Of a DNA stretch of 64,000 nucleotides, positions 1-64,000 are shown piece by piece. How positions within the stretch are numbered: position 1 is the first letter of the stretch; each line of letters starts with the position of its first letter. The position numbers and the translations under genes were made by a program. The stretch lies in NCBI GenBank assembly GCA_021018995.1, contig CM037584.1, positions 141,625,317-141,689,316 of the forward strand. Reading direction: 5' to 3'. The notes beneath the pieces were generated by a model. The model was not told the origin of the DNA. It saw only the letters and a program-made list of their open reading frames with translations, and did not search any database. The stretch comes from Chloranthus sessilifolius (taxonomy: Eukaryota; Streptophyta; Magnoliopsida; Chloranthales; Chloranthaceae).

Positions 1-1
1 A

Positions 2-850
2 TGGTGGAAGTCGGTGTTGAGGAATTGGGAGGTTCAAAATCCTCACAGACTGTGGACTTGGGAGGAGTTCGTAGAGGTGTTCAACAAAAAGTATTTCCTA
101 AAGCAAGTGAGGAGTCAGATGAGAAGAGCTTTTGCAAATTTAGAGCAAGGGAGTATGACCGTGCCGGAGTATGGAACTGAATTTACTAGATTGTCAAGAT
201 TTGCTCTGAAATTAGTGGCCACGGAATTGATGAAGGCCAATAAGTTTGAAGAAGGCCTAAGGCCAAATGTCAGTGATAGAATTTTTGTTCTTGAGCTAGA
301 AACTTATAGTGAAGTAATAGGAAAAGCAATTGTGGCCGAGAGAGACATAGAAAACATGTATAAAAGATGGGATTAGCGGAATAAGAATAAGGCGGGCCAA
401 GGGAGAGCAAGTGATTACGACTTGCGAAATAAAAAGCCGAGATTCACAACACCAGCTCCAGTTTCAAGACAACTTGCCTACACAAATTATCCCAGCCACC
501 ATTATCTATTCCTGTAAGACCTTTCCGTATAGAAGGCCCTACTCAGACTCAGACATCAGAAGCATCAGTTACTCAAGGATTCTCGCGAGTAGCGTCGTCA
601 AGTCCCCAGATCGTGTGTGTTCGTTGTGGCAAGTCTCATAAAACTTCTGATTGTAGATGAGGCACTGGGGGATATTTCAAATGTGAAAAGATGGGCCATA
701 TGATCAGAGATTGCCCAGAATTGAGAAAGGAAGGTACGATTTCATCTGCTATAACGCAAAGGCCTACGCGACCTACGAGACCTACTATACAAGACAACAC
801 TTTTACAGTGACTATTGAGGATGCTTGGGAAAGTAATGACGTGATCCAAG
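2..850 (+). pseudogene. E1 gag (capsid/nucleocapsid), C-terminal two thirds, decayed
   Basis: Gag forms the virus-like particle that packages element RNA. The visible part starts in the capsid domain (WWKSVLRNW, then LWTWEEFVEVFNKKYF near 40-100 and the SRFALKLVATELMK segment near 195-230), closely resembling the gag of element A (14310-15341). A stop follows at 374-376, and frameshifts separate this from the nucleocapsid part at 601-850, which has two CCHC zinc knuckles. The first (CVRCGKSHKTSDC) is one residue short of the usual spacing. The second has its first cysteine changed to tyrosine (YFKCEKMGHMIRDC). The start lies outside the window. Clearly non-functional. Confidence 0.85.
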
Positions 851-997
851 GTATAATCGTCTCGTTATGTTTAATTTAGTTTAATTGAATTTTAGATGAA
901 GAAGGTGCATAAATAAGAATGATCCACTAGGTTTCTATTTTGTGAGTATTTAACCTTGCCATGCATGCCTAATTATCTAGTATATGTATTAACATAG
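851..997 (+). other. Candidate intron at the gag-protease junction of E1
   Basis: This 147-bp AT-rich stretch has stops in frame and interrupts a motif that is normally continuous in chromoviral polyproteins. It starts GTATAA directly after the V-I-Q codons and ends AACATAG. Removing it joins a split glycine codon and keeps the frame into the protease. A CTAAT branch-point-like sequence lies at about 969-973. Element F has a GT-AG interruption at the same place (21639-21859, minus strand). A plain insertion is the alternative, but two independent elements make an intron more likely. Confidence 0.5.
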
Positions 998-1500
998 GTA
1001 CCTTACAACTACATAAAGAAAACGACAGTGATTGTTGTGATGCACGAGTTCTGGTAGACCCAGGGTCTACCCACTAGTTTGTGACTCCAGAGTTTGCGGG
1101 AAGATTGAAGGTCGTTCCTGAAGCGTTGGAGTTTATTTTGGACATGTCAGTTCCTACGGGAAGTTCAGTGACTACAGACAAGTATTGTCGATCTATTATT
1201 TTACGAGTTGAAGATTGTGAGATGATGACGGATCTCATTTTGTTGTAGATGCAAGGATTCAATGTACTCCTTAGTATGAATTGGCTATTCGCTTATCATG
1301 CGAGCATTGATTGCCTAGGAAAAGTCATCACATTCCGTCTACTGAAGTAAAAGCCTTTTCGATTTATTGGTGATAAGGGTAAGATTATATTAATCATCTC
1401 CACGATACGAGCTGAGCGGATGATGAGGAATGGATGCGGTGGATACCTAACATTCTTATAAGAGCAATGGGAATCGAAGAATGTTATCATCGATATTTCA
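998..1500 (+). pseudogene. E1 aspartic protease and linker
   Basis: Pepsin-like retroviral protease, which cleaves the gag-pol polyprotein inside the particle. The active-site motif is at 1057-1068 and reads DPGS where chromoviruses have D[ST]GA, so the catalytic Asp remains but the loop is altered. The C-terminal hydrophobic motif reads LSMNWL instead of LGMDWL (about 1270-1290). In-frame stops occur in the linker. It is in the frame that splicing of 851-997 would produce. Confidence 0.8.
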
Positions 1501-2458
1501 ATTGCTTACGAGTTTTTGAATGTATTTCCCGATGACTTACCAGGGTTACCACCGAATCGCGAGATTGAATTCGTAATCGACTTGGCACCAGGCACAAAGC
1601 CAATATCTAAAGTGCCATATCGAATGGCTCCTGTCGAGTTGAAAGAGTTGAAGGAATAACTACAAGAATTGTTGGACAAGGGCTTCATAAGACCTAGTGT
1701 GTCTCCTTGGGGAGCACCGGTCTTGTTTGTCAAGAAGAAGGATGGGTCGATGAGACTCTGCATCGACTATCGTCAATTCAACAAGCTGACGATCAAGAAC
1801 AAGTACCCCTTACCTAGGATTGATGACCTCTTTGATCAATTGCAAGGGGTGAAGTTATTTACGAAGATTGACTTAAGATTGGGTTATCATTATTTGAGAG
1901 TAAAGGCCGAAGATGTTCAGAAGACTGCATTCAGAACCAGATATGGGCATTACAAGTTTTTGGTGATGTCTTTCGGCTTGACGAACGTACCAACTTTGTT
2001 TATGAATCTTATGAATAGGGTGTTTAACTACATCTTGATACATGAGTAGTTGTGTTCATGAACAATATTCTTATTTACTCAAAGTCCAGAGAAGAACATG
2101 AGCAACACTTACGCATTACACTATAGACATTACGTGAACATCAGTTATACGCCAAACTCAGCAAGTGTGAGTTTTTATTAGTGCGAGTGAGCTTTCTGGG
2201 CCATGTGGTCTCAGAAGCAGGTATGACAGTTGATCCAACAAAGATTGATGCCATAGTAGACTGGAAGTAACCAAAGACTGTGACTGAGATTCATAGTTTC
2301 CTCGGTCTGGCTAGGTACTGTAGAAGATTTGTAGAGGGTTTTTCCAAGATTTCGGGACCACTCACGCAACTTAAGAGAAAAGATGTCAAATTTGAGTGGA
2401 CTAGTGAATGTGAAGAGAGTTTCCAAGAACGAAAGGGGTTACCTCTGCTCCAGTACTA
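1501..2458 (+). pseudogene. E1 reverse transcriptase domain, inactive
   Basis: Copies element RNA into cDNA. Recognisable blocks run from FPDDLPGLPPNREIEF (about 1525-1575) through [20 protein letters not shown] (1680-1740), [12 protein letters not shown] and [14 protein letters not shown]. The tract 1669-2049 is open, then a frameshift with a stop occurs just before the catalytic block. The catalytic motif, normally FIDD, reads FMNN (2058-2066): both catalytic aspartates are asparagine, so this copy could not polymerise even without its stops. The connection domain (SFLGHVV, LGLARYCRRFVEGFSKI) continues to about 2430. Confidence 0.9.
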
Positions 2459-2860
2459 GCTATTCCATCAGGCAGTGGAGGATTCACTATTTATAGTGAT
2501 GCGTCGTACAGTGGCTTAGGTTGTGTACTCAATCAGAATAGAAAGGTCATTGCTTATGGGTCGAGATAACTTAAGGACCATGAGAAGAACTACCCGATGC
2601 ATGATCTTGAGTTAGCCACAGTGATCTTTGCACTTAAGATCTGGAGACATTATCTGTATGGTGAAACCTTCGAGATCTCACGAACCACAAAAGCCTCAAA
2701 TATTTGTTTACGCAGAAGGAATTGAATATGAAGCAACGGAGATGGATTGAATTTCTCAAGGACTATGATTGCTCTATTCAGTATCACCCAGGTAAAGCAA
2801 ACATCGTCGTAGATGCGTTGAGTCGGAAGAATTCGGCTTAGTTGGCTAGTCTTGTTATGA
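2459..2860 (+). pseudogene. E1 RNase H domain
   Basis: Degrades the RNA strand during reverse transcription. The order is a Y-SDAS active-site segment near 2490, the VIAYGSR and [20 protein letters not shown] blocks (2550-2640), and the W-I-E-F-L-K-D-Y-D end with a [15 protein letters not shown] tail (about 2740-2830). A stop after YGSR and a frameshift near 2690 separate the blocks. It runs directly on from RT, as expected. Confidence 0.8.
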
Positions 2861-4398
2861 GACTCCGTCGATGAAAATTCTTGGAAGACCTTTCTTTATA
2901 TGATAAGAATATTGAGGTCAGAGTTTCAGGTGCCTTGTTGGTTAACATCACAATCAGACCAATAATTTTTGACTACATCTATGAGCTTCAGATGAAAGAT
3001 GCAGAGCTCTTAAAGATTAGATAGGGTGTGACAGACGGCACCAGAGTAGACACTTCTACTAAGGAAGATGGATCGTTACTATTCAGAGGACGTCTATGCA
3101 TACCGATGGATGCCGATCTGCAACAAATTATATTAGACGAGGCTCATAAGTTCAAGTATGCTATTCATCCTGGTGGTACCAAGATGTATCAGGATTTGAG
3201 AAAGAACTATTGGTGGAGAGGATTGAAGAAAGATATTGCTGAATATGTGTCTATGTCCTTCGTGTGTCAGCAAGTAAAGGTAGATCATAGACACCTAACA
3301 GGTTTATTGCAACCTCTACCAATACCGAAGTGGAAATGGGAGTCGATCTCTATGGATTTCATTGTAGGATTACCAAGGACGGCGAAGCGTTATAATGCTA
3401 TTTGGGTGGTAGAAGATCGCCTAACAAAGTCAGCACATTTACTGCCCTACAACACAACATATACGGGAAGCAAATTAGTAGAATTATATATGAAAGAGAT
3501 TGTTCGATTATATGGTATTCCGATGAGCATTGTCTCTGATCATGACCCGTTATATACTTTAATATTTTGGCAGAGATTCCAAGAAGGCATGGGCACGAGG
3601 TTGGATTTTAGTTCGACGTTCTATCCACAAACCGATGGTCAAACTGAGAGAGTTAATCAAATCATTGAAGATATGCTTAGAGTCTGTATGATTGACTTTC
3701 AAGGATCATGGGATCAGCATTTACCATTGATTGAGTTTGCGTACAATAACAGTTTTCAGTAGAGCATTGGGATGGCTCCGTATGAAGCATTGTATGGACG
3801 GAGATGTCGACCTCCGATCAATTAGGAAGAAACCGACGAAAAGTTCACATTGGGTCCAAAAGTGGTAGAGAAAAATGCAGAAGCCGTTCCTATGATTCGA
3901 GAAAGGATTAAGATAACTCAGAGTCGACAGAAGAGTTATGCCGATATCAAGAGGACTAGCGTGGATTTCCAGGTTAGAGACCATGTATTCATCAAGATTT
4001 TACTGATGAAAGGTGTGATGCACTTTGGAAAGTGAGGGAAGCTAAGTCCCCGCTACATTGGACCTTTTGAAAGTATTAGGGAGAGTCGACGAAGTTGCAT
4101 ATAGGGTCGCTTTACCCTGCAACTTGACCGAGTGCATGATGTCTTTCACATCTCAATGCTACGACGGTACGTTAAGGACCCAATGCATGTGCTAGATTAC
4201 CAACCAATTGAAATTCAAAAAGATTTAACCGTCAAGGAAGAGCCAGTGCAATTACTTGATCGGAAGCAGGAAATTTTGTGTAAGAAGCGCATTCCGTAAG
4301 TGCTTGTCAAGTTGAGAAATCATCCAGCCAAAGAGGCTACTTGGGAGCGTGAGGTGAAAATTAAGGAGCAATACCCTCACTTGTTTGTGGAGAGTTGA
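2861..4398 (+). pseudogene. E1 integrase with C-terminal chromodomain
   Basis: Integrase inserts cDNA; the chromodomain directs chromoviruses toward marked chromatin. The HHCC finger is near 3140-3290: both histidines are present (AHKFKYAIH), but the first cysteine of the CC pair is lost (SFVC for KCLVC). The core catalytic D, D and E are all present in SMDFIVGLP (about 3350), SDHDP (3535) and IIEDML (3660). The long open tract is 3028-3762. The GPF/chromodomain part shows RVHDVFHISMLRRYV (4130-4175) and ATWEREVKIKEQYPHLF (4340-4390), with frameshifts near 4035-4120 and a stop at 4396-4398. It aligns throughout with E2 at 40736-42000. Confidence 0.9.
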
Positions 4399-4567
4399 GC
4401 TGAAATTATACTTGTAATTCTATTTGGAATGTAAAAGTTCATATATGAACTAAGGTTTGAGTTATGAAAAGAATTTAGGGTATTGTATGCCTGAGTGTAA
4501 AGTAACATAAAGCATGAAGTGGCTGATTGAATAAAGAGAAAGAAAAGACTATTCTGGAGTCAATCTG

Positions 4568-4896
4568 TGAAAATCGACCGGTCGAAAATCAAATCGATTG
4601 ATCGATTTTCACAAAATAGAGAATAATTTTACAATAAAGGGATAGCTTATCAAAATCGACAGGTCGAATGGAGTTCGACCGATCGATTTTGAAAACCGAC
4701 TGGTCAAAGTGAGTTCAACCGATCAATTTAAAAAATTGGCCGGTCGATTTTAGGATCGACCAGTCGATTTTCTTATGAGCATTGAAGATTGATGGAATTC
4801 GATCGGTCGATATCAAACTAACCGATCGAATTTGCTAGCTGGGGCTTTTAAGTATCAAACTGACCGATCGATTTTGAGTTCGACCGGTCGATTTTT
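4568..4896. repeat. E1 inter-ORF palindrome array (ACCGGT core)
   Basis: About 12 degenerate copies of a TCGACCGGTCGA/TCGACCGATCGA palindrome, often extended to AAATCG-N6-CGATTT, irregularly spaced by roughly 15-40 bp. It lies in the spacer between pol and the downstream ORF and ends 8 bp before a TATA box. The same motif fills part of E1's LTR (7605-8004) and A's LTRs. The variants are mostly C/T and G/A changes, as expected from loss of methylated CpG. Confidence 0.85.
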
Positions 4897-4903
4897 GCGC
4901 ATT

Positions 4904-4914
4904 TATATATATAA
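4904..4914 (+). promoter_or_regulatory. TATA box upstream of the E1 downstream ORF
   Basis: TATATATATAA lies directly after the palindrome array and 235 bp before the ATG at 5149. E2 and B have TATA-like boxes in the same place. I infer an internal promoter for the downstream ORF; no transcription evidence is available. Confidence 0.5.
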
Positions 4915-5148
4915 GGGCATTTTTTTTGTGGATTCGAAATATCAGATATCCTTCTTATTGGTTAGGGCTTTCTTTTGTTTCCCTCTTAGAGCTCGTTGGG
5001 GAAGAGTTTCAAACATTTTATCTCAGATTCGTGGGAAATCGGATTCAAATCGCGCCACAAGAGGTTAACCTAGTTCCTAATCTTTTGGTGGTTGGGTTTG
5101 CATTCTGTTTTTACCCTTAGTTTGGGATTATCTTGAAAAACCCTAGGA

Positions 5149-6555
5149 ATGCCGCCCAAAATACAAAAAACTTCGAAGCCGACGACTTCGAAACTATCTT
5201 TTCGATGTCCTAGTGCGTCGAGACCACCTCCGACACCAACACCACCAGAATCCCCATCTCCACCACAGTCACCAACACCATCTTCATCATCCTCACACCA
5301 TTCTTCACAACCATCATCACCACCACATTTAGAACTGCCCAATGAGTGGTGGGCTAGTAAGGATTTCGAGGATGAATATATCATTGACGAGGCCCTGTTT
5401 CAAGAACAGGATGTCCAGGGAAATACAGTGTGGGCTAAGGATTATATCGTCAAGGCTGGTTTAGGGAATATCCTTAAAGCATTGCATGAGTATTATTACC
5501 CTCGCCTAGTGAGGCTGTTTTACCAGAACATGAGTGACATTAAAAATCTGGGTTTGATTAAGACCAAGATTGACGGTCGTGAGTATCGATTCACTCTAAA
5601 CCACGCTTGTAAAGCCTTAGAATGCTATGATTCGTATGGTCGGGGAATCGAGTTATTACCCCCATTTCCAAAACCTGTGGACTACTTGGAGATTAGATGG
5701 CAGATGACCCAGGGACTACATGGGTCCGGTACGACGATTAGGAGGATCGATTTGCCTCCTCATTTATGGATGTTGGATACGATCATCAAGTGAAACCTTT
5801 ACCCACTGCGCCATAACACTGAGAGGGTAGGGGAAGTACAACGAGCCTTGTATTTGGCGTTCAGGGGCCGATGGTTTAGTGCGACCCAGATGGTTTTTGA
5901 GGGGATAAAGTACAAACAAGGGAAATTTATGAAGGGCAGAGCAAAACCAAATGATCATATTCCATATGCTCGCCTGTTATCAAGTATGATAGAGGACTAC
6001 TCGGATGAGGAAGCGTATCAAATTTTTGAGGAAGAACCGAGAGCAAATGACCACGTGGAATTGTTCACTTTTTCAGATTGGAGTCGAACCTATAACCAAT
6101 TGAAAAGGGTTCTTCCTCTCGGTGAGCAAGTATCACCACCTGTACCCGAAGCCCCACAAGAACAAGGACCACAAGAACATGGACCAGAAAAAGAACAGCC
6201 CATTCCACCTGTTCATGGACCACCAGCTCAGCAAAAAGAACAATTTCATGTACCTCCTATGCAGCATGCACCTGCTACATTTCACGATGTCCTCGCTCAC
6301 ATGGTTAGATTGGAAGAGAACAATCATTTGTTGCATCACCGGATGGATTATCATGAGGAAATATTTACACACCTGATGCAACATGCCTACCCCACCAATT
6401 ATATGACACAGCTCGTAGATGCTCATGCTATTGGTGATGAGCCATGGTACTTTACCACTGGAGCGTTTATGTCTGGTGAGGCTGTTGGATATGAGTCAGC
6501 TGGGGAGGCGGAAGCAGGACCTACTGATGAGCAGCCGGGAGATGCGGCAACATGA
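5149..6555 (+). pseudogene. E1 downstream ORF, 'putative plant transposon protein' family
   Basis: One reading frame of 468 codons broken only by a TGA at 5791-5793, so nearly intact. After an N-terminal Pro/Ser-rich, basic segment (residues 1-60) comes a globular domain with NEWWASKDFEDEYIIDEALF, YYYPRLVRLFYQNM and a PPHLWMLDTII block, then RALYLAFRGRWFSATQMVF and IPYARLLSSMIEDY. A Pro/Gln-rich stretch (about residues 325-380) and a helical region with likely coiled coil (LAHMVRLEENNHLLHHRM) follow, then an acidic tail. The globular part matches what I know as the Pfam 'putative plant transposon protein' family, common in plant retroelements. No enzymatic motif is visible and the function is unknown. 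Homologues lie in E2 (42634-43343 plus 61169-61699) and, more distantly, B (52172 on). The start fits a conserved CCCTAGGAATG context shared with E2. Confidence 0.8.
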
Positions 6556-7012
6556 GCAGGGATTTTGGAGTATGGGTATATATTTTGGGATATGTAGGAA
6601 TACTTTTCTTTTTGAAATTTTTTGTAATTAATACAGTGTATAGTTTATAACTGTTTAAATTTATCATGGCCTAGTTGCCACCTTTACTTCGTTAATTTGG
6701 TGTGGCTGTCGTAAGGAATTGTAGGATTACATGCGTAGTATATATATACCTTTCATTTTGTGAATGAATGGAATTGTAATCACCTTGTTTACTATTATGA
6801 ACAAATTTTCATGCAGGGTATGAATGTGTTATCTCTGCATGTGGTTGGATAGGTCTGTGGATGTGTTAAGTATGAGAGGTGTTAAATATGAGATCTCTTT
6901 TCCGTCCGTATTAAGATACATCGAACCTAACTCGAGATGTGTAGGAATTACCCTTTTAGACGTGATTTAGAAGTGAAAACTTACAGATACATTTTCGGGG
7001 ACAAAAATTCTT
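6556..7012 (+). other. E1 3' non-coding region
   Basis: AT-rich DNA between the downstream ORF and the polypurine tract. It ends with the TTTTCGGGGACAAAAATTC stretch typical of chromoviral 3' ends; E2 and A have close versions. No gene is seen. Confidence 0.6.
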
Positions 7013-7025
7013 GAGGTGGGGAGAA
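7013..7025 (+). promoter_or_regulatory. E1 polypurine tract
   Basis: GAGGTGGGGAGAA directly abuts the LTR start TGTAACG. This is the plus-strand primer of reverse transcription. The equivalents are 16322-16334 in A and 62582-62594 in E2. Confidence 0.9.
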
Positions 7026-7604
7026 TGTAACGTCTTGAAAAATTTCAATCTTTGAACAGTGCGCCTCGGTGTGCATGTCCGTCGGGTCACGTGCCTGACT
7101 TTGTGGAGAGACAATTGATAAGTTGGGATTAGATTATGTGTTAAGTGAATCAAGAATAATGGAGAGTTGTATGAACCTTTGAATGAATGTAGATACACCT
7201 AGTTGTGGTGTATATGCTTAACACCTAAACCTAAAACTAGATATAAGGGAATTAAACTAAAAGATAATTTATTTCTCTTGTGAAGAGCTATTAAGAGAGA
7301 GAGGAGATGGAAGAGCAATCAATACGGTATGGTGAGTGTGCACATGAGGAGAAATCGATAGGGGGTATTAATTGCAAGATTGTATCGCGTGGAATTCAAT
7401 GCTTCGAGCTATGAAGCCCTAGTTGTGCGGGAGAATCGAGATTGAGGAATTGATTGATTAAAAGGAAAGATTTTATATAAATGTTGTAAGAAATAAATGA
7501 GTAAATTAGTTATGTATGTGAGTGAGAAAATCGAAGAAGAAACGGATTAGAATTGAAGGAAAAATGAGAAGAAAAAGTTAAATCAGAGTTTGGTGAAAAT
7601 TGAC

Positions 7605-8004
7605 AAAACTAACCGGTCGATTTTCAAATCGACCGATCGATTTTGTCAAGAGTGATGAGTTTGTGGGTTTCTGAACGAAACCGACCGGTCGAATGAAAAC
7701 CGACCGGTTGACCTTGAAAACTGACTGATCAAAATGAAACCGACTGGTTGATTCCCACAAAACAAAGAAAATGAAAAATTAGTTATGGGAAATTCGACCA
7801 GTCGATTTTAGATCGACCGGTTGATTTTGGAAATTTCACTAGTCAATTTTAGATCGACCGATCAATTTTGGAAACCGACTGGTCAATTTGGGAAATCGAC
7901 TGATCGGTTTTTGTGTGAAAGAAAAGGTTTGGTTTTCTTGAGGAAAACCGACAGGTCGAAATGAATTCGACTGGTCGATTTGGGAATCGACCGATCGATT
8001 TTGG
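7605..8004. repeat. E1 LTR palindrome array (ACCGGT core)
   Basis: I count about 15 copies of the 12-bp palindrome and its C/T and G/A variants, irregularly spaced by 15-50 bp. It is the same private motif as the inter-ORF array at 4568-4896. Here the array lies downstream of the TATA-like site, so it may be transcribed. Confidence 0.85.
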
Positions 8005-8459
8005 TTGTTTTAGAGCTTGGTTTCTGTTTGAAGTGGAAACTTTTGGGAGACATCGTGTCTTCCTGTTTTATGTCATTTTTGATGTTTATTATAACTTCGG
8101 TGTGAGCGTGAGCCTTGGGGTTAGAAGCACTAACGTGAACTAAGAAGTTAAGTGTGACTTCGCGTGAGGTAGGGAAATATCTATACCATATGACTTGATA
8201 CGACTAACATGTGAATTATGATATGAGGTGGCTTGTTATCAATCACCATTGAGTTTCCATAAGCTTTTGAAAATATGAATGTGTAAGCATGCGTGTGTGT
8301 TTTAGAAATTGGGCACATGATGTGAGAATCTTTCAAGATTCATTTCGATAAATGTATGTGAAATAATGTGTTTAAACTTTCAAATTTGATATAATTATCA
8401 TACTACACGGCGATAAGCTATATGTATGCACTATGATTTAAGGTTGAATATGTGAATAC

Positions 8460-8546
8460 CCAACCGACTCGGTGGTATAACTGTGACCGATGCGGCGGGA
8501 TATCTGTGACTTGTATGGCGGGATATCCGTACGTCCCTTTGTGATC
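8460..8546 (+). repeat. Tandem GGCGGGATAT module in the E1 LTR
   Basis: Three adjoining units of about 25 bp, each carrying a GGYGG core followed by ATAWC and GTGAC or GTACG. The same three units in the same order occur in solo LTR S (59020-59100, minus strand), although the flanks have diverged. A amplifies a related unit (12634-13085). Confidence 0.7.
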
Positions 8547-8958
8547 TTTGTGTGATCTTGGTGAATTCTACCGGCCAATGGTAATTGTGTTCGGCACAAG
8601 TACCCATCATTTTTGGGACCTTGGGCACCATATGTAAATGGTTCATTTGAACGATGATGGTGGGTATTCTATAGGGGATTCGATGCTATACATGCTCGAG
8701 GGATTAATTAAGTGAAGCACTTTAAGTTTCTTTTTATGTTATGTGTCATATGAATCAATAGAAGAACATGTGATAAGCTTTCCAAATTAAGAGAAATGTT
8801 TTTTGTTTCATTCAATCATCAATGAAATTGTGTATCAATATAAAAAAAATAATGTTAGTTATGTCATAAGATATATGTGTGATGTTAGGAATCTGCATGT
8901 TATTGGTATTTCCCTAGTAAGCTTATGTTGTTAGCTCATTCCTTGACTATACGTTATA

Positions 8959-9078
8959 GGTACAGGAGCTGAGGCTGACGTAGAGGATCCCGTAGAGGAG
9001 AATCCAAATTTCTCTCTAGGGGAGGAGGACCTTGGGCCTCATCCTGAGGATTGTTTTATTTGCACAAAGCACGGGTAG
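8959..9078 (+). other. Short acidic reading frame near the E1 LTR 3' end
   Basis: A 39-codon open stretch rich in Glu and Asp (ends HPEDCFICTKHG, stop 9076-9078). It has no ATG and begins just after a conserved GACTATACGTTATAG box that could be a 3' splice site. X (23407-23502) and S (58494-58610) have frames of similar length, composition and position. It may be a terminal exon; coding is unproven. Confidence 0.35.
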
Positions 9079-9179
9079 GTCCAGCTTTGGATTGATGGGT
9101 TATGATATGGCTTTTTGGTGATGTAAAGAATATAAATGGTTGGATCATAATTGTAATATTCTTTTGTGAACCATGTTTC

Positions 9180-9199
9180 GGTGATGGTCGGCCATCACC
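9180..9199 (+). other. Conserved hairpin in the E1 LTR
   Basis: GGTGATGGTCGGCCATCACC, an 8-bp perfect stem with a 4-base loop, followed by GGTGG. It is found at the same relative place in both A LTRs (13742-13761, 19515-19534) and imperfectly in X (23292-23310). Possibly an RNA-level signal such as 3' end processing. Confidence 0.6.
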
Positions 9200-9439
9200 G
9201 GTGGTTCTTCTTGATTCTTCTGCCCATGAGCTTTTACATGGGATTAGAACAGTTATTTTGTCTTTTTGAGATATAGAATTGGAGATTTCCTTTTTGCATA
9301 TGATGATCTATCTATTTAGTTAGATTTCCTGCTTTATTTTCGCTTTGCATGTGGATGTGCCAAGTGTTCCGTTCGGGGATCCGCCTTAGCGTCGATCTGA
9401 CAGTCTGGGTTTCGTGGTTAAGAAATTCGAGCTGCCACA

Positions 9440-10340
9440 GTACTGCCTAAAACTTTCAATCCTTGACCCTTACAATTAAAAGAAGGGGAGAAGAGGGAGT
9501 GAAAGGAGTATATGCATAACAGATAAAGGATCTACTGAAAAGGGTACAAGTAAAAGGAAATACAATTGTATGAAAATATGAGAAAAGAAATTTAAGAAAT
9601 CGTAAAAAGACGATTCTATGAAAAAAGAGAAGCAAAAAGCTTCCAACTAGAAAAAAGAATGGGATTTATACTAGAAAGAAAAAAGAAATGGGAAGAAGTT
9701 ATCCAAAATAAGGATACTTACTGAAGCTGAAAAATATAGAAGAAAAGAAGAAAGAGCTAAATTCTCAGAAATAATTTTGAATCCCCTTTACCTTTTTCTT
9801 TGAAACCTTCTGAAAACCCAAAGCCCCATCATAAGCCGAAGGAAAAACCTTTGTGATTTATTATTTGTAAGAATATAAGTCTAGTAGAGATATATAAAAT
9901 AGACGCTATAAAAAAATTAAAAAATTATATGAACAGAATTGATTATCCTTTTTATGAGATTTATCTTCTTAGCTAATTGTCCGATGAAATTTGCATATAT
10001 ATCTACAATATTGTGAGAATCTAAAATTTCGATTATTTTTGAGAGTATGCCAATAAGTGAGAGTTTGAATGAAAATATTTTCTAAAAATTATAGTTTATA
10101 AAAATCTATGATGAATGAACTTTTTACTGATATGCACACACTCCACGTTATGCTGAATTGAAATTATTGAGTTCTAATAGAGGATGATTACAATGATGGA
10201 AAGCTAAGGATAAAAGATTTAAATTTTTTTGAAAAATAATGAACATATAATGATTAACTGAGTAATTAGTATATAAAATCTATATTTTGAATTGTTAGTC
10301 TTGAAAAATATTTTGAAAAATAAAAAAATATTGAAAGTTT
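9440..10340 (+). other. 3' non-coding DNA of element C
   Basis: A/T- and purine-rich sequence with no supported gene. It corresponds in position to 54841-56550 of B. It starts exactly where the E1 LTR ends. Confidence 0.5.
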
Positions 10341-10526
10341 GTAGGTAACTTCACTAAAAAGCTTCAGGAGACTACAACTCCACTAGGGATCACCTAGGGG
10401 TTTAAAGGCTTGTTGCATCTGCTAAATGCAATCGTGCTCCATATGAAAGTGACATTTAAATTTATAGTTTAGATATTTTATGTTTTCTTGTTTGATAGGG
10501 ACTAGCAAAATTTAAGTTTGGGGGTG
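10341..10526 (+). promoter_or_regulatory. Conserved Athila-like 3' box and polypurine tract (C)
   Basis: About 185 bp alignable with B 56552-56739, including the block ACTAGGGATCACCTAGGGG (10382-10400), a TGCTAAATGCA segment, and the terminal TTTGGGGGTG polypurine tract. It is non-coding in both elements while their LTRs are unrelated. A role in plus-strand priming, packaging or termination is inferred. Confidence 0.7.
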
Positions 10527-10531
10527 TGATC
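10527..10531 (+). repeat. Target-site duplication of A, left copy
   Basis: TGATC here and TGATT at 19765-19769 (one C/T difference) flank A. They are the first five bases of the C LTR, so A integrated exactly 5 bp into that LTR. Confidence 0.75.
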
Positions 10532-11336
10532 TGTAACATCCCGAAAAATTTCCAAAGACCATAGGTCCTAATCAAGTGTGTGCGTTCGTTAGAAGATGCT
10601 ACACCATTTTGGGTCCGTTTGAGCCTCGTGTGAGACTTTTAGACCAAAGCTCGTATACCGTGGGGGTGTATTCGCTTAATGCCGAGTTCCTTGTAATAGG
10701 TGATTCGGGTGTGCAGGCCCCACACCGAACCAAAAGATTAATTATATAATAGCTAACATTTTATTTTGGTGTGTCCGTTCCACACCGGAACAAGACATGT
10801 GGATAAGACTTAACACCCAAATGAGTGTTTGTGTTTTATATGGGAACCAGCCCATTTAACTTAAAATAGAAAGGCTTCCTTTGTAAGCCATTGACCGGTT
10901 TGCAATTTTGGGGTTTCTTGGGTTTCTAGAGAGAGAGAGAGAGAGAGCTGTGAGAAAAGAGAGAAGAGAAAGAAGGGAAGAGAACCTAGATGTTTTCTTT
11001 CAACCTTTTTGTGTAAGCCAACCATTTGATCAAGCCATACACGATAGATAGGGTGGTGAGCGTTGTGTGTGCAAGCTTGGAGTTCTATGCGAAATCCGTG
11101 GGTTGAGGATCGAATTAAATCCCCAATTTTTGACTTTGAAACCCTCGCTTGGGCGTGAGCATGTGGATTGAGCAATCGATCATTTAAAGGTGAGAAAAAT
11201 TTATATTAAGCTGTGATTTATAGTTATGTTAATCTTTAGTTAGGATGTGGGTGAAAGATTTGAAGAAAATGATGTAAATTTGAAAGAAAATGGGTTGGAG
11301 AAGTTCAAACCCGAGTTTGGGTGAAATCTGATGAAA

Positions 11337-11790
11337 TTGACCGGTCGATTTCAAAATCGACCGATCGATTTTTACAAAACAGTATGTAATTTGGGGTCTG
11401 GAGAAATCAACCGGTCGAATTTCACAGAGCTTGTTGACACTGCCTCGGTGTTTTGGTCATAACGTTTGATCCCAAACTCCGATTGATGCAACTGTTATAG
11501 TGTAGGAAAGAGGACAACGAGCTCTACAATTTCTGTGAATAGAAAAACTTGTGAATAAACTTTTTTAAAGGTCAAAATTTAGAGAGAAGTTGAGTCAAAT
11601 TTCAATTTCTGTCGAGATACGAAACCGACTGATCGAAATTATTTCGACCGGTCGATTTAGAAAATCGACCGATCGAAAGTAGCACGACTGGTCGATTTAT
11701 GAAAAATAATGAACGTGTAATTTTGTTATGTAGAAATCGATTGGTCGAATTTGAAAATCGACTAATCGAATTTGAAATCGACTGGTTGGA
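11337..11790. repeat. A 5' LTR palindrome array (ACCGGT core)
   Basis: Degenerate ATCGACCGGTCGAT and ATCGACCGATCGAT units in two clusters (11337-11420 and 11625-11790), separated by a non-repetitive insert. The same motif as E1, tying this non-autonomous element to E1. Confidence 0.8.
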
Positions 11791-12633
11791 TTTGACTGAG
11801 TTGTCGGTATTGCTTTAGTATTTTGACCATAACTTTTTACTTCGAACTCCGATTGATGCAATTCTTATGGCGTTGGAAAGAGAACAGGAAGATCTACAAT
11901 TTTATGAATTAAAAATTTTATGATTTCAAAGTTTTAAAGGTTTAAATTTAGGGGGAAGTTACATCAAATTCTAAGTTGGTACGAACTTGTCCATTTTTGC
12001 CTCGATTTTTGAGAAAACACTTAAATATGTCTAAGTCATTAGTAATTAATGTCAATCCTTAATATATCATGTATTTGTGATATAGATTGAGGGTAGGATT
12101 TGGTCGATAGGACTTTGCTTGGCTTTGCGCAACTTTCAGGTTAAGGTGGGGAAAATTTCATACACAATTGCATTTTGATTTCATTTCTTAGATGCTTGAT
12201 GTGATCGAATGAAAGGTGATAAGTTTTGATTTGAAATGAATTAGTATTTGAACTCTTTACAATGGAAGTCTTAGATATTTGAAATTTAATATTTGATTGA
12301 ATATTTTGATTGAAATACTCGAAAGCTTTGAATTATCAAATGTTTGACATATTGGTTGTTTTAGAAATTTATTGACGTATTGAGTCAAGCAATGATCTTC
12401 GTTTTGAACATTTTATGTAGCCTTCAGAAATCATGTAAGGATTTTGTTTTGAACATTATATGCAGTCTTCGAAAACCATGTAAGGAAATTAATTTTTGAC
12501 ATAGTATGTGAGTTTTTGCAAGCTTAGAATCTTGATTTGTATGGAAATCCTTTGAACACTAAACGAATAGAATTGAAACCATAAATCTTCAAATTGTGAA
12601 TCGAACCATAAGTCAAGAAACATGTAATGTGGA

Positions 12634-13085
12634 CCGCTATGGGTGGATTATAAGTATACCTTGGACAGCTTTGGCGGGATTTGCATACTCCTTTGGATAC
12701 CTTCGTATCTATGTACGCCCTTAGACCGCTTTGGTAGGATTTACGTACACCCTTGGATATTTTATATCTATGTACACCCTTGGACCGCTTTGGCGAGATT
12801 TACGTACTCCTTTGGACACCTTCATATCTATGTACGCCTTTGGACCGCTTTGGTGGGATTTCGTACACCCTTGGACATCTTTGTATCTATGTATGCCCTT
12901 GGACCGCTCTGGCGGGATTTACGTACTCCTTGGATTTCATTTGTCGTGAATCAAACTATAAGTCAAGAAAAATTGAAGTGGACCGGTATGGGTGGATTAT
13001 GTGTGTGTGGAATGCTATGGGTAGATTATATGCGTTTGTGGACTGGTATGGGCGGATTTTAAGTACCCTGTGGGCTGCTAGGGCG
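12634..13085 (+). repeat. A 5' LTR tandem repeat, GGACCGCTTTGGCGGGAT units
   Basis: About 60-bp units alternating two types (ending in ACTCCTTTGGA or ACACCCTTGGA), each beginning GGACCGCTTTGGCGGGATTT. The core matches the GGCGG module of the E1, S and X LTRs. The 3' LTR copy is at 18501-18935. Open frames across it with repeating YVHPWTAL-like peptides are by-products of the repeat. Confidence 0.8.
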
Positions 13086-13109
13086 GAATCGAATAAGTAA
13101 AAACTAAGA

Positions 13110-13460
13110 TAAGACATGTCAGTAAGCTACATAAGAATGTGTAAGACATGTAAGTAAGCTATGTAAGAATGTGTAAGATATGTAAGTAAGCTATGTAAGA
13201 ATGTGCAAGACATATAAGTAAATCTATGTAAGACTGTGTAAGATATGTAAGTAAGCTACGTAAGAAAGATAAGATGTGTAAGTGAATGTAATTCGAACTC
13301 AGTAAATCAAAGATAAGAAATTACTTTTGATAAGAAATCAGTTTGCCTTTGAAATCAGTTTTTAAGTTTGATAAGGAAATACCTTTGAAATCAATTTTGA
13401 ATTTTGATAAGAAAATGTCTTTGACATCGGTTTCAGTTTTGATAGGAAAAATTCCCTTGA
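13110..13460 (+). repeat. A 5' LTR short tandem repeats
   Basis: First come about five units of a roughly 31-bp repeat (TAAGTAAGCTATGTAAGAATG core, 13110-13290). Then come about four units of a roughly 42-bp repeat (TTTGAAATCAGTTTTGA core, 13320-13460). The 3' LTR has fewer copies of the first (18955-19045), so copy number changed after insertion. Confidence 0.75.
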
Positions 13461-13998
13461 ATTTAGTCCTAGTTTGACTATGAAAATGTTTTGATCTTGT
13501 CCTTGTATCTATGCATGTGATAAGATGTATATTGGTATCAATTTTCTCCACTGAGGTTAGACTGTTAGCTCACCCCGACTATACGTTCCAGGAATAACAC
13601 TTATCAGGAGACCAGACTTGAAGATTGAGGACTTGAGGATTTGTGAGATTTTTGGGATTGTAGATTTTATACATCGTGGATTTTGGAAAGTTCAGGCTTG
13701 ATACATTCATGCTATTATACATGTATGGTACACCACTATTAGGTGATGGTTGTCCATCACCGGTGGTTTGTTTTAGTTTACTGCTCATGTTGGATATTAG
13801 AACTAAAGATTTTATTCATGTCATATGTATTATCTGCTTTGATTTACGTATGTATATGGATGTGCCAAGTAAATTCTATATCAGATTGTGATCTACTATC
13901 TGGTAGTTCAGATTTTCCCATTTGATTTTGGTGTAAAGTAAAAAAAATAAAATAATATCTCAGAAAATTCAGGTTGGGAAAATCCGGGTTGTCACAGT

Positions 13999-14013
13999 TG
14001 GTATCAAAGCTTA
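13999..14013 (+). promoter_or_regulatory. A primer-binding site, tRNA-Met type
   Basis: TGGTATCAAAGCTTA lies 2 bp after the 5' LTR. It matches the initiator tRNA-Met primer site (TGGTATCAGAGC) used by chromoviruses, with one mismatch. Confidence 0.88.
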
Positions 14014-14309
14014 AGAGTTAGGTCTTATTGGGACTCAAACGCGGTGGCATAAGATTTTGTCAAAACTTAGGAGGGATTCACTATCCCTATTCTGAAATCC
14101 TTGAATGACTTTAGATTTTGTCAGAGTTTAGGTTTTAGGTCTTATGGGAGACTGAGAGCCCTAACTGTAGGTGTAAGAATAGGGCTGTAGGTCTAGAGAT
14201 GAGACATTAAGTTCTGTTAGGATAAACGCTATGAGATTTAAATTTTTTTATAGGACATAGATAGTATTTGCTAATTGAAACTTTTGCTTCATTGTGGTAA
14301 CAGATCATT

Positions 14310-15341
14310 ATGTCTGATAGAGGTAGACAACCGAGAGGTGGTAGATGTAGTAGAGGTTTTCAGTCAAATGTGAGCGAGAGTGAACGAGAAGAAAGACAAA
14401 GGATGATGCAAACCATGGAAGCCATGACAAGTACTATGGCCCAGCAGGCGGCGTTATTGGCAGCTCATAATGTCAATAACCAGCAACAGACACCACCTAC
14501 ACCTCCGATTACACCTGTTCCACCATATCATTCAGGATTTGTTGAGTTCAGAAAGTTGAGACCTCCAAGGTTTTGTGGCCAAAATGATCTGCTTGAAGTA
14601 GAGAAATGGCTAAACCAAATAGAAAAGCTTCTTCAGAGGTTGCCATGCACGAAGGAAGAGAAGGTAAGCAGGGCTTCCTTTAAAATAGAAGGTGATGCGG
14701 ATCCGTGGTAGAAAAATGTGGTGAGAATGAAAGAACAGGAAAGCCCAGATGGGTTATGGACGTGGGACCAATTTGTTGAAGTATTCAACAAAGAGTATTT
14801 CCCTAAGCAACTAAGGAATCAGATGAAAACAAAGTTCATGACGTTGGAGCAAGGAGAGATGTCCGTATGAGAGTACGAGACGGAGTTTACAAGGTTGTCA
14901 AGGTTTGCTCTAGAATATGTAGCCACAGAATTGATGAAGGTTAACAAGTTTGAAAGCGGCTTAAGGCCGATCATATGTGACAGGATCTCCGTGCTAGAGT
15001 TGGAGACCTACGGAGCTGTGATGGGTAAGGCCTTGATTGTTGAGAAAAATATCAACGAAATGTATAAAAGAAGTGAGCAATGTAGTCAGGATAGAGCAGG
15101 TCAGATGCAGTCATATGCCCACGATTTACCTCAGCCTACTCAGACCGTTTATGCAGGACCACCTATGTCCACGCTTGTAGTGACCTTTCGCCCTTCAAAT
15201 CTTATGACAACTAGAGTATTGCAAATACCACAGGCTCTACCCAACTAGTGGACCACGGGCGCATGCTTCAATTGTGGTCGGATGGAGCATCAGATAAAGG
15301 ACTGCCCGGGGCCGAAGAAGGACAGGACACCTTCGACATGA
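14310..15341 (+). pseudogene. A gag, near-complete with three premature stops
   Basis: A single frame of 343 codons plus stop, interrupted at 14709-14711 (TAG), 14868-14870 (TGA) and 15246-15248 (TAG). The N-terminus is basic (MSDRGRQPRGGRCSRGF), followed by a Gln/Thr/Pro-rich linker, the capsid domain (FVEFRKLRPPRFCG, WLNQIEKLL, LWTWDQFVEVFNKEYFPKQL) and one CCHC zinc knuckle (CFNCGRMEHQIKDC, about 15262-15303). The length and layout fit a chromoviral gag. The absence of any frameshift suggests it was coding until recently. It would supply structural protein only, since no enzymes follow. Confidence 0.88.
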
Positions 15342-16167
15342 GAACCCATCGATACATACAAGTGATGGCTATATCGTGTCCTTGTATGTTTAATCTAGAT
15401 AATAGCAGTCTTTTAATTGGGATGTATGATTGGTGCTCTTAGATCGGATCTTTAGTGTATATATAAGGAATGGATGGATATATTTCTTTTAGAGTATAAA
15501 TTTTGGATGAATATCATATTGTAAAATTTTGGATGACATGGTTTGTTAAATATTTAAATATATACATGTGTCTTCCTTGCAGGGTTAAAGGGCTTAATTA
15601 TTCACAATGGTGAATATCTGATGTGATATGAATGAGTTTTATGATGTGTGTTGAGCTGGATTTTGCAGGGTCATGTTCTGTGTGTAGGATAAATGGTGGT
15701 TAGCCTCATGGTGACTAATTTTTTAATTAGCGATGGAATTTCTGGTTTGAAATGGCTATCGAATGGGCAAAGGATACCTTGCTTGGAATATGTTTTATTT
15801 TGCAAGATGGTTAATCAATTGATTTTGGATAAATTAAATTGTTGTTGTGGACTAAATGTGGATAGTTAATTGAATGATTAGGAGAATGGCCTTAGCATAC
15901 GTGTGGGCCCTCTGTGTATAGCGTGTGATCTTACTATAGTCGTAGTGGTGGACCCACTATTAGATATTCATCTCTTTTGTTTAGGGTACATGAGTTTGTT
16001 TCCTTGTTGTGGGTTAATTCTTCCCGACATGCATCATGGTTAGTGGGTGTTGTGCATCATTGTGACCACCATGTGACCGATGTAAGTTATTGTGCAAGAT
16101 CGTGTATATTAGATTGAGTTAGCATTCGGAAATGTCGTTGTCAATTTTTGAGGATGAAAATTTCTTT
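15342..16167 (+). other. A non-coding interior where pol is missing
   Basis: About 830 bp without a supported gene. Its start (TGTATGTTTAATCTAG near 15384) resembles the start of the E1 candidate intron (TTATGTTTAATTTAG near 865), suggesting pol was lost by a deletion beginning inside or after that intron. Confidence 0.55.
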
Positions 16168-16334
16168 AAGGAGGGGAGAGTGTAATGACTCTGATTTTGA
16201 TTTTTCATTGATGTTCCATCATTGACTCTTGGAGAGAATGTGCCTACGTTTGTTCAGGACAAATAGGTATCCATACCTCTTTGACTGAGGATACGTATAT
16301 TTTCGAGGAAGAAAATTCTTTAAGGTGGGAAGAA
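16168..16334 (+). promoter_or_regulatory. A double polypurine tract
   Basis: AAGGAGGGGAGAG (16168-16180) is followed by an LTR-like start TGTAATGACTC. After 141 bp a second tract AAGGTGGGAAGAA (16322-16334) abuts the real 3' LTR. Both tracts are preceded by a TTTTYGAGGAWGAAAATTTCTTT sequence. The first looks like the 3' end of a different element. Confidence 0.8.
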
Positions 16335-19300
16335 TGTAACATCCCAAAAAATTTCCAAAGACCAAAGGTCCTAATCAAGTGTGTGCGTTCGTTAGAAAAT
16401 GCTTCACCGTTTCGGATTTTTAAAACGGGATCGTTTTGGGTCCGTTTGAGCCTCGTGTGAGACTTTTAGACCAAAGCACGTATATCATGGGGGTGTATTG
16501 GCTTAATGCCAAGTTTCGTCTAATAGGTGATTTGGGTGTGCAAGCCCCACACCGAACCAAAAGATTAATTATATAATAGCTAACATTTTATTTTGGTGTG
16601 TCCGTTCCACACCGGAACAAGACATGCGGATAAGACTTAACACCCAAATGGGTGTTTGTGTTTTGTATGGGAACCAGCCCATTTAACTTAAAATATAAAG
16701 GCTTCCTTTGTAAGCCATTGATCGGTTTGCAATTTTGGGGTTTCTTGGGTTTCTAGAGAGAGAGATAGAGAGCTGTGAGAAAAGAGAGAAGAGAAAGAAG
16801 GGAAGAGAACCTAGATGTTTTCTTTCAACATTTTTGTGTAAGCCAACCATTTGATTGAGCCATACATGATAGATAGGGTGGTGAGCATTGTGTGTGCAAG
16901 CTTGGAGTTCTACGCGAAATTCATGGGTTGAGGATCGAAGTAAATCCCCAATTTCTGACTTTGAAACCCTTGCTTGGGCGTGAGCACGTGGATCAAGGAA
17001 TCGATAATTTAAAAGTGAGAAAAATTTATGTTAAGCTGTGATTTATAGTTATGTTAATATTTAGTTAGGATGTGGGTGAAAGATTTGAAGAAAATGATGT
17101 AAATTTGAAAGAAAATGGGTTGGAGAAGTTCAAACCTGAGTTTGGGAGAAATTTGACGAAACCGACCGGTCAATTTCAAAATCGACTGATCGATTTTCAC
17201 AAAACAGTATGTAATTTGGGGTTTGGAGAAATCGATCGGTCAATTTGGAAATCGATCGATCGATTTTGGAAACCGACCGGCCAAATTTGACAGAGCTTGC
17301 TGACACTGCCTCGATGTTTTAGCCATAACCTTTTATCCCGAACTCCGATTGACACAATTCTTATGGCATTGGAAAAAGAACAGCGAGCTCTATAACTTCT
17401 GTGAATTGAAAAACTTGTGAATAAACTTTTTTAAAAGTCATAATTTAGATGGAAGTTGGGTCAAATTCCAATTTCTGTTGAGATACGAAACCGACTGATC
17501 AAAATTATTTCTACCGGTCGATTTGGAAAATCGATCGATCGAAAGTAGCACGACTGGTCAATTTATGAAAAATAGTGAACGTGTAATTTGGTTATGGAGA
17601 AATTGATCAGTCTAATTTGAAAATCGACTGATCGAATTTGAAATTGACTGGTTGAATTTGACTGAGTTGTCGATACTACTTTAGTATTTTGACCATAACG
17701 TTTTACTCTGAACTCTGATTGATGCAATTATTTTAGCGTTGGAAAGAGAATAGTAAGATCTACAATTTTTATAAATTAACAATTTTGTGAATCAAAAGTT
17801 TTAAAGGTCTAAATTTAGGAGAAAGTTACATCAAATTCTAAGTTGGCACGAACTTGCCCATTTCTGCCTCAATGTTTGAGAAAATACTTAAATTTGTCTA
17901 AGTCATTAGTAATTAATGTCAATCCTTAATATATCATGTATTTGTGATATAGATTGAGGGTAGGATTTGGTCGATAGGACTTTGCTTGGCTTTGCGCAAC
18001 TTTCAGGTTAAGGTGGGGAAAATTTCATACACAATTGCATTTTGATTTCATTTCTTAGATGCTTGATGTGATCGAATGAAAGGTGATAAGTTTTGATTTG
18101 AAATGAATTAGTATTTGAACTCTTTACAATGGAAGTCTTAGATATTTGAAATTTAATATTTGATTGAATATTTTGATTGAAATACTCGAAAGCTTTGAAT
18201 TATCAAATGTTTGACATATTGGTTGTTTTAGAAATTTATTGACGTATTGAGTCAAGCAATGATCTTCGTTTTGAACATTTTATGTAGCCTTCAGAAATCA
18301 TGTAAGGATTTTGTTTTGAACATTATATGCAGTCTTCGAAAACCATGTAAGGAAATTAATTTTTGACATAGTATGTGAGTTTTTGCAAGCTTAGAATCTT
18401 GATTTGTATGGAAATCCTTTGAACACTAAACGAATAGAATTGAAACCATAAATCTTCAAATTGTGAATCGAACCATAAGTCAAGAAACATGTAATGTGGA
18501 CCGCTATGGGTGGATTATAAGTATACCTTGGATAGCTTTGGCGGGATTTACATACTCCTTTGGATACCTTCGTATTTATGTATGCCCTTGGACCGTTTTA
18601 GTGGGATTTACGTACACCCTTGGACATTTTGTATCTATGTACGCCCTTGGACCACTTTGGCGGGATTTACGTACTCCTTTGGACACCTTCATTTTTATGT
18701 ATGCCCTTGGATCGCTTTGGTGAGATTTACTTACACCCTTGGACATCTTTGTATCTATGTACGCCCTTGGACCGCTCTGGCGGGATTTACGTACTCCATG
18801 GATCGCACTCGTCATGAATCGAGCTATAAGTCAAGAAAAATTGAAGTGGACCGCTATGGGCGGATTATGTGTGTGGACCGCTATGGGCAGATTATGAATT
18901 TTAAGTACCCTGTGGGCCGCTAGGGCCGAATCGAATTAGTAAAAACCAAGATAAAACATGTAAGTTACGTAAGAATGTGTAAGACATGTAAGTAAGCTAT
19001 GTAAGACTGTGTAAGACATATAAATAAGCTACGTAAGAAAGATAAGATGTTTAAGTGAATGTAATTCGAACTCTGTAAATCAAAGATAAGAAAATGCTTT
19101 TGATAAGAAATCAGTTTGCCTTTGAAATCAGTTTTGAAGTTTGATAAGGAAATGCCTTTGAAATTAGTTTTGAATTTTGATAAGAAAATATCTTTGACAT
19201 CGGTTTTAATTTTGATAGGAAAAATGCCCTTGAATTCAGTTCTAGTTTGAATATGAAAATGTTTTGGTCTTGTCCTTGAATCCATGCATGTGATAAGATG

Positions 19301-19764
19301 TATATTGGTATCAGTTTTCTCCACTGAGCTTAGACTGTTAGCTCACCCCGACTATACGTCACAAGTATAACACTTATCGGGAGACCAGACTTGAGGATTG
19401 AGGACTTGAGGATTTATGAGATTCCCGGGATCATAGATTTTATTCATCGTGGATTTTGGAAAGTTTAGGCCTGGTACGTTCATGCTATTATACATGTATG
19501 GTACACCACTGTTAGGTGATGGTTGGCCATCACCGGTGGTTTGTTTTAGTTTACTGCTCATGTTGGATATTAGAACTGAAGATTTTATTCATACTATATG
19601 TATTATCTGTTTTGATCTTCGCATGTATGTGGATGTACCAAGTAAATTCTGTATCAGATTGTGATCTACGATTTGGCGGTCCGGGTTTTCCCATTTTGTT
19701 TTGGTGTAAAGTAAAAAAAAAAAAATCTCAGAAAATTTAGGTTGGGAAAATCTGGGCTGTCACA
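16335..19764 (+). repeat. A 3' LTR (3430 bp)
   Basis: Runs from TGTAACATCC to GCTGTCACA and aligns along its length with 10532-13996. It carries the same palindrome array (17159-17660), tandem repeat (18501-18935) and hairpin (19515-19534). Bases 17895-18532 are identical to 12028-12665, while flanking stretches differ at about one site in ten. Confidence 0.92.
17159..17660. repeat. A 3' LTR palindrome array (ACCGGT core)
   Basis: Counterpart of 11337-11790. Several units are preserved in one LTR and mutated in the other, mostly by transitions. An extra unit pair occurs at 17228-17282. Confidence 0.8.
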
Positions 19765-19934
19765 TGATTAGTCACATAATTTATCATTTTATCACCCTTA
19801 ACTTGGTGATGCTAGGCCATAATTTGCTACTAATAAATTACTGATGTGCAAATATTAGAGATAACCAGCAAAATAGAGTAAAAATGTTAATATTCATCCA
19901 AATGAATTCAAAAGGCAATAAGAAAGATAATTAA

Positions 19935-20135
19935 GCGACAAATACGATTTCCCGCCTACTAAAAGCCAGAAAATCATAATTTACGATTCTTCAAAAGTGA
20001 CAAAAGAAGAAAAGTGAAAAATCGTAATCCAGAGAATCGTCAACTATGACGAAGCTATGAAAGATATAAAATTGTGATTTACGATTTTCTAATAAAGAGA
20101 AGAAATGAGAAATTGTAATTTACGATTTCCCAGAA
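19935..20135. repeat. C LTR palindrome array (AT-rich core)
   Basis: At least six degenerate AAATCGTAATTTACGATTT units, 15-45 bp apart. It lies about 300 bp upstream of the TATA box at 20431. The solo copy has the same array at 40040-40330. Confidence 0.8.
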
Positions 20136-20430
20136 AGGAAGCTTTCCTACTATTGCTGTTGCTGCTGATCACGTGCATATTACACCGTAATGAATATAAT
20201 TAGAAGATATATGAAATTAGAAGTCTAGTGAATCACAGATTTGAGAAATTAATGAAGATAAGCTTTAGGAAATCTCAGTTATTGAAATAAAGGAGAACAA
20301 TCTAGAAGCACATCTACCGTCTAAGCAATGAAAAGATAAAATTAGGAATTAAAGTTAAGTTAGGAATATTTTGTTTTTAGTAGTTTCTTTTATTAGAATT
20401 GGAAGTCTTTATAAACCGACTCCTTATGAT

Positions 20431-20440
20431 CTATAAATAA
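20431..20440 (+). promoter_or_regulatory. TATA box of the C LTR
   Basis: CTATAAATAA, conserved in the solo LTR at 39747-39756 on the minus strand. It is downstream of the array, as expected for a promoter with an upstream element. Confidence 0.6.
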
Positions 20441-21299
20441 GAGAGCTTGGTATATGAAAAAGGATCGAAGAATTTCAGCATCAATTGACAACTGAGGTAG
20501 GATTTTCTTCCAATCAGTAGTGTAAAATAGTTAGAGTAGATTAGATATCAAAGGTTTCTTAATAGCAATTGACGACTGCAAATGAGTGCTGAAGATTAGT
20601 GTAGATATCCTAGTTTCCCAGAAGCAATTGACGACTGCGGCTGAGGGGTGAAAGATATATTTATTGGCTTTATAGTTTAGATTTTATTTTGCTTTATTTT
20701 CATGCTTTGTAAACATCTCCAAGTTTTAATTTGAATTGACAACTCAGGTTAGAATTTGTAGATTATTGTAACGATTTTTACTTTTCCATCTTTAGTTTTC
20801 TAAGGTTTGATTGATGCCCAGTTTTTAAGAAGTTGTTGATTAGATTAAATCTGTATTGATAGGATCTTAGACTTGATTGATAATCAATATTAAGAAACTA
20901 GTGATATGGTGTAACGGTACTATTTATTTTTATAAATATCTGATAGCTGAAGATTGGGATTGACGACCTCAATCTAAAGAAGGAGGATTTAGATTTATTT
21001 TATATACTTTAGATTTAGAAACCATTCTTTTATTCATATTTCTCCAGTAGATTGGATCTTAAAGATAAATGAAAGTTTTTAAAATAAGGATTTAAATAAA
21101 AGATATAAATAAGAAGTAATTAGATAAATAAACTTCCTCGTGAGAACGTCCTATGCTAGTACTATGATTTCCATTGTGCACTTGCAATAGATTAAGACTT
21201 GAGTTTAACATAATTTTAATATACATAACAAGATCGATCACTTCCATTAAAGAAAAGAGTTTAGAAATGGCACCTTTCCATGGCCCCTTGAATTTAAAT

Positions 21300-21638
21300 G
21301 TCGGTCCATCTAAAGTGGTAAAAATTATGGTCTTGGCGTAACAATCTAGGTCATCTGAGATTCAGCGAGCCAATCCATCCCTAAGATAACATCGAAGTCT
21401 TCGAAGTCCAGTTCAATCAGATCGACAAACAAAACATGAGTTATGACCTAAACCTAACAACGAGGGTAGAATCTGTCAGTTAACACGCTCTTCTCTAGAA
21501 GAGTCGCTACTGTCAAAGGAATACTCATTGGGGATGAACCCTTATCAAGATGCTCAACATTGTTTGAGGAGACAAATGAATGGGAAGCACTCGAATCTAA
21601 AAGTACGTGAGCAAAATACCCATCGATCAACATCGAAC
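21300..21638 (-). pseudogene. F aspartic protease
   Basis: The minus-strand reading has the active-site stretch LLDSSASHSFVS (normally DSGASHSFI) and the C-terminal ILGMDWL motif (about 21370-21395), with one or two stops between. It is the chromoviral retropepsin domain. The Asp is kept and the following residues are altered. RT is missing because C inserted or recombined at 21240. Confidence 0.8.
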
Positions 21639-21859
21639 CTGAGCATACAAGACACGCGATAATTTAAATCATCTAATATAATAATTACCATTCAATTAAA
21701 ATATTACTGACAATAAGGTAATTATAATTCGCAACTAATTCATTTTTTTTTTAAAACATTACTAAAAAAATAATTATTTCACTTAAATTATTATGCATGG
21801 CATCACTACACATATAGGTATGAAATAGATTAATCATGAATTGAATAAAACAAACATAC
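21639..21859 (-). other. Candidate intron at the gag-protease junction of F
   Basis: On the minus strand it starts GTATGTTTG and ends TTGTATGCTCAG, both strong plant splice signals. It is 221 bp, AT-rich and stop-filled, at the same point of the polyprotein as 851-997 in E1. Downstream, the first base completes a glycine codon in frame with the protease. Confidence 0.55.
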
Positions 21860-23133
21860 GCTAGATGACATTGTCTAAAGCTCTTGAGTTAGCGTCAGAT
21901 AGGATATACACGCGCCCATTAGCAGTAGTTGTCGTCAGAGTCGTAGTCCTCGATCCAGATGATTTCCTTGGCATTTTGCACTTTGATGCTTTATGCCCTA
22001 GTAACCCACAGTTGAAACAAGCACCCGATCCTATCAAGCAGACGGCATAATGATTCTTACCACATGTGGTATAAATTGGAATAGTCTTCGCAGTCGATGC
22101 CACTGCTGAGACACTCTTGCTTTGCTGAGAGAATGTCGGTCTTGATTAAGGCATGGTCCTACTCACTGATCTTGTGTTCGATTTCGAAAACACTCAATAT
22201 CGGCGGCCAAATTGAAAGTTTCTAGCCGAGCTCTGACCAACATTACCAGTCGAAGGAGTCACCTTTAGTTCTCTTTCGATGGTGTTACACCTATCAATCA
22301 GATCCTTATATGATTCGCTTCGGTGTCTAACCACCAACTTCTTGTTGTGGGGTCTAAACCCCTCTCTAACCTCATGAGTTAAAAGTTCTCGTCAGGAACC
22401 ATCATTGCGAACTGACTCAGTTTGGAAAAAAGCTTGGCGTAAGCGTCTATGATCATCTCTCCCTACTGAAGGTTCAAGAGTTCATCAATCTTCGCTTCCT
22501 AGATTCCTTGAGGGTAGTACTTATCATAAAACACCTTTATAAATTCATCCCAATCCCAAACATATCCAAGCTTTTCGACATGAGTCGCATATTTCAATTG
22601 TCTCTACCAATTCTCGAAATCTCCTTCTAGTTTGTAGGTTGCCAACTTCACCTTCGTCGTGTAACGACCCGAAACTTTCAAATTGGAATATGTTGAAATA
22701 CCGGGCCGCTAGATCATAATTCATAATCAAAGGAGTCACCTTTAGTTCCCTTTCGATGGTGTAACACCTATCAATTAAATCCTTATATGAATCGCTTCGG
22801 TGTCCAACCACCAACTTCCTGATGTGGGGTCTAAACCCCTCTCTAACCTCATGAGTTAAAAGTTCTCGTCATAAACCATAGATGCGAACTGACTCAGTTC
22901 GGTAAAAAGCTTGGCCTAAGCGTCTACGATCATCTCTCCTTGCTGAAGGTTAAAGGGTTCATCAATCTTCGCTTCCTGGATGCCTTGAGGATACTTATCA
23001 TAAAACACTTTTACAAATTCATCCCAATCCCAACCATATCCGGGCTCTTCGACATGAGTCACATCTTTCAATTGTCTCCACCAATTCTCGACATCTCCTT
23101 CTAGTTTGTAGGTTGCCAACTTCACCTTCGTCG
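21860..23133 (-). pseudogene. F gag, truncated and internally duplicated
   Basis: Minus-strand capsid fragments include KLATYKLEGDVENWWRQLKD (about 23065-23130) and DEFVKVFYDKYP, with a CCHC zinc knuckle CFNCGLLGHKASKC (about 21975-22020). The capsid segment appears twice because of the 477-bp duplication. Stops and frameshifts are present. The N-terminal part of gag and any start codon are missing. Confidence 0.82.
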
Positions 23134-23202
23134 TGTAACGACCTGAAATTTTCAAATCGGAAGATGCTAAAATACCGGGTCGCTAGATCATAATTCATAA
23201 TC
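22252..23202. repeat. 477-bp tandem duplication across the gag/LTR X junction
   Basis: 22252-22728 and 22729-23202 are about 93% alike by eye and differ in length by a 3-bp deletion. Each copy holds a piece of F gag followed by the last 67-69 bp of LTR X (TGTAACGACC on the + strand at 22660 and 23134). The duplication therefore happened after gag and LTR were already joined. Confidence 0.85.
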
Positions 23203-23406
23203 TAATGGTATCAATAGAAATCAAAATATTATAACTGAGTTAAATGTTTCTATTCCCATAGAAGAAAAATATAGATCCAAACTATACCAACGGTGATGGC
23301 CACACATCACACAAACAATGGCATTTACATCAAAGTACAGAAAAGACATAGACAATTGTTAAAAGTAAAATCCCTTAAACTGTACCAGTTCTAGTTCACA
23401 AACATT

Positions 23407-23502
23407 CTAAGGGAAATAATCTTCTGGCGAAAGATGTCCTTTGTCTCCTGGTATGAAATCAAGATCTTCTTCGAGTTCAGGATCCTGATCAACTTCGGTA
23501 CC
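23407..23502 (-). other. Short acidic reading frame near the X LTR 3' end
   Basis: 31 codons with many Glu and Asp, ending LSPEDYFP and a stop. The position after a TAGCTCACTC box matches 8959-9078 of E1 and 58494-58610 of S. No ATG. Coding is only suggested. Confidence 0.35.
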
Positions 23503-23864
23503 CATGACACATAATGTCGGAGTGAGCTAAAAGTTCACATGCTCAGTTGGGAACACTCAATAACCATTCATATCATAACCATCGGATGCATAGTTCTTAC
23601 TGATACTAACATGAATCAATTAAATTCATATTCAAAAGTGATTATTTCAAAGTGACAAGCCAAATCAGGGATATGATTTTCAATGGATTTTAGATAGCAT
23701 GTTGAAGTTTCCAATGTAAGTTTCATGCACATGTTTCCCATATGTTTTGTCCATTTATATGTCATTACTTATATTCATGTATGACTTAAATAATGGGGAT
23801 CCTAGCCATCGTCGATCAAGAACAATTTTCAATATGCCCAAGCTCCTGCATTGTGAGGAATACT

Positions 23865-23975
23865 TGTGCGGTTTAATAGGCCATCGTCACGGTTTAATAT
23901 GTACGCTAGCACGGTTCGATATGTGCTGATGCACGGTTCAAATATGGATATTCCGCCGTCACGGTCCAATAGGTG
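23865..23975 (-). repeat. X LTR ACCGTG repeats
   Basis: Minus strand: five ACCGTG or ACCGCA cores about 20 bp apart, the first followed by ACGGCGGAATATCC. This is the X counterpart of the E1 and S GGCGG module, more degenerate. Confidence 0.55.
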
Positions 23976-24544
23976 TGTCGTCTCATGGGATCCATTTCAA
24001 TGGAATCGCTTTAAATCACATGCAATTTCAAAACAAATCATAGTGTCCATATTCCATATCTAATTCAAAGTTCAATATCCGATGAAGTTTCGATATTCAA
24101 TACAAGAGCAATATTCGATAAGTTCCAATTTTCTAGTGAGAAGTCCAATGTTCAATAAGTTTTCAATATTCAATATGTGTACAACATTCAATAGATTTTA
24201 ATAGTTTAATGGGGTATGATATTTAATGAGTTCTAATATTCAAGTGTGCATTATCATCAATGAAATTCAACCATTCAAATCATAACACAATTTCAATGTT
24301 CCAGTTCTACTATGAGGAGACCACTTTATTACTCATTAGATCACTAGATTACTAACAACTATGAATAAAAAATATACAACACGAGTAATCATTGAAATTC
24401 CCCTACCTCAAATCTTAGTGTCGCAAGGAGGAAATGCGATGATGCCTATCGATAGCAATCGATTCTCCCTTTTACATTGCAAACAGTGTTAATATATCAA
24501 TGGTTAATAGATCGAAAGAGGACAAATCTATCTAAAGAAATGCC

Positions 24545-25060
24545 CCCCCTTTCTTTTGTATTCACAGCTTGCCATCGTAAGGTGAAGGCGAGCTGTGCCT
24601 GTGACAAACCCTCAGTTCTTGGTATTCATAGCTCACTATTGTGATGTGACAGGGAGCTATGGTTGTGGTTGTGATTGTCGAGGTATTCTTAGTATTCACA
24701 GCGAGTTGCCGTCTTCTGATAGCAAGTTGTGTATAATTATCTTCTGCTATGTTTACATCCATAGTGAGCTATTGTCTCCTAATAGCGAGCTATGGCTGGG
24801 GATGTTGTCTTCTTGACGGTGAGCTATCCAGTGTCCATAGGGAGTTGCAGTCTTCTGATAGTGAGCTATTTATATTTTATTTCTATTTTGTTCACATTCA
24901 TATTGAGCTGCGGTTTCCCCGACAGCGGGCTGTGTATTCTATTTGTTGTTCTTTGGTCGAATACACAACCAGCTGTTGTGTCCTAACAACTAGCTATGCT
25001 TGGGTTCACTTTTCTTTGTTCTCCAATGACAGCTTGATGTCCCTTCATAACAACCAGCTG
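24545..25060. repeat. X LTR palindrome array (AGCT core)
   Basis: Repeated CACAGCTCGC/GCGAGCTATG-type units, later CAGCTGTTG units, spaced 20-45 bp, with inverted pairs (for example GTGAGCTAT against ATAGCTCAC). It is the private motif of this LTR family and is not seen elsewhere in the window. Confidence 0.7.
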
Positions 25061-25374
25061 TTGTAGACACCCCAATTTTGCGCTCTTGGAGTATACAAAC
25101 CTGTTCGGTCAACCTTTGACCTTGCCCATGACTTTCAGAAGAGACTTACCTTCCCTGAAAGCTCTAAAACCCTAGTACGGGGACCATACACTGAAACAAT
25201 AGTCTATGACTGAAAACAAGCTAAAATAATAGCTCTGTGGCTCAAACCCCACAACCCTAATATGGGGGTTATATACTGAAACAATAGTATATAGTCGAGG
25301 CACAGGCTGAAACAATAGCCTTGTGGTTTGGACCCGACTTAGCCCAGGGAAGGTTCCGAATTATGCTCCCACAC

Positions 25375-25830
25375 AAGTGCATGCAATTGATTGCACGCCC
25401 CATATTTGGCGCGCAATTGGTCCCACTTGGATCAGACCCGTTCTTCCCATGAGACTTTTTTTTGGATTCGATTCTGCGCCCTATCCAGTGCGTGCAATCA
25501 GATTGCATGCCCAGTCACTGGCGCGCAATTGGTTCAATATGGACCAGTCTTTAACCTTCTAGAGGCCGCCTTAAGACCTGATTGCTTGCCTAAACCAGAA
25601 TGCGCAATCGATTGCCCGCGCTAAACCAGAACGCACAATTAGTTCTAATTAGATTAGAACTTAGACACTCGACTGAGCCAGTCAGACGTACACTCACTGA
25701 GTCGGTCACCAACTTAGAGAAATTAAGCGCCCGGGAGAGGGCATGTAATGCAATTAAGTGCACCATACAGGGCACATAATTGGATTTGATAAGCTAATTG
25801 CGCACCTCCCACAGGGCATGCAATTACCCG
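25375..25830. repeat. D LTR palindrome array (CAATTG / CAATCGATTG core)
   Basis: Units such as GCAATTGATTGC, GCGCGCAATTGG, GCGCAATCGATTGC and GCATGCAATTA recur about ten times, often with GCGC or GCATGC beside them. The array ends about 10 bp before the TATA-like box. Confidence 0.75.
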
Positions 25831-25835
25831 AATAT

Positions 25836-25846
25836 CTACAAATAGA
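25836..25846 (+). promoter_or_regulatory. TATA-like box of the D LTR
   Basis: CTACAAATAGA directly after the palindrome array; one change from CTATAAATAGA, the form usual in such LTRs. Confidence 0.45.
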
Positions 25847-25944
25847 CCCCCTGCCCCACAATCATCATCCAACAATTGAGTTTTTGAGTTTCTCTCTTTC
25901 GAGCTTAGGGATTTCAAGATTCTCTTCCACGCTTAGCATCAGGT

Positions 25945-26975
25945 AATTTCTTAGTTCTAATTTCTAATTTATTTTCTAGTTCTATGTTCTAGTTTTTAGT
26001 CCTTAATTTGTAGTCATAGATCTTAGATTTCATTTTTAGTTCTTAATCTCTGGTTCTTAGTTTCTAGAACCAGTTCTTAGTTTTTAGTCCTTAAATTTTG
26101 ATTCTAGTTTTTAGTTCTAGTTCAAAATTCTAGTTATCTTCCTAGTTTTTAGTTCTAGTTTTTTTTTTTTTTCTTCTAGTTCTTAATCTCTTAATTTCTA
26201 GATCTTCGATTTCAACTCCTAATATTTAAATTCAAATTCTTAGTTTTCTTTATCTCTGGTTCTAGATCTTAATTCCGATAATTAGTTCTTAATTTTAGTC
26301 TTTGAATTCTAGTTCTAGTCACTAATCTCTAGAACCAGTTCTTAGTCCTAAATTATTCTAGATCGTAACCTTTATTTTCAAATTCTAGTTTTTAGTCTCT
26401 TCTAATTCATAACTTTTCAGCTTTAATCTGGATCTTCAAAATCCCTTAATTTCAATCTTCAAAATCTTAACTTTTCAATTCCAAATTAGTATTTCAATCT
26501 ATATTACTTTTACAACAACCCTTAGCCAATTGATTTTCCCAAAGGAGCTTACGGAGGGTACCCGGGAACGAGGCCGATCCTCCTTAGCATAGCAGGCCAA
26601 ACCCCCCTTTTTTTTAGACTTCTAATAGAAGTAGGATACTTAAAATAATAAGATTTTTAGTAGAAATAGGATACTTAAGATTATTAGACTTTTAATAGAA
26701 GTAGGATATTTAAAATAATTAGACTTCTAACAGAATTAGGACACTTAAGTTAATTAAACTTTTAATAGAATTAGGATATTTAGATTAATTAGATTCCTAG
26801 CAGAATTAGGAGACTAATACCAATTGGACTTCTAATAAGATTAGGATACTTAAGTTAGTCAGACTCCTAATAGGGTCATATTGAGATTAATTAAACTTCT
26901 AGTATAACTAAAAGATTAGATTAATTAGATTCCCGGTGGGACTAGGAAAACTAATGCAATTAGAATTAGAGTACG
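25945..26975 (+). repeat. D LTR low-complexity and 37-bp repeats
   Basis: 25945-26515 is a drifted TTCTAGTT/TTCTTAGTT repeat including a T14 run. 26605-26975 holds about nine copies of a 37-bp unit with core ACTTCTAATAGAATTAGGA. They lie downstream of the TATA-like box, so they would be in the transcript leader. Confidence 0.7.
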
Positions 26976-27287
26976 AATATGAAAACTATATAAACTAAAC
27001 TCCTAGGTGACCCAGTGTTGCTAACGTTGGCCGGCCAACGATTCAGTAAAGAAGTTGAACCAATACCCTGAAAGGTGTGATAAATGACGTGTTGTAGCTT
27101 CGATAAATATCTATAGCTGGCGATCGCAACAAATAATATATTTTCCTCTTAGAATTTACCTTTGATCTCTATAATTTAATATATTTTAACTTACCATTCA
27201 TTGCCTTTGCCAGAGTCCACTTGGACCGAATTGGGCCACTCTTTTCAGGGACCGAAAGGAACCCAGAAAAAGCGCGCACCAATAGAC

Positions 27288-27304
27288 TGGCAGCGATGGG
27301 ACTT
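27288..27304 (+). promoter_or_regulatory. D probable primer-binding site
   Basis: TGGCAGCGATGGGACTT sits where Tat elements have TGGCGAC..GGGGA-type sites, just after the LTR. The match to a tRNA 3' end is imperfect and the tRNA is not certain. Confidence 0.55.
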
Positions 27305-27443
27305 CTTGTCGCCAAAGTCGCCCTTGTTTAGTTCAGTTTTCTTTATACGTACATAGTTTTCTTTTTCGCTCTACTTCTTTCCTGCACCCACTCCACTACT
27401 GAGAATTCCCTGAGAGTGCATGAGCATCCATCAGAGACTAGAT

Positions 27444-30170
27444 ATGGCAGGAATACGAAGAATAAACCTCACTAGTGGTGGTGATCCTCCATTGTGGAAC
27501 TACCATGGTAACCCTGTATAAGGCGAGGATCAGTCTGATGAGTCCGCTCAGCACCACCTCGAGATTAACATGATCGGTGATCAAGAAAACCCCTTCATCC
27601 CTCCAAGCACTAGCAAGAACTATGGTGGAAAAGACGACAATATCGGGCATAATTTCACCGCTCGACAATTGGTGAAACTCAGTTTTCTGAAGTTACAGAA
27701 GGGAGGCGATGATGCTGAAGAACTACTTCGAGGCTTGGCAGCTGCATACGAGATCATCAAGGAACGACAAGATAGAGAAGAACAAGAATGACATAGGCAA
27801 GAAAGGTTACCACCCATGCCGAGCACGGTCTCAGCCCGCATATCACCATTAGGATGGGTTGCCTGCACCCTTTTCAACGACGATCGCCAAGATCGAATTC
27901 ACCCCCGGGCTACCCAGAAAGACTCCACCGTAAGAGTAGAGGATCTTCCCAAGATGCTCGATGAATACATGGTTAAGAGAGAGCGCTCTGGTTATTCATT
28001 TGGGTTTGATAAGTTCTGTCAAGACTGGAATTCACCTTACTTGCAGGGTTCAAGACACCCAAGTTTAACAAATACAATGGTACAGGAAACCTGAACCACC
28101 ATCTGGCTCTTTTCTGCAACGACTGTCGACCCATCCATGACAATCAAGGGCTCCTGATACATTACTTCCAGAGATCGTTAGAAGGGGAAGCTCTTGACTT
28201 GTTTGCTAAACTCCCACTTCACAAAATCGACACATTCAATGATCTGGCTGGACAATTCCTGGACCAGTGTAAGCATCTGATACAAGTGATGGTTACTCTT
28301 AGTGACCTGATGATGACCAAGCAAGAACATGAGGAAGACTTCACAGATTTATAGCATGTTGGAGGAAGCTAGCAGCCCGCACCAGAAGGCAGATGAAGGA
28401 AAAGGATGTGATCGACATCATTATAGAAAATGTCAAAGAGCCTCTCCGAAGCGCTCTCGTCATATATGATTTCCTGGACTTTGCTACTCTTCACTCGCGT
28501 GCTAGCCGCATCCAGCAACATATAAAGGGAGGAGATCTCGCCTTTTCGATAGTAACATCAAAGGTCGTTGCTTCTAGTGATTCAAAGTAGATGAACAATA
28601 AGAAAGCCTCTGGCTCAGAGCAAGTCAACACCGTCGCCATCCAGGGTCAAAATTCTGGGAACGGAAACTACCAACCAAGGAATTCTGGCCAAGGTTAGTA
28701 CCAAAAATCAGAATCAACAGCGGTATCCCAATAAAAATCAGAACTAGTATCAAAATCGAAACCAATACCCTAACCAGAACGCTCACCAGAACCAGAATGT
28801 CGCTCGAAATCAGCCGATCAACCCCCAGGGCTATAATAACGTACCCTCGCCTTAGAACTTCAAACAATAAGTCAGAGGCCCTTATCAACCCAAACATGAT
28901 CACTATCCTCCACTGCCTGACACCATCCCCAACATATTTCGCCTTCTTAGTCATCAAAAACTTATCTGATTCCCACCCGAACGGCCACGGCCTTGGCCCG
29001 CCAATCTTGATTATAGCAAGTTCTGTGCTTTCCATCGATATGCAGGACACAATTTGGAAGACTGCTGGGTGCTACGAGATATGATTTATAACCTGAATGA
29101 TTGAAATTAGATCGATTGGGAATCCCTTCGATACTCTAACCAAAATAGCAACCAACCGCCTCCCAACTTAGGGATTATCAATAATCCCATGCCCAATTAT
29201 AACCAAGGACTCGTCGCTCATATCACTACACTAGAACCTCCGAACCGACTCCCTTTTCATCCCTCTACCCTCATCACCCGTGTTAGCTCTCCAGATGCTT
29301 CAACCCATCCATGTGATCCCCCAAGGCCCCCGACCATTCGCCCACATCCTTTATCCCTAATCACCCGAATTTTTCCTCCGAATTCTTTGTCCCATCCCAC
29401 CTTTGCTCAGGTTCGAGTTCAAGCATTCATAACTCAAAGACCAAGCTTCCAGCCTGTGGGACCCACTACACCCCTAAATGCTGACATAACTCCATCACCG
29501 CTTCGCCTATATGATTCCAAGCCTAAAAACGAATACAATGTCCTTCAAACTGCAGAGTAAATTATGGCGTGGGTGGATAGAGTAGCACAAAATACTTTGA
29601 GTCAACAACATGGGCTATGGTGAAACACCACTCATATGCTAGAGCGAAGGATCTGACAGGAGGAAGCCCTGATCTCCACCTATCTAGAAGAGGAAGATTA
29701 CACTTAGTACCCCCCACCATGGAAGGGTATAGCTCCGCTATGTTTCCCCATTTCAAATTTCACCACAGTCACGACAAGCGCCGCAGCGGGTTCGTCAACG
29801 CCTCAGTATCAACGACTGACATGCCCGATTCTCAAATTAGGAACCAACTACCCTCCACCACCATTTCCCCAGGAAAAGCAAAATGACAGTGTACAACAGT
29901 TGGAAAGGATAACAAGGAAACGAGTAGTGAACGTACCTCCACCGCCTCATATGATCCCTCCACCTCTGATTCCAGAGCCGGTGCCTCCACCGCCTCAGCC
30001 AAACGTAAGCAAAGTTCACAGCCCCAGCAAAGAGCCAGCTCTAGAAATGGGCCAGGAGTACGACCTTTTACGGCACCTCGAGAAGGTACCAGCGCAAATA
30101 TCGATCCTTGAGTTCATCAAGAAATTGCCAAAACACCACCGATTATTGACGAGAGAAAGTGGTTAGAATC
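27444..30170 (+). pseudogene. D gag, decayed
   Basis: Starts with ATG at 27444 (MAGIRRINLTSGGDPPLW). The capsid region reads FNKYNGTGNLNHHLALFCND and IHYFQRSLEGEALDLFAKLP (28060-28220). A Gln/Asn-rich stretch (28650-28850) leads to the CAFHRYAGHNLEDC knuckle-like motif near 29020-29060 that is typical of Tat gag. A Pro-rich tail follows. Several stops and frameshifts are present, for example at 27525 and 27789. Confidence 0.8.
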
Positions 30171-30690
30171 CGTGAAGGCTGTCGCGTCCACATACCACCA
30201 ATGCATCAAGTTCCCGCATAAGGACTCTATTGTTAGGATATATGCCGATGCACCTCTCAAAGAAGCAGATATTGATTACGCGACAAACATTCCAACAACA
30301 CATGACTCCGTGCTAAACACTGGCCACATCAAGAGGGTGGGAAGTCTCGATGACACCTCAGTAGCAGAAATCAGTCATCCCCCATTCCTCCCCACCTACC
30401 GATAAAGATTAACGAAGAGAACAGTAGGGCCTGACCTCACTCGATTGTATGATATAAATCCAACCGCAACAAAGGGGTGGGACCTCATGTACCAGCTAGG
30501 ATACATCCGACATACTGGGCTCGACAAGAATAGATAGGGGCAAATAAGGCCAGTCATTTTGAAAAAAGTTCATAAACATACAGGATTGGGTTACTAGTCA
30601 AACGACAGGCAAGCCGACCTCCTGCCTACCTCGCCTAAATGGTCACTCTACGACCATTTTGTCTATGGAATCACTGAAAAGGCTGACATG
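30171..30690 (+). pseudogene. D protease/G-patch-like region
   Basis: The frame from about 30171 reads STYHQCIKFPHKDSIVRIYAD, the usual start of the Tat protease C-terminal region. Then come MYQLGYIRHTGLDKN and ILKKVHKHTGLGY near 30490-30600, resembling the glycine-rich segment found between protease and RT in this lineage. Stops at 30403 and 30535. The protease Asp motif itself could not be located. Confidence 0.55.
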
Positions 30691-32172
30691 CCGAGAAGAA
30701 AGGAAACATCCCTCACCAAACCACAAGTAACTGAGGTTGAGCAGATCGCTAAAGCCTTCATGGACCTGATGAACTTGAACAAATATGACGACGACATTGA
30801 TAAACCACTTGAGGGCGTCAGATCGTTGTTCGAGATTGAGGAACCCTGCCCCACCGAAAGAAGGGAATCTCCAAAACCTGGACCGCACATAGAAGACTGG
30901 GAGTCAACCAATGAGGAAGACTTTCACATCGCTACCTTAAGAAATGAGGAAGAATCACAGTCACCCTAGCCTCATGAACCAGAAGGGGAGGACTAGCTTT
31001 CAATGTCAAGCGAAGAAGAAGACTATTGAACCAGTCTTACTGATATAGAACTTGAAGACCTCCTGAGAGCTGATCGCTTAGAATGGTTCGAAGAAGATAA
31101 TCGATCTCAAGAAAAGACTTTAAATCACGACGACGACTTCGATTATCACCACGTGCTCGACAATTGGCGATGCCCATGCCAGTGCCCTTACCTGAAGCAA
31201 CCTTATTATGGTCGGTGCCATGCTATGATGCTACGGTGTCAAAAGGCTATCATGGACGAAATCTGGCAGACCGTTAGCATGAAAGAGTCTCACATTGGCA
31301 TTATAGAAGTCCAAGAAGAACTAGAGCTCGACGCACCCCAATCTTCGGATGCACCACAACTTCAAATATTTTGTAATTCACTGGAAGAAGAATGGCAACC
31401 GCCGCCGAGTGATGATGAAGACTATTGGATAGACCTTCCGATGCTTGAATTAGTAGAACAACTAGGCCTAGACTTTTAAGAGCAATCAGATGATGAAGAC
31501 AATCTCAACTTCAATGACGGCAGCATCACCCCTGATAACGAAGGGTGGGAGTGCCCTTGGGATCCCTGTATCTCTCACCCGTATCAGCGTCACTGTAGGG
31601 CATGCATACTCATCATAGTATACTACGAGGTATAAAGTCAAGAGCTCACTAGCCAAGGAGAATATCAGCTGAACTCTCCCGATGAATAGCCTCAACAACG
31701 AGGATACCTTTAGTCTGATTCTGAAAATGAGAGTTTAGACAACTACTGCCTCATTACCCTTTTTGAGGAAGAAGCAGTTTACATAGTGGAAGAAGGAAGC
31801 ACATCAGCCGGATCATCGCCACCATCACTCATCAGGAGGATCACTCCAGACGGGGAATATAAAAAAATATGCCAAATTATGAATGAGTTCATGTCATCCG
31901 AAGACTCGCATGAATGGCTTCAGCAGTCGTCCAGCTTCCCCAACTAGAATAAGAAATCCCGTCGGTTCCTCTCCAGGCAACCGACCTTGTACAATATTTC
32001 TTATCGAAAATAAAAAAAATAGAAAACCCTAAAGCCCCCCCAAAAAATAGAAAACCTCAGAAAAGGGAGGGAGCCCTTCATCCAAGACCCATTCAGCGAC
32101 TAACAAGGAGACTCTTCTCCTAAGGCTACGAGTAGCGGTCACCCCAACGAAATCTAGGAGGAAATAACTGAC
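30691..32172 (+). pseudogene. D acidic linker between protease and RT
   Basis: Fragments of a Glu/Asp-rich frame (30688-30969, 31153-31479 and around 31700-31960) without a domain I recognise. The lineage commonly has a long acidic spacer here. It is separated into pieces by stops. Confidence 0.45.
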
Positions 32173-33530
32173 ATGATCACACACGGTCACCACCCTACCC
32201 TTAATATCAAAGAGCCCCGCCTTGATTCCATTCAAAATGACCTTACTGTCTATCCCTCACAAAGGCGTCGAGCATCCCAACGAAGTGGCAAGACTGTAAT
32301 CATACCTGACGAGATACTCCATGACTTCGAGATGAGAATGAATAGCCTCAACTTACACCTCACTAAGGATGTCGCAGTCATAAATTGCACCGATAAAGGG
32401 CTGCCTCATGCAAAACTAACCCCCCAGTGCAGCCATTTTGCAGTATGTGAACTTACAGACGATGAAGAAGGAGCACCATCCACTGAGGAGACACAGAACT
32501 TCCAACGGGTCATCAAATGCTTCAATGAGCAAACTCAAGCTGTCATGGAACCCATCGAAGAAATCAATTTCGATACCGAGGAGAAGCCCAAGAAGCTACT
32601 AATCAGCGCGACGCTCTGCCCCAAGGAATGACAATAGATCATCCAAGTCCTCCAAGATTACCTCAGCTCTTTCGCAAGGTCCTACAAGGATATGCCCGGT
32701 CTGGACCCAAGTCTAGTAGAACATCATTTGGTCTTGGAACTCAATACAAGACTCGTCAAGCAGAAACTCAGAAGAATGCACCTGTAGACAATGCTACAAG
32801 TCAAGGAGGAAGTCGACAAACTACACAAGGTAAAATTCATCCTAGTCGTTCTCTACTCCAAATGGGTCACAAATATAGTACCTGTCTCTAAGAAACATGG
32901 CAGAGTAAGGACATGTATCGACTTTCGGAACCTCAACCGGGCATGCCCGAAAGACGATTTTCCTTTACCTCACATAGACACTCTTGTCGACAATACCGCC
33001 GGACATGAGATGTTATCCTTTATGGATGGCTTCTTCAGGTGTAACAAGATTAGACTAGCAAAATCTTACCAAGAGAAGACTTCCTTCACTGTGCCATGGA
33101 GAACGTACTGCTACGTCATCATGCCTTTCGGGCTCAAGAATGCGGGAGCCACATATCAATGTGCCATGATGGCCATCTTTCATGACATGATGCACAAGTG
33201 TGTGGAAGTCTATGTTGATGACATATTAGTGAAGCCTCAAACGCCAGCAGGACATGCTGAAGCATTACGACTGGTATTACAGAGATATGAAAAGTATCAG
33301 CTAAAAATGAATCCAAAGAAATGCATGTTCAGAGTGACCTCCGAAAAACTACTAGGATTCATAGTTAGCAAGTGAGGACTCGAGGTCGATCCAGTAAATG
33401 TCGAGACATTCTTGAGATGCCACCTCCCAGCAACATCAAAGAACTACTAGGCTTGATAGGAAGGCTGCAATTCATTAGGAGGATTATCTCCTAGCACTCA
33501 GACAGATGCGACCCTTTCTACAGACTACTT
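32173..33530 (+). pseudogene. D reverse transcriptase
   Basis: The pre-RT segment (32173-32628) carries PIEEINFDTEEKPKKLLI and ends in a stop. RT proper follows in another frame: HGRVRTCIDFRNLNRACPKDDFPLPHIDTLVDN (32890-32990), MPFGLKNAGATYQ, and the catalytic YVDD, intact at 33211-33222. The longest open part is 32791-33375. A stop at 33373-33375 and frameshifts inactivate it, although the active site has survived. Confidence 0.87.
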
Positions 33531-34090
33531 AAAGGAGGAGCCGAGTACATATGGGATGATTAGTGTCAGTGAGGCTTCGATAATATCAAGAAGTACCTCC
33601 TCAACCTGCCAATACTATCATCGCCAGTTCCCAGAAGACCCCTAATCCTCTATGTGTCGACAAACGACAAGGCTATGGGCGTAATTCTCAGACAATATGA
33701 AGAAGATGATAAGAGAGAGAAGGCCATTTACTACCTCAGTAGAATGATGGTCAAGTACGAATGGAAATACAAGGCAATGGAAAAGACATGCCTCACACAA
33801 GTGTGGGCCTCGACGAAACTATGACACTACTTCAAAGCACACAAGATACTAGTACTAGCACATATGGACCCTCTGAAGTACATCTTTGAGAAGCCCGCTA
33901 CATCTGAAAAGATCGCCCATTGGCATATGTTCCTACAAGAGTTTGACATCACCTATGTCACACAGAAGTCCATCAAAGGATAAGCGATCGCCGATTACCT
34001 CGCTGACCTTCCACTCCCAGGCAACGAGCCCGTACACGAAGACTTCCCCGACGAAGACCAACTCTCATTTCATAATGAAGAGCCCGACAA
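33531..34090 (+). pseudogene. D RNase H (retroviral type)
   Basis: Minor stops divide recognisable blocks: F-D-N-I-K-K-Y-L-L-N-L-P (33570), RPLILYVSTNDKAMGVIL (33640), KAIYYLSRMMVKYEWKYKAMEK and the DPLKYIFEKP and ADYLADLPLP end (33870-34020). Standard position between RT and the second RNase H. Confidence 0.78.
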
Positions 34091-34690
34091 GACTTCATGA
34101 ACCCTCTACTTCGATGATGCTATTAATCATAAAGGAAAAGGCATCGGGATAGTCCTACTAATCCCAGAAGGAGTTGTTATACCAAAAGACTTTCAACTCG
34201 ACTTCCAGATTAATAACAATGTGGAGGAATACGAAGCTTTCATTATCGAACTACAAGCAGTGTTACAGTTGGGTGTCAAGCAATTGAAAATAATCGGCGA
34301 CTCGAGGCTTGTGATATCACAAGTCATTGGAGAGTGGAAGACCAAAGAAAGAAGACTGATGGCATACTTAGAAATAGCTCAGTTCCTGATAAAGAAGTTT
34401 GAAAGAATCTCTTTCACACACATCCCGAGATTAGAAAATGAGCTTGCAGATTCTCTCGCTACACTAGCCTCAGTCATACAAATACCAGTCGATCAGAAGA
34501 AATCCTTCTTCATTGAGAGATTAACAATGCCAACACACGAAGTTGCCTGGCAATTGAAACTGGAACTGCCATCTAAACTAAAAGCCATCATGAATGAAGG
34601 ACAACCTATCCAAGGTAGTTTCACCAAGAAAGAAGCCGATATCACGACCTTCAAATTCGAGAAATCACCCACCGACGACGGATAGCCATG
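34091..34690 (+). pseudogene. D second RNase H (archaeal-like), Tat-lineage marker
   Basis: TLYFDDAINHKGKGIGIVL supplies the first acidic residue. NVEEYEAFIIELQAVLQLG (34215-34275) supplies the Glu, and IGDSRLVISQV the next Asp. PRLENELADSLATLAS (34425-34470) closes the fold. The tract 34221-34685 is fully open. A second, plant-like RNase H after the retroviral one is the signature of Tat elements and separates D from B, E1 and E2. Confidence 0.85.
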
Positions 34691-34779
34691 GTACTTCAAT
34701 ATATGAATCTTCCTGAAGCATCACCATGTCCCTCCTTATACTACAAAGATCGAACGAAAGACCATAAGGAATCGATGTA

Positions 34780-35933
34780 CAAGATTCTGCATCCTGGGCA
34801 GTATAGTATACAAAGAAGCCTTCACCAAAGGAGCAACCGAAGGACAATATATCATCTGAGAGGCACACGACGGTGCCTGCAAAGTCCATGCGGGTAGACA
34901 GAGACTCGCAGATCAGATCATACGACAAGGCTACTACTGGCCAACGATGACAAGGGATTGCCATCTCTACGTCCAATGCTACAAACAATGCCAAGAACAC
35001 GCTGTGCTCATCAAAGCCCCATCAGTTGCATTGAATCCCATAACCTCACCATAGCCATTCTCAATATGGGCCTTCGATATCATCGGACCCTTCACGGACA
35101 TAGTCGGGAATACTCACAAGCACGCATTCATACTCACTGCGACCGAATACTATACCAAATTGGCAGGAGCCGAGTCTTATGTTAAAATTACTACTTCACT
35201 GCTTGTGAAGTTTATTATTCGGAACATCATCACGTGGTTTGGAGTACCCAGGATATTCGTCATCGACAGTGGACCGCAGTTCATCGCAGAAAAGACGAAG
35301 AGACTATGCAAAAGATTCAACATCGACCTGCATCACTCGTCACCATTCTTCCCCTAAAAAAATGGACAAGCAGAGGCTACCAACAAAACTCAAATCTAGA
35401 TTTTAAAATGAACAGTGGAGACAAGCAATGGAGCTGACTGGCCTGAATGATTACCAGAAGCACTCTAGGCCTATAGGACTTTTATTCGCACGATGACTGA
35501 ACAAACTTCTTACCTCCTCACATATGGGATGGAAGCAGTCCTACCTTATGAAATATAAGTACCATCCCTATGAATCCAACTTGATGATGAGCTATCCTTA
35601 AATGAAAGGAGAGTTGCCCTGCTCACTGAACTAGAACAACTCGATGAGACACATCTAACGGCAGCTGATCATGCTCAAGTATACCAGAGGAGGATGGCCA
35701 GAGCCTACGATAATAAAGTCCTCGAGCGAACTTTCAAAATTAGAGAATTAGTCTTGAAGAAAATCATGCTTTCCAAGCACACTCATCCAAAAGGAAAACT
35801 GAAACTAAACTGGGAGGGGCCATATGTTAAAGCAGCCGCATGCCCAGGGAATGCATACAAGCTGGTGAACCAGGATGGGGAAGAACTCCCTAATCCGTGG
35901 AATACTATATACCTCAAGAAATACTACCCTTAG
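34780..35933 (+). pseudogene. D integrase
   Basis: The HHCC finger is in EAHDGACKVHAGRQRLADQ and CYKQCQEHA (34860-35000), with all four ligands present. The core has WAFDIIGPF, VIDSGPQF and GQAEATNK, giving D, D and E. The tail ends WEGPYVKAAACPGNAYKLV and WNTIYLKKYYP, stop at 35931-35933, as in Tat integrases, with no chromodomain. Stops at about 35053, 35356 and 35398 break it. Confidence 0.85.
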
Positions 35934-37168
35934 CATCGCGATCATCATATCCCATAGTCAGATACCTATATCTACCACCCTTGTAGTCATCGAGACTCAT
36001 TTATTGGTCGTATGTCTTCATTTCCCAAGATATCCTTGAAGGCTTCCAACTCACTGCCCGCCTTCTTATTCGGGTAAGTTGATCAAAAGGACTAGTGTAA
36101 CACCTGACCTCTTCCAAAAGTATAAGTAATATTCGATTCTCACCCCTTTACCCCTGCCATTGGAGGAGATGTTAGAGCACAGAAAAAATGAAGATGTTAG
36201 GTTCAATCAAAACTCACCATTCTTGGGTCAGTAGGTTGCTTTAAAAAAGGGCTATATATATACATACATACTTGAGTGAGAGCAATACGACGGGTGAACA
36301 AGTCAACGAGCCCAGGGAAGCATAAGCAAACTGCGAGGGCATCCCTAGTGTTTCAATACTACTAGATATCATCGTAAGGTGGCGGGAAGAGGACAAATTT
36401 CTGCTAACCATAGAATGTGAGATTTTGATGGTGCCGAAGCATTTCGAAGAGCTCAATTATGGCACCCCATACCACCTGAGAAAAAGATTGTTACCTATCC
36501 CTTTTAGAAGTATTCAAGTACAAACCAATCCCCATGTCATTGAGCCTTATCCCCCTTTTCACCCTTAATTTTGATTTTTGGACAGTGAGTCAGAACCCTC
36601 CTAAGATATCCCCATAAATGAAACTAAAAACTCATGAATGATGACTAATGCAACCACTTATTATCTACCGCACACCCCCTAATACTGGCTATGGAATAGG
36701 ATGATTACCATCGAAGGTAGAACCCTAATATACGACTGATATGACTAAATGATCTCCCTCGATTTAGTGACAGTATCAAGGAATCTTCTCGACACTAACT
36801 CATCAATGCACATGGCTCCTCATAGGCCCAAGTGCTCTCAAGAATCAGAAAAGCTCCATCGCACCTCGACACTGGGCATTTTTATTTTAGAAAAGGAGTC
36901 ACCTTGAGACCCCTGCTTGTTCATAGATGGATGACAAAGTCATCACCTCAGGAAGATCACTGAAGATACCACACTGCCTGGTCCATCACGCTCCTACACT
37001 GGGGCATTTCTTTTTAATTTTCTTTTAGTTATTTGCTTTCCCTGTTGCACTATTTCTTTTCTGTAAAAAAAATGATATAATGATCCATTCTTTACTACCA
37101 GACTTTGGTCTAAGACACCTCCCCCCTTGAAAATCAGCAAGGGAGAAAATAAAATTACTAACAATGCT
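35934..37168 (+). other. D non-coding spacer between integrase and antisense gene
   Basis: About 1.2 kb without a supported gene. The only structure noted is a TATATATATACATACATA run near 36250-36270. Confidence 0.5.
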
Positions 37169-39017
37169 CTACTTTCTTCGCTGCCTCTGCGAGGGACGCT
37201 CATCACCCTCTCTAGCATCATCAACTCGAGGACCAGGAGCCTAGTCCACTGAGGCCTCAGCCAAAGCCTGGGGCATGGATGGAAGCCTCCTAAAAGAGGA
37301 AGGTCTAGCAATAGAACCCCCCTCACTCGCCTGGCTCGAGGCCCGTCGAGATCGCGAGCGTAGAGGGTCAAAGGAAAATAAAGGCCTAAGGGCCGAGTCT
37401 GCCTGAGCATAAGCCCTCATATGCTCACGAGTTCCTTGATGGATCTCAGCTAGTGAGCTAGTAGCCCTCGATCCCAACCCAAGGAGGTGATCGAGCATCC
37501 CTCGCACTCTGTCCCACCCTCTCGCCAACTCGTGCTGCAGAAGCTCAATCATTGCCTGCATCTTAGCACGAGCTATGGCTCAAGCACTCTCCAACTCAGC
37601 CATCTGAGTCCTTCGCTCAACCAGCAAGTCCACAGTCACCTCCTGGAGATGATGATTAGCGAGATCAGATGGAACCTCCCAGATCTCCTTATGAGCTAGG
37701 GCGCGCTGCATCTCTAAACGCGACTGCTCCAACTCGCGCACCTACATTCATGCACAAAGCTAAGACAAGAAAAAAGCGCATATGATGAAGTCAAGATCAA
37801 GAGTAATGAAGATATATCAGCTCAGCACGCTCCTGAAGAAAGTGCTCGACAGTCACAACAGTCATTAGATCAGTAAGTGGTACTAGAGGGACCTCAGACA
37901 TAGACGGCTGTAAGACAAGTAAGCAAGCACATCAGATGATACTACGACCAAAAATTGAAAATAAAAATGCAACTATACCAACTAAACATACCTGAGTAGG
38001 AATGGGAGTAGACTCCTGAGGAGGAGCCTCGGGAGCAGAGTCAGGAACGACCTGCAATGAGAACAAACTAACACATAATTTGTCAGATAAAAATATCTAA
38101 CAAAACACAGCTAACCAGCGTAGTTAAAACATATTATACCTAACTCTTCGAGTGCAAGGAGGCACCTGTTGCCTCCCTCATCTGGAGGTCCTCAGCAACC
38201 TGACACTGAAATATGACATAATATTAACCACTAAGCAAAGCAAAACATAACTAATAAAACAATAAAAGAAATTTACCCAGTGCTCCAGCTCAGCCCGAAG
38301 CTGGGCTATCACCAGATTCTCCCGACTGGATGAGGCGACAGAAGATGGGTCAAATGCCAGAGAAGATGCACCAGAAATAGATAGCTCTGCCCTCTACAAG
38401 TACGACACATAACAGGCACGTTAAGAACAATATAGAGCCCCAACACTAGGACCAAACACAAAACACTTACTAGTTGGTCGATCTCAGAATGCAGGCTGGC
38501 CTCTACCTCTCGACCAACCTGCTGCTAACCTCATAGCAGCTCGATCATCACTCCTTGACTGGCAAACTCACCCTCTCTCTCAGCCTGGCAAACAAAAATG
38601 GAACAAAATAGAGCAACCATATTAGAAGCACTAGAAACCAAATGAACATACATTAACAACTAAAACCAATAAACCAACTCACTAGGGAACATCGAGTTTC
38701 CTCCATCTGAGCCCTCAGCTCATCCTCTGCTGCCTTGGCCTCGAAGACTGAGGTCGTCAGGGAGCGTAACATCTCCTCATCAGGAAGAGGAGTGCCTCCC
38801 ATTTTCTCTATCGCCCTATGGTGGGCATCCAATGCTTTGCGAATGCCTGCACCCAGGTGGCCTTGCTCTAATGAGGCCAACGTCTCCCTTAATGCCAAGC
38901 CCGACTCAGGACCGCCGACCGCAAAAGAGCCACTCCCGTGAATGGGACGTGCGAAGGGCCGACCACCGCCAAACTCTTGGAACCACCTCGTGAACTCCCG
39001 GGTGTCCGCGTCATCGC

Positions 39018-39022
39018 ATGCT
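39018..39022 (+). repeat. Target-site duplication of the solo C LTR, left copy
   Basis: ATGCT, repeated perfectly at 40504-40508. Removing the LTR and one copy rejoins the antisense reading frame. Confidence 0.92.
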
Positions 39023-40503
39023 TGACAGACTTATAGTATGTATATATTTAAATTAAAATTAAGCCTTAACCTATTACAAGCACACAATGGAAATTATAGC
39101 TTAGCGCTAAGATCGATCCCACAAAGAAGTGATTATCTTCTTATAGATCTTTATATTCCTATTTTAAAAACTATCTTTATCTTTTAAGTCCTAAACTACT
39201 GGAGAAAATGAATAAAAGAATGAGTTTCTTAATATAATTGCATAAAGATATATCCTAATCCTCCTTCAGATTGAGGTTGTCAATCTCAACCTTCAGCTAT
39301 TGGATGTTTACAAATTTAAAATACCGTTACACCGTGTTGTAGCCTTCCAAAATTTGGTCGTCAATCAAAAACTAAAATTCTTCAACACAGATTTAATCTT
39401 ATCAACAATCTCCTAAAATCTGGGCATTAATCAAATTCAAGAAAAATGAAGATGGAAAAGTAAAACCGTTACACTAATCTATAAACTTTAACCAAAGTCG
39501 CCAATTCAAATCAAAATTCAAAAATGTTTACAAAGCATATAAAATCTAAACTAGAAAGAAAAAGTAGAACCATCCAAAGGATTGATGTTTCAGCTTCCTT
39601 AGCCTTGGTTGTCCGGCAAAACCTCAAAGAACTGTGGATGATGTTACTTTATAAATCCTAAACTACTTTGATCGGGAGAAAACACAGACCTCAGTTGTCA
39701 ATTGATGCTGTGAAATTTTTCAATAATTATTCCTATCCCGAGCCCTCTTATTTATAGATCATAAGGAGTCGATTTACAGAGTTCTAATTCTAATAAAAGA
39801 AACTACTAAAATAAAAAGATTCCTAGTATAACTCTAATTCTAATTTCAATCTTCCTTGCTTCTGGATGTTTGATCTGTTTCAGATTTCTTTCCTTAATAG
39901 TAACAATAGAGTCCTTTTAAAATTATTCTTCATCAATCTCCCAGATCCGTGATTAGCCAAACTTCTAATTAAAGAGTTCTTCTAATTTTATTCTTGGCGG
40001 TGGAATTTCTCACGTGATCAGCAACAATAGAAAAATTGTTATAATCGTAATCGTAATTCACGTTTATCTTTTTTTTTCTTCTCTTTCTTAGAAAATCGTA
40101 AATCATGATTTTCTATCTTTCATATAGCTTCCTCAGTAGACGATTCTCTAAATTACAATTCTTCACCTTTCTTCTGTATCGCCTTTTAGTCTTTTATCGC
40201 TTTCTGAAGAATCGTCTTTTGAAGAATCATAAATTACGATTTCTCATTTTTCTCTTCTTTGGCTTCAGTATTAGCGCTCAATCGTAAAATATGATTTCTC
40301 AGCTTTCAATAGGTGGCGAATGGTCTTCTTACGCTCAATTGTCTTTTTACTGCTTTTTGAGTTCATTTTGATGAATATTAACACTTTAGCTGTCTTTTAC
40401 TTTTTTTCTTTAATATATGCACATCAACATCTTATTAGTAGCAAATTAAGTCCTAGCATCACTTAGTTAAGGGTGATAAAATGGTATATTCTGTGACTGA
40501 TCA
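39023..40503 (-). mobile_element. Solo LTR of the C family (1481 bp)
   Basis: Reverse complement runs from TGATCAGTCACAG to AAGTCTGTCA and aligns end to end with 19765-21240. It is flanked by ATGCT duplications, so a whole element inserted and later collapsed by LTR recombination. It carries the AT-rich palindrome array (40040-40330) and the TATAAATAA box (39747-39756). Confidence 0.93.
40040..40330. repeat. Palindrome array in the solo C LTR
   Basis: AAATCG-TAAATCA-TGATTT-type units, about eight, matching the C array at 19935-20135 in core and frame but with different point changes. Confidence 0.78.
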
Positions 40504-40735
40504 ATGCTCCCATCACCCTGGTCCCCCCAGCTCTAAAATCATTGAGCTGAACCCTCATCCTCGACGCAAAGTCCCAACTAGGGGGATCAGTCCTCCTCTT
40601 TGCCACTCTGTGGCGAATCTCCGAGGGCTCCCTGAGGGAGCCCTAGCTGGCGAACTACACGAGAAAGGTGGATACGCTCCACCTTCTCAAAGCAATAGAC
40701 CCAGATGTCCACATCAAAGAAGCGCCGACTAGATT

Positions 40736-42000
40736 GTACCTGCAACATAACATACTAGAAGAGGCACACAAGTCTAAGTATGCAATTCACCTAAGTGGTA
40801 CTAAGATGTACCAAAATCTCAGGAAGAATTTGTGGTAGAGGTTTGAAAAGGGATGCTGCTGAGTATGTTTCAAGGTGCTTAGTATGTCAGCAGGTGAAAG
40901 TGGATCACCGACATCCATCAGGGTTATTGCAACCTCTACCGATACTAGAATGGAGGTGGGAGTCTATTTCCATGGATTTTATTGTAGGATTACTAAGGAC
41001 GGCAAAGGGTCACAATGCCAAATGGGTTGTAGTGGACTGATTGACTAAGTCAGCCCATTTCTTACCTTACAATACCCAATATATAGCAAGTAGACTTGCC
41101 AAGAAGTATTTGAAGGAGATCGTTAGATTGCATGGAATTCCAGCGAGTATAGTTTCTGATCGCGATCCGTTGTATACATCACATTTTTGACAGAAATTCC
41201 AAGAGGGAATGGGTTCGAGATTGGACTTCAGCTCAGCATTCCACCCACAGATGGATGGACAAACCAAAAGGGTAAATTAGATTATTGAAGATATGCTCAG
41301 GGCATGCATGCTCAATTTTACAGGGTCATGGGATCAACATTTACCTTTGATCGAGTTTACATATAATAACAGCTACCAGACAAGCATTAGTATGGCGCCC
41401 TATGAAGCATTGTACATGCGAAGATTTAAATCTCCTCTAAATTTGGAAGAAACGAGGGAAAACTTTGTATTGGGTCCGGAAATTCTTGAGAATGCCATCG
41501 ATGTTGTATGTTGGATCCGTGAGAGGTTGAAAATTGCTCAGAGTAGATAGAAGAGTTATGCAAATTTGAAACAGACGAGTGTGGACTTTCAGGTTGGAGA
41601 CCATGTATTCCTAAAGATTTCACCTTTGAAAGGTGTAATGCGTTTTGGGAAGCGGGGAAAATTTAGCCCTTGCTACCTTGGACAATTCGATATTTTAGGT
41701 TGAGTTGGTGAAACTGCATATCGGATTGCGCTTCCTCCGCAATTAGAGAGAGTGCACAATGTGTTTCACGTGTCTATGTTGAGGAAGTATGTACGGGATC
41801 TGACTCATGTTATTGATGAGCAACCGATTGAGCTCTATGAGGATATGACCGTTAGAGAAGACCCCGTGCAGATTCTGAATAGGAAAGAACAAGTACTGCG
41901 TACCAAGCACATTCCGTTGGTACTTGTGAAGTGGAAAAATCATATGCCGGAAGAGGCCACGTGGGAACGTGAATCAGATATCCGTGACGCGTATCCATAA
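40736..42000 (+). pseudogene. E2 integrase with chromodomain
   Basis: Starts within the HHCC finger (EEAHKSKYAIH; CLVC pair intact, unlike E1). The core D, D and E are present in SMDFIVGLL, SDRDP and IIEDML. GPF/chromodomain blocks are RVHNVFHVSMLRKYV and LVLVKWKNHMPEEATWERES, ending DAYP and a stop at 41998-42000. Stops occur at about 41038, 41188, 41278, 41548 and 41701, mostly in one frame, so it is less scrambled than E1. Confidence 0.9.
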
Positions 42001-42237
42001 CTTTTTGTTTGAGTAATTTGAATGTAATTGAAATGTTAAGTTTCAATGGAAATGAAAGGGTGTGTTTAAAAACCTTGTTCAAGTGTGTTATTACGATTTG
42101 CTTAATGCGTAGAAACAAATAGAAATAAGTCTATGACAAAAATCATTCAAAAGGTATAAGTGAAGTAGAAAGAGAGTCCGAGAACTGAGGAAGAAGAATT
42201 GGAGCAAAAAATTAAACAAAACAAGCCAAACTTCTGA

Positions 42238-42390
42238 ACTAGCGCGCACGAGATTTAAGTCGCTCGCGTGACTGCTTCAAAAGGTCATGCGAGAGAACTG
42301 GCCATTTCAATTGCTCATGCGACTATTTTTCAGGCTTCAAGTTTCTGAAGGGTCCCTTGCATGACATTGAAAGTCGCTCACGCTACTGTC
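42238..42390. repeat. E2 inter-ORF array (CGCG/TCGC motif)
   Basis: GCGCGCACGAG, AGTCGCTCGCGTGAC, CATGCGAGAG, CTCATGCGAC and AGTCGCTCACGCTAC units, 20-40 bp apart. They resemble the TCGCG units of the E2 LTR (62745-63385). The array sits between pol and the downstream ORF and ends at a TATA box, exactly as in E1. Confidence 0.65.
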
Positions 42391-42393
42391 AAT

Positions 42394-42402
42394 CTATAAG
42401 AG
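42394..42402 (+). promoter_or_regulatory. TATA-like box upstream of the E2 downstream ORF
   Basis: CTATAAGAG right after the array and 240 bp before the ATG at 42634, nearly the same distance as in E1 (235 bp). Confidence 0.45.
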
Positions 42403-42633
42403 GGCTGTGGACCTTATTTCTACAAAAAATTTAGGCACGAAGGATTCAAAAGCTAGGGTTTCGTTTCCCCAACTTTCCAAACTCCATTCTCACGTCAATT
42501 TCGCGTCAATTCGCTTTAGATTTACATTGGATTCTCTACCACCAAGGGTTATCCAAGGTTTTTTCTTCACGTGTTGGGTAAAATTCTATCTTTTAACCTA
42601 ATTTTCTTAAAATTTTGTCGTAAATCCCTAGGA

Positions 42634-43343
42634 ATGGGATCAAGGAAGGTTTTCGCTTCAAAACCCTCACCTTCTAAGCAATCTCAAACAAGTACTCCAC
42701 CAATCGTAAGGGAACAACCCACGGAATGGTGGGATTCGAGGAAAATAGAAACTGAGTGGGTGATTCATGGTAGTTTGTTCGAGGGTCACGATTTGACCAA
42801 GTATACCCTCGAATATTTAATCACCACTGACTTGAAATCACTGCTAGAACCATTTCACACCCACTACTACCCTAGGCTCGTATGCCTATTTTAACAAAAG
42901 CTACGAATGAATGAAGACCAAATGAAGTTTGAGGTCGAGATCGACGACTACAAATTTCAATTCAATTTTGATGACATTTCGATTGTGATGGGCTGCCCAT
43001 CAACGTACGTTGAGGGTGGACCGTTACAACCCCCTAACCCATCTAAGATACCGTTTCTTGAAATAGTTGCCGATATGACCAAGGGAAAGACAAGGTTCGG
43101 TCTGTCTGTAAAGCGTGTCCAGTTGCCATGCCATATGTGGCCTTTGGACATTATTTTTAGGAAAAATTTGTTTCCAATGGGGCATGAATAGGAGAGGAGA
43201 GATGCACTTCTACAGTCCTTATACTCGGCCTATCAGGAGAAGTGGTTCTCTGCTCCTACGGTAGTAGAAGATGGCTTGGTATATGCTAGGAACAATGCTA
43301 GAGAGGGCTCCCAGAGGCATCCCTTCAAAAGACTACCTTATGC
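42634..43343 (+). pseudogene. E2 downstream ORF, first part (putative plant transposon protein)
   Basis: One frame from ATG 42634 with stops at 42892-42894 and 43189-43191. A basic Ser/Pro-rich start leads to REQPTEWWDSRKIETEWVIH, HYYPRLVCLF, VKRVQLPCHMWPLDIIFRKN and FKRLPYA, each matching E1's ORF. It is cut by B after the L-P-Y-A codons. The ATG context CCCTAGGAATG is identical to E1. Confidence 0.82.
43339..43343 (+). repeat. Target-site duplication of B, left copy
   Basis: TATGC, repeated perfectly at 61164-61168. Confidence 0.93.
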
Positions 43344-43675
43344 TATTAATCATTGAATTATGTCACTTTCCACCTCCTAACCTAGCCCTTATTAGACCTT
43401 AGAGCTATTTAATAATTAAAATTTGAGCATGTTTTTATAGTTAAAAATAATCTGCAATATGGTGCAGCAACCCATGTAATATGTGTCAAGAAAAGGAGAA
43501 TGAGAGCCAAGCATTGGAGCTGTTGGAAAAATAGAGATTGAACCATGGTGATCCCCCACCAAGGGGCTTTTCAGCATGCCTTGGACCCCTAGAAGTGCTG
43601 CAAGGAATGGAAAGGGGGGCCCACACATGAAGGAGTGTTGCAGCAGACAAGTCAAACCAGCTAAGAAGTAGAACT

Positions 43676-44175
43676 GTCAGCTCGAGCAGCTCTCGAGCAC
43701 ACTGCACCTTCAGCAATCTAAGCTCGAGCAGCTCTCGAGCAATTCAGAAGACTACAATACAACCACTCAAGCACATTCGAGCATATCTGGAGCAATCTCG
43801 AGCAGCTATGCCTGCAGCAAATCATCCACTTGAAGCTACCTTGAGCAGATATACCTTTATATCTTCAATGTCGAGCAGTTCTCGAGTAGTCTCGAGAACA
43901 TCAGAGCTTCAGAAGATACCTGTCGAGTGGATGCAACACTCTAGCCCTCGAGTAGTTAAAGAAAAGCTTCAAAAATAGCCTATCGAGAACATGTCAAGCA
44001 GTTCATAGTGCCTTTAGAGAACTTATCGACCAGCCTGTCGAGCTATTTTTAGAAGCAATTCAACCTATTGAGCAGCTCTGGACTTCAAGACTTCATCCAC
44101 TCGAGAACCATTCAGAAGCACCCTAGCCAGTCAAGATCTACTCGAGATTATATGCCTGAAGCCTCATCTGCTCGA
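43676..44175. repeat. B 5' LTR palindrome array (CTCGAG core)
   Basis: More than 15 CTCGAG or near-CTCGAG words in frames such as GCTCGAGCAGCTCTCGAGCA and CTCGAGCAATTCAGAAGAC. It lies about 200 bp upstream of the TATA box. The 3' LTR copy is at 57074-57520, with some units deleted. Confidence 0.85.
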
Positions 44176-44379
44176 GGCTCGGGATCCAGCTGCTACTTAC
44201 AGACTTCAAGGGTATTTTGGAACTTTCACAGCACATGGGACTCCTGTCCAAGTGTGTTGTGCTTTTCCTAATCGTCAAGGGCAACACTTGGCTAAAAAGG
44301 AGCCACATCAGCAGAATCCTAACTAATTTGATTCTCCTTTTCTCTAATTGGTCAAGGCAAAAAGTCACTTTATGGATTT

Positions 44380-44387
44380 TATATAAG
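44380..44387 (+). promoter_or_regulatory. TATA box of the B LTR
   Basis: TATATAAG, conserved in the 3' LTR at 57734-57741. Confidence 0.65.
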
Positions 44388-45454
44388 CCATGTAAGCATG
44401 CAGAAAAAGGAGAGAAGCATGGGAGTTGTGAGGAACTCTCACCTTAGATCATTTTTAGGGTTAGGTCATCTTTTTGTTTTCTTCTTTTCCTTAGCTCAAC
44501 ATGTCTGGCTAAATCTCTGTAATAGATACGGTTGATTTAAGCTGTAAAAGGACTACGTAAGAACACTGTAAAGGGTCTGGGGTTTGCAGAGACTGCAGCC
44601 TTGATGGTTAATCTATTGTAAGCACCTTTTAAGCAATGAAAATCTGTTTTTACTGTTTCATTAAATCTGTAAGTTCTTGTGTTTTGCATTCAGATCTTCT
44701 GCACGTATGGATGCATGAGCTTGTAGCCTTGCAAACATAGTGGTTGCAGTAGTTTTTTGCACCTATGGATGTATGAGCTTGTAACCTTTCAAACATAGTG
44801 GCTGTAGTGGTTTTCTTGTTCTGACTTTTTAACCCCCATGATTGGAGTATATTCAGGGGATATCCTATGACCATTCAAGTGGACAGGATATAGCCCTAGG
44901 ACTAGTCCATATATCAGGGTTGGGTTGGATTCTTCTTCCTTGCATTTGTGCTTGTAGCCAAATGAAGGACAGTTACAGTTCCAGCTCTTGCTCTGCCTTG
45001 CCATATCTTTTTTTAGTAAAAATCAATCCTTAGCTATTTACTTCCCACATTTTCTGTTTATTTTATCAAACCATTTTCAACCTTCTCTAAACCCCCTTTC
45101 TTTTATTGTAGTTTTTATTTGTAGTTTTATTTATGTTTTTAGTTGTTGTGACAACCCCAAAAACACCCTCTCTTTACCTTGCTTTCCTAGTTTAGGTTTA
45201 GAGTTGCTAGATCTGTAGCAAATCTGGAGGTCTACTATTTTTTTTAGATCATTAATCCCTGTGGGACAAACTCTTACTTATCAAAACCTTCTACAACAGC
45301 CCTGGATCTTGCAGGACTGTGGTTGTTTTAGATTGTGTTCTATTCTATCTTCTTTTTCCCTTTTATTTTATTATTGCCCTCCTTCATTTCTTTCATATTT
45401 TGACCTTTTTCGATAATAAAAAGAACATAACCCAAAAATAATACAACACATTTT

Positions 45455-45474
45455 TGGCGCCGCTGCTGGGGATT
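45455..45474 (+). promoter_or_regulatory. B primer-binding site, tRNA-Asp type
   Basis: TGGCGCCGCTGCTGGGGATT, 6 bp after the LTR. It matches the TGGCGCCGTTGCCGGGGA site typical of Athila elements with a few changes. Confidence 0.9.
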
Positions 45475-45874
45475 TTAGATCTAAGTAGTAGATCTGAGAT
45501 TTTCTTTATGCTTTCATTCAAATTTGTTTACTGCATTTGTTATGTTTGAATAAATTACTATTGTATTTTTGGGATCTGTTCAGATTTGTAGCAGTAGCAA
45601 AGAGGGAGAAATTAACTTGCAGCTGGAGCAGCTTCTGCATTAGTTTGCATCTCTTTCACTCTTGTTAAAGTTTTGTCTTTACTTTCTTTATTTCAGCAAT
45701 AGTACTTAGCAATTTTTATATTTGCTGTAAGTTGTCTGTTTACTTGTTGTGTGTGTTATATGCTAGGAAGAAGGTCACTCAATACTGACTTAGAACCTTT
45801 GAATCCTGAGATAGAGAGTCCTTTGACCTAGGCAAGCAACACATACCCCTGCTGAACACATAGAAATATTTGAG

Positions 45875-47368
45875 ATGGGAGAGCAACCTAGATCCCTGAG
45901 GGATTACTATCCACCAGGGGCATATTCATCCCCCTTTTGCATTCAATTCCCCACAGCTGAGGATAATTATGAGATTAAACCTCAGACCATCCAAATGTTA
46001 CCATCCTTTCATGGGTTAAGTAAAGCGGACCCTTACAAGCACATTGATGAGTTTCTTTCCTTGTGCATTACATTTAAAATTGTTGGCCTGAGAGATGAAC
46101 CACTAAAATGAGGCCTTTTTCCTTTTTCATTAAAGGATAAGGCTAGATATTGGTTTAACATGCTCCCGAAAAATAACATTGCATCTTGGAATGCCCTACA
46201 GTGTCAGTTCTTGGCTAAATTTTTCGCCATGAGCAGAACCAATCCGTTGAGAAAGAGCATCATTTCTTTTGCTCAGTTCCCAACTGAAGAATTTCATGAA
46301 GCCTGGGAAAGATTTAAGGAATTGCTGAGGCAGTGCCCACACCACCAAATTCCCAAATGGCAGCTTGTTCAAAGCTTTTACTAGGGTATTGATTTCAAAA
46401 CTAGAGATATGGTGGATGCTTCATGTGGTGGCACTTATCTTAGCAATACTGATGAAGAAGCATGGGACTTGTTTGACATTATCAGTGAAAACTCTATGCA
46501 GCAAGAGACTCTGTCAAGAAATGACATTGAGCCTGCTGCAAGAGCTACAAGACAACCCACTTCTAATGGAAAATTGTATGAATTAAATGTGTACTGTGAC
46601 CTAGAGAAGAAAGTGGACAGTTTATCTTAGAAATTTGATAAAGTGCTGACTGTGCTGCAACCCCAATCAGCTGTAAAAGTTGGAGAGGCATGTCTGATAT
46701 GCCAATCATCCACACACTCAATGTTAGACTATCCATCTGGTGGTCAATATCCTGAGTTGGTAATGGAGCATGCTAATGTTGCTCAATCATATGGGCAGCA
46801 GCCTGTTGGATATCCTTGGAGGAACCACCCTAATTTGAGGTGGAGACAGGACAATTTTCAATAACCCCAGCAGCAGCAGGCATTTCCCTACAGACCATCC
46901 CAGTAGTATAATCAAGGTTATGTTCAGAGATAATAATTCCCTCAGTCAGTGGTATAGTCAAGTCAGTTGACCCTACCACCACCACAAACTAGAGCCCCCT
47001 CCTTTGAGGAGCACATTTTGTCCTCATTATAAAGCCTCAACTCCGTGCCACAGACTGCGAGCTCCCACAGTTAGAGTATAAAAAAGATTGAATACTAGCT
47101 GCATCAAATTTCAAACACTCTTACTAAGAGAGAAGAGGGTAGGCTTCCCAGCCAGACAATGATCAACCCCAATGGACAGTTTATGATTGGTGAAGCTTCC
47201 TCAACTCATGAGGAAGCTAAGGCCATCACCACCTTGAGGAGTGGTAAAGTGGTGGATAACCAAGTAGGCTCTAAGGCAAAGACGAGTGCAGAAGGAGAAG
47301 ACTCAATTCCTATTGTTGAGAAATAGGAGGAAAATAATTGGGCTGCTGTTGAGCCCCAACAGTTGAAA
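45875..47368 (+). pseudogene. B gag
   Basis: The ATG at 45875 opens a frame that can be followed to the A16 run at 47368, with stops at 46109, 46382, 46628, 46862 and later. The N-terminus is MGEQPRSLRDYYPPGAYSSP. Capsid blocks are QMLPSFHGLSKADPYKHIDEF, KARYWFNMLP and WERFKELLRQCPHH. The zinc knuckle is degenerate (CLICQSSTHSMLDY, last Cys to Tyr). The Gln/Pro-rich tail and the EEAKAITTLRSGK segment are characteristic of Athila gag-pol. Shared frame with few indels suggests moderate age. Confidence 0.88.
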
Positions 47369-47383
47369 AAAAAAAAAAAAGAC

Positions 47384-48395
47384 CAAAAATAGTGATGTGG
47401 ATGCTAGGCCAGCAGTTGAGGTACCAGCAGTACCTCATCTGCCATTTCTTTAAGCTTTCAAAGGACCTTGTCTTTTTGATAAAGGGAATGCCAGGATGGA
47501 GGAGATGACGGACACCTTCACGCAGGTGAAAATTAATTTGCCTTTGCTTGATGCCATTAGGCAGGTCCCAGCCTATGCTAAGTTTCTTAAGGACTTGTGC
47601 ACTCAAAAGAGAAAAGCTAGGATCCATTTATCTAAGAAAATTTTTTGCAGCTTAAAAAGTAAAACCTATTTTTTCCATAGCTACACTAGCTAAACTTCAA
47701 GACCCAGGGGTATCTACCATCTCCTGCATCATAGGTGACCACACCATAGGAAGAACTCTCTTGGATTTGGGAGCTAGTGTCATCCTGCTTCCATACTCAA
47801 TGTATGAAAAGCTAGGTTTGGGGGAGCTAAAGCCCACACCTGTAGTCCTCCAATTGGCTGACAGGTCTAAGAGAAAACCTATGGGCATTGTGGTAGATGT
47901 GCTGGTGGGAGTAGATAAATTTTTCTATCCAGCTGATTTTTTGGTGTTAGACATGGAGCCTACCAAGTGCAGCACCCCAATACCTATCATCTTTGGTAGG
48001 CCATTTCTAGCCATGCCAATGCTTGCATTCAATGCAGGTTTGGAGTGATGGAAGTCACTTTTGGAAACATGAAAGTTAAGCTGAATTTGTATGAGGCCAC
48101 CAACCAGCCTCAATTTGATAATAAGGACTATTTTGTAGTAGATGTCATAGATGAATTGGTGGAAGAGACCTTACCCAAACTACTGGAATGGGATAAGGTG
48201 TTAGATGATTTTGAGGAGGTGTGGACTGAGGTTGTTGAGAAGGAGGCCCCCACTCTAGTTGTTGAAGAAATGAACACACTGGATTCTTCAGTGGGCCTAG
48301 TGAAACACTCTACATGGAGACCTACCTTGCTGCCCCTCCCTCAACCCTCCAAGGCACCTTTGTTGCCTTCTGTGGAAAGTCCACCAGACCTATAG
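47384..48395 (+). pseudogene. B protease and linker
   Basis: Downstream of the poly-A frameshift, QVKINLPLLDAIRQVPAYAKFLKDLC (split by one frameshift) precedes the protease. The active site is LDLGAS at 47761-47778, the Athila form, followed by VILLPYSMYEKLGLGELKPT and PIIFGRPFLAM (about 47985-48015). The protease core 47761-48048 is open. The acidic linker 48045-48395 follows in an overlapping frame. Confidence 0.87.
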
Positions 48396-49430
48396 TTGAA
48401 GCAGCTCCCAGATTCTTTGAAATATGCATTCCTGGGGCAGAATAAAAAATTGTTAGTAATTATATCCTCCTCTCTCACTGAGGAGCAGGAGGAATTACTT
48501 TGTTCTCTCAGGAAGCATAAGAAAGCCATTGGATGGACAATTATTGATTTAGGAGGAATTGATCATGTTTGCATGCACAAAATTCACTTGAAAGAGGGTT
48601 CCAAACTCTCTAGGAAAATACAAAGAAAATTGAACCCTTACATGAAGGAAGTAGTCATGAAAGAAATTGTCAAATTGCTGAATGCTGGAGTCATTTACCT
48701 TATTTCTGATTCTGAGTGGGTATCACCTATCCAGGTGGTCTCCAAGAAATCTGGCATCATAGTAATACCAAATGAGTCTGGAGAGTTGATGCCAACCAGA
48801 GAGACCACTGGTTGGAGAGTTTGTATAGATTATAGGAAATTGAACTGTAAGACCAGAAAGGAGCACTTCCCTTTGCCTTTTATTAATAAGATTTTGGACA
48901 AGTTGACAGGCAGAGCCTATTACTGCTTTCTTAATGGATATTCTGGTTACAACCAGATACCAGTTTATCCTCAAGACCAGGAAAAGACTACTTTCACCTG
49001 TCCATTTGACACCTTTGCCTATAGAAGGATGCCATTTGGACTGTGCAATGCTCCTGCCACTTTTCAAAGGTACATGTATGTCCTTTTTTCTAATATGATT
49101 GATAAGTTTTTGGAAATCTTCATGAATGAATTTTCAATCTATAGGGATGATTTCAGTCAATGTTTTCATCACCTCTATCTTGTGCTTCAAAGGTGTGAAG
49201 AAACCAACTTAGTTTTGAGCTAGGAAAAGAGCGACTTTATGGTCACCCAAGGAATTGTGCTTGGCCATGTGATATCCCAGAAGGGCATAGAGGTTGACAA
49301 GGTAAAGATTGACTTGATTTCACATCTGCCCCACCAAAAATCATCAACCAAGTCAGATCATTTTTAGGACATGCTAGTTTTTATAGAAGGTTCATTAAAG
49401 ATTTCAGCAAGATCTCCAAACCATTATGCC
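48396..49430 (+). pseudogene. B reverse transcriptase, active site lost
   Basis: The open tract 48396-49223 has RKIQRKLNPYMKEVVMKEI, LNAGVIYLISDSEWVSPIQV, WRVCIDYRKLNCKTRKEHF, FTCPFDTFAYRRMPFGLCNA and PATFQRYM. The catalytic motif, normally FMDDF in Athila, reads FMNEF (49122-49130): both aspartates are replaced. The thumb GIVLGHVISQKGIEVDKVKI follows after a stop, then a frameshift near 49320. Confidence 0.9.
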
Positions 49431-49960
49431 ACTTGCTTTGTCAAGATGTGTCATTTGTGTTTGATGCTGAATGTGTGAGGGCATTTGAGATATTAAAAAA
49501 ATGTCTGACCTCTGCCCCAGTGATCCAGGGCCCAGATTATACTCTACCCTTTGAATTTATGTGTGATCCATTTGATTTTGCTCTTGGAGCTGCTTTAGGA
49601 AAGAGAAGAGAGAAACTGCCCTATGTAGTTTATTATGCCAGCAAAATACTGACAGAAGCTTAACTGAATTATACAACCACTGAGAAAGAGCTTTTGGCTG
49701 TAGTGTTTACTTTGGACAAGTTTAGACCTTTTTTACTAGGGTCTAAAATTGTAATTTTTACTGACCACTTTGCCCTGAAATACTTGCTGGTAAAGAAAGA
49801 TGTAAAGCTTAGGTTGATTCGATGGATCTTACTCATGCAGAAGTTTGATCTCGAAATCAAAAACAAGAAAGGGGTAAAGAATGTGGTAGCAAATCACTTA
49901 TCCCAGATTGTGATTGATGAAAGTACTGCAACACCACTTAAGGATTTATTCCTTGATGAG
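49431..49960 (+). pseudogene. B RNase H
   Basis: F-E-I-L-K-K-C-L, APVIQGPDYTLPFEFMCD and FALGAALG (first Asp in MCDPFDF), VVYYASKILTEA with a stop at 49661-49663, TEKELLAVVFTLDKFRPFLLG, then IVIFTDHFALKYLL and NVVANHLSQI. Essentially the full domain in one frame with one stop. Confidence 0.88.
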
Positions 49961-51230
49961 TAATTGTTTGCCATCAAGTCAAGTTTGCTCAGGTTTGCAA
50001 ATATTGTAAATTACCTTGCTGTAGGAAGGATCCCTTCTCACTGGTCCAAGATGAACAAAGACTTGTTCTTTTCACAAGTCAAGCATTTTTTCTGGGCGGA
50101 TCCTTATCTTTATAAATATTGTGCACACCAGGTGATCAGGAAGTGTGTCCCTAATAGTGAAGTTCATAGTATTCTGACCATGTGTCATGAAAATGCCTGT
50201 GGGGGTCTCTTTGGAGGGAAAAATATAGCAGTAAGGTGCTGCAGTGTGGTTTGTATTGGCCATCCTTGTTCAAGGATGCTTTTGAGCACTACAAGGTCTG
50301 CATGAGATGTCAAAGGATGGGGGGGCATATAAAAAAGGGATTCAATTCTATTGCAACCAATCCTTATTGTTGAGCTATTTGATGTCTGGGGGATAGATTT
50401 CATGGGTCCTTTCCCTCCTTCAATGGGCTTTAATTTCATCCTTGTAGCTGTTGACAATGTTTTTAAATGGGTAGAAGCTATTGCCACAAGGATAAATGAC
50501 CAAAGAGTTGTCCTAAGGTTTGTAAAAGAAAATATCTTCAGTAGATTTGGCACTCTTAGTTCTATCATCAATGATGGGGCTGTCACAGAAACTTTGAGAG
50601 CTTGCTCAAAAAATATTCTGTTACTCATAGAATTGCTACTCCATACCACCCACAGACCAATGAGCAGGTGGAGATTTCTAATAGAGAAATCAAGCACATT
50701 CTGGAGAAAATAATTAGGACAAACAAAAAGAGTTGGTCCCTGAAATTGACTGATGCATTATGGACTTATAGGATAGCCTATAGGACCCCTATAGGGTTGT
50801 CCCCATTCAGACTAGTTTATGGCAAAGTTTGTCATCTCCCAGTGGAGTTAGAGCACAGGGCCTATTGGGCCATAAAAAGTTTAAACATGAATCTAACTTC
50901 TGCAGGTTTGAATAAGAAGCTGTAGCTATCTGACCTAGAAGAACTTATGCTGGATGTCTATTCAAATTCTAGAATTTACAAGGAGAAAGCCAAAGCCTTC
51001 TTTTGACTAGACCCTTCTTAGGAAGGACTTTGCTGATGGAGCTAAGGTATGACTTTTCAATTCTAAGTTGAAGTTTTTTCCAGGCCAGCTAAGATCTAGA
51101 TGGGATGGGCAATTTACTGTCATTCATGCATTCCCATTTTGTGCTGTTGAGATCATGGCCCCTACTTCTGGAAGGGTCAGTCAATGGTTAGAGGCTTAAA
51201 CTTTGTGTTGAGAATATTGTGAAGCCCTCT
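49961..51230 (+). pseudogene. B integrase
   Basis: The finger is damaged: CHENACGGLFGGKN stands where HxxxxGGHFG is expected, and the C-pair segment CMRCQR is out of frame near 50300. The core shows VWGIDFMGPFPPS, the VDNVFKWVEAIA block, and a frameshift near 50600 before [22 protein letters not shown]. The [11 protein letters not shown] and GQFTVIHAFPFCAVEI tail ends near 51230. Several stops. Confidence 0.83.
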
Positions 51231-51477
51231 AAAACCATTCACTTTCAAGAACCTCCTACTGATGTATGATCTCCAGCCATGTATCATGTGTATCATAGCT
51301 GTTATTTATGTTTTTAAAATTCTATAAATATTGTCTTTGTTTTTGTGGTCTGTTTTCATGAATCTTGATGTGTGCAATGTTATGCTATGCTGATGTACGT
51401 GTTTAGCATTAGGAATTTTTTATCTTTGATATATGAGAATGTGCCTGTCAACACAAGTGTGAACTGAGCTATTTTTA

Positions 51478-51790
51478 GCTTTCTCGAGAGGATCAGGAGC
51501 CTTCAGGCATCCTCTCGAGACACTGCACTTGATGTAAAAATCAGCCTCGACAGGCTAATGTGCATAAATGGTATTTGCTAGAGATCCTCTCGAGTTGTGT
51601 GTGTTGAAGACCCGTCTTCTCGAAGTGCGGACTCTTCGTATAGAAACCTCTCGTGCAGTTCATATTCTCAGCATATGAGCCTCGACAGGCTCATTTGCAT
51701 AACTGCCATGTGCTCAAGATCCTCTCGAGCTGTTTGTTCTGAGCACCCAGCCTCTTGAAGCTCGGGTACTTAGCTTATAAACCTCTCATG
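51478..51790. repeat. B inter-ORF array (CTCGAG core) with tandem unit
   Basis: CTCGAG words and degenerate forms (CTCGACAGGCT, TCTCGAAG, CTCTCGTGCAG) between integrase and the downstream ORF. 51544-51678 and 51679-51800 are tandem copies (135-bp period), each starting GCCTCGACAGGC and ending in a TATA-like word plus AACCTCTC. Same private motif as B's LTRs. Confidence 0.8.
51776..51782 (+). promoter_or_regulatory. TATA-like box upstream of the B downstream ORF
   Basis: TATAAAC at the end of the array; the first tandem unit has GTATAGAAAC at the same place. The ATG is at 52172. Confidence 0.45.
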
Positions 51791-51800
51791 CAAGCCATTT

Positions 51801-52171
51801 CTCTCATTCTAATATTTTGCTCTAACACTCGAACACATTCACCCGACCCAAAATTTCTTCTTTCTTCTTAACTACGCCATCTGCTACACCATTTACCCAT
51901 TGCCTCTGCCATTTTGATTAAGCTACTAAAGCCACTGATTGTGCACCAAGAAGCTACATATTCGATTCACTGTGCACTATCCTCAATAATACCCTAGTTT
52001 TGGGTGAGTTTTCAAGTTCTTTTTCTTAGTCCTCTTCATTTCTCCGATTAGTTTTACTGGATTGAGTCATTTTTGCTGGGGGGGATTAGTTGCTTTTCCA
52101 TCCCCATTTAGTGGATTAAGTGTGTGCTGAGTTTTTGGGGAAACCTAGGGTTGCATAGAACTTAGGGTTTA
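51801..52171 (+). other. Leader of the B downstream ORF
   Basis: About 370 bp without ORF, pyrimidine-rich, running from the TATA-like box to ATG 52172. It resembles an untranslated leader and contains GGGTGAGTTTTC (a possible splice donor) near 52000. Confidence 0.45.
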
Positions 52172-54840
52172 ATGGCTGAAAATTTGGATTTTGAAGAAAC
52201 CCTACAAGACTTGCTGAGCCCTGCCCAAACCAATCCCCCTACTCCAACTAGAAAATCCCAGAGGATAGCCTCATCCTCAGCCCCTGAAACTCCTGTGAAA
52301 AACTTAAGAGAAAAGCTGTTTCGAATGACTCTACAGCCCCAAAGAAAAATTCCAAAGCTACCACCCAAATTCCTGAAATTGTCAAATCCAAGTAGAAAAA
52401 CGGGTAAAGGAGCAGCCCCTGAAGTTGACCCATTCACTACCCCAAATGAATTTGTGGCTACCCTCAATCTAGTACCAGAAATAATCTTTGATAAGGCATT
52501 CTTCACTAAGGAAGACCTGGCTATGGATGCCATAGAAATTTTGACTAAAGCCTCCCAAGAGTCATTATTAAAGCCTCTAGATGAAATTGTTTACCATAGA
52601 CTGGTGAGGTTATGGTACCAGAACATCAAAATGAAGGAATCTGGAGGAGGACCAAAGGGGGAGGATCCAGTGATGGTAATTCTCATTGATGATTTTGAGG
52701 CAGTTGTGGACACAACTAACATAGCACAGGCATTGGGCGTCCTAGCATTATATGACCCATCTTGTAACTTGGGTGACCTAATCGTTGTCTCCATGAAGGA
52801 GATTGCCCAGCATCTAACTCAAGGGAAGAAGGCATCAGGGGATTCAGTAATGAAAAGTGATTTTAGCCCAAACTTTCTTTTTATGGACACCATTTTGAGA
52901 AAAAACATCTTTGTGGCTGGTCATCAGCACGAAAGGAGACACCTAATAGTGGATGCATTATTCTCCTTCTCCAAAGGGCACTTCTTTAATGCTGCCAAGC
53001 TGATATTTGATGGTATGGAGGACATACATGGAAAAGTGAAGAAGAAGAAAAATGTGTAAGGGCTATCATACAGCAGGCTGATCACATCCTTGCTCATGAA
53101 GGGAGGGTATGTTTGGAAATTGGGGGAGCCCACTGATGAGTTACCACCAGTTTTATTTGGAAAGAAGCAGTGGAGAATCAGCATGACATTGCTGAGCAAG
53201 AAGAAAAAGAAGGAGCTAGCAGCAACCAATCCTGCAGAAACCTCTACAGCCACTGCTACAACCACTCCAGTCACCTTTGCAGCAACCTCTGCAACCTTGT
53301 CAGAGTAGCCACCCTTCCTTCCATTCCATTATCATCACCAGCACCTTCTACCCTCCATTCCATACCTACATCAATACCTTCATCACTTCCTCCACCTTCT
53401 ACCATCACTTCCATTCCAATGTCAGCCCCAACTCTTCCTATAATTTTCCCTTTCAACCTTCCTACACACCCAATCCATAAAACATACAAAAAGAAAACTC
53501 ACCACCCCACCACAGAACTCAGCCTATCCACTACCATACCCATTAACATACCAAGCCCAGCACTAGACCCACCTTCCCCTTTTACCTATGATGACAGTGG
53601 TCCAATGGCTACTGCCATTGAACCACCTAACCCCATTGAGCCCATTGACCCAATTCCCTCTCCTACCCATTTCCCTCTTATTTCACCTAACAAAGACTAA
53701 TTTCATATGACCCAAGACCATTTCAGAATAGTAGGGTATTAAGCTTTAATAGACTTCATTGTGGGGGATATTAGGCATGAGTACACCCCTCTACCTGAAT
53801 CCCCATAAGCCTATCAGTTTAACCATGCCCCTACCTCACCATTCCAACCAATCCCTCACACCCAACCTGTAACCCTAGCCATTCTTGACCCTCTAACTCA
53901 AATCATATCCCTCCTAACCTCTCTCCAATCTCAAATCCATACTAACACGAAAAACCAGGCCTCCATCCAAACAAGCCTTAACTCCATCCAATTCACCCTT
54001 CAAAATTGTATCCCACCAACCCAACCACCTACACCTACCCCAGTCCCTACCCCTCCTCCCTGCCAGTAGCCTTCTACATCTATGGTAAAAGCTGATGCTA
54101 CCACCCAAACTGACTTTGACTCTGAAGAGCTGGCTATAGTCCCCCTTTCCACTTCCTTAACCTTCACCCAAACTAAAACCACTGAGGAGCTGATCCCTGC
54201 CCAGCCATCCATGTCTGCCCTAACCTTCCATCATGCTACTGAAGCTGCTCTTGTATCCATATATGCTCATGGCCCATCTAACTGGGCCATTGTACTAGCT
54301 AACCCAATCATCTTACCTCCAGCACCCACCCTTAATGTTCACATGGATGCCAACCCATATCTTGCAAAGGATGTGTGTAAGCTGGTTGTCTTTGTCAGAA
54401 ATAGTGTCCTACAGAGATGTGAAAATTAGTTAGAACTGATGAAGATAACTAATTGGAAGAAATTGGAAGCAGTCATATTAGAGCATCAGAAGGAGCTGAG
54501 GGCCATGCAAGAAAAGTTGGACAATGCTGTAACTGGGTATCAACTGTATGAGAGGAGGGCTAGCCAATATGAAAGGTTGTATGAATCCTTATCAGCCACA
54601 CTCATGTCTCTAAGTGTTAAAAATATACAACCTCCAACAGAAGGCAAGGGAGTTAAATACAAGAGTCCACACTTCAGAAGAGCGGTATAAAAGCAAGGAA
54701 ACCAGTAGCTTCAAGGACAAAAGCTGGTGTTGCCAAAGCATAAAATGTCAAGAAGGGCAAGGAGAAGACTGCTGGAGACCCCATTGATCTAGACTCTGAT
54801 TCAGACCACCTTTAGGAGTTACTGTAGTTACATTTTTAGA
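52172..54840 (+). pseudogene. B downstream ORF (putative plant transposon protein / Athila ORF)
   Basis: The ATG at 52172 opens 295 codons before the first stop, and the frame then continues to about 53308. The N-terminus has KSQRIASSSA and a basic stretch. The domain shows NEFVATLNLVPEIIFDKAFF, YHRLVRLWYQNIKM, DDFEAVVDTTNIAQALGV, LFMDTILRKNIF and ARR-type LIVDALFSF, matching E1 and E2 blocks in the same order. A long Pro/Thr/Ser-rich middle (53280-54080, frameshifted) and a coiled-coil end (EAVILEHQKELRAMQEKLDN, 54460-54540) follow. No transmembrane segment is evident. In Athila this place is often called env-like; nothing here shows an envelope function. Confidence 0.78.
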
Positions 54841-56551
54841 TTTTTTTCTGTTGTTGATTGTTTTTAGGAGTGTTTGTAATTGTCATTGTATAAATTGTGT
54901 TGTTATTTTTGTAATATTAAATTGTGTGAATAAATATTTTTTTTATGCCAAACTTGCATTGTGCTTAGTTTCCTTGCTTTTTATTTTATGCTACATGTCA
55001 ATTTTTACTGAATGTGTGGTTTCTTTCCAAACCCTACTGCCCCTCAATACAAGTCTGTTGGAACATTGAGGACAATGTTTATCTTAGGTTTGGGGGTATG
55101 GCAGGGTAGACCAATAAAGCAGTTAAATTTAGTGCAACAGTGTAGTTAGATTGAAACAAATAGAGTTAATTCCCACCTAACCAATTGTGAAAAGGAAATT
55201 AAAACTATTGGCATATATTTTAAAACTGAAATCCTTCAAAAATTTAACACTTCCATGAAGTTGACATCACGAATTTTTTTCACAATCAGTACTTAGTAAA
55301 CCCAAGAGGAGAGAAAAAGTGAGGATATACCCCATGAGTTCAGTTGAAGACCATACCCAGTGAGATTTGGGCCTATAAAAAAAAAAAATCTTTTGAAGAG
55401 TGTCATTGGCAAATTTTTTCTGCTCTAAGGAATGACTAATTCAATATCTTTTCACTAGAAGTTAGACACCCCAAATTGAAACTGTTTGACATCACTCATG
55501 ATACTAAGGAGATGATCTAAGACCTTCATTTGGACAGCTTGAGCCTGAAAAGACCTATCCATTGAACTGCACTTTGTTTACACTATTTGAGCTTTAAAAT
55601 CTATTTTTCATTAACCAACACTAGAGTACTTGAACCTAAACCTCATGACTTGATTCAGCCTTACCCTCACTCTGAGATTTCAGAAGGTAAAGGAAAAGAT
55701 GTTGAAGATAGGTGAGCAGGGTTCAACATTTGGTGGAAGGAGAAGAGAAGAAATCTATAAGAAGCAGTGTGACAGTTGTATATATGTGGCATTTCATAAA
55801 AAAATTAAAAATAAATAAAAATAAATTAAAAAAAAAAAAGAAAAGAAGAGAGATGTCAAAAAAAGTACTTCATTTGAAGAATGGAAAAGAAGAGAAGACA
55901 CTGACCACTTCAGATATGAAAAACATGAAAGAAGATGAAGCTATGATGAAATGAAGAAGAAGGTGAAGTCATAAGCACCTCCTCCTCTTAGCTAATTTCT
56001 CAAATTTTGAATCCTTTCAACCCCTTCTATTATTTTTAAACCTCAACCATAAGCCACATTACAACCCATCTAAAAAACCTTAGCGATCCAAGGTGAAGTG
56101 ACCTGTCATGTGGAGATAAAGGGATGTCTAATCTATAGTGAGAAAAATATGAAGATGTCAGGAATTAGCAGCCATGCCTATGCTTATGCTTGTAAGCCTA
56201 TTTGAGGATTGTAATTGATCTTGAGCTACAGAAAATGGGAACTCCCTTGAGCTTCATTTCTGAGTGATAGCCCTGGTAAGGATTGGGTCTGAAAATTAAC
56301 TTCATTGGGAAATGTTTAAACCTGAATTTTGAATTAATGGTTAGCTTAGTATTGATTTTCACATAATACACTCTTGATGTAAGCTAATTGGTTGTGATGG
56401 AAGTACATGCTGGTTTAAGTGTGAAACTATTTGTAATTACTGTTTTAAACTCCTCTAAATTTGAAAGATTAAGGTGTAGAAGGAAGCTTTATGTGCTGAT
56501 ATCTGACTTGCCACTTTGTGCACTATACTTAACTACTTTATTGTGAAGTTT
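54841..56551 (+). other. B 3' non-coding region
   Basis: About 1.7 kb without a supported gene. An A-rich run is at 55795-55860. A first TTTGGGGGTATGG purine/G-run at 55087-55099 resembles a second polypurine tract; no LTR start follows it. Confidence 0.55.
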
Positions 56552-56739
56552 GTGGGTATCTTCACTGAAAACCCTCAGGAGACTTCACTCCTCTACTAGG
56601 GATCACCTAGGGGTTTAAAAGGCTTGATGCATAAGCTAAATGCATTCGTGTTCCCTACGAAAGTGGCTTTAAATTTTTTTAGAATAATTGTTTAATTTTC
56701 CCTTTGTTCGAGGACTAACAAAGATTAGGTTTGGGGGTG
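56552..56739 (+). promoter_or_regulatory. Conserved Athila-like 3' box and polypurine tract (B)
   Basis: Aligns with C 10341-10526, including ACTAGGGATCACCTAGGGG at 56595-56613 and the terminal TTTGGGGGTG tract abutting TGTTAATC. Confidence 0.75.
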
Positions 56740-57073
56740 TGTTAATCACTGAATTATGCCACTTTCCACCTCCTAACCTAGCCCTTACTAGACCTTAGAG
56801 CTATTTAATAATTGAGCTTTGAGAATGTTTTTATAGTTAGAAATAATCTGTAGCATGGTGCAACAACCCATGGAATATGTGTCAAGAAAAGGAGAATGAG
56901 AGCCAAGCATTGGAGCTGTTAGAAAAATAGAGATTGAACCATGGTGGTCCCCCACCAAGGGTCTTTTCAGCATGCCTCGGACCCCTAGAAGACCTGCAAG
57001 GAATGGAAAGTGGGGCCCACACTTAAACGAGTGCTGCAGCAGACAAGTCAAACTAGCTGAGAAGCAGAACTGT

Positions 57074-57520
57074 CAGCTCGAGCAACTCTCGAGCACACTG
57101 CACCTTTAGCAATCTCAGCTCGAGCAGTTCAGAAGACTGCAATACAACCACTCGAGCAGATCTGGAGCAATCTTGAGCAGCTATGTCTGCAATAAATCAT
57201 CCACTCGAAGCTACCTCGAGCAGATATACCTTCAGATCTTCAATGTCGAGTAGACATCAGAGCTTCAGAAGATACTTGTCGAGTGGATGCAACACTCTAG
57301 CCCTCGAGCAATTAAAGAAAAGCTTTAGAAACAGCCTGTCGAGAACCTATCAAAAACATGTCGAGCAGTTCATAGTGCCTTCAGAGAACCTTTGGACCAG
57401 CCCGTCGAGCTGTCTTCAGAAGCAATTCGACCTATCAAGCAGCTCTAGACTTCAAGACTTCATCCACTCGAGAATCATTCAGAAGCACCCTAGCCACTCG
57501 AGATCTGCTCGAGATTATAT
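57074..57520. repeat. B 3' LTR palindrome array (CTCGAG core)
   Basis: Same array as 43676-44175. It contains AGCTCGAGCAGTTCAGAAGA, whose flank GCAGTTCAGAAGA recurs in the E2 LTR array with a CGCG core. Confidence 0.85.
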
Positions 57521-58110
57521 GCCTGAAGAGGCTCGGGATCCAACTGCTACTTTTAGACTTCAAGGGTATTTTGAAACTTCCACAGCACATGGGACACCTA
57601 TCCAAGTGTGTTGTGCTCTTCCTAACTGTCAGGAGCAACACTTGCCTGAAAAGGAGCCACATCAGTAGAATCCTAACTCATTTGATTCTCCTTTTCTTTG
57701 ATTCACCAAGGCAAAAGGTCACGTTATGGCTTGTATATAAGCCATGTAAGCATATAAAAAAAGAAGGAGAGAAGCAAGGGAGCCGTGAGGATATTCTCGC
57801 CTTAGATCATTTTTAGGGTTAGGCCATCTTTTTATTTTCTTCTTTTCCTTAGCTCAGCATGTCTAGCTAACCCTCTGTAATAGATACAGTTGATTTAAGC
57901 TATAAAAGGACTATGTAAGAACATTGTAAAGGGTCTGGGGTTTGCAGAGACTGCAGCCTTAAGGGCTAATCCATTGTAAGCACCTTTTAAGCAGTGAAAA
58001 GTTATTTTTACTGTTTCATTAAATCTATAAGTTCTTGTGTTTTGCATTCAAATCTTCATAGATTTTCTGTACCTATGGATGCATGAGCTTGTAGCCTTGC
58101 AAACATAGTG

Positions 58111-58115
58111 CCTGC
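58111..58115 (+). repeat. Target-site duplication of S, left copy
   Basis: CCTGC, repeated at 60516-60520. The uninterrupted B 5' LTR reads GGCTGTAGTGG at this place. Confidence 0.88.
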
Positions 58116-58493
58116 TGTGACAGCCCAGATTTCGGCACCCCGAAACTCGTGCCATCGGCATAGCCCTCGAGGTCGTGCCCCATAATATAAGTGCGGAACA
58201 CTTGGTACATCCCATTCATAAAATTAAACAAAAGAAAATAATGCAAAATATTTCTCCATTTCTACAGTATGTTAATCCAAAAACACATGCCCAAAAGATA
58301 GTTCTAATTTCATGACTCCGCATGAACAAAAGAACCAACCCGAACCATTAGTGCCGTAACTACGGTCACTCTCAATGGTTCGGCAAAAGAATATTACATA
58401 TACGTTTACCCTTTCAAAAATAAGGTTGGACGTACCAAGCCGTAATTCTCTTTCTCTTTACAAAATACTATCAAAATACGCAGCGAAAATCTT

Positions 58494-58610
58494 CTAGAAG
58501 AATCTCTCCGGAGGAGGCTTAGTCTCCTCCCTAGGAAAGTACTCCGAATCACCGGGATCACCCTCGTCTGTAGCAATTCCTACATCCTCATCAGTTTCTA
58601 AACCGTCACC
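58494..58610 (-). other. Short acidic reading frame in S
   Basis: 38 codons after a CTATGCCACAG box that could be a splice acceptor; Asp/Glu/Gly-rich, ending in a PPPERFF stretch and stop. Parallel to 8959-9078 and 23407-23502. Confidence 0.35.
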
Positions 58611-59019
58611 TGTGGCATAGAGTCAAAGGGTGAGCTACATCCTAGCTCAATAGGGCAATATCACAGCAAGTATATCCATTTTACAAACATATATTTTATG
58701 ATAAAATAGACATGCATTCATAGTTATATCATTTCTTGAAAAATAACTTTAAGATGTGACAAGATGAATTGACTACTTTTATCATTCTGATTGTGCATTT
58801 CTTTCAATGATTAATGATTACTAGTTTCCTTAGTTACAACCAGGCTGAGATCATGACTTAAATCTTAACTTAAATAATCTCCGAGCAATATAGCATCGAG
58901 CCTCGATGGAATACCCTCCATCGTCGTCTAATCAGACTATTTTTCATTGAATTGTCTTCGTCCCTGTCTCTTAGGCGACGGGCTTAATACTACTATACAT
59001 CCCTTGGATGTCTGCTGGT

Positions 59020-59100
59020 GTACGGATTAGCCGCCGTACCGGTCACGGATATCCTACCGCGTCAGTCACGGTTATACCGCCACGTCGGTTGGGTATTCTC
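59020..59100 (-). repeat. GGCGG tandem module in S
   Basis: Minus strand: GGCGGTATAACCGTGAC, GGTAGGATATCCGTGAC, GGCGGCTAATCCGTAC, the same three-unit order as E1 8460-8546. Confidence 0.7.
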
Positions 59101-59659
59101 TGAACCTTAAATCGAATTGTGCAATAAATATAGTTATTTACTGTGAATTTGTGCTAATAGATAATAACACTCAGCCCGTGCATTCATGTTTACTGTTTAT
59201 CTCTTAAACATGAATCTTTCATCCACCTCACATCCCTGGGATGTCATGCTGTCTATTACATCTCTGCGATGCTTGTGTGTTCATACATCCCTGGGATGAT
59301 CTTTCTCTTACTTAACAAATTCCTCTTTTACTTTCGTAAACACATGCACTATTGCCATTTACTTTGTGCTTTGCATTAACTAGAACTCAACAAAATTTAA
59401 CGAAGCTTGCATCTTACACTATCACTACATATGGGCTTGTAATATAGTATACTAGTTAGGTATTCCCCGACCTTACATGCATCTCGAACCATTAAATCCT
59501 CAAACCTGATCCTACTATGAGTAACTCAACGGTTCGGCTTAACCTAGGCATGATCAACATATGCAAAATATTATTACAATGTTTAAACAATGGGTCAAGA
59601 AGCCTAGGTTCAATTACACTTTATTTACAAACTAAACTAGGCTCCAAAGTCTAAATTCC

Positions 59660-59930
59660 TCAAATCGATCGAACGATTTCCAAATCGTTCGAATGATTCA
59701 CAAAATCGTTCGAACGGTTTCTAAATCGTTCGAACGAATTCTCCATTTACTTCTTTATCTTCTGAGCAAACCGTTCAATCGATTTTTATTTTGATCAAAC
59801 GGTTTCCAAAATCAAACGAACGAAATTCAAATCATTCGATCGACTTACTCAGAAACCCTTCTCTGTTTTCAAATCTTTTCTCAGGCCAAATTCGTTCGAT
59901 TGGATTCTCATTTCGATTGAACGAATTTGT
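59660..59930. repeat. S palindrome array (TTCGAA core)
   Basis: About ten units of AAATCGTTCGAACGATTT and variants. The AAATCG...CGATTT frame is that of the E1/A and C arrays; the core is different. Confidence 0.85.
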
Positions 59931-61168
59931 CCTTCTTAGCTATGGATCGAATTCATTATCCCTTGCAATCATCTTATCTCCTTCATGTAAATTCGTCATT
60001 GTTTTCTCATCTCTTAGCTTTCTAATTTACATTAACATAAGAAAATAATTGTAAAGATTTTGCTCACCTTCAATCGGTTGGATTTCTCAATCCCAAGCCT
60101 GATCTTACTAGGGTTTCTCAATCCCCAAATACATGATCTCTCCTCTATCCCGAGCTCGATCAAAGATTTGTATTCAATACTTTCCTATGATTTCACAGCC
60201 CATCATTCATGCATTTACTCTCCTCCCCTTTCTCTCAACTCTCTTCTCAACTACTCAAAAATGAATTCATTTACCTCTTTCATTCCTTTTAACTTGTCCA
60301 TTTGTCTTGGTGTTAAACACTAACATCTTAGGTACATGTGTGTGTGTGCATACATAAGGATACTCAGTCCATCTAAGGGGTGAGTTTATATTATACACCT
60401 CGTATACCAATGATTGACAAGTCTCCCCTGTCAAAGGTGACCCGGTCAACCACGTGACCAGTTGGTCCGCATCCCGAGGTGAACCATTTAAATACGAAAT
60501 TTTCAGGACGTTACGCCTGCAGTGGTTTTCTTTTTCTGACTTTTTAACCCCCATGACTGGAGTATATCCAGGGGATATCCTGCGACCATTCAAGTGGACA
60601 GGATATAGCCCTAGGACTAGTCCATATCTCAGGGTTGGGTTGGATTCTTCTTCCTTGCATTTGTGCTTGTAGCCAAATGAAGGACAACTGCAGTTCCAAC
60701 TCTTGCTCTGCCTTGCCATGTCTTTTTCAGTAAAACTCAATCCCTAGCTATTTACTTCTCACATTTTCTATTTATTTTATCAAGCCATTTCCATCATTCT
60801 CCAAACCCCCTTTCTTTTATTGCAGTTTTTATTTGTAGTTTTATTTATGTTTTTAGTTAGTTGTGACAACCCAAAAAACACCCTCTATTTGCCTTGCTTT
60901 CCTAGTTTAGGTTTAGAGCTGCTAGATCTGTAGCATATCTGGAGGTCTACTATTATTTTTAGATCATTAATCCTTATGGGACAAACTCTTACGTATCAAA
61001 ACTTGCTACAACAGCCTTGGATATTGCAGGACTGTGGTTGTTCTGGATTGTGTTCTATTCCATCTTCTTTTTCCCCTTTCTTTTATTTTTGCCCTCCTTC
61101 ATTTCTATCATATTTTGACCTTTTTTTATAATAAAAAAAACATAACTCAAAAATAATACAACATATGC

Positions 61169-61699
61169 CCGATTGATTACTTACATGATTGAGACCCATG
61201 TCAACGAAGACAACGAAAAGTTTTCGATATATCCGAAAGAAACTGTATGATCGAAAATGTTGAAGTATATAAATATGAGGATTTAAAGTGAGCCTGAATA
61301 GTCTGAGTACGAGCATCAAGCACCAACAGACAAAAGAATTAGCCAAGCAAGCCCAACAACAACAACAACAACAGCCACCTCAGCAACCCTATGTCGAGCC
61401 AGACCAATCGGCTCAGTACCCGATGCCACCACACCAAGCTCAAGAACAACCATCAATTCCCCCATATGGACCTCCAAGGCATCACACTCCAATAGATCCA
61501 ACAGCAGAATGAGCTACACACATGTTAGCTCTACTACCATGAGGCGATGATCAACGATGTGATGCGGTATGCCTATCCATCGAACTACCTTCAGCGCATG
61601 GCTGAAACTAGAGCATATGTGCCAGAGGCTTCTAGTTCCAGAGCCGGTGGAGTGGAGGGTGATGACGTGGGCGTGCACATGGGTGGTGATGAGGACTAG
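61169..61699 (+). pseudogene. E2 downstream ORF, second part
   Basis: It resumes as RLITYMIETHV directly after the B target duplication, matching E1's ARLLSSMIEDY. Then comes a Gln/Pro-rich stretch from a (CAA)n run (61358-61380), and an end with the Y-A-Y-P-S-N-Y-L-Q-R-M block (E1: AYPTNYMTQL) and acidic stop at 61697-61699. At least two frameshifts and some stops. Confidence 0.8.
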
Positions 61700-62581
61700 C
61701 CGGGAGGCTATTGTGTCGGGATATCTTTGTTTTGGATATGTAATTTTGTGAAATTTTGGATATTTGGAACGTGTAAAATTATGAAAATGGTAAATTTTGG
61801 ATATGTAGATTTGCACTTAAAACAATTATGAATTTTGGTTAATTAAGAATGTTGGATGTGATGGATCTCATCAGTTGTGAATGGAGCAAATTGGGTGTGT
61901 GAATGTTTATTTGTATATGCCCTTTTTATATGCAGGAATAGTCATGAATTGAATGTGTAAATCGGTATGCATTAAAATTGTATGTCCATTGTAGGTACAA
62001 GTTGAATTACCAATAGTTAATTCATTTAAACGTGAAGGAGTTGTGGATAAATTTTACTATGAATGACTTATGTTCGGTTTCTTGTAATGAGTTATGTGTT
62101 AAATTGAAACTTCTGCTAAACTCATGGTCTTGTTATATGATGGATTGACAGGTTAGAGGTTGATTGCTCGATGTGAATTTGGTTACTGGAGATTTACTTA
62201 TAAATGTCTTTCTGTATAATTTATAATCAATGTATGAGTAGTCGGATAATTCAGGTATGATTATATAGTAACAGGGTGTTATTGTGAATGGTTTGATGGT
62301 AAACAAAAGTGACATGTGTATGACTTTTATGGTTAGATTGGATGTGAATAATGATGTGAATGTGCAGGTGTGTAAAGGTACGTGGTTATGTGTGTGATTG
62401 CAGGAAAGATGAATAGTTATGCAGGTGTGATAGGATACATCAATGAGTGTGTCCTGTTTGAATTGGCCGTATGCTGGTATGTGAGCAAGTGTCTCTTCGG
62501 TATAAGTGTGTGATTAATAGGATGAGTGTGTTAAAGGCAAATGGTGTGCGTGTGATCAATTTTCGAGGATGAAAATTTTAT
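61700..62581 (+). other. E2 3' non-coding region
   Basis: No supported gene. It ends with the TTTTCGAGGATGAAAATTTT block common to chromoviral 3' ends. Confidence 0.6.
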
Positions 62582-62594
62582 AAGTTAGGGAGAA
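62582..62594 (+). promoter_or_regulatory. E2 polypurine tract
   Basis: AAGTTAGGGAGAA directly before TGTAACAACC. Confidence 0.85.
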
Positions 62595-62744
62595 TGTAAC
62601 AACCCCAAAACTTAGGAAAATGTGTCGAACACTTAACTTAGGTGTATGTACTAGCAAGTGAAACATGCTATGTGCGAAACAACCAAATGTTTTGGCACCA
62701 GAAGTCCCTCAGAAGAATGAACCATGAATCCAGACCATAGAAGA

Positions 62745-63385
62745 GCCTCGCGCAACTGACAAAGCTCCAGAGGATTCAGAAAAATACACTTCGTGCAGTC
62801 CTCGCGAAGTTCCAAGATTTCACAAACAAGTTCTCGCACAGTAGAGTGACAGGAGAGCTTCAGAAGCCTTGAGTCGCACAGCTCTCGCAAAGTTTAGAAG
62901 TTAAAGGTCGCGCAGCTCCCGCGCAGTTCAAGAAGACCCCTCTCACCCTCGCGCGGTTCGCTCAGGACAGCTGAGGAGAGAGAGCTTCAGAATCCTGCCT
63001 CACGCAGCTGTTGCGCAGTAGCCGCGGGATGTAAATATCAAGAGAACCTGTCGCGCAGTTCAGAAGAGCCTCAACGCCTCGCGAGCATCCTCGCGAAGTT
63101 CCATTAAGAAGTGAACTTCGCAGCTCTGCTCGGAAAAGAAACGATTTCAAATTAGCCTCACAAAGTGAACGGAATGCTCATACGCCCGCTATTCATAAGT
63201 ATCAATCCAACTGTGCGAAGCCCAATCCAGCGAGAGCTTAACTGTCTACCTCGCGACTGCTCAAAGCATCAAGAAGCTGTAACTACGCGACGTCTGAAGC
63301 TTTAATGTTAAACTCAACCACGCGAAGACTAGAGCTACCACGCGACATGTCTGGGAATCGACTGCAACCTAGCGAAGCTCTGAAC
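62745..63385. repeat. E2 LTR palindrome array (TCGCGA/CGCG core)
   Basis: More than 15 units such as CTCGCGAAGTTCC, GTCGCGCAGTTCAGAAG, CTCGCGCGGTTC and TCGCACAGCTCTCGCAAAG. The flank GCAGTTCAGAAG is shared with B's array. It lies about 180 bp upstream of the TATA box. Confidence 0.82.
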
Positions 63386-63559
63386 TCCAACTTCCATCAT
63401 TCTACAGAGGACTTTTTGGGGATTTCCAAGGATTAGGGCACGCACTCCCACGCTCAAATCTCTGTGCACGCACCCCGAGGCATCTAAGGATCATTATTCG
63501 GCCACGTGGCATCGTTAAAATTAGGGTTTCCTTACCCTAATGCGCCGCCACACCACTAC

Positions 63560-63567
63560 TATATAAA
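63560..63567 (+). promoter_or_regulatory. TATA box of the E2 LTR
   Basis: TATATAAA in an ACTACTATATAAACCTAAG context, downstream of the array. Confidence 0.6.
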
Positions 63568-64000
63568 CCTAAGCCTGGTTTAGGTTTAAGGGGGGAGACT
63601 TTGAGTTAGAATTTAGAAGAGGAACTCCTATCTCAGATTTTGTGATTTTCTTTTCCGTTCTTGTTCTTCCTATAACTGTAAGTAGTTTTCTTTTTCTTCT
63701 TTTGCCTCTCTCCATGGCTCAGCACTTGCTGGCCATGCCTTTGTATGTCTATTGAGGTTAGATTAATGGAGTTTTTGTAATAGGATTATACTCTTATAGG
63801 ATTTGTGTATTTGCGAGCTGTTCTGTGCAAGGCTGCTGCCTTGTGATCCGCCATTGCTTTGGCTGTGTTTCAAAGAAATGGAGGACTGATTATAAGGATC
63901 CACTCAGATCCAAGTGACACTGTAATGCAGGCTATCACGGTCCTATACAGCCTTAGCCCCACCACAGGACCCACTAGATCTGAAATTCTCATGGGAGCCT

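What the first reader, a model, noticed from the sequence alone, without database searches (positions are those of the whole stretch)
4568..63385. Every LTR family carries its own array of one degenerate short palindrome
Arrays with a private core occur in E1 (4568-4896, 7605-8004) and A (11337-11790, 17159-17660; ACCGGT), S (59660-59930; TTCGAA), C and its solo copy (19935-20135, 40040-40330; TAATTTA), B (43676-44175, 51478-51790, 57074-57520; CTCGAG), E2 (42238-42390, 62745-63385; CGCG), D (25375-25830; CAATTG) and X (24545-25060; AGCT). Units are degenerate, 15-50 bp apart and not head-to-tail copies, unlike ordinary satellites. Seven families from three lineages converging on the same design points to a shared function. 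I know of no description of this in LTR elements; the nearest analogy is the family-specific motif arrays bound by VANC anti-silencing proteins of VANDAL elements.
Basis: partly seen in the sequence, partly recalled or inferred. Interest (0 to 1): 0.88.

Follow-up and report, generated by a model that had tools for sequence, protein, structure and literature searches.

The report
Paired palindrome arrays in plant retrotransposons
Several families of plant jumping genes carry rows of a short mirror-image DNA word, a different word in different families, both in their end repeats and just in front of an extra gene, which looks like a private switch that the element may throw with its own protein; a similar layout was already known from another group of plant elements.

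Summary
The arrays are real and family-specific, but the finding needs correction. Three listed arrays (4568-4896, 42238-42390, 51478-51790) are not in LTRs but between pol and an extra ORF (ORF3), which is homologous in the Tekay-like E1 and E2 and the Athila-like B. In the window's own genome the pre-ORF3 array recurs at a fixed place, with a core that goes with ORF3 type: 47 of 48 B-type stretches CTCGAG; of 36 E1-type, 32 ACCGGT, 3 ATTAAT, 1 no array; 3 of 3 E2-type AGTCGC-N4-GCGACT. A TATA-like box follows the last site in 28 of 29 E1-type and 28 of 47 B-type loci. B-type spacings cluster near multiples of 10.5 bp. I read the arrays as upstream sites of two promoters, LTR and internal ORF3 promoter, bound by a dimeric protein, most likely ORF3. 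The design is not undescribed: Sireviruses (Ty1/copia) have palindromic boxes in LTRs and before ENV (PMC2829016). New are its spread to Ty3/gypsy, the core-to-ORF3 correspondence and the phasing.

The parts
4568..4896 (+). E1 internal array, core ACCGGT in frame AATCGA..TCGATT, between pol end (~4398) and ORF3
   Evidence: L035
4904..4909 (+). TATA-like box 24 nt from the start of the last array site (internal ORF3 promoter, inferred)
   Evidence: L035 row
5146..6552 (+). E1 ORF3 (in-frame stop at 5791-5793; pieces handled apart)
7605..8004 (+). E1 LTR array, core ACCGGT; LTR starts about 7026 (TGTAACG after a purine tract)
10532..13996 (+). A 5' LTR (TGTAACATCCC..TGTCACA; Met-type PBS follows; TSD TGATC/TGATT), array 11337-11790
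16335..19764 (+). A 3' LTR, array 17159-17660; gag pieces but no significant ORF3 match between the LTRs
19935..20135 (+). C array (AATCGTAATTTACGATT type), not significant by the shuffle test; C LTR starts near 19765
40040..40330 (-). second C copy array (reverse orientation), not significant by the shuffle test
24545..25060 (.). X array, ATAGCGAGCTAT type; abuts the D LTR start; LTR status not shown
25375..25830 (+). D array, CAATTG type with longer GC flanks, in a putative Tat-type LTR starting about 25065
42238..42390 (+). E2 internal array, AGTCGC-N4-GCGACT dyads, between pol and ORF3; TATA-like box at 42395-42400
42631..43344 (+). E2 ORF3, first part (broken; interrupted by the nested B element)
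61496..61698 (+). E2 ORF3, last part beyond the B insertion (weak match, E 0.001)
62745..63385 (+). E2 LTR array (TCGCGCAGTTC / ACGCGAC half-sites); LTR starts about 62595; TATA-like box 63560
43676..44175 (+). B 5' LTR array, core CTCGAG; TATA-like box at 44380; PBS TGGCGCCG at 45455
51478..51790 (+). B internal array, core CTCGAG, between integrase and ORF3; TATA-like box at 51776
52169..53056 (+). B ORF3, open 296-codon part, homologous to E1 and E2 ORF3
57074..57520 (+). B 3' LTR array, core CTCGAG
59660..59930 (-). S array, core TTCGAA in frame AATCGT..ACGATT; solo Tekay-like LTR 58119-60515 on the minus strand, nested in the B 3' LTR; array at about +586 of its LTR (E1: about +580)

Best explanation
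The arrays are upstream regulatory sites of two promoters in one element: the LTR promoter and an internal promoter that drives ORF3. Each family's arrays are bound by a family-specific dimeric protein, most likely the ORF3 product itself, which would switch on (or keep unsilenced) both the genomic RNA and its own gene. Shown by sequence: array presence, position, the correspondence of core and ORF3 type, TATA-like boxes before ORF3, regular spacing. Inferred: promoter activity, protein binding, and ORF3 as the binder. Relatives without ORF3, such as A, would use the protein of an autonomous relative.
For: Location: sites of the E1 core occur at 1.90 per 100 bp at -650..-250 of ORF3 and at most 0.07 in five other bins (30 loci); B core 0.78-0.88 in the two bins from -900 to -250 and at most 0.04 in four others (48 loci, 36 for the farthest bin). 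Core and ORF3 type: B-type 47 of 48 CTCGAG, E1-type 32 of 36 ACCGGT and 3 ATTAAT, E2-type 3 of 3; the three ATTAAT loci are those held at 55 percent identity to E1 ORF3, the ACCGGT ones at 58 percent or more. In a tree of ORF3 pieces the split that sets L085, the one ATTAAT-type protein held, and the B-type apart from the ACCGGT-type rows has support 0.82. De novo, the best palindromic 12-mer prints z>=3 in 61 of 78 loci (33 of 48 B-type, 28 of 30 E1-type; z is the best of many overlapping windows). TATA-like box within 100 nt 3' of the last site: 28 of 29 E1-type (6 of 29 after one letter shuffle), 28 of 47 B-type (6 of 47). Phasing: B-type CTCGAG spacings, resultant 0.73 at 10.5 bp (209 spacings, not independent); the 52 distinct values give 0.42, none of 20000 random draws as high. 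ATTAAT-word pairs: 1008 places, 0 for the reversed pattern; the 50 listed are all 19-22 bp apart although 19-26 was allowed; an unobserved palindromic core gave 0. Same core in LTR and internal array in E1, B and the L084/L086 element. By eye ORF3 has a basic or S/P-rich N-terminus, conserved core, P/Q-rich linker and coil-like C-terminus. Outside support: Arabidopsis Athila6A has an ENV-ORF promoter (PMC4977677, passages); a sunflower Athila ORF related to PF20167 has a predicted nuclear signal (PMC11728184, passages).
Against: No binding, expression or methylation data. No structure could be predicted and no solved relative was found by sequence, so a DNA-binding fold is unproven. ORF3 and array are linked on one element, so their match could be descent alone. 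The four-core assignment takes the commonest of four given words even where sites are few; de novo, 11 of 48 B-type loci (L014, L027, L028, L030, L065, L066, L069, L071, L072, L074, L078) and L042 and L056 of the E1-type gave another best word, and 17 of 78 loci fall below z 3. E2's LTR and internal consensus agree only partly. After the LTR array a TATA-like box nearby was seen in B and E2; none within about 500 bp in E1 and D, only at +859 in A; S was scanned on the wrong strand and C not at all. E1-type spacings other than multiples of 20.5 bp show no phasing (n=12, p 0.71); B-type has a few off-phase spacings. S, C, D and X have no ORF3 identified in the window.
Confidence: 0.5

Rival explanations
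1. The arrays are promoter boxes bound by host transcription factors; each family has adopted a different host factor, and ORF3 is unrelated to binding.
For: Plant LTR boxes are often recognised by stress-related host factors (PMC2829016 background passage); palindromic cores such as CTCGAG and ACCGGT are short enough for host dimers; the Sirevirus authors discuss nuclear or stress factors. The position and TATA evidence here fits equally.
Against: Cores change between relatives (ACCGGT to ATTAAT within E1-type, TTCGAA in S at the same LTR place) while the layout stays, and the change goes with ORF3 type where both were seen.
Confidence: 0.3
2. The palindromes act as RNA: hairpins in the element transcript for packaging, export or as small-RNA sources.
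For: The E1 LTR array, the only one folded, folds far better than shuffles (z -9.07, 0 of 100 as good); maize Sirevirus palindromes are small-RNA hotspots (PMC10760457 and PMC5311732, passages).
Against: Any palindrome array folds well; the internal arrays end 5' of TATA-like boxes and would then not be in the ORF3 mRNA, and B-type sites are phased to the DNA helix. Small-RNA targeting may be a side effect.
Confidence: 0.1
3. Neutral tandem duplication of a 20-21 bp unit that happened to be palindromic; no function.
For: E1-type spacings cluster at 19-21, 41-44 and 60-63 bp, and non-multiples show no phasing; tandem repeats are frequent in plant Retand elements (PMC11963269, passages).
Against: Fixed place before ORF3 in loci down to about 53-55 percent ORF3 identity, several distinct B spacings near 10.5-bp multiples, different cores in one layout, and the same core in the LTR and internal arrays of B although the flanks hardly align.
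Confidence: 0.07

Closest known systems
Sirevirus repeated motif (RM) boxes, Ty1/copia (Bousios et al. 2010, PMC2829016; abstract passage, sections 9, 19, 20 and other passages read)
   Same: Palindromic boxes, per-element consensus, clustered in the upper half of the LTR upstream of a TATA box and also upstream of the ENV gene (linker copies in the nine ENV elements, none in the four without).
   Different: Those are Ty1/copia and all but one share a CGG-CCG core; here the elements are Ty3/gypsy (Tekay-like, Athila-like, probably Tat), cores differ more (ACCGGT, ATTAAT, TTCGAA, CTCGAG, AGTCGC-N4-GCGACT), and the core goes with a homologous ORF3. In the parts I read the paper does not propose that ENV binds the boxes.
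VANC anti-silencing proteins and VANDAL motif arrays (PMC5735166, PMC10398659, passages read)
   Same: Element-encoded ORF family, short target words repeated in non-coding parts of the same element, words differ between related families.
   Different: VANDALs are DNA transposons; the VANC21 and VANC6 words quoted are not palindromes; binding and demethylation are shown there, nothing is shown here.
Foamy virus Tas with LTR and internal promoter (PMC8670036, PMC4929722; starts of abstracts as listed)
   Same: One trans-activator acts on LTR and internal promoter; accessory gene at the 3' end (recalled).
   Different: Animal retroviruses; no homology claimed; ORF3 activity untested.
Athila6A ENV-ORF promoter, Arabidopsis (PMC4977677, passages read)
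   Same: An Athila element with a separate promoter for the 3' ORF.
   Different: No palindrome array in Athila6A is reported in the passages read.
Spm TnpA binding sites (TnpA activation and demethylation mentioned in PMC10398659, passage; site layout recalled)
   Same: Element protein acting on repeated short sites in both orientations (recalled).
   Different: DNA transposon, unrelated protein (recalled).

Membership tests
Sirevirus RM boxes | palindromic boxes in many copies in the LTR | tested here: met
   for the LTR arrays of E1, A, S, B and E2; C not significant
Sirevirus RM boxes | further copies upstream of the ENV-like ORF | tested here: met
   (E1, B, E2 types); that ORF3 is ENV-like is by position only
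Sirevirus RM boxes | CGG-CCG core | tested here: not met
   only ACCGGT contains CCGG; CTCGAG, ATTAAT, TTCGAA do not
Sirevirus RM boxes | host element is a Ty1/copia Sirevirus | tested here: not met
   Integrase_H2C2, RVT_1 and Ty3_capsid Pfam hits and chromodomain-like end; lineage names Tekay/Athila/Tat are from recalled signatures
VANC/VANDAL system | element-encoded protein binds the repeated motif | not testable with these tools
   needs a binding assay; structure prediction was off
VANC/VANDAL system | motif differs between related element families and goes with the ORF type | tested here: met
   the ACCGGT/ATTAAT split was noticed after the fact and rests on three loci, one with protein letters
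VANC/VANDAL system | loss of DNA methylation on expression | not testable with these tools
   no methylation data
VANC/VANDAL system | Mutator-like DNA transposon | tested here: not met
   LTR elements
Pfam PF20167 Transposase_32 | profile score at or above the curated cut-off of 45 bits | tested here: not met
   matched by 18 of 34 members at E<=0.1, best 4e-7, 30.5 bits for L084
Foamy-type Tas circuit | internal promoter for the 3' ORF | tested here: inconclusive
   array plus TATA-like box before ORF3; no transcript data

The most novel reading that the evidence does not exclude
The so-called envelope-like or PF20167-related ORF3 of plant Ty3/gypsy elements is a sequence-specific, dimeric trans-activator or anti-silencer whose DNA specificity keeps changing, and every core change is copied into two separate arrays of the element (LTR and internal promoter): a foamy-virus-like two-promoter circuit with VANC-like private target words, evolved in gypsy elements in parallel to Sireviruses.
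Probability: 0.42. Interest if true: 0.87.

Novelty: new variant of a known kind. Interest (0 to 1): 0.66.

Why it matters
The function of the extra ORFs of plant LTR elements is an open question; they are often called envelope-like although plant cells have walls. A match between ORF3 type and a palindromic DNA word, found before ORF3 and in the LTR, turns this into a direct test (does ORF3 bind its own word?). If true, it would give plant gypsy elements a transcriptional self-activation system, could help explain fast LTR turnover, and would supply a set of diversified DNA-binding proteins with known target words.

Tried and rejected
Plain zero-loop palindrome density: too blunt, since units are degenerate; replaced by shared-motif tests. 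Loose pattern ACCGGT-N10-40-ACCGGT genome-wide: 6715 against 6185 for the reversed pattern, hardly enriched and mixed with other families; tighter 14-mer pairs were used instead. Helical phasing in E1-type arrays beyond the 20.5-bp unit: not significant. First orientation of loci was wrong for minus-strand hits and was redone. Apparent CTCTAGAG cores in some B-type loci: in the three that I read (L030, L069, L072) these are halves of CTCGAGAGGAT/ATCCTCTCGAG units; L027 and L065 were not read. L074 (CGCG sites before a B-type ORF3): looks like a reverse LTR insertion on reading. L087 (stretch beyond ORF3 of L085): no array found, uninformative. Protein database search with B ORF3: 1295 candidates, none at E<=0.001. 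Solved structures: only E 0.55 or worse. Row L062 was dropped from the second alignment because the piece was in a wrong frame, and L017 and L019 were also left out there; four pieces with under 60 core residues were left out of the tree, and E2win, a 70-residue piece, is misplaced in it with support 0. In one search one E1-type and one B-type locus without a called site were not counted. Literature searches: (and 73 for foamy virus); one search found the Sirevirus paper; none of these listings showed palindrome arrays matched to ORF3 in Ty3/gypsy elements, but most subscription papers are not held (Bousios 2016 Genome Research is known to me only through citing papers).


Full report
1. WHAT IS THERE. 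The window is a nest of plant LTR elements. E1 (5' part of the window) has gag, RT and integrase pieces ending near 4398, then an array, then an ORF (ORF3, 5146-6552 with one in-frame stop), then an LTR from about 7026 with a second array. A (10532-19764) is an element with LTRs of about 3.4 kb, 93 percent identical (K2P 0.073); by its flanks it sits between the purine tract and the LTR of C. B (about 43342-61166) is Athila-like: LTR, PBS at 45455, RT at 48396, integrase pieces, an internal array 51478-51790, ORF3 from 52169, and a 3' LTR split by the S solo LTR. B itself sits inside ORF3 of E2, whose integrase end, internal array and first ORF3 part lie before 43344 and whose last ORF3 part (weak match) and LTR lie after 61167. 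D is a putative Tat-type LTR. Lineage names rest on recalled signatures plus the Pfam hits.

2. ARE THE ARRAYS MORE THAN CHANCE? Yes for E1, A, S, B, X and E2; less clearly for D; not by the 12-mer test for C. Cores are strongly enriched in their own arrays within the window. S, a minus-strand LTR homologous to the E1 LTR (78-79 percent in two blocks downstream of the array), carries its TTCGAA array at about +586 of the LTR where E1 has ACCGGT at about +580: same place, same AATCG..CGATT frame, other core.

3. Three listed arrays are internal and lie 240 to 690 nt before ORF3. ORF3 of E1 and B are homologous (29 percent over 158 positions, E 6e-17 for the pair), as are E1 and E2 (34 percent over 171 residues by tblastn, 1.3e-28). 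Their commonest Pfam match is PF20167 Transposase_32, below the curated cut-off (18 of 34 aligned pieces at E<=0.1, best 4e-7). A published Athila ORF of sunflower matches the same family and has a predicted nuclear signal (PMC11728184, passages).

4. OTHER COPIES. The window's own genome (2.17 Gb) was searched with ORF3 of B (132 scored of 45539 candidates), E1 (150 of 48151) and E2 (150 of 24104). I held letters for 87 pre-ORF3 stretches: 48 B-type (the 30 best hits and 18 of lower identity), 36 E1-type (the 30 best hits and 6 of lower identity), 3 E2-type (the window and two). Assigning each to the commonest of four cores: B-type 47 of 48 CTCGAG; E1-type 32 of 36 ACCGGT, and L085, L089 and L090 ATTAAT with 8, 11 and 13 sites; L091 has one site and no array; E2-type 3 of 3 with 2 to 4 sites. 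Without naming a core beforehand, the best palindromic 12-mer prints z>=3 in 61 of 78 loci, z being the best of many overlapping windows; 13 of the 78 gave a best word that is not plainly the family word (listed under evidence against). Site density peaks before ORF3 and is near zero in the flanking bins and in the first 600 nt of ORF3. In the ORF3 tree L085 falls with the B-type, outside the ACCGGT-type rows (support 0.82); the proteins of L089 and L090 were not held, only their 55 percent identity to E1.

5. PROMOTER SIGNS. In E1-type loci a TATA-like box follows the last site in 28 of 29, in 26 of these 20-26 nt from its start; B-type 28 of 47, 21 at 50-65 nt and 7 at 15-22 nt; after one letter shuffle of the flanks 6 of 29 and 6 of 47. 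In the LTRs a TATA-like box near the array was seen in B (+205) and E2 (+175). Arabidopsis Athila6A has a described ENV-ORF promoter (PMC4977677, passages).

6. SPACING. B-type CTCGAG spacings cluster near 11, 21, 31, 53, 63, 75, 84, 94, 104 and 114 bp, that is near whole turns of DNA, with a few off-phase values; the distinct values alone reject chance. E1-type spacings are multiples of about 20.5 bp, which a duplicated unit would also give; the 12 spacings that are not multiples show no phasing. Genome-wide, 1008 close pairs of the ATTAAT word exist against none of the reversed word; the 50 listed are all 19-22 bp apart although up to 26 was allowed. The S word gave 8 pairs against 0, an unobserved palindromic core 0.

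7. MECHANISM. I hold it likely (about 0.75) that the arrays are upstream sites of two promoters, and about even that ORF3 is the protein that binds them. The strongest argument is that separate arrays in one element keep the same core (E1, B, and L084 with its LTR stretch L086), that cores differ between families, and that core goes with ORF3 type. The weak point is linkage: ORF3 and arrays descend together, so only binding tests or recombinants can separate cause from descent. E2 is only partly concordant.

8. WHAT IS KNOWN. Sireviruses have palindromic box arrays in the LTR upstream of TATA, and before ENV in the ENV-bearing elements only (PMC2829016). Maize Sirevirus palindromes attract small RNAs (passages in PMC10760457 and PMC5311732). 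VANC proteins bind repeated, family-specific words in VANDALs (PMC5735166, PMC10398659, passages). A 2026 paper sets Tekay extra ORFs beside VANC in its discussion (PMC12844716, passage). So the design is not new in LTR elements as such; its presence in Ty3/gypsy lineages with a matched homologous ORF3 was not seen in my searches (listed under Tried and rejected).

9. VERDICT. New variant of a known kind; interest 0.66, rising to 0.87 if ORF3 is shown to bind its own array.

Noticed in passing
36997-39030 (-): Several antisense open frames downstream of a Tat/Retand-like pol (28013-35930), in the place where Retand elements carry antisense TRP28 ORFs (PMC11963269, passages).
   Followed up: no
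12659-12931, 13110-13266, 18526-18797, 18960-19039: Tandem repeats of about 59-60 bp and 32 bp inside both A LTRs; the 32-bp array is longer in the first LTR.
   Followed up: no
22235-23205: A roughly 480-bp tandem duplication, about 90 percent identical.
   Followed up: no
44700-44814: A 58-bp tandem duplication in the B 5' LTR.
   Followed up: no
L001-L004 and the listing: Another dispersed family has ACCGGT inside long palindromes of the type GGTACGTATCG...CGATACGTACC, apparently a further palindrome-rich element.
   Followed up: no
19765-21227 against 39037-40503: Two C-type copies in opposite orientation, about 74-78 percent identical, some 18-19 kb apart.
   Followed up: no
10335-10528 and 56546-56741: The 200 bp before the purine tract are 79.5 percent identical in the C host element and B, although their LTR arrays differ.
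   Followed up: partly
42238-42390 and 62745-63385: E2 internal and LTR arrays share CGCG-type half-sites but differ in arrangement (dyad with 4-nt spacer against mostly single half-sites); unexplained.
   Followed up: partly
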